Of a DNA stretch of 64,000 bases, positions 1 through 64,000 are shown one piece after another. Source of the stretch: Incurvaria masculella. Lineage: Eukaryota; Arthropoda; Insecta; Lepidoptera; Incurvariidae. Both the position numbers and the translations under genes were made by a program. The notes beneath the pieces were generated by a model. It ran no database searches. It saw nothing but the letters and a program-made list of their open reading frames with translations, and was not told the origin of the DNA. Every line of letters starts with the position of its first letter. Positions within the stretch are counted from its first letter, which is position 1. The stretch lies in the NCBI GenBank assembly GCA_946894095.1, contig OX335643.1:6249036-6313035 (forward strand), read 5' to 3'.

Positions 1-59
1 TTTTACGTAATAGTTTAATGGCAAAACCTTTTTCGTAAGGAACAATTTTAAGTCATGGT

Positions 60-250
60 AGTCAGTGCGAGAAATTTTGTTTCCGAGTCGGTTATTTGAT
101 ACGAAGTACGGCTGAGTTAATCAATGTTCAAACACGTCACTTTGAGCGAACCGCATGGAGTTCCTTCAATACTGTCCATACAAAGTGACATGTTTAATCA
201 TACGCTGACGTTGATTGTGATGCCATCTGTCGGCACAGTTAACATTGATT
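60..250. repeat. small palindromic repeat with AAACACGTCACTTT core
   Basis: AAACACGTCACTTT (130-143) and AAAGTGACATGTTT (181-194) form inverted motifs 37 bp apart. MITE-like; no coding capacity. Confidence 0.55.
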
Positions 251-289
251 AGATTTCCATCACTAAACAGAACCACTTTTGAATTTAAT

Positions 290-436
290 TGTTCAAAAGA
301 GAGGGATGAGTTAAACAATGTTCAAACACGTCACTTTTAGTTAACCGCATAGAGTTCCTTCCATATTGTCCATATAAAGTGACGTGTTTAAGTTGTTGTG
401 ACGTCTTAATTTTGATTGTTTCCCCTTTCGTGCACT
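290..436. repeat. small palindromic repeat with AAACACGTCACTTT core
   Basis: AAACACGTCACTTT (323-336) and AAAGTGACGTGTTT (376-389), ending CCTTTCGTGCACTCA. Immediately downstream of exon B of the second locus. Confidence 0.58.
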
Positions 437-558
437 CATTGACATAAACTTGTGTTAAAAACCATTTCGCTATTCGTGTGTTTTCCACTCTCAGACTGTA
501 AATAGCATTTCAGTGATTGGTTTAAATATTATTATAAATTAGTTATTATTAAATGTAC

Positions 559-681
559 CTTAATTTGTACAGATTTGTACAAATGTACATATTTCCCCAA
601 TGTAAAATGTACAGGGAGGGTGATGCGAGGATCCTCAATCTCTTTAACGGAATCACGAAACATTCGTCTGCCATCCTTTTC
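559..681 (-). CDS. second locus, exon B: middle of Ig-like domain, lengthened
   Basis: 123 nt, 41 codons, begins EKDGRRMFRDSVKEIEDPRI and ends LYKSVQIK. CAG acceptor, GTACAT donor. It is 7 codons longer than R4-B; the extra part is made of short TTTGTACA-type repeats near the donor, so an in-exon microduplication is likely. The frame stays open. The gene continues left of the window. Confidence 0.8.
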
Positions 682-1443
682 CTGTTGATGAAAACCATGT
701 GTTATTATAATGAAGGTAAATAAAATATTGATATGTACATACAAATTTAAGTTTGTGTATTGCATTCAGAGATTAAAAGTTGCATTGTACCGTATTTTGG
801 CCAGAGTCGGTTTGATTTTAGCCTCGATTTTTGTATCTGATTTTCAATATGTTTTTTACGTTCTTTCCAAATCTAAACTTAACTACTTTAAGTAATTTAC
901 AATGTCGGATGGGGTCAGTTTTTTCCGCGAAATCGCGCAATATTACGAAAGCAAAAAAAAGAAATAAGTCAAATTTGTATGTTTCTAATGTGAACCATTA
1001 AAACTGTAAAAAAATATCTTAATTAATTATAATAGATAAACATCTAATTTACGTTTTCAATAGTTGAAATAATGTTTTTAGCAGTAAATGATTTTTTTCA
1101 TACCTTAATTATGTTTTTGTTGAAAATATCAAAACATTTTGGGATTTTTTAAAATATGGTAGTAACACTATCCTTTTCTCATTAACCTAAAGTTAAAACA
1201 GCGAAATCTATATTCAAGCAATGTAATCAGATCATTGAAATTTACATACTTTTTAACCGGATATTCAAATCAAGCAGAATATTTTCTACTTTAACACTTA
1301 GCTATATTAACACTAAGAAATATACGTTTTCTAGTTAATTTTTCTTTCATTTAGTTAGTTCAATGTAATATCTCCGCTATCTAGTAGATTACCTAACGAT
1401 CGCAAGTTCGAATACTGAGTCAGTCAACAAAATAACTGCTTAC

Positions 1444-1553
1444 CCAAAACACATGCGAGTGGACAGGTGGGTTCTCGACTGTGCAGGTGAATGTGGCAAT
1501 GTTGCCAGATCTCTCCTCGGAGATGCTGACAATCGTGTTGGACTGGGTGCAGT
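1444..1553 (-). CDS. second locus, exon A: first half of Ig-like domain
   Basis: 110 nt. With the A from exon D it reads NCTQSNTIVSISEERSGNIA then TFTCTVENPPVHSHVFW. Both Cys and the final Trp are present. CAG acceptor, GTAAGC donor. The intron from exon D (3.7 kb) is filled by two tandem copies of a non-autonomous retroposon-like repeat. Confidence 0.86.
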
Positions 1554-1641
1554 CTGGTGGAATGAGAAATATTGATGTTACTTTATATTCAACCTTCCTC
1601 TACTAGTATTTCAATGCTGCTAGCAACATTTATAACCTAAA

Positions 1642-3095
1642 TAGCTTCGGTACCCGGCTCCGCTCGGGTCAATGTCGTTTTGGACTGATGTCGTTCTGAA
1701 TAATTTCCTGGATAAAAAGTACCCCAAAGGGCTGGTCCAAAAGGCTGGTCCAGGACAGTGTATCCTTACTTACTTGAAGTTTTACGTGGACCCCCAATCA
1801 CAGCCAGCCTCAACATCGAAAATGGTAACCTATTCCGAACCTGACTGCTCCCAGAGATGCTGTACGTTGATAAAATACGCATTGGTATTCAGCACAGCCA
1901 ACTATACCGGTTTTACAAAAAAAATTCGGGCGAGTGGTTCGCAAGTTATGAGAATTTAACACTCACTACTCACCATTCTGGTAATGAAGCGTTATATTAT
2001 GTAGCCTATACGTTTTGAGTAGAATCAGGCTAGACGTAGATACAATCCGCATCTAAATCGAGTAATTTGTTCTGAAGGATTTTGCCAAGTAGTCCTAAAG
2101 TTGCGGAAAATACCAAGCCGTACTTCAGTACAATTAGTAAAAGTAAGCGAGCCCCCCCCCCTCCAGCTGCCGCCCTCCCGCCGAGCCGTGCTGTTTGTAT
2201 GACAGCCACATCTTAGCGCAAGCGGAACTGAATTCTATTTAGCCTATCCTAATTCCCGGGTAGTCAAATGTACGTGTACTAAGTTTTATCTCATGCAATT
2301 AATCGGTTTAAGAGTTATGGAGGAACATACATACATACATACAGAAATGATTTCTAAAAATCGTCAATTTAGTTTCAGTATCATAAATAAAGTCTACAAA
2401 CCTAATATCTTATAAAACAAAGCAACTTACTCCATGAATAACCCTTACAGATTTATTATTAGTATAGATTTTACATTATTATTGCTGTTATGTTATTCAC
2501 ATTATTATAAATGAACCAAAATAACCAAAAAAGGACCACTTACTTACCTACCTACAACCTTTAATCATTTAAATAAAAACGAAGTCATTCTTTATAATTA
2601 ACAGGTAAGTAACCTATCTATATAATTAAAATAAAAATTAAGTATATTTTTGTACGTGTAACTCCTAACAAAAAAAACCTGCCAATAACTATCCTTGGGC
2701 CTATATTACTTTAAGTACAATGAGTTTTTAACAAATCGCTAGTGCCTTGAAAATTCTCCAAAGGACACAACCGGCATGACGTCTGCCCTCACGGGTCCCC
2801 CCCTTCACCCACGGCGCGTCGCACCGTCCGCCCCGCCCCCACCGCCGCTCCCGCCGCCGCCCCGGGCCCCGCTCCCCTTGGTGTGAAGTAGCGCTACCGG
2901 CATCGTTTTCGCAGCTCCGTGAAAGTTCGAAAGCCCATGGGCACAATATCTTTATAAATTGTAGCCTATGTCTTATTCTGATGTATAAGCTATATTATTG
3001 TACAGTTTCATTAAAATCCATTCAGTAGTTTTTACGTGAAAGAGTAACAAACATCCATCCATCCATAATTACAAACTTTCCCCTTTATAATATTT
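1642..3095 (+). mobile_element. non-autonomous retroposon-like repeat, copy 1
   Basis: Begins TAGCTTCGGTACCCGGCTCC and ends with a (CATC)n-like tail and TTACAAACTTTCC. Contains two GC-rich stretches (2140-2190 and 2800-2880) in AT-rich sequence. No open frame. The tail suggests mobilisation by an RTE-type LINE; that is inference. Confidence 0.6.
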
Positions 3096-4632
3096 ACTAG
3101 CTGCGGTACCCGGCTCCGCTCGGGTTAGTGTCGGCTAAATTATTTCATGGATAAAAAGTAGCCCACATGACTGATCCAAAATAGGGTCAAACTAGTCCAG
3201 GACAATTTATCCATCTACCAAATTTAATCAAGATCGTTCGAGATGAAATAGCATGATTTAATGAGAAACATCCAATAATTCCCTTATAGAGCTTCGTTGA
3301 CATTTGGTGGCTTGCACTGTAACATTGCTTACCTAGTAAGTAAGTAACGTGTAACGTAGGTAAGTTTTGCGTGGACTCCAACCCACAGCTAGCCTCAACA
3401 TCGAAAACAGTAACCCATCTCGAACCTGACTGCTCCCAGAGAGACATTGATAAAATACGCACATAAATCGGGTAAGTGGTTCGCAAGTTATAAGAATTTA
3501 TCACTCACTACTCACCCTTCTGGTAATGAAGCGTTATATTATGTAGCCTATAAGTTTTGAGTAGAATCAGGCTAGACGTAGATACAATCCGCATCTAGAT
3601 CGAGTAATTTGTTCTGAAGGATTTTGCCAAGTAGTCCTAAAGTTGCGGAAAATACCAAGCCGTACTTCAGTACAATTAGTAAAAGTAAGCGAGCCCCCCC
3701 CCCCCCTCCAGCTGCCGCCCTCCCGCCGAGCCGTGCATAGCATTGCAGTTTGTATGACAGCCACATCTTAGCGCAAGCGGAACTGAATTCAATTTAGCCT
3801 ATCCTAATTCCCAGGTAGTCAAATGTACGTGTACTAAGTATCATCTTATGCAAATAATCGGTTTAAGAGTTATGGAGGAACATACATACATACATACAGA
3901 AATTATTTCTAAAAATCGTCAATTTAGTTTCAGTATCATAAATAAAGTCTACAAACCTAATATCTTATAAAACAAAGCAACTTACTCCATGAATAACCCT
4001 TACAGATTTATTATTAGTATAGATTTTACATTATCATTGCTGTTATGTTATTCACATTATTATGAATGAACCAAAATAACCAAAAAAGGACCAATTACTT
4101 ACCTACCTACAACCTTTAATAATTTAAATAAAAACGAAGTAATTCTTTATAATTAACAGGTAAGTAACCTATCTATATAATTAAAATAAAAATGAAGTAT
4201 ATTTTTGTACGTGTAACTCCTAACAAAAAAAAGAACCTGCCAATATTACTTTAAGTACAATGAGTTTTGAACAAATCGCTAGTGCCTTGAAAATTCTCCA
4301 ACGGACACAACCGGCATGACGTCTGCCCTCACCCGCCCCCCCCCCTCACCCGCCGCGCGTCGCAACGTCCGCCCCGCCCCCGCCGCCGCTCCAGCCGCCG
4401 CCCCCGGCCCCGCTCCCCCTGGTGTGAAGTAGCGCTACCGGCATCGTTTTCGCAGCCCCGTGAAAGTTCGAAAGCCCATGGGCACAATATCTTTATAAAT
4501 TGTAGCCTATGTCCTATTCTGATGTATAAGCTATATTATTGTACAGTTTCATTAAAATCCATTCAGTAGTTTTTACGTGAAATAGTAACAAACATCCATC
4601 CATCATTACAAACTTTCTACTTTATAATATTT
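3096..4632 (+). mobile_element. non-autonomous retroposon-like repeat, copy 2 in tandem
   Basis: Starts TAGCTGCGGTACCCGGCTCC directly after copy 1 and follows the same sequence to CATCCATCATTACAAAC. The two copies lie head to tail in the 3.7-kb intron between exons D and A of the second locus. Confidence 0.62.
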
Positions 4633-5236
4633 TATTAGATTATATTAGATAGATTAGATAAAAGGCTTGATCATGCAACATAGAACTGCAGGCCTTTTTC
4701 TGGAATTCCGTAATCAGTAATCAGGAATCCTGAGTGCCCTCTTTTTGCCTGCTTTACCTCTAAATATTTAAAAATATTTTAAAAACTACTACATTCGTTT
4801 TATTGCCTTTTAACTATATACAAGAATAAAATAATGAATCGAATTGTCATGTTCTTCAAACAAAATTGCGCAACATTATCAGAAGTTTCATCGAGTCTAA
4901 GGTACATTTAAAAATATATTCTAATAATAAATATAAAATATATCTTAGTAGCACCAAGTTTGTCAAATAAGGTTGATTGGAGAATAGAATTAGACCCCTT
5001 AAATATACTTTGGGATATGTCAGAATAGTTTTCGTTGGATACTGAGTTCAAGGGTGAAATATAAAAATGTGTGTTTACACCGTTCTGTTGAATATGGGAA
5101 ACAAACAAACGCAAAGGTTGTAAGTACAGATATTGACCGTTTCCAAAAGTCCCTCATATAAGATTAAGTCTAGAGTTAAATAGTTTGAAGCTACACATCA
5201 CGTTTAGGTAAACTCTTATTGATATATCGAACTTAC

Positions 5237-5381
5237 TTGACGATATCTCCGGTCCAATGTCGCCGGCCGACGCAAGCTTGGTGACGGCCTTGGCACTGTA
5301 GAACCATGTTGTATCGCAGATAATCACCTTGAGGTCGTCGTCTGAATCTATGTACTTGACTTTTCCTATTTTTCCTAATGT
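5237..5381 (-). CDS. second locus, exon D: SH3-like second half
   Basis: 145 nt, the same length as all D exons in the first gene. Reads [20 protein letters not shown] then [20 protein letters not shown], then [11 protein letters not shown] acceptor, GTAAGT donor, phase 1 out. The Gly of ICG is Asp and the Pro of NP is Ala-Lys here, otherwise standard. Confidence 0.87.
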
Positions 5382-5512
5382 CTAGAATAAAAAGAGGCGT
5401 TTTGATAAAACATTTCGCAAGTGTAGTACCAATTAACTCAACACAAATAAAGTTAGCACTGTCATCACGTGATAATATACATTTGTCGAGGTTAGGAATA
5501 TATATTTGACTA

Positions 5513-6310
5513 GCAGCCCGTCCCGGCTTTGCACGGGCATAACGTCATTTAAAAAAATATTATTTTGACACAATGATACACAAATAAACCATTTTTACGT
5601 AGAGTTCCTACATTGAGATATTTGAAATAAAAAAAACTTATATATTATTGTTACATGATTATTAGATATTAGAGAAATAATAAATTAAAAGTGCTATAGG
5701 GAGAACCGCGGCCTCCGAGGCACGCTCCCGCCGCCCCGGCCGGCCGGTACCGCCGCAAGCACTACATCCCGCAATTTTTTAATCTATAATATCTTCGAAA
5801 ATATTCATTTAAATCATATGCTGTAAAGGGCCGTATAGATCTATATTAAATCAACAATGTACTTAAGGTATTTAATTGGATAAGGATTAATGCTGTATTG
5901 GTTAAAATCGCTTCGAAAATTAGCCATTATTTGTCGTAAAAAGTAAATAAGATTTTTTTTTATTGTGGGATATCCATAAGAGATAGATATATACCATCGC
6001 GGAGTTTTCTGTAGACCTTTTCAATGTATACAATACTTAGTACATTATTTTGATAAATCTCGTAGGGTTCAGCCTGCGTTTGCAATGTAAGCGGAAAAAA
6101 AATATTTTTTTACGACATCACATTGGAAACCTCAAAAATAACAGTATTTCTCAAATATTTAATGGATATTATTATACATATAAACCTTCCTCTTGAATCA
6201 TTCTATCTATTAAAAAAACCGCATCAAAATCCGTTGCGTAGTTTTAAAGATTTAAGCGTACATGGGGATATAGGGACAGAGAAAGCGACTTTGTTTTATA
6301 CTATGTAGTG
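5513..6310 (+). mobile_element. RTE-like 3' end repeat
   Basis: From CTAGCAGCCCGTCCCGGCTT to the stretch GCATCAAAATCCGTTGCGTA, GTTTTAAAGATTTAAGCGTA and ACTTTGTTTTATACTATGTA, a sequence very widespread in lepidopteran genomes and attached to RTE-type LINEs. Coding part absent. Lies in the intron between C2 and D of the second locus. A short related piece is at 20775-20835. Confidence 0.6.
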
Positions 6311-6536
6311 ATACCTATTCGTAATTTCTTAAATTGTTGAAAGAAGTTAAGTAGAAGTTATTTAAGGAAGAAGGAATAATTTAAATAACTAATAGGAAGT
6401 TTAGAAGTAAGTTAATTCCAACAAATGTTAGAGCTGAATGATTAAACAAAACCAAGTATATCTTTTATCACCCACATCCTGCGGCAAGAGGGGTGAATAT
6501 CTATAAATACATTATTTAAGAAATAATCACACTTAC

Positions 6537-6664
6537 TGGTTTCATGCCACCGGTGAACCCTATTCCGTGGCTATGCAGTTCGGTGACCAAATCCTCGTCC
6601 GAGGAGATCTGCACGTAGTCCCCCGACGAGAACTCTGTCGCGGCGACCGGCCATGTTCCTGCTC
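6537..6664 (-). CDS. second locus, exon C2: SH3-like first half
   Basis: This is the most upstream exon found for a second gene (or gene part) of the same family. 128 nt, phase 1 in, phase 0 out. Reads AGTWPVAATEFSSGDYVQIS then SDEDLVTELHSHGIGF and ends GGMKP before GTAAGT. The GD-x-V-x-x-SDE core matches R1-C2, and the Ig half is likewise on a separate exon, which I could not find between 6665 and 26700. The acceptor is again a tandem AG (CAGGAGCAG). It cannot belong to the first gene, which ends at 26987. The 5' exons may be hidden in the repeat-rich stretch or lost. Confidence 0.8.
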
Positions 6665-7052
6665 CTGCGTGACGAGAGGTCCAAATGAAAGTTATCCACA
6701 TTCAAATGGAAATTGGATTTTTTGAATGGCGACAGTGAATTGGTGCATTCGCTGCCCGTTCCGCGTTGAGCGATGATAGAAAGACCGAGAGACAGTGTTA
6801 TGTACCTCTTAAGCTGTCGTGAAGTCAAAAGAAATTAAAGATTGAAAATTTTAAGAAATGCCCTTTTTTGTTCATTAGCAAAGGCACAATTTTGCACGGC
6901 GACTACCACTAAAATAGTGAAATCGTCTTTCAGATCCTAACGTTTCCCTATACATAGTCAGATGTTAATCACCTGGGCATAAAAACAGTTACCGCCCATA
7001 GTATGGGGAATCGAGAGGGTAACGACTATGTTAATATGTTTAATCTTTATAG

Positions 7053-7400
7053 TAACTGGACATGGATGGCTATTCCACACACAATATTAAGTTTGAGGGC
7101 CTACCTCGCGTATGAGAAGCGGACCGTGGTGCTCTCAGTAAGCTGTCACAATAAATATTATAGTCATGTCCCGCGTAAGTTTAAGTAAAACAGTAATATT
7201 ACCACACATACTGTCATGATATTAACATTGGGTTAACCGGCAATTGGCACCGCATTCCCGAAGGAATTACCAGGTGATATGCCAGGACAATCCCTTTACT
7301 AGTAAGGCTACATTTAATTGCTTACGGACTTTTCAATGCCGCTTCCTTTCATCCAATGTGATGGTACTTAGCCGGGCGGGCTTAACCCTATCAACTAGTT
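7053..7400 (-). mobile_element. SINE body copy split by a second repeat
   Basis: Tail part at 7053-7085 (ACTGGACATGGATGGCTA) and body at 7190-7400 are separated by about 105 bp (7086-7190) of another dispersed repeat, which is also seen at 20600-20690 and 52108-52200 and has a GCGGGACATAAC core. A nested insertion. Confidence 0.55.
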
Positions 7401-7798
7401 TCAATTGCAATTTCATTTATTTAAACTTTTTTGGAGGCCAATCTAACTCAAAACAAGAAAGAAATTTATGCATGGACCGGGCGGAAATTCAACCAATGAC
7501 CACTTGCGAGAGAAACGAACTTAAGGTTTTCCAATGTGTGCTATAAAAGCGACATTTCGAAAGTATTGTTTGATGAATTATTTTATTGTTTCCTTTTCAA
7601 ATATGTAAGATCTTAGTAGTCTAATTCGATTTCTTTATGCAAACATGTCAAACTGTGAAATCAAATATATTAATGAACATTTGGAAAGAAAATAAATTAA
7701 AAATCCATTAAGACAAACATTTATGTAAAACTGGATGAATACTCTGGCCTGTTCATCCTTTCCTTAAGCCACCTCCTTAAATAGCATTTTTATCACAT

Positions 7799-8040
7799 AC
7801 TAGCTGCGGTACCCGGCTCCGCTCGGGTCCATGTCCTTTTGGACTGATGTCGAGCTGAATTATTTCCTAGATAAAAAGTAGGTAGCCCAAAAGGCTGGTC
7901 AATAAATATGTTATTTATCTCCTACTTTTTAATCATAACGGGTGGAGCCGATATGCATTAATTAAATAAGAAATATTCTAACGTTCCCATTCATAATACA
8001 TAGGGCGCACTATAAGTTTCACTATAAGTTTTCGGAACTG
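7799..8040 (+). mobile_element. 5' fragment of the CGGTACCCGG retroposon-like repeat
   Basis: Begins ACTAGCTGCGGTACCCGGCT and matches the first 200 bases or so of the copies at 1642 and 3096, then diverges. Confidence 0.5.
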
Positions 8041-8099
8041 GCCACTTAGCTAAATAATATCTTAAAAGTAATTAAGTAATTTGGTATTATAACTCATAG

Positions 8100-8240
8100 G
8101 GCCGTGTGCACGAAAGGGAAAAAAATCAAAATCATCGTCAGCTTAAACACGTCACTTTGTATGGACAGTATGGAAGGAACTCTATGCGGTTCACTGAAAG
8201 TGACGTATTTGAACATTGATTAACTCATCCCTCTCGGTAT
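8100..8240. repeat. small palindromic repeat with AAACACGTCACTTT core
   Basis: AAACACGTCACTTT (8145-8158) and AAAGTGACGTATTT (8197-8210), preceded by GGGCCGTGTGCACGAAAGGG. Reverse orientation to the copies near position 1. Confidence 0.58.
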
Positions 8241-8947
8241 GCAATCGGTTCTTAGGATATTTTGACTTGTTTGTTTTGTCTTACTGTGACTTGTTTTTGC
8301 ATTGTGGTGTCATTTAAAAAAAAATGCGTTTCTATATATCACCATATGATATTAACTTATGAAAATGTTCATAGCATTATTTTATATGATTTTAAGTGTC
8401 ATTTGAGGGCTCAGCAAATCCTTGCTCGGAATTAAACTGCTTTTGACGATGAAACACCATGAAAGGGGACTATCGCGTCAATCTTGTGACTAATTTCGTG
8501 ATGTCAGCTTTATACAATAAAAACATAAATGATGTGCGCCGTAAAATTAAACAGACAGGCATGCAGACTGTTGCTTTGGGGACTGTGAATAGTGATTTGT
8601 ATAACACCATCTGTTTGCTGGAAGTAAATAACGAACTTCGTAAAAATAACAGTAAACGCAGCATATTTTTTTATTTTATTTCTTACTTACGTACTTCCAC
8701 GTTAAAATGGATCTAAAACACGACAATTTTCATGCCCCGATGATGCATTCCTTCTATGCGATGGTACCTATGTATCATCCCAGGCGGAATGAACCCTACG
8801 AATGGTGTACAAAAGTGTTACGTGGCATACAAACCACGCCAGCCTCAAAATCGAACATGGTCACCCATCCGTAACTGGAGCGCACTCAGAGACGCCAAAC
8901 GTAGATTCATTTGCATATAAATCGGGTGAGTGGTTCGCAAGTTTTTT

Positions 8948-9356
8948 TTTTATGCGATCTGACATGGATGGCTAATATCACACAACTACCGTTATGATAT
9001 CAGCCCACAATACACCACATATCCGAAGGAATTTGGTGCCATGCCAGGACCTTCCCTTTATGAGCACGGCTACATTGAACTGGATGGAAAACACGGACAA
9101 TTTTTCATTCCAGCTTCGACCATGTTTTCATCCAATGCGATGGTACCAACCCGGGCGGGCTTAAACCCTACCACCTAGTAGGTGAAGGGACCTACAGTTT
9201 TACATGGATTCCGGATGATGGAGCAGCTCGCATTCGTGACGAAAATGCACTTATCGAACTCGGAAAGAGAAAGACAGTGGTGCAAGTCGGTATTGAACCC
9301 AGGCCTCTGGTACGCTAGGCCAGTCCCCGCGCCACTAGGCTACGAGCCGCTCAAGT
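8948..9356 (-). mobile_element. SINE with tRNA-like head
   Basis: On the minus strand the head reads GCTCGTAGCCTAGTGGCGCG (box A region) and GGCCTGGGTTCAATACCGAC (box B region), the layout of a tRNA-derived pol III promoter. The body and A-rich tail are the same as in the 5S-headed copies. Confidence 0.7.
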
Positions 9357-9399
9357 TATAAGCATTTCACCCCACTGCTCACTTGCGGGAATAATAAAC

Positions 9400-11500
9400 C
9401 CATGCGATACAAATTAGGTACAATTAGGGAGTCTCGAAAGAAGATGCATAAATGCAATCAGCGATAGCGCCATTTCTTGACCAAAAACATATGAACTATT
9501 CATTAAAAAACAGGTGCGTTTTCATATAGATATAATGGGTTACCCATACAAATTTTCATATTTTTCATGATCTTCTATGAGACAAAAGATAGTTCCCCAT
9601 GCCTTATTCAATGCTGTTCTGGCCTGTACAAAGTTATTGTACACAGAAAGCAAAGAATATAAATATAAAGTTATATAATGCTATAGTAAATAGTTGCGGC
9701 GAAAATATTTGCAGAATTTCGGTCTTTGAAAATATTTAATTTCACAGCGCCATCTATCGCGCCATCTATCGCGCCATGATCTTCTAATCGCCAATCACAC
9801 GTGGCGCCATCTCTACCCGGATAGAAGTTATTCTTTTCTATGAGAGTACACGTGGCGCCATCTCTACCCAGATGTTGCAAATTTTGCTTCCTTTTCTTCA
9901 AATGTGATTTATGTTTTAGACGGATGTGTGTGTAATACTTTTTGATATTTGGTTTTCTATTTTTTTTGTATTGTGTTGCTTATTTTTTTTTCTCTCTTTT
10001 TTGAATGTCTCGACAGGATTCGAAGGATTTGGTTTTTATTTTATTGTTTTAGGGACCAGACGTAAATCAGCGTTGCTGCTCACTAAGTTTTTGATTTGAT
10101 TTGATAGTGAAAGCCGAGATATTAATAGATATGTGTATATCTATTAAGTCCAATCCATGCTATAATTATATGCGAGACCCCATAAACAATAAAATGTAAA
10201 AAACGGAAAAAAATTGAGGCTATCAGGATTCGAAACTATACCCTCCCGAACAAAATACGTACAGAAGAGTCGGTAATTCGCCCTGCGCCATCCGCTTTCT
10301 GACATTCAGTGCGAAAATAGTGAATCGTTTCTATTTTAGAGAGAGCGGTCAAAATGACGCCGCAAGTAACGCTACCATACGCAACGGAATGGTATTAATT
10401 TTGTTTGAGAGATATTCATTGATATTGCTCAGCCTTTTGGATATTTAGCGTGATGGTATGTACGCTGAAGCGTTCCCAGCGATGTCCTCTTTAAATTGGT
10501 TTAAATCGCATCTTGATCTGTTTTGTGGTTACTGAGATTATCTCTCGCATGTGGACAGACGTTGCCTTTTATATAAGTAGAGAAGAGAAGATGAAATAAA
10601 TAGAAGATACATTTTAACACACAAAAATGTTGTACACTTGTAACTTACCCCAGCAAAGAGTAGAGAAAAAAAATAGCACAGGGAGCTCCATATTCACAAT
10701 GCTTGCGACAGTTCTGCTATGCGAAATCAAGCGTGAGTGATATTTATACCCGTTGTATTGTTTACGTTCCATGTTCTTCGTGTGAGATAAAAGACCTCTG
10801 ACTCTTCTAGGATTAGAGATTTAAACTGGTAAAACGAATACTCCTAACGAATAGGACCACATCGTTTCCTTGAAAGTATGGATGCTTTGGAAGAACCTTG
10901 CGTCCTCCTGAAAACCAATTGAAAAAAAAATGTCGTAGTATTTAGCAGGCTCTAATGGTTGCCTATCACTAAAAGTTGTCAGATTTTATTTTAAAAAAAA
11001 AATGACTCATGAAAGCTCAATTTCATGTCCATATTTTTTTTTTGTAAATATCTGTATTTTTCATAAACAAAATCGAAAATTAAGGTGAAACATACCACTT
11101 CCAGTCATATAAAATGAAAAAAAAAAAGCCTACGGGCGTAAATTTTGATAATATATTTTACAATAAAAACATTCAAAAAACCTAGTGAAACATTGAGAGC
11201 ATGTTGTAAGAGCAATGTGTTGAATGTTTGACGTAAGGGCGTGAGAATTGAGTTCTGTGCGTAATCGGTGTGGCGGCACGTACAGCAGCCCAGATGGAGG
11301 TACACCAATGCCTTCACGAGGACTTCAAAATCCATAGTCAACATCAACGAGCATGCAAGGACGGCAGTAATGATCTAAACCCATTCGTATGACGGCAGCG
11401 TAGCCATGGGTTAGAGGAAAACGTCTAACTCTAGTAAGTTCGCTCACGGATTCGGGTCGCGCAGCTTGCTAGTTGCACCAAATAACTTCCTGTAAAGTTC
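9400..11500. other. no gene seen
   Basis: AT-rich sequence apart from the GCGCCATCT repeats at 9695-9870. Open frames are short, have no splice context and resemble nothing I know. Confidence 0.5.
9695..9870. repeat. short GCGCCATCT repeats
   Basis: GCGCCATCTATC is repeated twice near 9757-9780, and CACGTGGCGCCATCTCTACC twice (about 9800 and 9850) with a 50-bp period. The minus-strand open frame over them is a by-product. Confidence 0.6.
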
Positions 11501-11514
11501 TTACGTATATTCTA

Positions 11515-11868
11515 TCAGCCTCGGTAGCCCCGTGTGCGAAGCCTCGCGACTCGATAAGCTGGGTAAGCACCTCTGAGCGCGGTTGAGTTCTGGATGGGTG
11601 ACGATTTTAAGCCGTTTAGGCTGGCCGCGGTTCGGATTCCAAGTATAACTGTAGGTTCCTTACTTACTAGGTGGTAGGATTAATCCCGCTCGGGGTGGTA
11701 CCATCGCATTGAATGAACGATAGTCGAAGCGGCAATAAAATTTGTCCATGTTTTCCATCCAGTTCAATCCAACCGAGCAATATAAGGTCCTGGCATCGCA
11801 CCTAGTTCCACTGTGGTGTGGTCAGTTTGATATTAGCCATCCATGTTCAGTTACATAAAAAAAAATAC
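11515..11868 (+). mobile_element. SINE with 5S-rRNA-like head, full length
   Basis: The head (about 11515-11640) ends with GGTTGAGTTCTGGATGGGTGAC, which resembles the conserved 3' half of 5S rRNA. The body follows with CTTACTAGGTGGTAGGAT and CATTGAATGAACGATAGTCG, then CCATCCAGTTCAAT, and the tail CCATCCATGTTCAGTTACAT followed by A9. The body and tail are shared with all SINE copies listed below. Confidence 0.7.
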
Positions 11869-12338
11869 GGGTTCGGACGTGTTTTGGAACCATAGAAAAT
11901 ACTGATAATAATAATAATAACATTCTTTATAATACACCTTATAACAATGGTAATAATAGGCAGTTTTTTACATCATAAAAACGCGGGCTTAATGCCGAAG
12001 GGCAATATCTACCTACCAACATTTTGCGATGTAGAGGAAGTACATGGCGGCAGACAGAAATAAATTAGATAATTTAATTATATAGTTCTGGCAATTCACG
12101 AAGTATTAACTTGTGGTAACACGTATCTGCTTAAGTGTCGAAGTGTGCGTAAGAACGAGCTGGGAAATGGTTGACATTTAAACAAGAAAATATATATGTT
12201 TTACACATGAATTATGACGCACACGTTGATAGGAAAAACGCTCGTTCAAATCTTTGAGGTCAATCGAATGATTGGTCTCAGATAGACCTCAACAGGGTGC
12301 GTCAGTACTTCACGCATGACCAAAAACTGCTCCTTCAT

Positions 12339-12834
12339 TAGGCGCAGATAAGGTCTTGCGTGGAGTACTGTTCACATTTGTGGGATGGCTCAGCTTGCTC
12401 TCTGGACTCGATACAGCGTCGGGGCGTGCGCCTCGTCGACGACCCTAAGGTATCCCTTAATTTAGAGACCCTTCAACTCAGAAGGGACGTAGGGTCTCTC
12501 TCTGTCTTATATCGTCTTTATCATGGAGAATGCTCATCGGAGCTGCATAACGCTGTTCCTCCATCCTCATTCTACCTTCGGTCAACGCAGAACAGGGAAA
12601 ACATGAACAAATTCACAGTCGACATTCCAAAAATAAGAACCCATCGATCCTCTAGATCGAATCGATCTATACGGTCGGTAAACAATGGAATGAACTCCCT
12701 TCCGAGGTGTTTTCTCCAAATTACGACCTGGGGTCCTTCAAACGTGGTGTGAAGAAGCACCTGGCCGGCCGGCATGGTTTTCGCAGCCCCTCTGAATGGG
12801 CGAAACCCATGGGCGTCGTCGGGAACCTTTAGGT
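12339..12834 (+). pseudogene. LINE (CR1/Jockey-like) reverse transcriptase C-terminal fragment
   Basis: Starts AQIRSCVEYCSHLWDGSA and continues with QRRGVRLVDDPK and LYRLYHGECSSEL, the familiar C-terminal tail of non-LTR reverse transcriptases of the CR1/Jockey type. After a frameshift near 12690 it goes on as KQWNELPSEVFSPNYDLG and FKRGVKKHLAGR to a stop at about 12832. Only the 3' end of the element is present, as usual for 5'-truncated LINEs. Confidence 0.88.
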
Positions 12835-13688
12835 CATGGCGTACGCCATATGCCGCGCTTAACATAAAAAAAGATAGACTTTTACCAACACCAAGTGTTC
12901 GTAGGAATCTCCACATATCATTAGGAGGGCGTTTTGTATTCCTATACAGCAATTTCTATAACACCTATTTCTTGAAGCCTTGTGAACAGTTTTCGTCAAT
13001 CGGGTTCCGTTCGTGTTTACGCTTAAGAGCATCTCGACGTCCCATCATGCGGCGAATCATAATTACATTGAAAAAAACGGAGCCCATTTTTACCTCAAAC
13101 CTTCATAAACATCATTAAAATATTTTTTTATTGATAGCGAGCTAGCCGGAGCACGGGTTATCTCAGAGACTTTTGTGTGGTTACAACAAAACTAAGAAAG
13201 ACGATAACCTTTTTTACATTAGAATCTCGGACACGATATGTGATCGCTCTAGTCGTATCATAACAGAGAGCATATCATAACGTCGGAGGTACAGTAAGCG
13301 CCAAACGTACAAGGGCCCAACATACTCTGAGACAAGGGCATACATGCTCGAGCTAAGTTTAGCGCCAACTATCCACAACTGTATTGCATTTCCCATTGTT
13401 TTGTTTTACTGATGAAATTCACAGATTCATTATATTCAGAGTTCAAACTCACGTTTGGAAGTTGCCTGAAATTACTTTTCGAACTTAATTTTTTTAATTT
13501 CAAGATTTGATATGTTTTTATTCAGTCATACTTTTCAAAATCTCTGAATCAAATGGTCAATCTTTGCAGTCAATGTCCGCAACAGCAGGCAAGGCATTAA
13601 ATCAATGTATGTAAAATCTGAAACACTGTAACAGGAGACATTGATTACGGGCGGAGGGACTGTAGGAGAATTCTAAATTATGGGCATA

Positions 13689-13748
13689 AGGCGAAATTGG
13701 TATACGCAATGCACGCGAAGGATATGTTTTGCTGGTTCGGGTCCAGCC
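13689..13748 (+). other. tRNA-like sequence, probably a SINE head
   Basis: GGCGAAATTGGTATACGCAA and GCTGGTTCGGGTCCAGCC: the same family as 25815-25880. Its upstream neighbour (13540-13688, with GAGGGACTGTAGGAGAATTC) recurs at 26080-26227, so both places hold pieces of one composite repeat. Confidence 0.5.
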
Positions 13749-14128
13749 TTTCAGTGTATTCCTACAGTAGTTTTTTGTTTACGATCGATTATACATACAT
13801 ACATATCACTTCCCTTGGGCTTGATTTCAGCCCATTAGTAAGCGTTTTCAACTCAAAAACTATAAGCGGGTGTGCGCGTAGTCTTCCCTCTACAAGACTA
13901 ATTGATAATGCCAATCATCAGAGTAAAAAAATGTCTACTAAAACATCATTTCTATATTGGCTACGAAATCAATCTGATGGCGTCGAAAATTAACTAAGAT
14001 GTCCGAAATGTCCTTATGCAAACATTGATTTCAATGCGACTCCGATAAAGGTGACAGCCCAGCTTTACCCGTTCCAATTGTAACTAATCCATAAATAATC
14101 CAATTGTAACTAAAATAAATGCGTAACA

Positions 14129-14462
14129 TTTTTGGGAGTAGAAGTTGATGCGAAGTTAAACTGGAAAAGTCAAATTGAAAAATATCTAAAAAACTTGCAA
14201 GTGCTTGTTATGCCTTGAAAACGCTTAAAAGAACTGCAACAATAAAAACTATGAAACTTGTTTATTTCGCATACGTTGAAGCTATTCTAAGATATGGCCT
14301 TGAGGTATGGGGTACATGTACTGAAGTAAATAAAATATAAAGATTGCAGAAAAAGGCTGTGCGAATTATTATGGGATCAAAATGGAATGATAATTGCAGG
14401 CCTCTTTTTAAGCAAATGGAAATACTGACTGTAATAAAGGAGATATATATATGCAACCGGAG
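14129..14462 (+). pseudogene. second LINE reverse transcriptase C-terminal fragment
   Basis: Reads VEVDAKLNWKSQIEK, then ACYALKTLKRTATIKTMKLV, YFAYVEAILRYGLEVWGT, and after a stop codon RLQKKAVRIIMGSKW and CRPLFKQMEILTVIKEIYI. This is the widespread C-terminal region of insect Jockey-like reverse transcriptases, from a different subfamily than the one at 12339. Broken by at least one in-frame stop. Confidence 0.85.
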
Positions 14463-14835
14463 TTCCAGTGACTTTTTTGGCGTAAAGAAATGTAATCGAT
14501 AGTGTTCGAAACCATCGATAATTATTATTAATGATTTTGTTATTATTAATTATTTGATTTTCAAATATTTTAACTTTCATGAGAACTCCAGCTAATATAA
14601 TTCGATCTAAACAGACTTTCAACAAATAGTTCCCTTGCAGAAAGAGTAGAGCCATCTGTTATCCGATATTTAAAATAATTTAAGATTATAGAAATGTTCG
14701 TAATTTATTACTATAATTCTTTTTTCAATTAGATATATTGTGCCACTACCCGTACCGTACGTATTTATTTTCAAAAATACATTGACACACAATATATCTT
14801 AGCTAAAATTATAATCCGATGCGCAGCGCCATCTA

Positions 14836-15288
14836 TTGCATAATAGTGATAATATGTTGTATTTGTTTTTTCGAATTGCACGTTTCTCTCGTGGCGAAGT
14901 GGCGCTCTTAGGTAGGGATTTTATCGCCGCTTTCGAGCTTGAATTGAGGCCAATCAGGTTCGGAGAAGCGAAGTATAACTTGGCGTCATTATATGATAGG
15001 TATCCTCAAGTTTTTTCGGAGCAGCTAGGTCGTTGTAAAATGTTCAAAGTCCATTTGACGCTTAAACCAGATTCGAAGCCAATTTTTTTTAAAGCAAGGT
15101 CAGTAGCATTCGCGTTACGGAAAAAAGTGGAGAGCGAGTTAGATCGACTGGTCGACGTCGGAGTGTTGATTCCGGTTGCATTTTCAAATTACGCGACACC
15201 GATTGTTCCCATACTTAAGACAAACGGGTCGATACGGGATATGTGCCGATTTGCCTGGAAGTGGAAAAATATCCCCTACCGAAAATAG
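14836..15288 (+). pseudogene. Ty3/Gypsy pol fragment 1: protease end and start of reverse transcriptase
   Basis: Reads through SRGEVALLGRDFI (C-terminal part of a retropepsin, LLGRD) into the reverse transcriptase lead-in with DRYPQVFSEQLGRC and FSNYATPIVPILKTNGSIR. The usual ICGDYK-type segment after this is missing and the frame shifts, so a small deletion joins this part to the next. Gag and the protease active site are absent: the element is truncated at its 5' end near 14870. Confidence 0.85.
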
Positions 15289-16889
15289 ATGAGTTGTTCG
15301 CTCGACTCCATGGTGGAGAAGAGTTTAGTAAGTTAGATTTGTCGGCCGCATACAATCAGCTCGAGCTAGACAATGAGTCGCAGTCTTACACCACTATCAA
15401 TACGCATAAAGGTCTATTTAAGTACACGCGACTGGTTTTCGGATTATCGAGTGCTCCGGCAATTTTTCAGCGCACTCTAGAGTCGATCCTTTCCGGTATT
15501 TCAGGGGTTCTCGTATTTTTAGACGATATTTTGATAACGGGAAGAAACCGAAACGAGCATATTGAAAATTTAGAGCGAGTTTTTCAGAAGTTAAAAGACA
15601 CCGGTCTTACCCTTCAAAGGGAAAAGTGTGTATTTTTGCAAAAGTCCGTTACTTATTTGGGCTACGTAATAGATAAGAAAGGGATACGTAAATCCAGTGA
15701 AAAAGTTAAGGCGATGTTAGAAATGGAAGTACCCAAAAATATTAATCAATTGCGTTCATTTTTGGGAATGATAAATTATTATCGAAACTTTATACCTAAC
15801 GCGTCGCAATTACTGAGCCCGTTGTATGGGTTAGCGAAATGGGAATGGGGTAGCGCGCACGAGCGAGCCGTCACCGAGGTGAAGGCGGAGCTGGCGGCCG
15901 AGCGCGTTCTGGCTCATTTCGACCCGGGAGCTAGGCTGTGTTTATTGTGTGACGCGGGCCCGACGGGGGTATCAGCTATTTTGGCACAGATTGAACAAAA
16001 TGAAAAAGGCGAAACCGTAGAAAGGCCCCTATCGTATGGGTCGCGAAGCTTGTCTGTACCGGAGAAAAATTACAGTCAAATTCAAAAAGAGGCAACGGCC
16101 ATTATCTTTGGTGTTCGGCGCTATCACCATTATCTCTATGGTCGCAGTGAACCTTCCATTTTGAAAACAGACCACAAGCCCCTGTTAGCAATTTTCGGGT
16201 CAAATAAGGGGGTACCGGAGGTTACGGCAAATCGGTTACAAAGGTATGCTACGTTTCTGTCAGCGTATAATTTCAAAATAGTACTTACAAAGGGAACAGA
16301 TAACGCTGCAGATTCCTTGTCGCGCGCCCTGCCTCCGCTGCAGCCAGGGCAGTCTTCCACTGCGCAGGTGCAGGGCTCGCTCGACCGCTGTCCTTGCGTA
16401 GACGATCGAGCTTCATATATTCGGTTCGTGACAGACGGCGACTTACCAGTTACGTTGGAGCAGCTGCGCCGCGAGACACAAAGCGAAGAAGTGCTGAGCG
16501 CGGTCGCGGACCTCGTGCAGCGCGGCTGGCCCAAGAAGAATGGGGACGTTCGACTCGCGCCGTACTTTCACTGTCGACTTCAGTTGTCGTACGAATCGGG
16601 GTGCTTAATGCGCGGGCACAAGGTAGTCGTCCCGCCCGCGTTCCGCGAGAGGATCATCAAGGAATTGCATAGATCGCATTTGGGCATAGTCAAGACCAAG
16701 GCGGAAGCGAGAAGTCGATTTTGGTGGCCGGGGATCGACGCCGATATCGAGCGCTGCATCGCGTCGTGCGGCGTGTGCACGCAGCTCCGAGCTGCGCCGC
16801 CGCGCGCGCCGCCCGCGCACTGGCAGTTCCCCCCCCCCCCATCCATGGTACGGAGTTCATCTCGATTTTCTCGGGCCGCTTACGGGTAA
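15243..16889 (+). pseudogene. Ty3/Gypsy pol fragment 2: reverse transcriptase, RNase H, integrase zinc region
   Basis: Continues from LEVEKYPLPKIDELFARL. Reverse transcriptase fingers and palm with LVFGLSSAPAIFQR and the catalytic LVFLDDILI; connection with SFLGMINYYRNFIP; RNase H with LLCDAGPTGVSAILAQ, SRSLSVPEKNYSQIQKEA and LKTDHKPLL; integrase HHCC zinc region with HRSHLGIVKTKA, FWWPG and CIASCGVCTQ. The frame is lost in a run of twelve C (16829-16840). Copies DNA from RNA and inserts it when intact; this copy is not. Confidence 0.92.
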
Positions 16890-16890
16890 A

Positions 16891-17622
16891 ATGTACGTAA
16901 TAGTAGTCGATGCTTATTCCAAATGGATCGAGTGTTTCCAAATGAACACGGGGTATTCTACGGGGGCCTTAATTGAAAAGTTGTATGAGGTAATTTCGAG
17001 GTTTGGAATTCCACACACGATCGTGACGGACAATGGCACGTCTTTTACGTCTCGAGAGTTTAAAAGATTCTGTGAATTAAATACTATTACTCATATAACG
17101 ACTGCCGCCTACCATCCGGCGAGCAACGGCCAAGCCGAAAGTGTCGTTAAAATTGGGAAAAAGGGTATCAAAAGTATTGCTGAAAAACATTGCAACAAGG
17201 AATTACAAAGTAAATTGATGGAATATTTATTTCAGTATCGTAACTCAGTACATTCTTCGACGGAAAAATCTCCCGCCAGTCTGCTCTTTGGTCGTCAGCT
17301 GCGCACCCGTCTAGACGTTTTGAAACCGTGTGGCGTTCCGCCGCCACCGGAGTCCACGCGCGCCGCCGCCGCGGCGCTCGCTGAAACTGTAAAGACAAAT
17401 CAGTCCTTGCAGCTTAGGTATCACAATGGATCCAGGAAAAAGGTATTCATAGTGGGTGATTCAGTGTTATTTAAACAGTACACTCATAATAAAGTGGATT
17501 GGATCAAAGGGGTCATATCAAAAGTTTTGGGAGCCAACACTTACCTAGTGTACGCAGAGTCCTTAAAGAGCACAGTAAAAAAACATCTGGACCACACTGA
17601 GAAAAATGAGGCCGAAGCATGA
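16891..17622 (+). pseudogene. Ty3/Gypsy pol fragment 3: integrase core
   Basis: Integrase catalytic core in the next frame: VVDAYSKWIEC, then GIPHTIVTDNGTSF (second Asp) and YHPASNGQAE (Glu), so the D,D,E set is visible, with the first Asp (HLDFLGPLTGK) lying just upstream beyond the frameshift. It ends with a basic tail and TGA at 17622. No long terminal repeats were recognised on either side. Confidence 0.9.
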
Positions 17623-18079
17623 TACAATCAGTGATTGTAAAGTGAATTGTGTTTAATCACAACTATCTACGTGCCACAGTGACTATGAAATGTTAATATT
17701 CTTACAATGCGGTTTTTTGAATTTACAATCATGAAATAGTAAAATCAGGAATTACAATCCCTTGTAACTCCAAATGTCTAATCTATTACCGCAACACTCG
17801 AAAATAAACTGCACAGTTTTTGTGTGTAAAAGGATCAAATACATTATACCTGTTTGTAACATTTAATTACTAGTGAGGGTTGGTGTTACATTCTAAAGTA
17901 ATGAATACACTCTAATGTAGTTGCAACAATAGATATTTATGCAAACAATCTTATTCTGTAAATATCTACAATAGAAGAGTGTAATAAGTAGTATTTTAAA
18001 TTATTGCTATAAAAATCTGAAAATGTAGAAACAGTAATAACAAACAGTATGTAACAGCTATAATCGCAATGTTGCAGAT

Positions 18080-18845
18080 ACAATGAGCTGTCATTACTGC
18101 AACGACCTGTATTGTTTTCACAAATTTCTGAAATAATACTGAATTTAATTGTTTTTATTAATATTTGGAGTAATGCGTTACAGTCTCTTATGATATTGGC
18201 TTAACCTAGATGTTAAGCATTACAATTTGAATAGTACTCGGTATTTACCAAATACAATAAGCTACCATTACTGCAACTATCTTTATAGTTAGCATAAATA
18301 TCTGATTTTATATTAACTTTAAATGTTTTTATGAATATCTGAAGCAATGTGCAACATTTTCTTAGGATATTCCCTACGCCTAGATATCAAGCATTAGAAT
18401 TTGAATAATAATCGGTATATATCAAAAACAATTAGTTGTCATTACTGCAACTATCTGTATTGTAAGCGTAAATATCTGAAAAAATTGCTCCTATAAATGT
18501 TTTTGTGAATATCTGAGTTGAGGCGCAACAGAATCCCACGATGGTCGCTACACCTAGATTTGAATTATTGCAACTTGAATGGTACTTGGTTTTTTATCAA
18601 ATACAATAAGCTATCATTACTGCAACTATCTGTATTGTTAGAACACATATCTGAAAGAATACTAGCTGTAATTATTATTGTAAATATCTGAACGTGTACG
18701 TTACGTTTCTTATTATGTTCGCTACACCTAGATTTGTAGTATTGAAATTGAAGAATAAAATAGTACTTGTGTTATTATCACGAATATCTGAAATAACACT
18801 AACTTTAAAAGTTTTTTATAAATATCTGAGGCAGCGCATTAAATA
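18080..18845. repeat. degenerate tandem array, left
   Basis: Four to five diverged units of about 165-185 bp, each with CATTACTGCAACTATCTGTA, AATATCTGAA and TACACCTAGATT. No open frame. AT-rich. Confidence 0.7.
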
Positions 18846-18849
18846 AAAC

Positions 18850-20500
18850 CAATAATAAAAATGAAATTAGAGATATAAACATAAATATGACATACATACA
18901 CACTACATCTATCGGAAATCGGTTCGGTAACTAAGAAATTCAAAATGGGGATCACGTTTTACAAATATGACAAAGTAATCGAATATAAAAAAAAATCGCT
19001 CTTAAATAGAGGTATTCACTAACATGTTTTAGGTAGCTAACGTTGACGATGATCGTTTTAACGTGAAATAAGATCAAATCACTAGTGATAGTCTACATCT
19101 CTATCGTTGCATTTTTAACGTCTGCTGCTCTAGCGTCAACTAATTTATCAACGCTAATCCGTAAGGTTGAAAGGTATCGAAATTTTTGAGATTGAGACTG
19201 AGATTATAATAAGATTTCTTTGTCTCTGTAAAACCTAAAACAAAGCGATTGGTACGTTTACTGATTTAGAGGTTATGTAATGGTGAAAATATCCATACTT
19301 TTCTGTATCGTAAATAACTTAACACTAGTGGCTTTCTGAGTTTTAGACCTGAGAGTTAGAGTCCGTCTTTGCCTAGCTTAAAACTGAATAAACCGCGCAT
19401 CTTAAAACAAAATGATATTATTTTTCTTATATTTTCTCAGTTGCTACGCCGAGTCGATACCGATTTTTTTTTAAATTCGGACAAAAATATCTTGGGATAT
19501 TGACGCTTCCGATTTGAAGTTCGTTTACCAAAAATAAAACTCTTAAGTTGTCTGAAGAAAAAACAATGTTTACCCTTTACTTTAAAGTAGGTATATCACC
19601 AAATACTAGAAATGAGTCTAACTGTGTCCTAAGCCTAAAAGCGAGAGATTTCATAAAAATTACCTGCATAAATTAGTACATCTCTTAATCAAAACTACAA
19701 AATGACAATAAGTACAATTTTTTTATGAAAGTGTACTATGATATAAACGTGGCTCTCTCTATCCAATAAAACCTTATTTTGTGATAAAATATCAGAAGGC
19801 AAGTTACTGAATACCCTTCGAGTGACTGACGAATAAGAAAGAAGGTAAATCTGTTTTAAACAAATCATTTTCTGTCGACTAAAATTTTGTATAATATTAA
19901 ATCCATACGCCTGGCAAACTTCTGTGATCGTCGATGGAAATTTGGAATAACGCTTTTTAATACAGTATTATTCTGTGATGGCAGCAATTATATTTTCTAT
20001 GTCAGCAATCTGTGATGTTCGCGGCACAAACAGATAGTTCTAGGTTTTTTTTTTTTTTTTTGTCATTACAGGTCTAGATAGTAATGGTAAACTTAAAGAA
20101 AGTTGTATCGACATTTCGTAATTTTCAAACGAACATAATCAAAATGTTCTCAGTAAAATCAGATTGCAGTGAACACAGTGTCACAGTAAAGTCAGCATTC
20201 AGAAGTATAGTGTGACAATAATTGTATAATATTATCTAAAATCTTTATGTTGACAATAATATACTACAAAGTAAATATTGATATAAAACGAAGGAACACG
20301 AATATTCCTGTCTGTTTTGTTGTGAACGTCACTCGGCGGGTACGTGTTGTAATCTGTGGTGTGGTCGGCGTGCGTCTCTCCATGGTCTCTCCTTTGTCCG
20401 TTGTGCTGTGCCGATCGAAGTATACTGGGCAGACGCCGCAAGCAGCCGGCTAAAGGCTGTCTTCGATAAAACCGGGGGTGGCGGCACAATCTTTGACTAT
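18850..20500. other. no gene seen, possible 5' region of the plus-strand gene
   Basis: AT-rich up to about 20270, then a moderately GC-rich patch (20280-20490) in front of the first candidate exon that could be a promoter or 5' UTR. A T17 run is at 20046-20062. No known motif. Confidence 0.35.
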
Positions 20501-20531
20501 CTTAATACATATCCACGTTTAAAGAAGCTCA

Positions 20532-20570
20532 ACCTTAGATGAAAAAGAAGAGCTCAACGGATATCAGTTG
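20532..20570 (+). CDS. candidate exon of a small plus-strand gene
   Basis: Ends at a GTAAGT donor (20571). In the phase that fits the next exon it reads TLDEKEELNGYQL; an in-frame stop lies 6 codons further upstream, so the exon must start in this interval or the gene starts at a splice site here. The 5' border is not resolved. Confidence 0.3.
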
Positions 20571-20939
20571 GTAAGTATTTTTTGTCTTATTAATATTTTA
20601 AAACTTACCCGGGACATAACTACAATATTTAGTTTGACGGCTTACCTCGCGTGTGAGGAGCAGGACGATCTTTCATGTGTCCACTTCTAATTTGAGAACG
20701 ACTTATCCAATTTGTATCTCTTCTGTATGCATGCCATAATGTCATGTGAACATAAAAAATCTCCTGGCGCGCCTCATATTAGTGTAGTATTATAAATGTG
20801 AAAGTAACTTTTTCTGTCTGTCTGTTACGTCGTTTGAATGGGGATCACAGTATTCTGGTGCTTACGGGCCCACCTTAAGCTTACTTATCTACAAAGTTTA
20901 CATCAGCCTTTATTACTATTGCATGTTTTTTTGTTTCAG

Positions 20940-21105
20940 TTGATTCACGATTTTGATTTCTCATACAAAAATAAGGAACATTGCCTCTTCACAAACATCG
21001 CCACCTACAGAGCAGGAATACTAGAGATTGCCAGAAGTAAATCAACCACCACCAGCGACAATGACATTAAGATGGACATAGACGACTATATATCTGCAGC
21101 TGAAA
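20940..21105 (+). CDS. exon of an unrecognised plus-strand gene
   Basis: 166 nt between a strong acceptor (TTTTTTTGTTTCAG) and a GTAAGT donor. Reads LIHDFDFSYKNKEHCLFTNI, ATYRAGILEIARSKSTTTSD and NDIKMDIDDYISAAE. Mixed charged, no membrane segment, one Cys. Phase 0 in, phase 1 out. I do not recognise the family. It lies between two degenerate repeat arrays, so it may be a host gene or an element-encoded one. Confidence 0.5.
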
Positions 21106-21651
21106 GTAAGTTATTATACTACATTGTATGTAAAATATTTAAATTAAATTTTTTTTTTTCAAAGCAGTGATATTATAATTTCACTAGTGAATTTTTGTTA
21201 TACAATTTTTTGGTGTTAAATATTGTATGATGGTACAAGATTTAACCCTTCGTGTGCGAGTCCGACTCGCGCTTGCCCGGTTTTCTTATTGGGTTTCATG
21301 TTCTATAAATAATCCAATCTGATATAAATACGTTAAATAAATAAACAAACATTCATACCATACTCAGATAAACTTCGGTAAGCGCGACAAATGTTATGTG
21401 CAGCAACGGTGAGGACTACACCTTAAGAACCTAAGATTTTTTTTAAATTTAAGACATTCAGCCATCGCTTATGTGTGTAAGAAATAGTTTTAACTCGACA
21501 TGATTGTTAATAACCACACCCACCGTCATGACATTGGCCCAACACACCACAATCTCGTAGGAATTAGGTTCCATGCCGGGACCTTACCTTTATGTGGATT
21601 AACATCTATTTAAATTCTTATTTTATTAATCTATGTATTTATACTTTATAG

Positions 21652-21782
21652 AGACGTCGACACAGCAAATGGGCAGCACTTCCACTTCTGCCACACTTAA
21701 TTTCGGGAGCTACTTTACGGACAGCCACACCAAATACAAACCAAGAAGAAAATCTATTTCGACCGTTGAATACCTATTATAA
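21652..21782 (+). CDS. terminal exon of the unrecognised plus-strand gene
   Basis: 131 nt after a TATAG acceptor; phase fits the previous exon. Reads KTSTQQMGSTSTSATLNFGS, YFTDSHTKYKPRRKSISTVE, YLL and TAA. Ser/Thr-rich with a basic KPRRKS patch that could be a nuclear-localisation or phosphorylation site. AATAAA follows at 21873-21878, about 90 bp after the stop, as expected of a real 3' end. Confidence 0.5.
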
Positions 21783-21872
21783 ATACTTACCTACCATAAG
21801 TGTGTGCATTGGTAAGAAATTCAAGCCCATATTCTGTGCTCAAAAGTGTAATTTGTGTTATACCTAAAATGT

Positions 21873-21878
21873 AATAAA
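21873..21878 (+). terminator. poly(A) signal AATAAA of the plus-strand gene
   Basis: AATAAA 91 bp after the TAA of the terminal exon at 21652-21782. Confidence 0.5.
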
Positions 21879-22261
21879 AAAAGATTTTCCTATTTTTTAT
21901 GGTAAGGATAGTATTGGAGGTGTAAAAATAACTCGTCTAACCTTTGATTTCACCACCTCCATTATTTCAAATTAAGGTTAGTATAAAATAATTTTGATTT
22001 TGAACTAGTGAGTTAGGTACGTAATTATCATGTAGTATTGGCAACGCTGTGAACGTTTTTTATTTTAACAATAAATGTGTAAACTAAATCAAACTGTATT
22101 TTAGTAATGGCATTCACCTTTCCTGTTACAATACTAAATATAAGCTTTGTGTTTTAATTGAATTTCTGGAGTGAGGTGCATATAGTATGTAAATAAATGT
22201 AAGCTTATACATAGTATTGCACATTTAAACTTGTATTCGCTGCAATTTTCGTTCTATAATC

Positions 22262-22567
22262 CCTACAGTACGCCAAATTATTAATTACAATTACCGTATT
22301 ACAGTCGCCACATTGAGACAATAGTCACTTCCTGGTTGTAATTTACAGTTTCAGTTATCTGTGTATGTAACTACTTCGTATGCAGATACATATTTACTTA
22401 TTAAATCATGTCATTATTGCATCAATTAATAAGTAAATATGAATCTGTATAAAAAGTAACACAAACACAGATAAATACAACTGTAAATTACAACCAGGAA
22501 GCGACTATTGGCTGAATGTGACGACTACAATAAGGTAATTGTAATTACTAATTGGCGTATTGTAGGA
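22262..22567. repeat. large imperfect palindrome
   Basis: CCTACAGTACGCCAAATTAT and onward, through CACTTCCTGGTTGTAATTTA to ATTTACTTATTAA, returns in inverse order as TTAATAAGTAAATATG, TAAATTACAACCAGGAAGCG and ATTGGCGTATTGTAGG. Arms are about 130-140 bp with mismatches and small gaps. Confidence 0.75.
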
Positions 22568-22619
22568 ATTACTAGACGAATATTATAGAAAATACAATTA
22601 GGATGCTTGTCCACAATAT

Positions 22620-23140
22620 TGTTGACAGTAATGAGAACAAGTCAGATAGTAGAGAAAACCGTAGCATAGTGTGAAAACAACCATCTCTAAAAGTATCTAC
22701 TAAAGCCAGATGGTCGATGTACCGATTAAAGATTTTGGCTGATACTATTCAGTACAATAACCATTACAGTCAGATAGTAAAAGAAACAATACGATAGTAT
22801 ATAAACAACTATATCTACGAGTACCTACTAAAATCAGATTGTAGAAGTAACCATTAGGGTTTTAGCTGAGACTATTCGGTATAATAGCAATTACAGTCAG
22901 GTAGTAGAAAAAACGATACAATAGCATATAAACAACTATCTCTAATGGCACCTGCTAAAGCTAGATGGTAGAAATAACAATTACGGGTTTTAGCTGAGAC
23001 TATTCAGTACAATATTCATTATAGTCAGGTAGTAAGAGAAACAATAAGATAGTATATAATCAACTATCTGTAATAGTACCTACTACAACCAGATGGTGGT
23101 AGAAGAAGTTATAGATTATAGTTGAGACAATTTAAACGGT
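22620..23140. repeat. degenerate tandem array, right
   Basis: About four units of about 130 bp, each with CAGATGGTAGAA, GGGTTTTAGCTGAGACTATT and ACAGTCAGATAGTA. The CAGATAGT core is the complement of the ACTATCTG seen in the left array, so the two arrays face each other. Confidence 0.65.
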
Positions 23141-23539
23141 AAAGATCACAACATAGATTGTAAACACAACCATAGAAGCGTGTTCCCCGTATAATTTAAG
23201 ATGGCAGAATTTTGTTACAAATTACAAAAAGTAGATAGTAATGGTAGCCTTCTGATTGCTGTCCATGTAAATACTATGCAGATTGTTAGTTTAAATTACA
23301 TTTTATTGATATTAACAGTAATCTTCTGATTGCTGTCCATGTAAATACTATTTAGATTGTTAAATCGCAAATACATTTAGCAAAATGTACACCTTACAAT
23401 TATTTTTGCTGTCCATAAAGTCACTATCTTGAGTGTATCCCCAGTGCAGACTGAGTGTCAGGAGAACCATTTTTTTTTTTCAGTGCAATTGCTTCAGTTT
23501 AAGGGAAGAACGGAGGTAGGAGAATCATCGAGCTCGGTT

Positions 23540-23925
23540 AGGGCGGACATGTTGCCCCGCCGCCGCCGCCGCCGCCGCCTCCGCCGCCGTCGTCCCCGCC
23601 GTCGCCGCAGCCGCCACCGCCTCCGCCGCCTCCGACCGCGGAGGGTGCAGCACGGAGTGCGAAGAAACAGCCAAGGTCAGACAGAGAAAGACGAGGTGCA
23701 AGTGCGGATGAGGAGCTGGATGTCATCGAAGTCATCTCTGACTATGGTAACGATAATCACTCTTTCTACGGCGATGCAGAGGACGAAGTTCAAGACCGCG
23801 AGGAAAGGGGTGCGGCGAGTGAGAAGAGTCGCGCGACACCGCCGCCCCCGCCCCCGCCCCCGCCCCCGCCCCCGCCGCCGCCGCCGCCGCCGCTCAGCCG
23901 CGACGGCCGCGGACGCGCTCTGTAG
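23540..23925 (+). other. proline-rich open frame over GCC/CCG repeats, possible exon or pseudogene
   Basis: One frame has no ATG but reads VAPPPPPP..., SSPPSPQ, then TAEGAARSAKKQPRSDRERR, GASADEELDVIEVISDYGND, NHSFYGDAEDEVQDREERG and a second proline run, stopping at TAG 23923-23925. The acidic middle looks protein-like. An upstream stretch (VQLLQFKGRTEVGESSSSVR, from about 23480 after a poly-T/CAG acceptor) is in another frame, so a repeat-length change may have broken it. The overlapping arginine-rich frame is a shadow of the same repeats. Confidence 0.3.
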
Positions 23926-24267
23926 ATGCGGCTGCGACGTCTCCTCCGCATACCTCGCCGATTAGACGCAGACCGCGCAAACGCATAAACTATAAATTAT
24001 AAAATAGGTTAAGAATTGTTGGTTGATTATTGTTTGATGTTTTACATGAGCTAGAGATTAAGGTGATGGGATAGTATGTATGTATGCGGGTAGGCAATTA
24101 TATTCAGTGCACTGCCATCGCTACTCCGTGTCATTTGTGTTTCATTTCGTTGGTTTCCCGTTCATACATATTAGTAAGTGAATACGTTTTTTTGTAAATG
24201 TTATTATTCACGTTCCTACATTAAGGCTCTGTAGGCTATTGATGAGCTGTGTAGTATTGTAAATATA

Positions 24268-24343
24268 CTTTTTCGTACTAAGCACGTACGTCGCTTATTC
24301 CAAGGAATGTGAAATGTATGTATAACAGACCGTGAAGCAAGGA
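24268..24343. repeat. left arm of a long-range inverted repeat
   Basis: CTTTTTCGTACTAAGCACGT through GCTTATTCCAAGGAATGTGA to GACCGTGAAGCAAGG matches 25919-26003 in inverse orientation over about 80 bp. Confidence 0.75.
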
Positions 24344-25814
24344 CGTATTAAGTGAAGAAAGATCCCTGGAAAAAGAACTACTTTACGAATATACTGCAAG
24401 GTGTCGCGGGTGGCGTTTTAATAAGGGGTAAAGTAGGTAGGGTAGGTAATGGGGTATATATGGGTATTTATATCTGCAGGGTCGTAGGGTTACACGTGTT
24501 GGTGGTATGCATCGACAAAATGAAGGTCGGAAATTAAAGAAGTGATATGCTGAGTTAGCGATATGATGTTTATTATAACATAGTGTGTACAATGTACAAA
24601 ATAAGGGTTATAGAATTACATGGTCTTAGAATTTATAAAAGTATTTATCAACACTTGTTTTGTTTGCCAGCTTTCTGGAGGATCTGGGCACACATCTACC
24701 TACTCGAGCCGATCCCTACTACGTGTAATCTGGGTACTTAGCTTCTAGGATGTGATGGGTGTCCTCCAGTCTGCTGGGTGAGAGGTGTGCTGCTGGCTGT
24801 GTTTCTTCTCACACGTGTGTCGATGGTGAAGGTGACTCACCGTAGGTGAGGGTAAAAGTGACTAGCAGTCACATTGTATGTTTTTGCATAAACGGATCTC
24901 TTCAATCAGTAAAAGGGGGATATGGTAATGAAATAGAGATGAGAAAAGAAAGAAGGAGAAGAAGGAGAAAGAGACGAGAAGAGGGAGGGAGAGTGAGGCG
25001 CTCGTCGCTGCCGTGATGGTGCTCCGGCGCGGTACCTGAAGCTGGAAAGGGAAACATTCCATACTTAGTCGGCGAGCAGACGAGGGAATGTTTTCCATGG
25101 TTGATGGACGATCTTGGAACGAGATATTTTATAAAATTTGGTTTACTTACTTGTCTAGCGCCTCTCGATGATTATTGGAGTCTTAGCCGGGCCGATGATC
25201 CTTCGTATGCTTGCAAGCATTGTTCTCCTGCTGGGTGAACGAATGTGTTAGGACATGGCCGGCATGTTGTGTCAAGCAAATGTGTATATTTTGTGGAAAT
25301 ACGTACGGAAGACCTAGGCAAGTGGTTATAAAAGGTTAATGATGGGTGCTGAAGGCAGATATCACGACAGATTGCCGCGTGGTCGATCGATTAGGTTCGA
25401 TCGACAAAAATGTCATGAATTTACAATATGGAGTGATAAATGCAATATGTAGTGCTTACCTAGGTTAATATTTGTCTTAAGTATTTATATCAGCGCACTT
25501 CTGCGCGAGGTGAGCACTGCCATGGAGGTTACGTATACTTCACACCATTGTTCCTCAAAGGTAGGACATGCAGTGACGATTGAGTCTGGGTTGGCTCTTA
25601 TCCTGTAACGCGCGCCTAGCTGTGTGTTGGTATAGTGTCGTCTCGCTCTGGAATGTATGGGAAGTGGCGAGACGCTATGAATTTACTGAGACGTGCTAAT
25701 AAAAGGAGTTATCTGTGGTTATATGGTCCGATTTACATCATAGTAACACAAAACTACTATGAGATTTCATTCTGGTTTGATTTTTGTGAATGAAACAATC
25801 ACACAACGTGACAA

Positions 25815-25880
25815 AGGCTGGACCCGAACCAGCCAAACATACCATTCGCGGGTATTGAGTCTAACCAATTTCGCCACCTG
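25815..25880 (-). other. tRNA-like sequence, probably a SINE head
   Basis: On the minus strand GGTGGCGAAATTGGTTAGAC (box A-like) and GGCTGGTTCGGGTCCAGCC (T-arm/box B-like) are properly ordered. I cannot form a full cloverleaf, so it is more likely a tRNA-derived repeat than a gene. Confidence 0.5.
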
Positions 25881-25918
25881 CTGTATACACATTGTATGCA
25901 TTGCTTAAATTATTGTTT

Positions 25919-26003
25919 CCTTGCTTCACGGTCGACTATACATACATACATGTCACATTCCTTGGAATAAGCGACGTACTCGTACATGCTTAGTACGAAA
26001 AAG
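25919..26003. repeat. right arm of a long-range inverted repeat
   Basis: CCTTGCTTCACGGTCGACTA, CACATTCCTTGGAATAAGCG and ATGCTTAGTACGAAAAAG, the inverse of 24268-24343 with small insertions. The 1.6 kb between the arms has no convincing gene; it has a purine-rich stretch at 24930-25000. Confidence 0.75.
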
Positions 26004-26009
26004 TTTATT

Positions 26010-26790
26010 TACTTAAGTCAACCTAGGACCGGCTCTAGCGTCTGATACCAAATACGATTTTGGTGACGACGGCGATAAGTTTGAATATTCGATCTTTGCT
26101 GTCAAAGTCCGTAACGCAGATTTGGCGTTAAATAAATTTATGTAGGTATAATCTTAAATACTGTGTTAGTAGGAGGCATCGATTACGGGAAAAGGGACTG
26201 TAGGAGAATTCCAAATTATGGGTGCATAACAACCTAAATATACACAGTGATCAGAAAGCCTGCCGAACACCGGAAATCAGGAAGTACAGTTTCCGATGGG
26301 CAATTTTTTTTAAAATTTAATTTTGTGTTTATTCCCATAGCTTCAATAGCCCGTTGTGTGGCGTTTCACCGTCAGAGAGCAACAACAACCTGCGCAATAA
26401 GAGTAGGCAAGTACACACTAGAACCTTCAGATAAGTATGAATTCGTCGGTACTATGAATTCGAAATACAGCATTGTAGTTTTTAGGTAAAAACTAAATTG
26501 AAAACATTTTTTTTATTATGTCGAAATTCGGAAAGAAAAATTAGCCTTTACGATTCAGTATCTGAAACTTTACTTACTGCCTTCGGGTGTTCGACAGGGT
26601 TTCTATTCACCGTGCATAAAAAAAATATTTTGTTGGATTGTGGGAAAAAGGTGTCAGAACTTACAGTTTTTTTGCACCTCGTTTCTGAAATTATGTAGTT
26701 TGTATTTTAAGGTATATATTTGTATGGTAAGGTAGATACTTTGTTTATGAAGGTTATACAAATTAAGGATAGATAAAAAGCACTGTATAT
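26010..26790. other. region past the 3' end of the Ig/SH3-like gene, no clear gene
   Basis: Contains a composite-repeat piece (26080-26227). A plus-strand frame from about 26247 includes RCVAFHRQRATTTCAIRVGK after a CATAG acceptor-like site, but there is no supporting donor or neighbour exon. Confidence 0.35.
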
Positions 26791-26801
26791 TAAATGCAAT
26801 G

Positions 26802-26807
26802 TTTATT
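26802..26807 (-). terminator. poly(A) signal AATAAA of the Ig/SH3-like gene
   Basis: AATAAA on the minus strand about 180 bp after the TAG of the terminal exon. It is the first canonical signal downstream of the stop, so the 3' UTR is probably about 200 nt. Confidence 0.7.
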
Positions 26808-26986
26808 TTCATGTACCGGACCTATTCTGCCCTGAAGGTGGTAATTACTGGGCCTCATATGTAGTTACCGCCTTTTTAATAAGTAGGGCAGCATTGTTAC
26901 AGTAACATTTCTTGTATCCATACGTGACAGAATTAATCAATCTGAGCAGTCATTATTCGACATCTTCGTGCAGACATCGCAGGATT

Positions 26987-27187
26987 CTAAGAAGTAGCCT
27001 GCTCATCCTCTATGGACGTGAGGAACCTGTGCTCCACCATCTCCAGCCTCTCGCTGATGTCATTCAGCTTGGAGCGCAGTTCTGACGTCGAGTTCGCGAT
27101 GAGGTGTCTGATGTCGACCAGCTCCTCATCGATAGACGATAGTGCGGCGCAATCGACGCAGCTGGTAGGAGTGGGCAGCTCTCCGTG
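26987..27187 (-). CDS. terminal exon: CxxC plus coiled-coil tail
   Basis: 201 nt coding, 66 codons and TAG. After HGELPTPTS it has CVDC, then a run of about 45 residues with hydrophobics at heptad spacing (LVDIRHLIANSTSELRSK, LNDISERLEMVEHRFL) and ends DEQATS. A Cys pair beside a coiled coil is common in secreted proteins that form disulfide-linked oligomers, so multimerisation at the C terminus is a reasonable inference. One N-x-S/T site (NST) lies in the helix. CAG acceptor; the 3' UTR runs to the AATAAA at 26802-26807. Confidence 0.82.
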   Translation of the reverse strand, partial: HGELPTPTSCVDCAALSSIDEELVDIRHLIANSTSELRSKLNDISERLEMVEHRFLTSIEDEQATS

Positions 27188-30100
27188 CTGTGAAAGTAAG
27201 AAATCGTTTAGCAGTGTGGGCTTTCCCGCTCATCTCCCCATACAAACGTGGAAAGAAGATCACGCCCATATATCTTATCAGAGATCCAAAGTTTTGCTCA
27301 AAATAGCTTTATTTGATCAAGCTAGATGTCTGATGACTGTTGACATTGTAAAATTGTGCTTGGTTTCTAAGTTGTAATCTTAAAAAGATATTATAGATAA
27401 AAAAAATCTTAAAAAGATTAGTCATCAGACATAGCTTGTTTCATAAAGATTTATAATCAATTTGGTTTTTGTTTGATTTTTACATAAAAGTACAAAAGTA
27501 AATCACGACCTAGGTCTAGGATTTACTTTTAGCTATAAGTCGTTTTGTAATATAAATATTCGTAAATATTACCAAATCAAACACTATGCGCACTGTCTGA
27601 TTTGTGGACATGTTGTATCCTCCTCATCACGGAGCCTGTATTTTTCTTTGAAACAGAGAAGTTCCTAGAGCGCAATAGCACAGTTTTGTACCGTGCCCGC
27701 AAATGAGTTAGTCCCGCCGGAAAGGGCCACCTTAACCTGACAATATAGCTGGTGGATCTCCACTTATTATTAAACACTACAGGGGTGGCATATCTGTAAT
27801 TTTGGAATTTCACAAAAAACAATTCTCGAGGAGCTAATACTAACGAAAAATATGATAATTTTTTTTTTCGGAAGTGTTTTTCTGTTTGTCTGTCCGTCTT
27901 CGACAATGTTTGGCGATGAAAAGGCTAATTCTATTTAGATGCGGTTTTCACTAATATAATCAAATACATCTCGAAGAAGTTTTTGCCATATATCATCACG
28001 ATATGTTGACCTTTTTTGACCATCGAATGATGACGCGTTTCGGGGAGGCGTCGCGGCCGACCCTAATTCTCGCAATCATCACCCTAACGTGAGCGGCGAG
28101 CAGACTGTATAATATCGGACTTTAACGCGAGCGGAGCCGCGGGCATAGCTAGTTAAAAGACTCTTCTAGTGGCACAGTTCTGAGTTCAAATCCTCGTCCC
28201 GTTCATGCATCACTTTCTTTCACTTGCAAGTTGAATAAGTGCATTTCGTCACGAATGAGAGCAGTTCCATTTCTCGGAATCCTTGTAAAACTGTAGTTAC
28301 CTTTCCTTTACTAGGTGGTAGAACCAAGCCCACACTCGAAATGGAAGAAAAGTTGGTCGAAATGGCTATGAAACATTGTTCATGTCTTCCATCCAGTTCA
28401 ATGTAACCATGTACCAAGAAACAGAAGACCTACTGACAATTGTATATTGAAACTCACTTACACATATTACATTAAATTGGACTGTCTAATCTCGCAATGG
28501 TCTATGGACGGTCTGTTGGACATAGCGAGCAGTTATACACATACACTCACGCATTCCATTTATTTAATTATCCTAACACAGTTCCAGTTACTCACAGCCA
28601 ACACACTTTCATATCACACTCTTGCTTATATTTTATATACCATTTCTATATTTTTTTATTTGAATAGCATTACTTTGTAAGTCTTAACTAATCGTATTAT
28701 ACTCATGTAAAAGGCATTGTTAACAGTAGTTCTTATAAGACAAACCTAGTTTCGTTTAAGAATTACAATATAATGTATTAGATTGTTAATATAAAATAAA
28801 TAAATAAAAAAATGCTCATAAAGGGATGTTACTATTATTGCACCTAATTACTTCAAAGATGCGGTGTGTTAGGCTTATATCATAACCGTGGATATAATAT
28901 TAGCAATCCGTATCCGGTTACATACAAAAAAATTAATGGCTTAGAAGCAAATCAAAATACGGTTGGAAAAGAGAAGCTTACATTGGTCTTACGTTGTTTG
29001 GTATATATTTTATATTTTAAACTTTGTCCGAATTTTGTAAAAAAATCTAACCTATCCTGAAATCATTAGGTATCTGAAACTGTACTTCTTGCCTTCGGGT
29101 ATTCGACAGGTTTTCTTTTCACCGTGTATTTTAGTTAATTAACACAATTTTATTGCGAATGTTGGCAAAAGGCTCAAAGACGAAAAGGCTACGTGACAAA
29201 CAACATTACCGGCTGGTAAGAGAGTTGCACCGCTCTGACTGCAGCCAGTTGGTCCCGTCTGCTCCTCAGCTCGCAGGTGTACCAGCCCGCATCCTCCGGC
29301 TTCATGTTAGTAATCTGTAAATATCACCAAAATTATTAATGGCTAAGCAAACTGTTCAATAGTTTTCCTTAAGGGCGTGATATAAGCCGATTGTGATCAG
29401 TTTGATAAGGCCGTAAGTAAAACAACATCTAATTCTAATAAAAATTATAAAGGGGAATGTTTGTAATAATGGATGGATGAATGGATGGATGGATGGATTT
29501 ACAATAATATAGCTTATACATCAGAATAACACATAGGCTACAATTTATAAACATATTGTGCCCATGGGCTTTAGAACTTTCACGGGGCTGCGAAAACGAT
29601 GCCGGTAGCGCTACTTCACACCAGGGGGAGCGGGGCCGGGGGCGGTGGCGGGAGCGGGGCCGGGGGCGGGGCGGGCGGTCCGTCGGGGGCGGGTGCGGGG
29701 AGGGGGGGGGCGGGTACAGCTTGGTATTTCCCGCAACTTTAGGACTACTTGGCAAAATCCTTGAGAACCAATTACTCGATTTAGATGCGGATTGTATCTA
29801 CGTCTAGCCTGATTCTACTCAAAACTTATAGGCTACATAATATAACGCTTCATTACCTGAAGGGTGAGTAGTGAGTGTTACATTCTTATAACTTGCGAAC
29901 CACTAACCCGATTTATGTGCGTATTTTATCAATGTATAGGATCTCTGGGAGCTGTCAGGTTCGAGATGGGTTACTGTTTTCGATGTTGAGCCTGGCTGTG
30001 GGTTGGAGTCCACGCAAAACTTACCTACATTACACGTTACTTACTTACTAGGTAAACAATGTTGCAGTGCAAGTGCAGAAAGGTTCTGGCGACAAATGCT

Positions 30101-33100
30101 TTTTTTTAAATAGCCACCAAATGTTAACGAAGCTCTAAATGGTAATTATTGGATGTTTCTCATTAAATCATGCTATTTCATCTCGAACGATCTTGATTAA
30201 ATATGGTAGATGGATACATTGTTCTGGACCAGTTTGACCCTATTTTGGATCAGCCATGTCGGATACTTTTTATCCATGAAATAATTTAGCCGACGCTAAC
30301 CCGAGCGGAGCCGGGTACCGCAGCTAGTTTTATTATATTTAAAAGGAACTTTAACGAATCTCGATAATGATAAAAGTAAATGTGTGGATTGATAAGTTTA
30401 AAGGTAAAATTGTGATTCTCTGGTGGTTTGTGTTCTCATGCTAGTGAAATATTCATAAAACATCACAAAAAAGTTTGAACTTTCTAGGTTTCAAATATAG
30501 CTAGACCATCAATGCATCTTTCATATTTTGGAAGCCCTAAAATAAGTAGTAGTTATTTTTTTTAATAATAAAATATGGTTTCACTTATGCTATTATGGAG
30601 CTGAATGCAATCAGGAGTTGTTACGCCCTTAAGGATAATGGGATATTATGTGACCACACCACACTCAATGCGACTCAATAGTAACCGTTGATATAGTTTT
30701 GCATCTAGGTATTTTCAATTAGAACATAAGTTTAAGACGACTAAGGTCAATCTTAGTCCAATATATTTTCGAAAATATATGAGATGACATCATGACGTCA
30801 TATCTCCAATTACACAGACATATTTGACCTTCTTAATTATTAATATTATCTTAGTCATCATTAAAAGTTATGTTCTAATTAAGAGAAAGACAATTAATAT
30901 GGTAAACAATAGTTTAGGAAATTATAATGAAATTAAATAAAAACAAACAATAAATCCATCCGAGGCTGCCATTATACCTAATACACTTAAGGCATTACCT
31001 CATTGAATTTGCACGCTTATGCGGCGATTAAATAATCACCCGATGCTTCACTTAAGGCTGTTCCGACCCATATAAAGTTGTTTGCACACATAACGTAAAA
31101 AGTATTGCACTTTAAGCCACGAAATAATAATAAAAGTTTAATATAGTCATATTACTTGCAGCGAAAACAATTTCACAATTTCAGGATTATTGGTTTTGTT
31201 ACAATTTATTTATATATGATTTTTATTTAACAGCGCCATCTAAGGGTGTAAAACTTCTAATCGGCAATTACAACGAAACCATTAAACCTGAAATTGTGAA
31301 TATGTTTTCGCTGCAACTAATATGGCTATATTTAATATTTTTGACGAATTCGTGCCTTAAAGTGCAATACTTTTTGCGTTCTGTGTAAAAAAAACATTGT
31401 ATGGGTCGGAACATCCTTAACAGGTTACCAAGTAAATCTGAAAATGATAAAGCATCAAGCGACAAAGGACGGGTAGCAGGGACTCATACTTTTTTCACTT
31501 ACGTAGCACGGCGGAGGCCGCGGCAGCCCCGGACGTATGCGAGGAAGCGAGGACATGGCTTGGCGCTAGCGTATCGTGTTTTAATTGAAAATATCCATCC
31601 AATGGTATACCATATGTTACTTTTAAGGTGCCCCCGTAAGCATCAGAAAATTTTGCCTCCTATTCAAACGTTTCATCGTTAGTAAACTAATCATTTGAAA
31701 ACCACTGTAGCAATTTACTTGATATTTGGTATCACATATCTGGCAACAAATATCTGTGTCTGCATGTCTTTGTTTTTTCGGTAAATGTATCCTGAGTCAA
31801 ACCACATAGAAAACAAAATTAGTATGAAGATTTTGTTTTTGCTTTCATCTGATTCGGTTTGGATTTTTCAAAAAAAAACAAAAGCGTGCAGTCACAGATA
31901 TTGGTTCCCTGATGTTAGATATTAAATATCAATTTAATTGGAACAGCGGTATCTAAATCATAAGTAAACTACGTTTGTATGGGGAACATAGCTTACGGGC
32001 CGTTGTTAAGTCGTATTGTGGGCCCAGGTAAACTAGATTCCCATTCTCCTTTCCAGACAAACCACTTTCAGCAAATCTCTCTGTAATTAAATTATCTTTA
32101 ACCTACACAGTTGTTATTAGGTTTGTGTTCTATAATTAAGCCCAAGGAAGATTACTCAAGTCGTTTTTAGGGTTCCGTACCCAAAGGGTAAAAACGGAAC
32201 CCTATTACTAAGCCTCCGCTGTCCGTCCGTCCGTCTGTCCGTCCGTCCGTCCGTCCGTCTGTCACAGGGCTGTATCTCATCAACCGTAATAGGTAGGCAG
32301 CTGAAATTTTCACAGAGTGTGTCTTTATTTTGCCGCTATAACAACAAATAGGTAAAATAAAATAATAATAATAATTAAAGGGGGGTCCCATACAAAAAAA
32401 CGTGATTTTTTTGTGTTAAATCTTGTACGATGGTACGGAACCCTTCGTGTGCGAGTCCGACTCGTACTTGGTCGGTTTTTGAACTACGAGCCAATGACTG
32501 CCACGCTTAACACTCACTGTCACTTCCTGTTGACTCGGGAACATAAATTTGGTAAAATATAAACATTGTGTATCTGGTAGGCAAACCTTTGCCTCATTTT
32601 GCTTAAATTTTAAGAGCGGTTGATAAATTGTAGTTCAAATCTTACCTCCAGAATGTAAGTTTCGGGTGAATAGTAGTGGTCGATCTTGATGCGCGGGTTC
32701 CTGATCTGAAGGGAAGCATCACGAGAGATTTCTACACCTCCCTTAGCCTGGTGACAACAAATATATTATTTACTAATCGTAAAAGAAGAAACCTGATCAC
32801 ATGTTATCCTTACATTATATTGGTTGGGGAAAAAGTTTCTTCGCATTTTTTAAGAAAATTCAAAACATTTTTTAATATGGTTTATTTACATTTAACTAAA
32901 GTATGTAGGTACCATTTTGTTCGATAACTTTTTGCCATGTTGTAGGTAGGGACATGATCCCATTGCTATAGAAATATTGGGACTTCTGATCAATATACCG
33001 CGACAAGTGGTTTTGGCAGTCCTTTCGTGATGTTAACCTGACACTGCCTAAAGAATTCTGAAGAGACCTAAACAGGTGGGAATCTGAAGGTGCAAGGTCA

Positions 33101-36100
33101 GGACTATACGGCGGATGCATTAACACCTCCCAGCCAAACTCTCTTAGTTTTTGCTGAGTGGCTAAAGATGTGTGAGGTCTAGCGTTATCATGATGAAAAA
33201 CCACACCCCTTCTGTTGATTAATTCCGGCCGCTTTCTCTCAAGTTCTTGCTTTAATCTCATCAGTTGTTCGCAGTAGAGTTCAGAATCGATGGTCCTGCC
33301 TGGTGGTAACAGCTCATAATGAATAATGCCCTTCCAATCCCACCACACACACAGCATCACCTTGTTGCGAGTTAACCCGGGTTTCGCCACAGTCTGTGAA
33401 GCTTGACCGGCCTTTGACCGCGACCTTTTTCGCACGTTCTTGTCGTACGTGATCCACTTTTCATCACCAGTTATCAGCTTCTTCAAAAATGGTTCGGTTT
33501 CATTACGTCGTAATAAAGAATCACAAATGAGTACACGGTTCATTAGGTTTCTTTCAGTGAGTTCGTGAGGTACCCAAATATCGAGCTTTTTTGTGTACCC
33601 AGTTTATTTCAAATGCGCCAAAACTGTTTTGTGGTCAATTCCTAGTTCTTCAGCTACGTCGTAACTACTGATATGCCGATCTTGCTCCACTTTTTCATAT
33701 AATATCATACAACCACAAATCTATGGTGAAAAATGTATGGAGCTAGCTTAATTAGGTTCGGTAGCGATGGGTGTCTGCACCAGTTGCCCGTGCTTCGATT
33801 TCGTAATCGCAATAGCTGTCAGATACAACCAACCTCCCCCGTTTTGTGCTTCGTCGACCACCCGCTGCAGATAATCAGAGCGCCCCATTGTGGTTGACGT
33901 TAGGCTTTTGAGAACGAACCGTTTCCAAAACTCATTTCTCTGCCACATCGCCAGGACATGGAACTGTCTGCCGGCGGGGGCCTTTCCTTAAACCTATTAC
34001 CGAGGAGTCTTCAAGCTTAATTTAAACACTTTCTATGGCTAGTGCCTAGCTGAGCGTGGTTCACGAGGCGAGGTGTTTTCAGCTTTTTAAGCACATTTGT
34101 CCATCAGCACCGCCACCCATACCATAAAAAAACTTTTACTACAAACCAACTACAGTTTTAGGTGGAATCAAATTCAAATTCAAATTCAAGTTCAAAATTA
34201 ATTATGTTGTTTCATAAATCAAGTAGGGTGGTACAGTTGTATAATCCAAGAATAAATCAGGTTTTTTGAAACGTGCCATTGATGGTACTAATAGTTCCTA
34301 CATCCTGCAAAAGAATACGATTCTGCACAACATGGTGTAGGTTCCGTTGGACTTAGTTAGCAGACGGTAGCGAAGCACTATGTTATGTAATAGGCGTGGG
34401 TGTAATCATAACCATGACCAGTCTCAACGGTCGAAAGGTCCATAACCAGAACCCGACCAGGTACAATGATGGTTAACCTCACATACTAAGGCTGCGCCCC
34501 TGGGCTACGGACGCCGATTTTTTTTATCAGTTTTATTAAATTCTAGACGAAAGTAAGTAACACGTACCCATTTAACGTATGAATACATTGTAGGCTCGTT
34601 GACTACAGTGCATGTTAACTTCACTACGTTACCGGCTCTTTCCTGTGTGATTTTTGTAGTAGCATCAGAAGAGACGCAATCTAAAAATGATAAATATTTT
34701 GATCATTTCTTGTGTCGATTGTTGTAACTACATATATAATACCTAGTTGTTGTTAAAATGATGTGGTGAAATCGTTAGTGAATATCGATCGAATTTAATA
34801 TTAATTTTAAAATTATAAAGTAAAACTACAGAAATTTCGTCTAGATCCTCAGATACGTCAGATTCTTGATCTGACGTATCTGAGGATCTAGACGAAAAAG
34901 TTAATGAATTTATACTTAATTGGCGTGAAAAATGTATCCTCATATCGCCAAAGTTTTAAACACGTATGAAAAGATATAGTCTGGAAAAGGAAAGACAAAA
35001 GTATGTTAAACGTGATTGCTGACTTGTGTATGGTTTTTCAATTTTAACACACACAGTTTTCATGTGGCAGATGATAGAAAACGACTATTGAAAATTAAAT
35101 TCGATAGTAATGACCGTTGTCTAATTTACTGGGGGTCCATTCAAGTAAGAGTGAGTTCGAGTTCGGGAGTGAGTTAACCTAAAAATTGCTGGGAAATATT
35201 TTATTATTTCAATAACGGAACCGTTATTTATACTTCCAACGTATTTACGGGACAGACCAGATTTTTACCTAACTGCAATGATGTTCAAGAAGTGTGGAAA
35301 CATTGACTATTTAAAAAAGTGAATTGATATTTAGTGACGAATTCGAACTCACTCTTGCCCTGAATGGACCCCCTGTTAAATGTTAAAAGAACCGTTAGCT
35401 AATAAATACAAGGCTTACTTGAGGATATCTCAGGGACGCTGTCACCGGCTGAGGCGATCTTGATTAATGCTTTAGGGTTGTAGGCCCAGTTATCGTTGCA
35501 CACATCCACTGATATTTCACCATCTTGGTATATATAAGTAACTCGTCCCACTTTTCCCATTGACTGAAAATATTTTTTCCGAATTTAAAATATCACAGAT
35601 TACTTGAAACATAAAGTCAAAACAAACCAAGACCATGAATGCACGCCATTACACAATTTCCCCAGAAGGGTAGACAGAGATGATAGTCCACATATACAGG
35701 ACGATCACAGCGTTCTCTACAGACATACTTCTTACTTATCATATAGGATGTGTATGATGGTATCAACCTGGGCGGTATTAACCCTACCACCCAGTAAGTA
35801 AGGAGGGACCTATATTTAAACATGGAACCCGAACCACAAACAAATCCCTTAATATGCTCTGACGATATGCATGGGAGGAAATGCACAGGGCCCAATTGTA
35901 ATATTTTTACGTGTCCGACCCAAAACGCACGGGTATCAATTGTTATTTTATTTTGAAATTATACTATCGGTAAGAAAATGAATAATACCATCCATATTAA
36001 ACGCTCAAAACCTAATCATGATGTTTTCTTCATATTCAATTGACCATCCGAACAAAAGTGGAATTATTTTGCATTTTTATTGACAAAAAATCTTTTCTCC

Positions 36101-39100
36101 TTCATGAATACCTTTTCCATTTCATCGTTCCATCCCCCGTGATCTTCTTCAAGCTCCTTCACCTTTTTCTTGTCACTGAGCACCCACACTAGGTCTCCCG
36201 CCTCGAACTTGTCTTCCGTCACCGCTGGCTCTGTGGTCGTGCTGATGTCGGTTGGCAATTGGCGGACCTCGAGCTTTGCAGCTGCGATCGCTGCTACATG
36301 GCCGTCTTTCGATACCTCGCACGTATACCAGCCCGCATCTTCAGGCTTTACATCGTCAATCTAAAAAAAGAGCGTGATTAAGACAACCTGTATTTACTTA
36401 ACTCGCACATTTTAACCAACGTTAATCAATCGCCAGTTATAATCATATAATTGTTGAAAACATTTATTTTTATTTCGTAACTTTTTATTTTATTTAATTT
36501 TATTTACAAAAAAACACTGGACAAGTAGAAAAAAAACATAATTGCATAAAAGCTAAGAATAATCCTGAAGGACAGTTTTCAGAGCGTCCTTTAATAATAT
36601 TTAAACGTTAGAATGCAATAACGTGCGTAGACGGTAGAGAGTAAATGGTCTAAGAAAACTGGGTCTGTGTCCATGAACTGGGTCTTTACGTCACAGCCCA
36701 CGTGATAAGAAGGCGTGGCTTAGCATCATTCGCGACATGGCGCTGGCGGTGTTAGGTTGTGGGAAAATATTTTGGTCTTCGGCGCAATTTTCGGCGAACA
36801 GACGATTACACGATGAGATTTTGTGTAAAATGTTGCGAAGGAAAAAATAATCTACAGTCTGTAGGTGGAATTACGTTTTATTTGTCAGTAAAACACCTCA
36901 TGTAAAACATGAGGTGTTTTACTGGGTCAATATTCGAATACTGTATCGATATATCGTTCTTGCTATTTGCCGGTAGATGGCGCGAAATCATTTTCTTTGT
37001 ACCGTAAGAAATGTTGATCTCATGATGCACATTTTTAAATTAAAATTATTGTTCGTGTATCCATGTCGCCATGGTCTTGAGACATGAGAACATAGATGTC
37101 GCCACTAGATATGGGCTCTATTCTGTTGATTTAATAACTTATGGTACACATGATGAAACTCGAGTGACTATTAATGAATTTATACAACGGATATCTCCAG
37201 AACGATTTCCCTATTGTATGAATTCGTTTCCCAATTTAATTAATATCTTGAAACTTTGGTCAAAAAACATTTGGTGTGGACCTGTGTAAAAAGCCACTTA
37301 AGGCATTACCTCATTGAATTTGCACGCTTATGCGGCGATTAAATAATCACCCGATGCTTCACTTAAGGCTGTTCCGACCCATATAAAGTTGTTTGCACAC
37401 ATAACGTAAAAAGTATTGCACTTTAAGCCACGAAATAATAATAAAAGTTTAATATAGTCATATTACTTGCAGCGAAAACAATTTCACAATTTCAGGATTA
37501 TTGGTTTTGTTACAATTTATTTATGTATGATTTTTATTTAACAGCGCCATCTAAGGGTGTAAAACTTCTAATCGGCAATTACAACGAAACCATTAAACCT
37601 GAAATTGTGAATATGTTTTCGCTGCAACTAATATGGCTATATTTAATATTTTTGACGAATTCGTGCCTTAAAGTGCAATACTTTTTGCGTTCTGTGTAAA
37701 AAAAACATTGTATGGGTCGGAACATCCTTAACAGGTTACCAAGTAAATCTGAAAATGATAAAGCATCAAGCGACAAAGGACGGGTAGCAGGGACTCATAC
37801 TTTTTTCACTTACGTAGCACGGCGGAGGCCGCGGCAGCCCCGGACGTATGCGAGGAAGCGAGGACATGGCTTGGCGCTAGCGTATCGTGTTTTAATTGAA
37901 AATATCCATCCAATGGTATACCATATGTTACTTTTAAGGTGCCCCCGTAAGCATCAGAAAATTTTGCCTTCTATTCAAACGTTTCATCGTTAGTAAACTA
38001 ATCATTTGAAAACCACTGTAGCAATTTACTTGATATTTGGTATCACATATCTGGCAACAAATATCTGTGTCTGCATGTCTTTGTTTTTTCGGTAAATGTA
38101 TCCTGAGTCAAACCACATAGAAAACAAAATTAGTATGAAGATTTTGTTTTTGCTTTCATCTGATTCGGTTTGGATTTTTCAAAAAAAAACAAAAGCGTGC
38201 AGTCACAGATATTGGTTCCCTGATGTTAGATATTAAATATCAATTTAATTGGAACAGCGGTATCTAAATCATAAGTAAACTACGTTTGTATGGGGAACAT
38301 AGCTTACGGGCCGTTGTTAAGTCGTATTGTGGGCCCAGGTAAACTAGATTCCCATTCTCCTTTCCAGACAAACCACTTTCAGCAAATCTCTCTGTAATTA
38401 AATTATCTTTAACCTACACAGTTGTTATTAGGTTTGTGTTCTATAATTAAGCCCAAGGAAGATTACTCAAGTCGTTTTTAGGGTTCCGTACCCAAAGGGT
38501 AAAAACGGAACCCTATTACTAAGCCTCCGCTGTCCGTCCGTCCGTCTGTCCGTCCGTCCGTCCGTCCGTCTGTCACAGGGCTGTATCTCATCAACCGTAA
38601 TAGGTAGGCAGCTGAAATTTTCACAGAGTGTGTCTTTATTTTGCCGCTATAACAACAAATAGGTAAAATAAAATAATAATAATAATTAAAGGGGGGTCCC
38701 ATACAAAAAAACGTGATTTTTTTGTGTTAAATCTTGTACGATGGTACGGAACCCTTCGTGTGCGAGTCCGACTCGTACTTGGTCGGTTTTTGAACTACGA
38801 GCCAATGACTGCCACGCTTAACACTCACTGTCACTTCCTGTTGACTCGGGAACATAAATTTGGTAAAATATAAACATTGTGTATCTGGTAGGCAAACCTT
38901 TGCCTCATTTTGCTTAAATTTTAAGAGCGGTTGATAAATTGTAGTTCAAATCTTACCTCCAGAATGTAAGTTTCGGGTGAATAGTAGTGGTCGATCTTGA
39001 TGCGCGGGTTCCTGATCTGAAGGGAAGCATCACGAGAGATTTCTACACCTCCCTTAGCCTGGTGACAACAAATATATTATTTACTAATCGTAAAAGAAGA

Positions 39101-42100
39101 AACCTGATCACATGTTATCCTTACATTATATTGGTTGGGGAAAAAGTTTCTTCGCATTTTTTAAGAAAATTCAAAACATTTTTTAATATGGTTTATTTAC
39201 ATTTAACTAAAGTATGTAGGTACCATTTTGTTCGATAACTTTTTGCCATGTTGTAGGTAGGGACATGATCCCATTACTATAGAAATATTGGGACTTCTGA
39301 TCAATATACCGCGAGAAGTGGTTTTGGCAGTCCTTTCGTGATGTTAACCTGACACTGCCTAAAGAATTCTGAAGAGACCTAAACAGGTGGAAATCTGAAG
39401 GTGCAAGGTCAGGACTATACGGCGGATGCATTAACACCTCCCAGCCAAACTCTCTTAGTTTTTGCTGAGTGGCTAAAGATGTGTGAGGTCTAGCGTTATC
39501 ATGATGAAAAACCACACCCCTTCTGTTGATTAATTCCGGCCGCTTTCTCTCAACTTCTTGCTTTAATCTCATCAGTTGTTCGCAGTAGAGTTCAGAATCG
39601 ATGGTCCTGCCTGGTGGTAACAGCTCATAATGAATAATGCCCTTCCAATCCCACCACACACACAGCATCACCTTGTTGCGAGTTAACCCGGGTTTCGCCA
39701 CAGTCTGTGAAGCTTGACCGGCCTTTGACCGCGACCTTTTTCGCACGTTCTTGTCGTACGTGATCCACTTTTCATCACCAGTTATCAGCTTCTTCAAAAA
39801 TGGTTCGGTTTCATTACGTCGTAATAAAGAATCACAAATGAGTACACGGTTCATTAGGTTTCTTTCAGTGAGCTCGTGAGGTACCCAAATATCGAGCTTT
39901 TTTGTGTACCCAGTTTTTTTCAAATGCGCCAAAACTGTTTTGTGGTCAATTCCTAGTTCTTCAGCTACGTCGTAACTACTGATATGCCGATCTTGCTCCA
40001 CTTTTTCAAAAATGGCATCCATTTTATCCGTAATAGGGCGACCAGAGCGACGTGCATCTTTGACATCAAAATTTCCGGATTGAAAACGCTTAAACCAAAT
40101 TTGTGCTACTCTCACAGACACTGCACTAGGTCCATAAACATCGCAAATTTTTTTCGCGGCTTGCGTTGCATTTTTACCTTTTTTGTAGTAATATTTTAAA
40201 ATGTATCGAATTTCTTCATTAGATTCACTCATTTTGACAGTACGAAAAACAAATGAGAATCACACATTTTCCTAATTTGAATTTGAATTATGTTCTTTAA
40301 AATTTAAACTTTCAATGATACCAAAACCAGCCAGATACAAATAGTAATGCGAAAAGACTTTTTCCCCGACCTATTATTTTGATATCGTGTAACATTAACT
40401 TCAAAATCGCAATGACATATGAATGAAACATGTTCTTTGAGACGATTGTTCCGGTAAATTTAGTTTTTGGTGGCCTATTTCGGGCACCAAGCACACAACA
40501 TCACAAATCGTAAAAATGCTGAATCTTTATTCGCAAAGAAGCTGCTACAGAGTGGAATCTCTTGTGACAGCGGGGGAGGAGGGGGGGGGGGTACGTTCAC
40601 ACACAACCCACACATATTTTTTTTTTATGTGACTGGACATGGATGGCTAATACCACACTTTCTGTCATGGTATTAGCCCAACACACCACATGTGAACTAG
40701 GTGCCATGCCAGGACCTTCCTTATATTGCACAGCTACATTGAACTGGATGGAAAACACGGACAATTTTCATAGCCGCTTCGACCATCGTTCATTCAATGC
40801 GATGGTACCAACCCGGGCGGGATTAACCCTACCACCTAGTAAGTAAGGAAGGGGACCTAAAGTTTGTCGTAGAATCCGAACCAAGGTCAGCCTCTCTTAA
40901 CGGTCGAATGGTCGGGGTATCCAAGACCAGACCGGACCCAGCGTTGTTTAACTTCGGAGAGCAATCGCCGAAGTGTCGCGCCACTGGGCTATTAAGGCTG
41001 ACAATATAATATATAATATCATACAACCACAAATCTATGGTGAAAAATGTATGGAGCTAGCTTAATTAGGTTCGGTAGCGATGGGTGTCTGCACCAGTTG
41101 CCCGTGCTTCGATTTCGTAATCGCAATAGCTGTCAGATACAACCAACCTCCCCCGTTTCGTGCTTCGTCGACCACCCGCTGCAGATAATCAGAGCGCCCC
41201 ATTGTGGTTGACGTTAGGCTTTTGAGAACGAACCGTTTCCAAAACTCATTTCTCTGCCACATCGCCAGGACATGGAACTGTCTGCCGGCGGGGGCCTTTC
41301 CTTAAACCTATTACCGAGGAGTCTTCAAGCTTAATTTAAACACTTTCTATGGCTAGTGCCTAGCTGAGCGTGGTTCACGAGGCGAGGTGTTTTCAGCTTT
41401 TTAAGCACATTTGTCCATCAGCACCGCCACACATACCATAAAAAAACTTTTACTACAAACCAACTACAGTTTTAGGTGGAATCAAATTCAAATTCAAATT
41501 CAAGTTCAAAATTAATTATTTTGTTTCATAAATCAAGTAGGGTGGTACAGTTGTATAATCCAAGAATAAATCAGGTTTTTTGAAACGTGCCATTGATGGT
41601 ACTAATAGTTCCTACATCCTGCAAAAGAATACGATTCTGCACAACATGGTGTAGGTTCCGTTGGACTTAGTTAGCAGACGGTAGCGAAGCACTATGTTAT
41701 GTAATAGGCGTGGGTGTAATCATAACCATGACCAGTCTCAACGGTCGAAAGGTCCATAACCAGAACCCGACCAGGTACAATGATGGTTAACCTCACATAC
41801 TAAGGCTGCGCCCCTGGGCTACGGACGCCGATTTTTTTTATCAGTTTTATTAAATTCTAGACGAAAGTAAGTAACACGTACCCATTTAACGTATGAATAC
41901 ATTGTAGGCTCGTTGACTACAGTGCATGTTAACTTCACTACGTTACCGGCTCTTTCCTGTGTGATTTTTGTAGTAGCATCAGAAGAGACGCAATCTAAAA
42001 ATGATAAATATTTTGATCATTTCTTGTGTCGATTGTTGTAACTACATATATAATACCTAGTTGTTGTTAAAATGATGTGGTGAAATCGTTAGTGAATATC

Positions 42101-45100
42101 GATCGAATTTAATATTAATTTTAAAATTATAAAGTAAAACTACAGAAATTTCGTCTAGATCCTCAGATACGTCAGATTCTTGATCTGACGTATCTGAGGA
42201 TCTAGACGAAAAAGTTAATGAATTTATACTTAATTGGCGTGAAAAATGTATCCTCATATCGCCAAAGTTTTAAACACGTATGAAAAGATATAGTCTGGAA
42301 AAGGAAAGACAAAAGTATGTTAAACGTGATTGCTGACTTGTGTATGGTTTTTCAATTTTAACACACACAGTTTTCATGTGGCAGATGATAGAAAACGACT
42401 ATTGAAAATTAAATTCGATAGTAATGACCGTTGTCTAATTTACTGGGGGTCCATTCAAGTAAGAGTGAGTTCGAGTTCGGGAGTGAGTTAACCTAAAAAT
42501 TGCTGGGAAATATTTTATTATTTCAATAACGGAACCGTTATTTATACTTCCAACGTATTTACGGGACAGACCAGATTTTTACCTAACTGCAATGATGTTC
42601 AAGAAGTGTGGAAACATTGACTATTTAAAAAAGTGAGTTGATATTTAGTGACGAATTCGAACTCACTCTTGCCCTGAATGAACCCCCTGTTAAATGTTAA
42701 AAGAACCGTTAGCTAATAAATACAAGGCTTACTTGAGGATATCTCAGGGACGCTGTCACCGGCTGAGGCGATCTTGATTAATGCTTTAGGGTTGTAGGCC
42801 CAGTTATTGTTGCACACTTCCACTGATATATCACCATCTTGGTATATATAAGTAACTCGTCCTACCTTTCCCATTGACTGAAAATATTTTTTCCGAATTA
42901 GAAATATCACAGATTGCTTGAAACATAAAGTCAAAACAAACCAAGACCATGAATGCACGCCATTACACAATTTCCCCAGAAGGGTAGACAGAGATGACAG
43001 TCTACATATACAGGACGATCACAGCGTTCTTATTTCGCGTCCTCTACAGACATACTTCTTACTTATCATATAGGATGTGTATGATGGTATCAACCTGGGC
43101 GGTATTAACCCTACCACCCAGTAAGTAAGGAGGGACCTATATTTAAACATGGAACCCGAACCACAAACAAATCCCTTAGTATGCTCTGACGATATGTATG
43201 GGAGGAAATGCACAGGGCCCAATTGTAATATTTTTACGTATCCGAACCCAAAACGCACGGGTATCAATTGTTATTTTATTTTGAAATTATACTATCGGTA
43301 AGAAAATGAATAATACCATCCATATTAAACGCTCAAAACCTAATCATGATGTTTTCTTCATATTCGATTGACCATCCGAACAAAAGTGGAATTATTTTGC
43401 ATTTTTATTGACAAAAAATCTTTTCTCCTTCATGAATACCTTTTCCATTTCATCGTTCCATCCCCCGTGATCTTCTGCAAGCTCCTTCACCTTTTTCTTG
43501 TCACTGAGCACCCACACTAGGTCTCCCACCTCGAACTTGTCTTCCGTCACCGTTGACTCTGTGGTCGTGCTGATGTCGGTTGGCAATTGGCGGACATCGA
43601 GATTCGTGGCTGCAATGGCTGTTACATGGCCGTCTTTCGATACCTCGCACGTATACCAGCCCGCATCTTCAGGCTTTACATCGTCAATCTAAAAAAAGAG
43701 CGTGATATTAGATAAGACAGCCTGTTACTTAACTCGCACATTTTAACCAACGTCAATCAATCCCCAGTTATAATCATGTAATTGTTGAAAACATTTAATG
43801 TTATTTCGTAACTTTAATTTTATTTTAAAAAAACACTGGACAAGTAGAAAAACAACATAATTGCATAACGTTATTATTTAGTGTTTTAGGCCCTATAGGC
43901 ATACGGTAACTAAGCTAAGAATAACCCTGAAGGATAGTTTTCAGATTGTCCTTTAAGAATATTTAAACGTTTGAATGCAATAACGTGCGTAGACGGTAGA
44001 GAGAAAATGTTCTAAGCGAACTGGGTCTGTGTCCATGAACTGGGTCTCTACGTCACAGCCCACGTGATAAGAAGGCGTGGCTTAGCGTCATTTGCGACAT
44101 GGCGCTGGCGGTGTTAGGTTGTGGGAAAATATTGTGGTCTTCGGCGCCATTTTCGGCGAACAGACGATTACACGATGAGTTTTTTTGTAAAATGTTGCGA
44201 AGGAATAAATAAAGGTGGAATTACGTTTTATTTGTCAGTAAAACAACTCATGTTACATAATTTGGGTCAATATTCGAAAATTGTATCGATATATCGTTCT
44301 TGCTCTTTGCCGGTAGATGGCGCGCAATCATTTTCTTTGTACGGTAAGAAATGTTGATCTCATGATGCACATTCTTTGACATTTTTAATTTAAAATAATT
44401 GTTCGTGTAGCCATGTCACCATGGTCTTGAGACATGAGAACATAGATGTCGCCACTAGATATGGGCTCTATTCTGTTGATTTAATAACGTATGGTACACA
44501 TGATGAAACTCGAGTGACTCTTAATGAATTTATACACCGGATATCTCCAGAAAGATTTACCTATTGTATGAATTCGTTTCCCACTTTAATTAATATCTTG
44601 AAACTTTGCTCAAAAACATTTGGTGTGGACCTGTGTCGAAAGCCATTTCGCTAAATTGATCTAAATCGTTCTTTATCATTGTCGGAAAATTTATTTATTT
44701 ATGCTGGATCTTTCTGCCAAATATATATCTGCATCCAAGTCCACGGATCGGTATTTAAATAAATAATAATATAAAATTATGTAATGTTATTATGAAAAGT
44801 ACCTTAATTCTAAATTTCTTCGATGAAAAGTCTGACCGGACGGTGATGCGGTAATCCTCAACTTCTTTGACGGAATCGCGAGAGATTCGTTGACCATCCT
44901 TTTTCTGTTAATGAAAACCATCTGTCATTATAATAATGTAAAATAAAATATTGATTTAAACAGAGATCGCATCACCCTCGGCGCCACAGTAGGCATTGGC
45001 ATTTGCAAGGTAAACGTATGTGGGTCAAAGTCTAATGTGTGCCGTCTAGGGTGATGACATTTGTAAATAATGAATCCAAGTTGGTGTGTAGAATTAAGAA

Positions 45101-48100
45101 ATAAAATGTGGCACTGTATCACATTTTGCGTATCAATATTTGTACGAGTATCTGATTGTTAATATTAAAATTGAGTGTTCTTCTCTAAACATAGTTGTTT
45201 TTTATAATATGCAATTAAGGAAAGGAATCGCACGAGTGAGTGCGCGCGATACACAATTAAAGAAAAATTTTATTCGAAAATATTTCAAAATTTTCAATCT
45301 CTTGATTTAATATCTGCCTATAAAGTAAAAATACAATTTACATTCAAAATTGTTGAAATTATGTACATAATAGTAAAAATGGTTTTTTTTATTTATTATA
45401 GATATATTGTGTTTTTATGTAAACATAATTGTAGGAAGAAATATTTAACTTATTTTGTAGATTTATGGAGATGCATTGAGATGTAGACAAATTGTTAGAC
45501 CTCTACCGTTTTGCTAATCATTTCAACATTTGCTTAACATTGGCTACTACCTTGAAACGTTGTTATCAGATTTTTTTATTATGCAAATTATTGAGTAAAT
45601 ATTAGATTAATTAATTAAGTAAAGCAGAATTAGAATCTGTGATGTTCGGATAACTATTCGCAACTCTAACCACATAAATAAACGAATGTAAATGCGCGCG
45701 CTGCCGCCGTTAATTCGATATGAAACATAAAAATAACGCTCACCCACAACACACGAGAGTCTGCAGGTCTGTTGACCACTATGCAGGTGAGGCTTACACT
45801 GTTGCCAGATCTCTGCTCGGTGATGCGGACAGTCGAGTCGGACCGGGTGCAATCTGGTGGATTAAGAAATATTGATGTGACTTGACTTTTGGCATCCCTG
45901 TGCGAGCGTTTCAATGATGCTAACAACTTTTTAGGTACTTTTCTGACCTAATAATCTGACATCGACCGATTTTCGAGCTTGGCCTCAAATAAACAAGGTG
46001 AAGAATCAGACGATTTCAATTTTAATTTAATTTATTAACATTTTTCGTAGTCAGACTAAACTAAGTTACGTCTAATATGAAAAATAAATCTTCATTCTTT
46101 TTCATCTAAAAGTTAAGTCACAAAGATCCGCGGGTTCAATCAACTCAGTGAAGAAGAACCCGCAAATAAACTTCACCGGCTTACGTAACATATTTATTCC
46201 GTCCAGAATAATAATATAATAATATAATATATAATAATAATAATATGGCAATAATAATAAATACATACACACTTAGATCTAAATGCTACTGCCAAACAAT
46301 TATTTGGTGGAGACAAAAAACAAGTAACTTATTACTAACACATTTTCTAATCAAATAATATAAATTAAAAGTACCAGTGACAAGTTAATTTTCGTATTCC
46401 CATTGATCAAACTTGAAATAAAGCATTTAAAATATGTAATTTCAATTCAAAAATAAATATAATTAATGAAGATAACAAATTGTACTAGTCTAGATGAACG
46501 CCCCATGACCACGTTCGCAAATTACTTCGTATTGTTCCAGGGGGTCCATTCAGGGCAAGAGTGAGTTCGAATTCGTCACTAAATATCAACTCACTTTTTT
46601 AAATAGTTAATGTTTCCACACTTCTTGACCATCATTACAGTTAGGCAAAAATCTGGTCCGTCCCGTAAATACGTTGGAAGTATAAATAACGGTTCCGTTA
46701 TTTAAATAATAATATATTTCCCACCTATTTTTAGGTTAACTCACTCCCGAACCCGAACTCACTCTAGCCCTGAATGGACCCCCAGGTACTTAGAACCCGA
46801 AACAGTATGTACCAAATTCGTCTATATCTTACTTGTAGCGGTACAGGGTGTGATACCTAAACAAAAAAAATGTGGGGTTGTAAATTTACCCGAGGTTATC
46901 TCCGGTGCACTGCGGCCGGCGGACGCAAGTTTGATGAGAGTATTGGGTTTATACCACCAAGTAGCGCCGCATATTCTCGTGTAAACGTCTTTGACGCTGT
47001 CCTGGCTTATAACCTTTCCGATTTTTCCCAGCGTCTATGGAACGGAACATAAATAAGATATTACCGTGGGTAAGCTGGATGGAAATAATGCCAGGTAATT
47101 AACAAATTTTATTTTAAATATCATTCATGGAATGTAGTAAAGATTAAAAATAACTGAACTGAAAATACACTAATTGTCGTATTAAGAGTGGGGAAACTAA
47201 CTTTAATCCGCCGGACTAAACCAGTTTTTATATGGTTAGTCCGGTGCTAATCTCGTACTAAATTTTGACAGGTGCTCTCTGAACACGACTGTGAGACTAT
47301 TTATAAAACTTCACCATGTCACAAAGCACTTCGCAGGATAACTCACTATTACAACACCTATTTTCTCTGTTATCTCTCCATTCCACTTCCATTTATACGA
47401 TTGGTTTAGGAAGTTTCACGTAATGCTTAAAGGTGACAGGTCAACATCTTACTAATAATATCACAGAATAACTGATAATATGTCATTGGCGCGGCATTTT
47501 CTTTGACGATGGGCGGCCATTGCTTTGAATGTGCCGTTGTGTCCAGGTACGGTCAGCCTTACAATTTCTAGTAAATTTTACGTACCCAGATCGAAGTTCA
47601 AATTTAGAATTTCAGTTGACGTGGTATCGTGATGCCACTGAGATAAGCAGAAGATCGAAGATAATAAAAAAAATGTTCACTTCATTACTTAAAATGTTTA
47701 TGGAAATCAAGGCCGTGATGAAATCAATAAATTAGTGAAATTTGGTTAAAAACAGGTTAAAACTAGGAGCTAATGGATCTTGACACACATTCATTGTAGA
47801 GACAGCAACATAAATCTAGTTTTACCTACGGAACACCTGAACTCACCTGACGCATTTCGTCGGGGAAATTCAAACTGCCAAAGCGCTTCTTAACTATAGC
47901 CTCATCGAAGAGCACCTGCACCACATCCCCCTCCTTGAACTCTTCCTCCACAGTATCTGGCGTCGTCTCCGTGTCCGGGTGGAATACTTTTGTCACTGTG
48001 GTCTCGTCGGGGGAGGTACCTTCAACCTTCACAACAGCGGTAGCAGCTAATCCGTCTTTCCTTACCTCGCAGGCGTACCAGCCCTCGTCTTCATACTTCA

Positions 48101-51100
48101 CTTCACTAATCTGCGGGAAGGTCGATACGTGTTGATGAGACAAAACCTCGTTAAATAAGAAACAAATAATCTTGTATGTTCCGAATCTTAACAACTTAGT
48201 GATCTCTCTCATCTCTGCCCTTTATGAAATTTAAGTAACGTAATTTTTCATGTATTACTTTTTTTTTATAACTTTACGAGATTAGTTCATTATGTATAAC
48301 AATAATATGACTGTTACATGAATTCAGCAAATTACTTAAATAACGAATTATCTTCATCATCCAATATTTTTATAAGTGAAGTATATGATAATATTTTTTA
48401 AATTTATTTGTAATTAAGATTATTTTAATCTCATGATATATTTATTATAATACCATCTCAAGATTGCAATAACGTATCCTTGCACGAATCGAAATATTAT
48501 ATTATGTATAAACCAAATCACCTTTAGTTTGAAGGTTGTCACGAAGTCCGATTCCACTGACAGCCGGGGGTTCCACACATAGAGTTGGCTGTCTTCAGAT
48601 ATTTTTCCATCTTTATTTACCTGCGTAATAAAATAAATACAAGTTGAGACTGCATATTATCTAGTGCTAAGCACTAAACATTTTTTGAGATGGCCTCATG
48701 GAACGAAAACGAGAAGTTCTTTCTTATTCTTTTTATTCAATAACGTGTTCCCAGATTTTTTATTATGGACAATGACCGCTACTCGGGTGAAAAGGTTCCA
48801 TGAACCGTAGTACTGCTCACACGAAACTTATTCACAATTTTAGCTATCATTAACATTTCTTACTTTATTTTGAAACAATAGTAATACGAAATTAATAATT
48901 ACTATGAAAACCAAAGATATTTTAAGTATACATCTATACTTATATACGCAATATATCTATGATGAAAACCAAACAAAAATAAAAAAAAGTGTAGACACTT
49001 CGATTAAACATGTCGAAATATTTGATTTAACGTGTGAGCCGGATATTTTGACATTTTGATATGCCATCGATCACCGTCAAGTATCTCTCCTTAGCCCCGA
49101 TTGCACGAAGAGACGGCTGACTTAATCAATGTTCAAACACGTCACTTTTAGTGACGTGTTTGAACATTGCATACTGTCCATACAAAGTGACTTGTTTAAT
49201 CATAAGTTGACGTTGATTTTGATTTTTTGTCCTTTCGTGCACTCGGCCCTAAATTAGATAATTTTAGTAAATAGAATATAAATGTTCCGTATTTATGGCG
49301 AGAGTTTGCGAGATCAAAGCGAATAGTATTGGTTGCAACTTTACAAGTTTTACGTGTTTGAGAATTCATCGAGACACTTTTAATGATAAAACCTTAGTTC
49401 CAATTTCAATACGCGCTAAAGGTTCAACAATGCTTAAGATAATTATGAATTCAATAAACCAGAGTAATCAGGATTTAAAGAGTTCGCCTGGATTGATGGG
49501 TCATTTCAAGGTCATTTTGATATTTGCCGCCAATTTATTGAAGGAAGAGAATCGATCGAAATACCCAACTCGTGGAACTTACCCAAAATACGTGAGATTT
49601 GTAGGGTTTGTAGTCCACTGTACAGGTCAGGAGAACATCGTTGCCTACTCTTTTCTGCTTGATACTAACTCTGGCATCGGAGCTCACGCAATCTGATAAA
49701 GATTAAACATATTTTTAACATGTTTTATTATAATATGTGATATAATAAGAATTAGAAACATCGATTTATAATTAAAAGAGGTTTAATATCAACACATTTA
49801 CGGTTCGTTTAGGAAAGATTTGCTCCTATCGTTTCTTTTGATGTGAACGCGTGCATGTTCGGTAACAAACCTATCAATTTTATTACAATATTTTTTTAAT
49901 TTTCCACCAACGTGTCGGCAGGAGCTGTTATGTGGTACAGCGTTCCAAAATTTGAATTATGTGATGAATTATGTATATGAAAATTTGATTATTATCTGAA
50001 ATATCTTGATTAGCTTAAAATCTTGTCTCTCCGTAGAATCTTTGAACATTTAAATGAGTGCGTATGGGTAGCGATTGGGACATTGAAGAATCCAAAATGT
50101 TTCGGTCTCTTACTATTACAATTTGAAACAACGGACAATTTGTAACTATTCAAGAGAAGATTTACTTAAATACTTTAGTGCGCCGTCAACATAGCTGCGA
50201 GATAAATAAATAAATTTACTTGATGATTCCTTCGGTGCAATACTTCCTGCAGAGGCGAGTTTGATGACCGCATTAGGGTGGTAGTACCAGGTATCACCAC
50301 AAATTTCCACATTTAGGGCCTTGTCGCTCTCTATTTTCACCACTTTTCCTATTTTCCCCAGGGTCTGAAATAAAATATTTTATTTTTATTACAATGCTGC
50401 GTTCAAAACAATCCAGAACGTGTTTATAAGACGTAATAAACATGTATAGAAAAACAAAATGATTATATATTCATGAGTAAAAATATTACTAAAAGTAACA
50501 GCCAAGACGAAACTATCAATTCCTCATACTATGTATTATAAATATTTTACTAGGTTTTAGAAATTTTGGATTCTAAAATATATAATCGAAATCTACGTCT
50601 GTATTTATTAAAGTTTTTAATAAACCTTTTGGATTGAAAAATATTGGCTAATGAACATTGAAAAAAATTATACTTTTTACGTTTATTTTATAAATAATAC
50701 ATATAAAATAATTTTTGAAAAAAAAACGCACATAAAATGAAGCTTTCGCTAGTGATGCAAAGAAAATTTTATTAAATCTGACAACCTTTCGGGGTAGGGA
50801 GACGTTAGGGCCTGGAAGACGATTCGGCTAGTTTAATGGCAGTCGCCGTGCGAAATTGTACCTTGGACAATGGACAAAGTCTTAAAATTTTCAAATATTC
50901 GATTTCCTGTGACTTCACGACGACGACGGCCTCAAGGAAACAGCGTCAGCAAAAACCAATTTACCTCTTCCATACTGTAGACAAAGGCGATGTGTCCTTC
51001 TTTGTGTATCTCTCTAACTCTGGCCTCGTCGGAGAGCACCTGCACCACGTCCCCCACCTCGAACTCTCCCCCCGCAACCCTTGTCTCCGTCACCGGGTGG

Positions 51101-54100
51101 GGCGAGCTTGCCTCTTCGACTTTTACGACGCCGATGGCAGCTACATTTCCGTCGTCGTCAATAAGATCACAGTTGTACCAGTTCAGATCATCGGGCTTTA
51201 CGTCATTTATCTGTGTGCGAAAACATATTTTTAATAATATATCGCCTCATTGCTTATTGTAACAATTTGCATTTAGTTTACATTGAAATTCAATCATTTA
51301 TTTTACTCAACAAGTTTTTAAGTAAAAAAACTGAACGGCAGAACGTCTACAATGCAGATCGTATAATATCATATTTTAACAAAATTTTAAAACCATGCAC
51401 AACGTATAATCGGCATATCGTATAATTTTATACATAGTGCATGAAGAAGTTTAAAAAATAAAATTACTTATTTCTCCATGCATAACGTATAATAGTCACA
51501 ACGCATAAAATTATGATCTTTATTTAACAAAAAAAGAAAACCATGCATATCATAAAATCCAAAATTGTTTCATACGATAAGCGCCCTTATGTAATTATAC
51601 GTTGTGAATATTATACGATATGCATGGTTTTGATTTTTTGGAAAAAAATACTTTTATACGTTGTGAATTTTATACGTAGTGAATACGACTCGTTTAAAGT
51701 AGGCACCTACATTTTTTTTTATGTGACTGGACATGGATGGCTAATACCACACCTTCTGTCATGGTATTATCCCAACACACCTAGGTGACATGCCAGGACC
51801 TTCCTTATATTGCACGGCTACATTGAACTGGATGGAAAACACGGACAATTTTCATTGCCGCTTCGACCATCGTTCATCCAATGCTGTGGTACCAACCCGG
51901 GCGGGATTAACTCTACCACCTAGTAAGTAAGGAAGGGGATCTACAGTTTAACGTGGAATCCGAACCACGGCCAACCTCTCTCAACGGTCGAATGGTCACC
52001 CATCCAAGACCAGACCGGACCCAGCGTTGCTTAACTTCGGAGAGCGATCGCCGAAGTGTCGCGCCACTGGGCCACTGAGGCTGGCAATATATAATATTAC
52101 TCTTTTTAAATCTACGCGGGACATAACTTTAATATTTAATTTCACAGCTTACCGCGCGCCCGCTGAGCTCCTTATACGCGCGGTAAGCCATCAAAATAAA
52201 TATCAATAAATATGGGCTCATCGACGCAAAGCTTCGGCATTAGATTCATTTCGCGTAGTCTCCTACTACATGCACTGAGAAAACGGACCGTTAGCAAAAC
52301 GCGATTTTCACTCTGCTAATGGCAAAACGGTTATTTCATACCGAATACTCGTTTAAAATTAACAAAAAAATCTCTGCTATTAATAACCGAGTCACGGTTG
52401 CTATTAGCAGGTTATACTGTAAGCTGTATAGTAACCAATGTTTTCGGTTGTAAATAACAACTATACGGTTGCATTTAACAGTTGCGTTTTCTGTGTGGGT
52501 AACCGTTTAAAACATCGGTTTCCACATAACACTCTAGGTCTACTTCTCTACTTTCAGGCAGAAGGGCTAGCCTGGGTCGGTGCTATCGCATTGAATGTAC
52601 GAAGGTCTTGGTCAATGAATGCTCCAACCAGTTCAAAGTTGCCGTGAAATAATCTAGTTTACATGTGGTATTTTGGATTGATGTTAGAATAACAGTTAAA
52701 TACAATATTGGCTAATTTTAACAGAGTAAGCATGAGGTGAATATGGGCAGATTTTGGAATTCACAGACTTCAGAAAGTATCCTTGAAAAATAAATCTATA
52801 TAATACTTAATGTTTACGGATATACATTGTTAAAAAGGCTCACTTCTTTCCGACGTTTCGTCCACCACGTTGCGGACATCATCAGGATCGAGGCGCGACC
52901 TCGAGGACCTCTGACGCGTCGTCCAGTCAGAAGTCAACTAAAGGTCGTCGGCTGCGGAGATTGTAGCTGTGGGTAGCAATCATTGGATCCGTTTCGACCA
53001 AGTTAAAACAATCGCTGTTGAAAAACAATATATACCCCGCTTGGTACGAGAATCCATTGAGATTTCAAGACATCCGAATTTCAACAGAGATGACAGTATG
53101 AGGCTATCATCGTCTTGGTCTCCAGTACTGGCACAATATGGCAACACAAGGGTTCAGCTGCCCACACTGTCGCATAGTGACACCGTGAGCATAGTTTGCA
53201 CAGACAATTTCATCGCCCAACGAAGTGCTGTGTTACTACCCGCATCTGTAGCTGAACCTACCCACAGCTACAATCTCCGCAGCCGACGACCTTTAGTTGA
53301 CTTCTGACTGGACGACGCGTCAGAGGTCCTCGAGGTCGCGCCGCGATCCTGATGATGTCCGCAACGTGGTGGACGAAACGTCGGAAAGAAGTGAGCCTTT
53401 TTAACACTGTATATCCGTAAACATTAAGTATTATGTCGAACAACAGTGAAAATCTAAATAAACAAATCTATATAATTTTCACATTACCTTCAGCGTGAAT
53501 ATTTCGGATGAGCCTTCTATACGTTCGGTTACGTCGAATTCTGGTCTACTAACGGAATTCTCCGAAAAGAAGACTTGGTCTCCCTTTATCTGGAATACAA
53601 GTTATTTTGGTTCGTCAATATCAAATATCTATAAAGATATATAAGATAAAATATCATGATTAAGCCGCTCTGCTTGCATTGACTTAAATATACAAACACA
53701 ATATAGCGCCCATTTCCCGGAAGGCCTAAGATCTGCCTAAGATATGACTGAGCGCCGTGCGGTACTATCACTACCACATCATCAATAGACTTGCATCTCT
53801 TATATTGTCTACGGGCTAATCGCTAAACTTTTTGAAAAATACTGTTTTTTCAAAAAATCTTGTGCGAGTTTAGTGACAGCAAAAATAAAATCCGAAAGAC
53901 CGAAAACAAATTAAGGGTGGTGTGCACCAGAGTTGATGAGAATGGTTTACCTTATTGTGAAACATTGTTTGTCTTCTTTCTTTTTGCCTTAAGACGTAAG
54001 AAGACATACAAGATTCCAAATATGAAGTACATTTCAAAAGTGGTTTTAAAATCTATACTAATATAATATATATTTATAATATAATAAAGCTGAAGAGTTT

Positions 54101-57100
54101 GTTCTTTTGTTTTTTTTGTTTGAACGCGCTAATCTCTGGAACTACCAGTCGGATTTTGAAAATGATTTTCGCATTTAGTACTCCAATTCTTCGGTAAGGC
54201 TATAGGCTATATAACATCACGTTACAACCCTGAGGAGCTGAGCAGAAAGAAAAAAGTCAGAAAGGACGTTAAGCATACACGACGCGTTAATCCCTGGAAC
54301 TAACAGACGGATTTTGAAAATTGTTTTTGGATTTGGTAGCATCATTCTTGTAGAATTAATAAGCTCATGAATGGTAGAGAATGATATATGGTTTTAAGTG
54401 TTCCTTATTGCCATTGTTTTATGTAAAACGATCAAATAAATGATATTTTCATTTTAATTTCAATTAATTCTTCTGGAAGGCAACAGGCTATAGAACATCT
54501 CGCTACGACACTGAGGAGCCGAGCAGAAAGAAAAACAGTCAGAAAGAACGCTAAGCTTAAACAAATGAATAGCGCAGGCGGGTGATTCGATGCCGGTGGT
54601 TCGAGGCGAAAAAACCCGACCTAACCTAACCGAACGTTTAGTTGCGTTCCGTACATGCTTAAAGTCAAGCAACATGTTATTCGGCCAAGTGAACTTAATT
54701 TTACCAGTTAGCGTAGTAAGAAATGCAACTAAACGTCATGTTTAATCACTCACTTGCCTGTTCACCCGGCGAGTTAATTTACAATAGTAACTCCTCCGTG
54801 CATAGCTACGGCAATGAGGTACCATCCCGCGCGGCGCAATCGCAAGGTCATAAACATCAGCATCGAATCACCCACCTGCGCTTTTAATTCGTTTATGCTT
54901 AGCGTCCTTTATGCCTTTTTTTCTTTCTGCTCATTTTCCCAAAAAATTAGGCTACCAAATGCAAAAATATTTTTTTTAAATCCGACTGGTAGTTCCAAAC
55001 AAAGGTTGGGCGTTCAAACAAAAAAAAAGTAAACCCTCCAGCTTTTTATATTATAGATTTCTTAATACAATAAAAAAATATTAGAGAAGTTAAATATTTA
55101 ATTTTGTTATTACAAATATCTTACCAAGCGCACATGTGAACTTGAGTCCTTATCAGTCACTGTGCATGTCAAGTACACGCTGGTCCCTATTTTTGATTTC
55201 TTGAAACCGATTGTGGCTTTGCTGTAAACGCATTCTAAAAAAAATAGAAATATCTCGAACACTGATACATGTATTCATACCAAATGCACATACATTTATT
55301 TCAGACATACATATTTCTACTCAAATTTTTACAAATCGGCTGGCATATTGCGGCGCTGAGCTTTGCTAGGAGAGATGTATTAACCCCACGCGGAGACTAT
55401 AGGTCCCTTGACGTAGCTACCAATGCTAGTTTTTCATAAAAAGCTGCTCAATTACGAGAACTATAAACCTGCAGCCTACGAGTACCGAAATGGTGGAGGT
55501 TGCTACTGTTATTTGCTCACTGAACCCCCAGTAAACGCATTTGCAATCATCCATCCATAGACAAACTACATTGAAAAAAGTAATCAGCGGTTCTAACTAT
55601 AATTTCGATTATTACAACGGTTTTGCAAAGTACAAATAAAGCCAACTAAATAAATTGGTTACTCTAAATAAGTCGTAATAGTTAAGAACGGCCCGTAAGC
55701 TATGCTCCCCATACAAACGTAGTTTACTAATCATTTGGAAAGCGCTATTCCAATTAGATTGATATTTAATATCTATTATCAGATAAGAAATATCTGTGTC
55801 TATACGCTTTTGTTTTTTTAAACAATCCAAACGGAATGAAATTAAAGCAAAAAAAAATTCTTCATACGAATTTTGTTTTCTCTGTATTTGGACCCAGAAT
55901 ACATTCACCGAAAAAACAAAGACATGCAGACACAGATATTTGTAGCCTAATATTAAATACCAAATATGAAGTAAGTTGGAACAGTGGTTTTCAAATTATT
56001 AGTTAACTACGTTTGTATGAGAGGCGAAATTTTCTGTTGCTTACGGGCCGACCTTAACCTAAAAAAATAATATTACTGTATCTTTTAATTGCTTTTTGAG
56101 TGTGTGCCATGACTCTTTTATTTTACTATTTCCCTAACTGTGTTAAAACTGTTTTTAGCTTTAGTATTTATTCAATTCTTACTTAAATCTTAAATTTAGT
56201 GAAATGGTACTGATCATTATATTTATATGTACTGTTAAAATCACGATACCTCTTGAAACTGGACAGTTGCAAACCTAATGCCTAAGCCGTAATGTTTAAT
56301 CAGTTAAGATAACCATTTCGGAATCATCTGATCTGTCACAAGTTTTATTTTTACCCAGCGTTACTTTTCAATAGGTTAAAATTAAAAAAACCGGCCAAGT
56401 GCGAGTCGGACTCGCACACGAAGGGTTCCGTACCATCGTAAAAAAATGTATACAAAAAAATCAGGTTTTTTTGTATGTGGACCCCCTTTAATTTTAATTA
56501 TTTCTAAATCTTACCTATTTGTTGTTATAGCGGCAAAATAAATACATACTCTGTGAAAATTTCAGCTGTCTATCTGTTACGGTTACTGAGATACAGCCCT
56601 GTGACAGACGGACAGACGGACGGACGGACGGACAGCGGAGGCTTAGTAATAGGGTTCCGTTTTCACCCTTTGGGTACGGAACCCTAAAAAACTACTTTGC
56701 TGTTGGATATGTCTACAAGTGATGTTGACAAACTCTTCATTGTCGCATGTACCTAGTATATGCTCAAATAAAATAATCCTTGCACAAACAAACACACCCA
56801 CATGTACACACAAATTCCCTAACACTGCCTCACATTCGCCCTTACAATACATAAAATGGGTCCACTCATAACATTCTACAACATACGATGAACAGTACAG
56901 TGTGCGTTCACCATTATGTTTTTAATGTTTTTTTTTGGGCTATGCCTAATGCGGCCTACTACACAGAGTTTAGTTCTTCTGTAGGCTGCAATGTACAATT
57001 TTATTAACTACATTCTTGTAAAACGTGTTATTGTAACGTATTGTTTTGTCAACTTAATCAATAATGTATATGCGTATGTTTTATTGGAATATAAATTAAA

Positions 57101-60100
57101 ATTGAAATGTTAACTGTTTTTGGTCATTTATAGATACTTACCGTAACACATTAATAGTAAGGAGAATTACTTACGATAAATGACTGAATTTTAAATGAGT
57201 GAGTTATATAGTTAGGGAAACAGTAAAACAAAACAGTTAAGGCACACAATCACAAAAACATTTCTTTCATCATCTATACACCACATTCCTGAAGGAATTA
57301 GGTGCCATGCCCGGACCTTCCATTTATGAGCACGGCTACATTGATCAGGACGTGTATTCTTGGCATTCAGTCATTGCGGATTCAGTAGAGTTAACAGAAG
57401 AAGAATTTACTTTGACATTACTGTTAACTCTCCTGAATCCGCAATGACTGAATGCCAAGAATACACGCCCTGGATGGAAAACACGGACAATTTTTAATTG
57501 CTGCTTCGAACATATTTTCATCCAATGCGATGGTCTCACCCTACCACTTAGTAGGGTAAGGGGACCTACAGTTTTACATGGATTCCGAACGATGGAATAT
57601 ATCGAATTCGTGACGAAATGCACTTATTGAACTCAGAAAGAGAAAGTAAGAGTTGCATGTCGGGGCGGGGAATTGAACCTAGACCTCTAGTACGCTAGGC
57701 CAGTCCCCTCGCCACTAGGCTATGAGCCTCTCGAAAAGATACAGTATTCTTTATTGTTTCAGGTTAAATATTTTCACTCAGAGGAACCAATTTACTTAGT
57801 TGGCTCTATTTTAACGTTGCAGGACGGTTTTTCTAATTGGTATTACAGATAGATTTGTCACTGAATATATTGTTAAATGTATTTTAACTTGCGTTTCCTG
57901 CACAATATAATCAATACCATATATTTGTTAGTGAATAGTTGTTAGGTTAACTTACCAGATGATGGTTTAAATTTACTACTTCCTGCCGAACCGAGTTTGA
58001 TGACGGCGTTGGGGCTGTAGTACCAGGTGTCACCACAAATTTCCACGTACAGGTCCTTGTCGCTGTCTATGCGCAGCACTTTTCCTATTTTCCCCACCGT
58101 CTAAAATTAAAATGGAATTTTAGTAACATCTAAAGATTGATTACACCTATTGGAACCACAAACGACATAAAAATAAGCACGGTTGCATGTTCTGACTCCC
58201 GAAAACCGAATCTAATTTCAGGGTTCCAAGTGGTTTCCTTTTATCGTATCTCGTATTTGCCATCTTTCCAGGCTTAAAGAACGAGTGAGAAGTAAAGTCA
58301 ATAAAACTTTATTTATTTCTTCGCGTTAAGAATAGAGTAAGGATTAGGTGGCTAACACAATGAATTTTCTCATTGTATTGTAATGTTTTTTATTGTTAAT
58401 TCATCATTAATCGACAGTACACTGCACTCGGATTTGTCTCATTTTAACATTGGCCAGTTCAGCAAAATTAAAAACAGCGAAGAAGAACTGGCAAGAAACT
58501 CCGCTGTTTTTTTTTCACGTCCAATTTTTTAACAAAAATATAGGTAAAAAGTTAACAATTCATGCCGCTTGTAACAGTTCATGACAAATATCATTTTTTT
58601 TGCAAAGACTATCCCCGCTAACTTACATGTTGCCAATTGGAGAAGGCCAGTCGCCACAAATAGCACGCACACGTTCACAAGCATCACGCCGGGCACAGCC
58701 ATCACCTCTCTCGACGTTATTTTGGGGAAAAAGATAACCCGAACCAAGCGTCACCGTAAGCAAGGACCTTAAAGCGATGCACTTCTCCAGTGGTAACACA
58801 ACACTGTGAAACACTTGTACGTTTGGTATGAATACTATAAGTTTTGTCATAAACTACTACAGTGAGCTGATCACATAGTTACATATCCCTTTAAATGCTA
58901 CCACCTACAGAAAATTAATAATACATGTAATGGTTTAAGAGCGGCCTTATCAATTAAGTAAGAATAAGACTCCTGTATGAGATTTTGACCAATACCGAGA
59001 AACAAATAATACTTAACAAAAATTCGGGTGTACAGAGCCCTCGTCATTATTGATACGATTGATTATATTTTCGGTACCTGTAAACATTCGTGTTGTGTAA
59101 ATCCATATATTTAACTTGAAGACAAAGAAACACCTCCAGTACAAACAGATGTAAAACTAAATCTTGAAGCCATAAACGAAAACTTTTAAGATGAATAAAG
59201 ACTGCATTCGCATACCGTATTCGCTGGCAGTAGTACCTAGTGTGTTTGTGAAATACAATCACCCGTCTCTTTACCTCATCTTTCCTTGAATGCAGAACTA
59301 GAGTCGGTCAAATCAATCGTGATTCCCCATATAATAGAGGAAACAAAAATCATAGTATGGTGCCATTGAAAACATTGGGGAAATTAAACTATAATTATCT
59401 TGATACTTCAATATAAAAAAAAACGTTCGATTTAATTTTGTAAAAAAATGTATCTAAACCTGTTTTACATTGTTCGGGAGTTATGTTTAATATATTAGGA
59501 GTCATAATCAAAATCTGGGGCGAGATATACTATAGACCACACATTACGTCATTTTCTGCACCAGATTCACTCTTAATGTATATACGAGTATATGTCAATG
59601 ATCACAATAACATTGGTTTGCCAACCCTAACTCAATGCACAGTAATAAGAAATTCAAAAATAATAATACGTAAATTAAATAGTTGAAGTATCTAGATTTC
59701 GTAGGTGTGAAATAAACAATATGCCTGCTGCGATCGCGATGATGTTAATACTCGCATTAATTACTTTACGATGCTCCTTCACTTTACTTATTTCTTAAGA
59801 ATATCGTGACATTAGGCTATACAGCAATTTTCTGGTAGAACTTTCAGTTGGTTTGGACATTTTAATTCGAAACCGATATAGTCATAGCTTAGAACCACCA
59901 CCTTTTAACCCTTTTACATTGACTGTTTTTGACAGCTGGTCTTGTTGCCATCAAGATAAAATTCCCAATATTCACGACTGGCTTGATAGACTCTAGTAGA
60001 CATATCTGCAGTGAGCGTTGCTTCAAAAACCTACATGTGTTTATAAAAAGCCATAAGTTTGAAGAATGTCTTCACCTCCATCCGATACGGTCATAACTTA

Positions 60101-63100
60101 GAACCACCTTTTAATACTTTTGAAACATTTTGATTGACTGTTTTTGACAGCTGGTCTTGTTGCCATCAAGATAAAATTCCCAATATTCACGACTGGCTTG
60201 ACAGACTATAGTAGACATATCTGCAGTGAGCGTTGCTTCAAAAACCTACATGTGTTTTTAAATAGGCATAAATCCGGTTTGAAGAATGTCTTCACCTCCA
60301 CGGTTTTACTATGATTCATGACAAAAATAGAAATATACCTTGCGCATATCTTCGACAAAGCCGACGCGCACTTCATGTATCTCTCTGACTCTGGCCTCGT
60401 CGGAGAGCACCTGCACCCAGTCCCCCTCCTCGAACTCTCCCCCCGCAGCCCGCGTCGTCTCTGTCTCCGGACGGGGTGAACTCGTCTCCTCTGCTGCAAT
60501 AGGGCGTCAATCAAATCACACGGACGAAGAAACATTACGAGAGGCGCTGCGCTGTGGTTCCTTTCGTTATAATATGTATAAATACGTATAAATATACTTA
60601 CTCCTTCTTACACACAACCATTGCCCCACACATACACCTTACCTACACCCATACACACATTACAACCCAACTATCACAGCTTCTTAATTTATACACATAA
60701 CAATGTTCAACGTCCGAGCTCGCAATTCCAGACTGATCAATGGAATTCCATTATTGACCACAATCCTTAGAATAAGAACCATTTTAAAACTGACTCTATA
60801 TAAAGTTGTTGAATTCCTTTATACTAAATAAATAAAAAAAAGTTCTACGTCAAGAAACCCTTTAAAGTCGGACAGAAAAACATTTCGCGATGGCAGTCGT
60901 AAAGTTAAACTCGACATTACCCTTAGAGCGTTGGACGCCTATTTTTATGAGACACACTGTTGCAGAGCGCTTGCATTTCGGTTCCAACGCATTGCATTGC
61001 ATTAGCCAAAAACTACGGCCTGATAGTAGACGGTAACGCCTCTTTTCGCGAAGGAAAAGATAAGCGAAAAATGAGACAGGTAACGGTGTTATCGTCTATA
61101 CCATAAAGTATAATATGAGATTGACAGCAAAAGTGTCGGTGCTAAATTGTCGCTCGGAATTTTTTTGCTGTTCCAATACGCAATCATAACCAATACACAC
61201 ACATATGTAGTCCCAATTCACAATGTCCGCGTAGATTCTGGTCTAAGCGGCATTGATTAAAACTTGCATTCCCATACAATAAACCGGATCGCTCAAGCCC
61301 TAATAATAATGAAAGGTTATATTAATCGCTAGGTTTCCCGTAGCTTAAAATAAAAGTAAAATTAAGCAAAACTCACTTGCTTCCAACACCTTCACGGCAC
61401 CAGTAGCAGCTAACCCTTGCTGGTTCCTCACCTGGCAGCTGTACCAGCCACCATACTCCGTACCGTCGATCTGCTCGAAATCAGTTCGATTGCTAATGTC
61501 ATTACGAAAATCAACCGGGGAGACGCCAAATTGCTTAGGGTCTCTTTCACCATCCACAGTCAAGATCTAATCCGTGCAATCAAAAATCAAAGTTTTTTTT
61601 TTGTGATTTCCGCTACCTCTAAATTTACTTTTTAGATAACAGGAGTTCACTTAAAACCAGCTTCGATGGAACTAATATGTTCTATCGCAACGTTCTCAAA
61701 AATTAATTGAAATTAAATATGTAACTTTTTTATGTATGTTAAATTTATTATATATTTTTATATATTTTGTGTAATCGATTATGTCATTGTTGAATAAATG
61801 TATTTTATTTCTTTCTTTCGAAATGTCTCCCTGACTGACAGTCAAACCTATGTTAAATGTAAAAGCAAGTTGATCTGTCAGTCACGAGACAACTCTCAAT
61901 TGTATAGAGTAGTGGATTTTAATATTATAATAATGGACATTAAGGACCGTTATTGAGGTCATGGAATCTAACAGTTAGTTAATCCACGGATTAAATTCTG
62001 TGGTGAAAGAGATTACTTGATACACATAGGATTTGACTGTAAAACAAATTAATTCCGTTGTCAAATTACTGTTTTTTTTTATGTGACTGGACATGGATGG
62101 CTAATACCACAAGTTCCGTCATGGTATTAGCCCAACACACCACATGGGAACTAGGTGCCATGCCAGGACCTTCCTCATATTTCACGGCTACATTGAACTG
62201 GATGGAAAACACGGACAATTTTCATTGCCGCTTCGACCATCGTTCATCCAATGCGATGGTACCAACCCGGGCGGGATAAACCCTACCACCTAGTAAGTAA
62301 GGAAGGGGACCTACAGCTTAACGTGGAATCCGAACCACGGCCAGCCTCTCTCAACGGTCGAATGGTTACCCATCCAAGACCAGACCGGACCCAGCGTTGC
62401 TTAACTTCGGAGAGCGATCGCCGAAGTGTCGCGAATGTTTTTTTTTTCAGGTTGCTTATTTTGGGGGTTCATTCTTTTTCGACATCTGCCAACATAGTTA
62501 TGCTCAATTATTGTGTTAATACAACACATCATTAGTTTTATTTTATTGCATTTTAGAAAGGCACACGATTTGAAATAAATAAATGATTCTAAATCTTTGA
62601 AAATAAGTAACGTACGTTAAACTTTTACTAGCATAAAACTAATAACTAGCGTGGACACATAGCTATTTTCTTCCATTTAAGAAAGGTTTATCTCAAATAT
62701 GATTCGAGCAAAGATTACGCCCTCTGCTCCACCAAAGTGGTGGAGCTATCCCGATCACGTTGAAGCTTGCTAATGTGAGCTTAAATAAATGAAATACAGG
62801 AATAGTGTAAACATTTGAAAGAAATATTACTACTATGGATAAAATCAGTACGGAGCAATACATATGACACCATAATGATACATCACAAGTCAATAATTAT
62901 CTTTTTATCCCACAGATACGATAAGGGGCAGTCATTCATGATCTCTAAAATCTTTATTAAACTTGATCTATAATATATCATATCAATATAGCAAAGAAAA
63001 TGTATGAAACAAGTGCTATATTATTTATTCATAACTTACCGGCAATATTTCAGTATGACTTGTACCTTCGGTTCGGATACGGATGCTTTTAGGTTCAAAC

Positions 63101-63117
63101 TCTACATCCTCCTTGAA
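26987..63117 (-). CDS. Ig / Mind-bomb-SH3-like tandem repeat protein (multi-exon gene, 5' end outside window)
   Basis: This entry covers the whole spliced gene visible here; exons are listed separately. Twenty-four exons join without a frame break: 3525 nt, 1174 codons plus stop. Each full repeat reads Ig-like domain (Cys near the start, LTC in strand B, then DAGWYTC in strand F) followed by a module with F-x-x-GD-x-V-x-VLSDE...VKE and, in the next exon, LGKIGKV...D-DL-VEICG-TW-Y-P-A-IKLASAG. The second module closely matches, from memory, the repeated SH3-like domain of the E3 ligase Mind bomb (Pfam SH3_15 type), which in Mind bomb binds Notch ligands inside the cell. The combination with Ig domains is unfamiliar to me. 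Function is unknown; a structural or adhesion role is inference. Junction phases are uniform: A starts in phase 1 and ends in phase 0, B is 0-0, C ends in phase 0, D ends in phase 1. The 5' end lies beyond 64000. Confidence 0.85.
27215..27735. mobile_element. MITE-like repeat with GGTGGGCC-type ends
   Basis: About 520 bp from GTGGGCTTTCCCGCTCATC to GGGCCACCTTAA, related over most of its length to 63164-63710 in the opposite orientation. Starts 28 bp upstream of the terminal exon's acceptor, so it sits at the very end of the last intron. Confidence 0.6.
28150..28425 (+). mobile_element. SINE copy, diverged, tRNA-like head
   Basis: Starts with TCTTCTAGTGGCACAGTTCT and GAGTTCAAATCCTCG (box B-like), then CTTTACTAGGTGGTAGAAC and CTTCCATCCAGTTCAATGTA of the shared body. 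The tail is lost. Confidence 0.55.
29210..29314 (-). CDS. R6 exon C1: second half of the last Ig-like domain
   Basis: 105 nt, 35 codons, phase 0-0. Reads ITNMKPEDAGWYTCELRSRR and ends VRAVQLSYQP before a GTAATG donor. CAG acceptor. Unlike other C exons it stops after the Ig domain and has no GD-x-V-x-VLSD part, so the last repeat has no SH3-like module. The donor phase fits the terminal exon. Confidence 0.85.
29443..30329 (-). mobile_element. non-autonomous retroposon-like repeat, copy 3
   Basis: The same repeat in reverse, from the GGATGGATGGATGG end to the complement of TAGCTGCGGTACCCGGCTCC at 30329, about 0.9 kb, with an internal deletion against the copies at 1642 and 3096. In the intron between R6-B and R6-C1. 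A short end fragment also lies at 28110-28155. Confidence 0.6.
31623..32010. mobile_element. MITE-like repeat with CCCGTAAGC ends, block 1
   Basis: Runs from TTAAGGTGCCCCCGTAAGC to GCTTACGGGCCGTTGTTAA, about 390 bp, inverted ends. A related copy with ACGGCCCGTAAGC is at 55680-56058. Confidence 0.6.
32168..32480. mobile_element. GGGTTCCGTACC dispersed repeat, block 1
   Basis: About 310 bp between AGGGTTCCGTACCCAAAGGG and GTGCGAGTCCGACTCGTACT. It holds a (GTCC)n microsatellite at 32221-32260. A widespread lepidopteran repeat; class uncertain, MITE-like. Confidence 0.6.
32646..32747 (-). CDS. R6 exon B: middle of Ig-like domain (in duplicated block 1)
   Basis: 102 nt, identical by eye to R5-B. 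The truncated mariner (32820-33697) lies just upstream in the same intron, in the same position as in the other block. Confidence 0.88.
32820..33697 (-). pseudogene. mariner transposon, 5'-deleted copy
   Basis: Same element in the same intron position as in block 2, cut off at ACTTTTTCA (33697). It keeps the left inverted repeat and codons for about the last 215 residues of the open frame, including the catalytic triad (APSDS in place of APSDF), but has a TAA in place of AAA shortly before the WVPHEL region and has lost the N-terminal DNA-binding part. Non-functional. Confidence 0.92.
34568..34680 (-). CDS. R6 exon A: first half of Ig-like domain (in duplicated block 1)
   Basis: 113 nt, identical by eye to R5-A, including both splice sites. 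A perfect 63-bp hairpin (34835-34897) lies about 150 bp upstream in the intron. Confidence 0.88.
34835..34897. repeat. perfect 28-bp-arm hairpin, block 1
   Basis: Arms of 28 bp (34835-34862 and 34870-34897) are exactly complementary round the loop TTCTTGA. The left arm begins TTTCGTCTAGATCCTCAGAT. Lies in the intron between exons D and A. Confidence 0.92.
35131..35373. mobile_element. MITE with GGGGGTCCATTCA ends, copy in block 1
   Basis: About 243 bp with inverted ends GGGGGTCCATTCA and TGAATGGACCCCC and subterminal AGAGTGAGTTCGA/TCGAACTCACTCT. No coding capacity. In the intron between R5-D and R6-A. Confidence 0.8.
35419..35563 (-). CDS. R5 exon D: SH3-like second half (in duplicated block 1)
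   Basis: 145 nt. Same as R4-D with three conservative changes: it reads YIYQDGEISVDVCNDNWAYN where R4-D reads YIYQDGDISVEVCNNNWAYN. CAG acceptor, GTAAGC donor. Confidence 0.9.
36112..36360 (-). CDS. R5 exon C: Ig second half fused to SH3-like first half (in duplicated block 1)
   Basis: 249 nt. Same layout as R4-C: IDDVKPEDAGWYTCEVSKDG, a linker with DISTTTEPAVTED, FEAGDLVWVLSDKKKVKELE, NDEMEK. The changes against R4-C cluster in the Ig G strand and the linker; the SH3-like start is better kept. Confidence 0.9.
36886..36924. repeat. perfect 18-bp-arm hairpin, block 1 only
   Basis: CAGTAAAACACCTCATGT pairs with its exact complement round a three-base loop. The matching place in block 2 (about 44238) has AGTAAAACAACTCATGTTAC and no second arm, so the hairpin arose or was lost after duplication. 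Confidence 0.88.
37933..38321. mobile_element. MITE-like repeat with CCCGTAAGC ends, block 2
   Basis: Duplicate of 31623-32010 in the second block. Confidence 0.6.
38479..38791. mobile_element. GGGTTCCGTACC dispersed repeat, block 2
   Basis: The same element at the equivalent place of the second duplicated block; practically identical, including the microsatellite. Confidence 0.6.
38957..39058 (-). CDS. R5 exon B: middle of Ig-like domain (in duplicated block 2)
   Basis: 102 nt, 34 codons. Begins AKGGVEISRDASLQIRNPRI and ends PETYILE. CAG acceptor, GTAAGA donor. Identical by eye to R6-B. The mariner at 39131-40374 sits about 70 bp upstream in transcript direction, just before the acceptor, so it is in the intron and does not break the exon. 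Confidence 0.88.
39131..40374 (-). mobile_element. mariner transposon, complete copy
   Basis: About 1244 bp, flanked by TA on both sides (39129-39130 and 40375-40376). The ends are inverted repeats of about 28 bp, the left one beginning TTGGTTGGGGAAAAAGTTTC, the right one ending in the complement of GGTCGGGGAAAAAGTCTTTT, with a few mismatches. It encodes one uninterrupted transposase on the minus strand. By size, termini and the D,D34D motif it is a Tc1/mariner-superfamily mariner, resembling the cecropia group from memory. Confidence 0.92.
39207..40232 (-). CDS. mariner transposase, intact (341 aa)
   Basis: DNA-cutting and joining enzyme of the mariner element; it acts on the terminal inverted repeats in the nucleus. 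The reading frame is complete from MSESNEEIRY to the stop, near the usual 345 residues. The N-terminal half has two helix-turn-helix regions (about residues 5-110) with RRSGRP between them. The linker carries WVPHEL (about 116-121). Catalytic aspartates are at D153 (TGDEKWI), D245 (HHDNARPH) and D280 (YSPDLAPSD), 34 residues between the last two: D,D34D. All three are present and there is no frameshift, so this copy may still be active. That is inference. Confidence 0.93.
   Translation of the reverse strand: MSESNEEIRYILKYYYKKGKNATQAAKKICDVYGPSAVSVRVAQIWFKRFQSGNFDVKDARRSGRPITDKMDAIFEKVEQDRHISSYDVAEELGIDHKTVLAHLKKTGYTKKLDIWVPHELTERNLMNRVLICDSLLRRNETEPFLKKLITGDEKWITYDKNVRKRSRSKAGQASQTVAKPGLTRNKVMLCVWWDWKGIIHYELLPPGRTIDSELYCEQLMRLKQEVERKRPELINRRGVVFHHDNARPHTSLATQQKLREFGWEVLMHPPYSPDLAPSDFHLFRSLQNSLGSVRLTSRKDCQNHFSRYIDQKSQYFYSNGIMSLPTTWQKVIEQNGTYIL
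40618..41003 (-). mobile_element. SINE with 5S-rRNA-like head
   Basis: Read on the minus strand: head at about 41003-40885 with CGAAGTTAAACAACGCTGGG and then CTTGGATACCCC, close to the 5S rRNA segment GAAGTTAAGCAAC...CTTGGATGGGTGACC; body and A-rich tail end at 40618. It is inside duplicated block 2, and the corresponding position of block 1 is deleted. Confidence 0.7.
41882..41994 (-). CDS. R5 exon A: first half of Ig-like domain (in duplicated block 2)
   Basis: 113 nt. Reads NCVSSDATTKITQERAGNVV then KLTCTVVNEPTMYSYVKW. TAG acceptor, GTACGT donor. Identical by eye to R6-A at 34568-34680. Confidence 0.88.
42149..42211. repeat. perfect 28-bp-arm hairpin, block 2
   Basis: Exact duplicate of the hairpin at 34835-34897, so it predates the segmental duplication and has stayed perfectly paired in both copies. 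Confidence 0.92.
42445..42687. mobile_element. MITE with GGGGGTCCATTCA ends, copy in block 2
   Basis: Duplicate of the copy at 35131; one base of the right end differs (TGAATGAACCCCC). Confidence 0.8.
42733..42877 (-). CDS. R4 exon D: SH3-like second half (in duplicated block 2)
   Basis: 145 nt. Reads SMGKVGRVTYIYQDGDISVE then VCNNNWAYNPKALIKIASAG, then DSVPEISS. GKVGRV...DGD...NP-AL is the closest to the Mind bomb consensus of all D exons here. CAG acceptor, GTAAGC donor. Confidence 0.9.
43440..43688 (-). CDS. R4 exon C: Ig second half fused to SH3-like first half (in duplicated block 2)
   Basis: 249 nt, 83 codons. Reads IDDVKPEDAGWYTCEVSKDG, a linker with DISTTTESTVTED, then FEVGDLVWVLSDKKKVKELA and ends NDEMEK before GTATTC. 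It differs from its duplicate at 36112-36360 at about 12 nucleotides, giving 8 amino-acid changes. Confidence 0.9.
44803..44904 (-). CDS. R4 exon B: middle of Ig-like domain
   Basis: 102 nt, 34 codons. Begins KKDGQRISRDSVKEVEDYRI and ends SSKKFRIK. CAG acceptor, GTACTT donor. Very similar to the B exon of the left-hand locus (KDGRRMFRDSVKEIED), so R4 and that locus share recent ancestry. Confidence 0.87.
45744..45853 (-). CDS. R4 exon A: first half of Ig-like domain
   Basis: 110 nt. Reads DCTRSDSTVRITEQRSGNSV then SLTCIVVNRPADSRVLW. CAG acceptor, GTGAGC donor. It is the closest match in the window to the A exon of the left-hand locus at 1444-1553 (both have a CTxSxxxVxIxExRSGN pattern). Confidence 0.87.
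46541..46783. mobile_element. MITE with GGGGGTCCATTCA ends, independent copy
   Basis: Same 243-bp element in reverse orientation outside the duplicated blocks, in the intron between R3-D and R4-A. The same length in three places supports a defined mobile unit. Confidence 0.8.
46890..47034 (-). CDS. R3 exon D: SH3-like second half
   Basis: 145 nt. Reads [20 protein letters not shown], then ICGATWWYKPNTLIKLASAG, then RSAPEITS. TAG acceptor; GTAAAT donor; phase 1 out. More diverged than R1-D and R2-D in the central turn, with the same core residues. Confidence 0.87.
47847..48110 (-). CDS. R3 exon C: Ig second half fused to SH3-like first half
   Basis: 264 nt, the longest C exon. Reads ISEVKYEDEGWYACEVRKDG, then a Thr/Pro/Asp-rich linker of about 30 residues, then FKEGDVVQVLFDEAIVKKRF and ends PDEMRQ. 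CAG acceptor, GTGAGT donor. The linker is longer and more acidic than in other repeats and would be a flexible spacer. Confidence 0.9.
48522..48620 (-). CDS. R3 exon B: middle of Ig-like domain
   Basis: 99 nt, 33 codons, phase 0-0. Begins VNKDGKISEDSQLYVWNPRL and ends FVTTFKLK. CAG acceptor; GTGATT donor. The KDG...DS start is shared with R4-B and the left-hand locus. Confidence 0.85.
49095..49252. repeat. small palindromic repeat with AAACACGTCACTTT core
   Basis: Bounded by TTGCACGAAGAGACG and CCTTTCGTGCACTCGGCCCT. Contains AAACACGTCACTTTTAGTGACGTG, an internal short palindrome. The same family occurs at 60-250, 290-436 and 8100-8240. Confidence 0.6.
49583..49692 (-). CDS. R3 exon A: first half of Ig-like domain
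   Basis: 110 nt. Reads NCVSSDARVSIKQKRVGNDV then LLTCTVDYKPYKSHVFW. The N-terminal Cys, LTC and closing Trp are all present. CAG acceptor, GTAAGT donor. Confidence 0.87.
50220..50364 (-). CDS. R2 exon D: SH3-like second half
   Basis: 145 nt. Reads [20 protein letters not shown], then ICGDTWYYHPNAVIKLASAG, then SIAPKESS. CAG acceptor and GTAAAT donor, phase 1 out. Very close to R1-D. Confidence 0.88.
50965..51210 (-). CDS. R2 exon C: Ig second half fused to SH3-like first half
   Basis: 246 nt, 82 codons. Reads INDVKPDDLNWYNCDLIDDD for the Ig F strand, then a linker, then FEVGDVVQVLSDEARVREIH and ends VYSMEE. CAG acceptor, GTAAAT donor. The GWYTC of other repeats is NWYNC here, keeping Trp, Tyr and Cys. 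Confidence 0.88.
51350..51690. repeat. ATACGTTGTGAA / TTCACAACGTAT direct and inverted repeats
   Basis: TATACGTTGTGAA, CATAACGTATAAT, ACAACGTATAATCGG and GATATGCATGG recur in both orientations over about 340 bp right beside a SINE. No coding sense; possibly the end of an unclassified element. Confidence 0.5.
51711..52088 (-). mobile_element. SINE with 5S-rRNA-like head
   Basis: Best head in the window: on the minus strand CGAAGTTAAGCAACGCTGGG followed by GGTCTTGGATGGGTGACCAT (about 52045-51990), a clear 5S rRNA match. The tail ends in A8 at 51711. Lies in the intron upstream of R2-C. Confidence 0.75.
52845..52896 (-). ncRNA. hammerhead ribozyme motif, left arm
   Basis: Mirror copy of the right-arm motif on the other strand: CTGATGA is the complement of 52879-52885 and GAAAC the complement of about 52855-52859, with the same stem II. 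Follows from the inverted repeat. Confidence 0.58.
52972..53307 (+). pseudogene. Penelope-like polyprotein C-terminal fragment
   Basis: About 110 residues: HWIRFDQVKTIAVEKQYIPR, LVRESIEISRHPNFNRDDSM, RLSSSWSPVLAQYG, then TEPTHSYNLRSRR-like end that runs into the right inverted arm. The Arg-Glu-Ser-Ile-Glu-Ile stretch is what follows the GIY-YIG nuclease in insect Penelope-like elements. Reverse transcriptase and nuclease core are missing. Confidence 0.7.
53340..53392 (+). ncRNA. hammerhead ribozyme motif, right arm
   Basis: CTGATGA at 53349-53355, then a stem II of GTCC (53357-53360) pairing with GGAC (53371-53374) round a ten-base loop, then GAAAC at 53375-53379. Order and spacing are those of the hammerhead core. 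Stem I and stem III pairings were not worked out fully, so activity is uncertain. Confidence 0.6.
53488..53589 (-). CDS. R2 exon B: middle of Ig-like domain
   Basis: 102 nt, 34 codons, phase 0-0. Begins IKGDQVFFSENSVSRPEFDV and ends SSEIFTLK. CAG acceptor, GTAATG donor. It lies immediately left of a Penelope-like remnant in transcript terms downstream; the exon itself is undamaged. Confidence 0.82.
54065..55065. repeat. complex repeat with opposite-facing ends
   Basis: Starts ATAAAGCTGAAGAGTTTGTT with TTTGAACGCGCTAATCTCTG and ends with CGTTCAAACAAAAAAAAAGT and CCTCCAGCTTTTTATATTAT in inverse orientation. Internal pieces (54290, 54475) repeat the GAACT...GGATTTTGAAAAT and GAGCCGAGCAGAAAGAAA motifs. 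Common type of lepidopteran repeat; class not determined. In the intron between R2-A and R2-B. Confidence 0.55.
55125..55234 (-). CDS. R2 exon A: first half of Ig-like domain
   Basis: 110 nt. With the G from the preceding D exon it reads ECVYSKATIGFKKSKIGTSV then YLTCTVTDKDSSSHVRL. The first Cys and the LTC strand-B Cys are both present. TTTTAG acceptor, GTAAGA donor. It is the only A exon here ending in Leu rather than Trp, so the usual Ig core Trp is missing. Confidence 0.85.
55680..56058. mobile_element. MITE-like repeat with CCCGTAAGC ends, independent copy
   Basis: From GTTAAGAACGGCCCGTAAGC to GCTTACGGGCCGACCTTAA, about 380 bp, opposite orientation to the block copies. In the intron between R1-D and R2-A. 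Confidence 0.6.
56385..56692. mobile_element. GGGTTCCGTACC dispersed repeat, independent inverted copy
   Basis: Reverse orientation, from AAACCGGCCAAGTGCGAGTC to TGGGTACGGAACCCTAAAAA. Not part of the duplication, so it shows that the element is dispersed. A short end fragment is also at 21240-21290. Confidence 0.6.
57278..57727 (-). mobile_element. SINE with tRNA-like head, interrupted by a foldback insertion
   Basis: The head (57727-57640, minus strand) has CTCATAGCCTAGTGGCGAGG and TAGGTTCAATTCC, matching the copy at 8948. The body is interrupted at CATTGATC/CTGGATGG by a 117-bp foldback (57351-57467). Only part of the tail is present. Confidence 0.68.
57351..57467. repeat. foldback element, 47-bp arms
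   Basis: The arm CGTGTATTCTTGGCATTCAG and onward (57351-57397) is repeated in inverse orientation at 57421-57467 with a single mismatch, round a 23-base loop. Inserted in a SINE. It could be a minimal MITE or an unstable inverted duplication. Confidence 0.85.
57956..58100 (-). CDS. R1 exon D: second half of Mind-bomb-SH3-like module
   Basis: 145 nt. Reads TVGKIGKVLRIDSDKDLYVE, then ICGDTWYYSPNAVIKLGSAG and a short Ser-rich end. The GKIGKV...D-DL...TW-Y-P-A pattern is the diagnostic second half of Mind bomb repeats. TAG acceptor, GTAAGT donor, ends in phase 1. Every D exon in the window is exactly 145 nt, which indicates strong length constraint on this half-domain. Confidence 0.88.
58627..58702 (-). 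CDS. candidate signal-peptide first exon nested in R1 intron
   Basis: An ATG in a good context (GTGATGG) opens 25 codons beginning MAVPG with a hydrophobic core VNVCVLFVATGLL and ending LQLAT, then a perfect GTAAGT donor in phase 1. An in-frame TGA lies just upstream, so the ATG is a genuine start. It sits between R1-C2 and R1-D, so it cannot be part of the long transcript read here. Phase 1 fits A exons, but joining to the nearest one (R2-A) creates a TAA; R3-A, R4-A, R5-A and R6-A would give Tyr-Cys instead. It may start a shorter isoform from an internal promoter, or be left over from an ancestral duplicated first exon. Confidence 0.5.
58710..59870. other. intron of R1, nothing recognised
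   Basis: Between the candidate signal-peptide exon and the 215-bp tandem duplication. If the signal exon has its own promoter, it should lie at 58750-59300 on the minus strand. No initiator or TATA box is obvious. Confidence 0.35.
59872..60300. repeat. tandem duplication of about 215 bp next to exon R1-C2
   Basis: A unit beginning near CCGATATAGTCATAGCTTAG and containing TTTTTGACAGCTGGTCTTGT and GAGCGTTGCTTCAAAAACC is present twice in a row (59872-60085, 60086-60300). The second copy ends 38 bp from the donor of exon R1-C2 and has small indels. Confidence 0.85.
60339..60493 (-). CDS. R1 exon C2: linker and first half of Mind-bomb-SH3-like module
   Basis: 155 nt, phase 1 in, phase 0 out. After a Ser/Thr/Pro/Glu-rich linker (TEETSSPRPETETTRAAGG) it reads FEEGDWVQVLSDEARVREIH and ends VEDMRK before a GTATAT donor. 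The acceptor is a tandem CAGCAG, so two products differing by one codon are possible. Pairs with exon D at 57956-58100. Confidence 0.85.
61377..61566 (-). CDS. R1 exon C1: second half of Ig-like domain
   Basis: 190 nt, starting ILTVDGERD and carrying the Ig strand-F motif EYGGWYSCQVRNQQGLAATG, ending VKVLEA. The Tyr-x-Cys pairs with the strand-B Cys expected in the missing A exon. The TAG acceptor and GTGAGT donor are clear. The exon ends in phase 1, unlike R2-R5, where the Ig half and the SH3-like half share one exon. R1 therefore keeps an intron between the two domains. Confidence 0.85.
62070..62434 (-). mobile_element. SINE with 5S-rRNA-like head, slightly truncated
   Basis: Same family: CGAAGTTAAGCAACGCTGGG and CTTGGATGGGTAACC on the minus strand, body, and A-tail at 62070-62079. 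The 5' end is cut at TGTCGCG (62434). Lies in the intron between R1-B and R1-C1. Confidence 0.72.
63040..63117 (-). CDS. R1 exon B: middle of Ig-like domain
   Basis: First exon of the gene visible in the window, 78 nt, 26 codons, beginning FKEDVEFEPKSIRIR and ending TEILP. It is bounded by a CAG acceptor and a GTAAGT donor. It matches the position and phase (0-0) of other B exons, although it is 7-8 codons shorter and lacks the KDG...SRDS start. The A exon of this repeat must lie to the right, outside the window, because 63118-64000 holds only repeats. Confidence 0.75.
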
Positions 63118-63163
63118 CTGTTGACAAATAAATTGTATTAATTTAACATCTCACCGTTTAGTC

Positions 63164-63710
63164 TTAAGGTGGGCCCTCCTGGCGAGACTAACTCATTCGC
63201 GGGCAAGGTACAAAACCGTGATATTGCGCTTTACCTTCACTGTTTCAAAAAGACAGGCTCCGTGATGAGGAAGATGCAACATGTCCACAAAGCAGACAAT
63301 GTGCATAGTGTATGATTTGGTAAGATTCACGATAATTTTATTTACAAAACGACTTATAGCTAAAAGTAAACCACGACTGCTGTAGTCAAAAATCTAACAA
63401 AAACCGAATGCTAAAACATGCTATGTCTGATGACTAATCTTTTTAAGATATTCTTACTTTATCGTTGAGTAATCCACCTCCAAATTTATTCTATAAAACG
63501 CGCGAAAAATTCGAACTTTCGGACCTTATAATTTCGAAACAAAACACAATTTTATTATGTCAACGGTCATCAGACATCGAGTTCCTTTTTCATCTAAGGT
63601 TCGATCAAATAAAGCAATTTTGAGCAAAATTTGGGATATCTGATAAGAAATATTGGCATGATCTTCTTTCCGCGTTTGTATGGGGAGTCGAGCGAGATGG
63701 CCCACCTTAA
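63164..63710. mobile_element. MITE-like repeat with TTAAGGTGGGCC ends
   Basis: Inverted ends TTAAGGTGGGCC (63164-63175) and GGCCCACCTTAA (to 63710), about 547 bp. Same family as 27215-27735. Explains the two overlapping minus-strand frames near 63600. Confidence 0.65.
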
Positions 63711-64000
63711 CCACTTATGAAACCCTATACTATAAATCGTATGGGAGGACGAAGCTGTACAATCGACTATAATCCTACTATTTGCTCCTAAGGAGGCAAT
63801 TCATTGCTGGGCAACTGTTGCCGAACATACTCGTAGATGGAGAAATATAGAGCAACCCCAATACTTTTTCGGCAATTATCCCTGCGATAGGGAGCGATAT
63901 TGCTACACATCGCTCCATACTTTTCGTGTTGGCGGTGTTTATCGAATTGCCACGTAAATGCGCACTTGGTCGCCACGGGCGGGCAATATATTTCTCCATT

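Follow-up and report, generated by a model that had tools for sequence, protein, structure and literature searches.

Can a lepidopteran gene combine Ig domains with the SH3 repeat of Mind bomb and, if so, in which compartment would its product work? The question is raised by a 64,000-nucleotide stretch of the genome of Incurvaria masculella (contig OX335643.1, positions 6,249,036 to 6,313,035), called here the window, in which a first-pass annotation had read a protein of alternating Ig-like and Mind bomb-type repeats with a coiled-coil end, probably secreted. In the sections available of PMC11843878 and PMC11701565, MIB1 is a ubiquitin ligase that carries two tandem SH3_15 modules together with MIB_HERC2, ZZ, ankyrin and RING domains, and its REP region binds the C-box of Notch ligands, as stated in the parts available of PMC11887331 and PMC11843878. 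All other SH3_15 proteins shown in the literature consulted, which was available in part, are ubiquitin ligases too. A single SH3_15 module between Ig domains, with regularly placed cysteines, would show a cytosolic tail-binding module moved to a new setting.

The exon model could be reproduced exactly: 24 minus-strand exons, running from 63117 down to 26987, join into 3525 nt, or 1174 codons plus a stop, in a single open frame. All 24 have an AG acceptor, all except the stop exon have a GT donor, and the phases fit throughout. There are four kinds of exon: A encodes the first third of an Ig domain and B its middle, C runs from the last third of the Ig domain through a linker rich in Thr, Ser and Pro into the first SH3 half, and D supplies the second SH3 half. 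They follow one another as X0-B0-C0-D0, then four times as A-B-C-D, then as A-B-C without SH3, and the terminal exon closes the gene. The alternation of repeats is borne out by this order, and it can be refined to five SH3 units and six Ig positions.

The first unit departs from the others. Exon X0 (63040-63117, phase 0 to 0) has AG/GT borders and an open frame, is without a Pfam match, and is possibly the first part of Ig 0; exon B0 (61377-61566, phase 0 to 1), whose acceptor has a poor pyrimidine tract, forms the end of Ig 0 with a WYSC motif. SH3 unit 0 is split between exon C0 (60339-60493, phase 1 to 0), which holds its first half and no Ig sequence, and D0 (57956-58100, phase 0 to 1), which holds its second. 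Ig 1 and the first half of SH3 unit 1 occupy 50965-55234 (A1 55234-55125, B1 53589-53488, C1 51210-50965), followed by D1 at 50220-50364. Ig 2 and its SH3 half lie at 47847-49692 (A2 49692-49583, B2 48620-48522, C2 48110-47847), with D2 at 46890-47034; Ig 3 and its half at 43440-45853 (A3 45853-45744, B3 44904-44803, C3 43688-43440), with D3 at 42733-42877; and Ig 4 and its half at 36112-41994 (A4 41994-41882, B4 39058-38957, C4 36360-36112), with D4 at 35419-35563. Ig 5, without SH3, spans 29210-34680 (A5 34680-34568, B5 32747-32646, C5 29314-29210), and exon E (26987-27187) ends the frame with a CxxC motif, a short coiled-coil-like tail and the stop. The acceptor of this last exon, before 27187 and fitting phase 0, was chosen on reading the sequence, and other acceptors were rejected for frame mismatch. 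Exon E has no NCBIfam match and a best PDB match at E 0.83, and the first 296 residues likewise have no NCBIfam match.

The intron phases indicate how such an array could grow. With its class 1-1 symmetry, the A-B-C-D cassette can be multiplied and the frame still stays intact; modules of this class are common in extracellular proteins. A phase-0 intron separates the two SH3 halves. Unit 0 has an extra phase-1 intron between Ig and SH3, as does a second gene in the window by hand reading, and this makes C0-D0 itself a class 1-1 module. The SH3 module may therefore have entered as a class 1-1 piece, the extra intron being lost later in the multiplied units. In the four units C1-C4 a single exon holds both the end of the Ig domain and the start of the SH3 domain; the fusion is thus independent of splicing, and together with the joined 24-exon frame this upholds the earlier claim that Ig and SH3_15 are fused in one frame.

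A Pfam search with the joined protein, the 1174-residue translation, matched both domains significantly, and found SH3_15 (the Mind bomb SH3 repeat domain, PF18346) in five stretches at E 1.5e-69. Scanned singly, all six units, including that of the second gene, passed the gathering cut-off of 24 bits over the full profile (1-67 of 67): unit 3 scored highest at 75.6 bits, followed by unit 4 (70.3), unit 1 (56.0), unit 0 (54.7) and the second gene's unit (44.5), and unit 2 stood barely above the cut-off at 24.9. Joining C to D matters here, since the frame with exon C1 alone reached 14.3 bits and the joined exons gave a full-length match in all six units. As an independent probe we used human MIB1 REP2 only, without the window's own repeats, with 20 block-shuffled windows as control. 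The probe scored the six D-type exons, D0-D4 and that of the second gene, at 27.8-49.7 bits, against a top score of 10.2 in the shuffled windows. Among the C-type exons only C3 (17.9) and C4 (17.7) exceeded the shuffled range; C0, C1 and the second gene's C0 fell within it (4.2-9.3), and C2 was not listed. The first half of the module is thus recognised only in part without the second.

Among solved structures, unit 4 matched human MIB1 4tse at E 2.1e-30 and 4xi6 at E 1.3e-26, and the third match had E 0.73; by sequence, no solved structure other than MIB1 resembles the module convincingly. Identity is 39-52% to human MIB1 REP2 and 28-39% to REP1. The Mind bomb-type module recognised in the first-pass annotation is a true SH3_15 on these three lines of evidence, the same module as in the MIB1 REP region of 4tse and 4xi6, and nearer to REP2 than to REP1. 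Descent of the SH3 modules from a Mind-bomb-REP2-like module appears probable.

The Ig domains are equally recognisable, with some exceptions at the start of the chain. On the joined protein, Ig_3 matched in five stretches at E 2.1e-43, and I-set, V-set and other Ig models matched too. The core cysteine pair of the B- and F-strands is present in Ig 1-5 and the tryptophan in Ig 2-5, its position in Ig 1 being taken by leucine. Of the four Ig positions (among six) that were scanned singly, those of units 2 and 5 passed; Ig 1 stayed under every Pfam Ig cut-off (Ig_3 24.8 against 30). Ig 0 (X0+B0) is incomplete, and lacks the B-strand cysteine, the core tryptophan and a Pfam match. A missing exon for Ig 0 had zero candidates under strict settings, and nine candidates under loose settings were rejected, eight of them being variants of one repeat stretch at 62.1 kb. 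The nearest solved Ig relatives, among the best 60 of 311 matches, are Dscam, CADM4, neurotrimin and Dpr4; for Ig 3 the best is Dscam 3dmk (E 1.6e-10), with Dpr4 6eg0 and hemolin 1bih also listed.

How does this compare with known systems? According to the available text of PMC11701565, the ECOD authors find SH3_15 in many eukaryotic proteomes, with MIB1, KEG and ftr97, all E3 ligases, as examples. Plant KEG (seven) and zebrafish ftr97 (six) have many SH3_15 modules per chain, as here, but in the same text they are E3 ligases with RING and are described without Ig. Unlike the tandem pair of MIB1, the modules here are single and alternate with Ig domains, and MIB_HERC2, ZZ, ankyrin and RING are absent from the 21 Pfam families listed (E up to 0.1) for a protein whose 5' end is incomplete. 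Dscam, Dpr and hemolin are insect extracellular Ig strings like this one; they differ in that here SH3_15 is present, Fn3 is not listed and a membrane-like stretch is absent. We know of no SH3_15 in Dscam, Dpr or hemolin. In the open-licence literature searched for SH3_15 or Mind bomb with Ig or with extracellular use, no description of the architecture was found, in agreement with the earlier claim of novelty. The architecture is a new combination of known domains, and an unnamed entry with the same architecture may well exist in automatic annotations of insect genomes.

Searches of a protein database returned no match, with 7995 candidates scored for the whole protein, 145 for the C exons and 96 for residues 700-800. 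Even Ig proteins were missing, so we take the database to be poor in eukaryotic genes and the null result to be silent on orthologues. The sequence collections searched are bacterial, archaeal, viral and metagenomic: the D-exon scan gave 28 pattern matches in genome contigs and 68 in viral contigs, and the C-exon scan of viral contigs gave 600, with zero confirmed in each case.

Part of the locus has been duplicated. The stretch 30984-37299 is a second copy of 37295-44648, with 99.7% identity over 2714 bases (30984-33697 against 37295-40008) and 94.8% over 3676. This near-identity, the pairs A4/A5 and B4/B5 with zero differences and the incomplete first Ig would all fit a gene model that is partly an artefact, in which unspliced pieces were joined, a block was doubled by the assembly, or the gene is decaying. 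We consider this very improbable. Divergence within the 94.8% part is 0-1% in most bins near its start but rises to 4-7% in 250-base bins near the far end, and the copies also differ by a piece of transposon. Amino-acid changes affect 8 of 83 codons in C3/C4 and 3 of 48 in D3/D4, units 0-2 and the second gene show ample divergence, and there are zero stops in 1174 codons. Positive selection found no support: C3/C4 and D3/D4 together have a dN (0.037) below dS (0.074), and the dN/dS of 1.13 for A3 against the second gene's A exon (three other A pairs lie at 0.19-0.34, two are not computable) came with direct counts that gave Fisher p = 1.0, and p = 0.31 with part of the B exon.

The second gene, of which four exons were found at 6664-559 on the minus strand with exon profiles that also recovered those of the first gene, places the same repeats beyond the first gene and continues past the left end of the window. 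Its C0-type exon (6537-6664; SH3 first half, phase-1 acceptor, with start and phase read by hand) joins the D exon (5237-5381) into the sixth SH3_15 unit. Its A exon (1444-1553, Ig first third) and B exon (559-681, Ig middle) together reach 20.0 bits for Ig_3, under the cut-off of 30, and with their flanks are 77-82% identical to the A3 and B3 regions. The SH3 is nearest to units 0 (58%) and 1 (56%). With Ig exons like unit 3 and an SH3 like units 0 and 1, the gene has a mosaic make-up, a hint that units were exchanged or shuffled. Judging by the duplicated units and the paralogue next to them, the gene family is still in the process of change. A weak 15-residue signal-peptide candidate for the second gene (18295-18249) and one weak candidate for a 5' Ig exon were not adopted. 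Between the two genes, overlapping frames at 14815-17622 on the plus strand have reverse transcriptase, RNase H and integrase domains and form a retroelement of the Ty3/gypsy-like class.

In which compartment would the protein work? It has 23 cysteines, of which 20 lie in five repeats of the same four: the SH3 cysteine, a linker cysteine and the B- and F-strand cysteines of the Ig domain. The remaining three are one in the incomplete Ig 0 and two in the CxxC ahead of the C-terminal helix-like tail. The SH3 and linker cysteines are 28 residues apart in all five units, and in the second gene by hand reading. Human REP2, from a cytosolic protein, has the SH3 cysteine as well, so that this residue alone is no sign of export; the position of the linker cysteine lies past the end of the solved human REP2 chain. 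Taken together, the cysteines suggest work outside cells. The proposed secretion is further favoured by the Thr/Ser/Pro-rich linkers, the symmetrical cassettes, the extracellular Ig relatives and the absence of any membrane-like stretch in the 1174 residues (top 19-residue mean 0.72). Against it, no signal-peptide exon was found upstream of X0 (63100-64000), in a window that may stop short of the 5' end, and there are only two N-glycosylation sequons in 1174 residues. On the sequence, an extracellular reading is plausible.

The alternative compartment would be inside cells, where a titin- or obscurin-type scaffold, an Ig and SH3 rod, would bind cytoskeletal or signalling partners and the Mind bomb module would remain in its usual place. 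The sequons and the signal-peptide search count for it, and sarcomeric proteins also carry I-set Ig domains. So does the description of SH3_15 in cytosolic E3 ligases in the available text of PMC11701565. The regular four-cysteine pattern and the CxxC speak against such a scaffold, as do the absence of Fn3 and kinase from the 21 Pfam families listed (E up to 0.1; 5' end incomplete) and of any titin- or obscurin-type protein from the best 60 of 311 PDB matches. We regard it as unlikely.

The explanation that we prefer is a real, constrained gene with an adjoining paralogue, built of a repeated four-exon Ig-SH3_15 cassette and ending in a CxxC and a coiled-coil-like tail, whose product would be exported, either secreted or pericellular. 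A disulfide between the SH3 cysteine and the linker cysteine that follows it by 28 residues would fix each SH3 domain against the next Ig. Chains may be joined via the tail and CxxC into a multivalent rod, with Ig and SH3 faces that bind one or more ligands. We rate this explanation as a whole at about even chances, counting against it the few sequons, the signal-peptide exon that was looked for in vain, the incomplete first Ig, the weak coil and the absence of relatives from the collections searched. At the annotated coiled-coil end a CxxC is indeed seen; the coil in the tail is a weak candidate, since a crude heptad count puts hydrophobic residues at 8 of the 13 a/d positions in its best register, against 7 and 6 in other registers.

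The binding faces bring in a further alternative, in which the protein is secreted and the SH3_15 modules are rigid, disulfide-stapled spacers that have lost ligand binding, recognition, if any, being left to the Ig domains. Of the six units, only 3 and 4 retain the HGxW loop of MIB. Variation within the module is greatest in this loop, with a mean identity of 32% against 59% on the preceding side and 57% on the following side, computed from five units because unit 3 is almost a copy of unit 4. The loss of the loop elsewhere, the near-cut-off score of unit 2, the single modules in place of MIB's tandem pair and the fixed cysteine spacing would all suit a spacer. The second half of the module is nevertheless conserved, and dN/dS among D exons, computable for 10 of 15 pairs, several of them with saturated dS, is 0.12-0.42, which is what selection for an intact frame would produce; the pattern fits fold as well as binding. 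Spacers appear unlikely to us. In the preferred explanation of a ligand-binding rod, specificity would be set mainly by the variable SH3 loop directly before the D exon, and the six divergent REP2-like modules form a natural set for asking what the fold binds.

We speculate further, and with considerable doubt, that a class 1-1 exon pair encoding a REP2 module was captured, combined with Ig and multiplied into an extracellular oligomeric family whose SH3 faces bind peptides or tails, unit duplication and exchange between paralogues serving to diversify the binding loops. If this were true, a cytosolic reader of ligand tails would have been turned into an extracellular repertoire.

The introns and flanks of the gene also contain other elements. 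A mariner-like frame of 350 residues with Transposase_1 and a Mos1-type HTH_48 (39207-40259, minus strand) lies inside the A4-B4 intron, and a shorter frame of 235 residues (32896-33603, minus strand) lies in the duplicated copy of that region. Past the stop exon, a plus-strand frame (23542-23925; 127 residues) is rich in proline, has an acidic tail and is without a Pfam match; it may be of low complexity or belong to another gene as an exon. In the window, ARAGORN gave no match and neither did Rfam at gathering scores, the latter also for a dispersed repeat at 40618-41014, 51702-52097 and 62072-62467, with related stretches near 8943-9213 and 11564-11865, part of which resembles 5S rRNA. Directly downstream of exon C0, two tandem copies of about 0.2 kb (59873-60080 and 60082-60300) share 88% identity.
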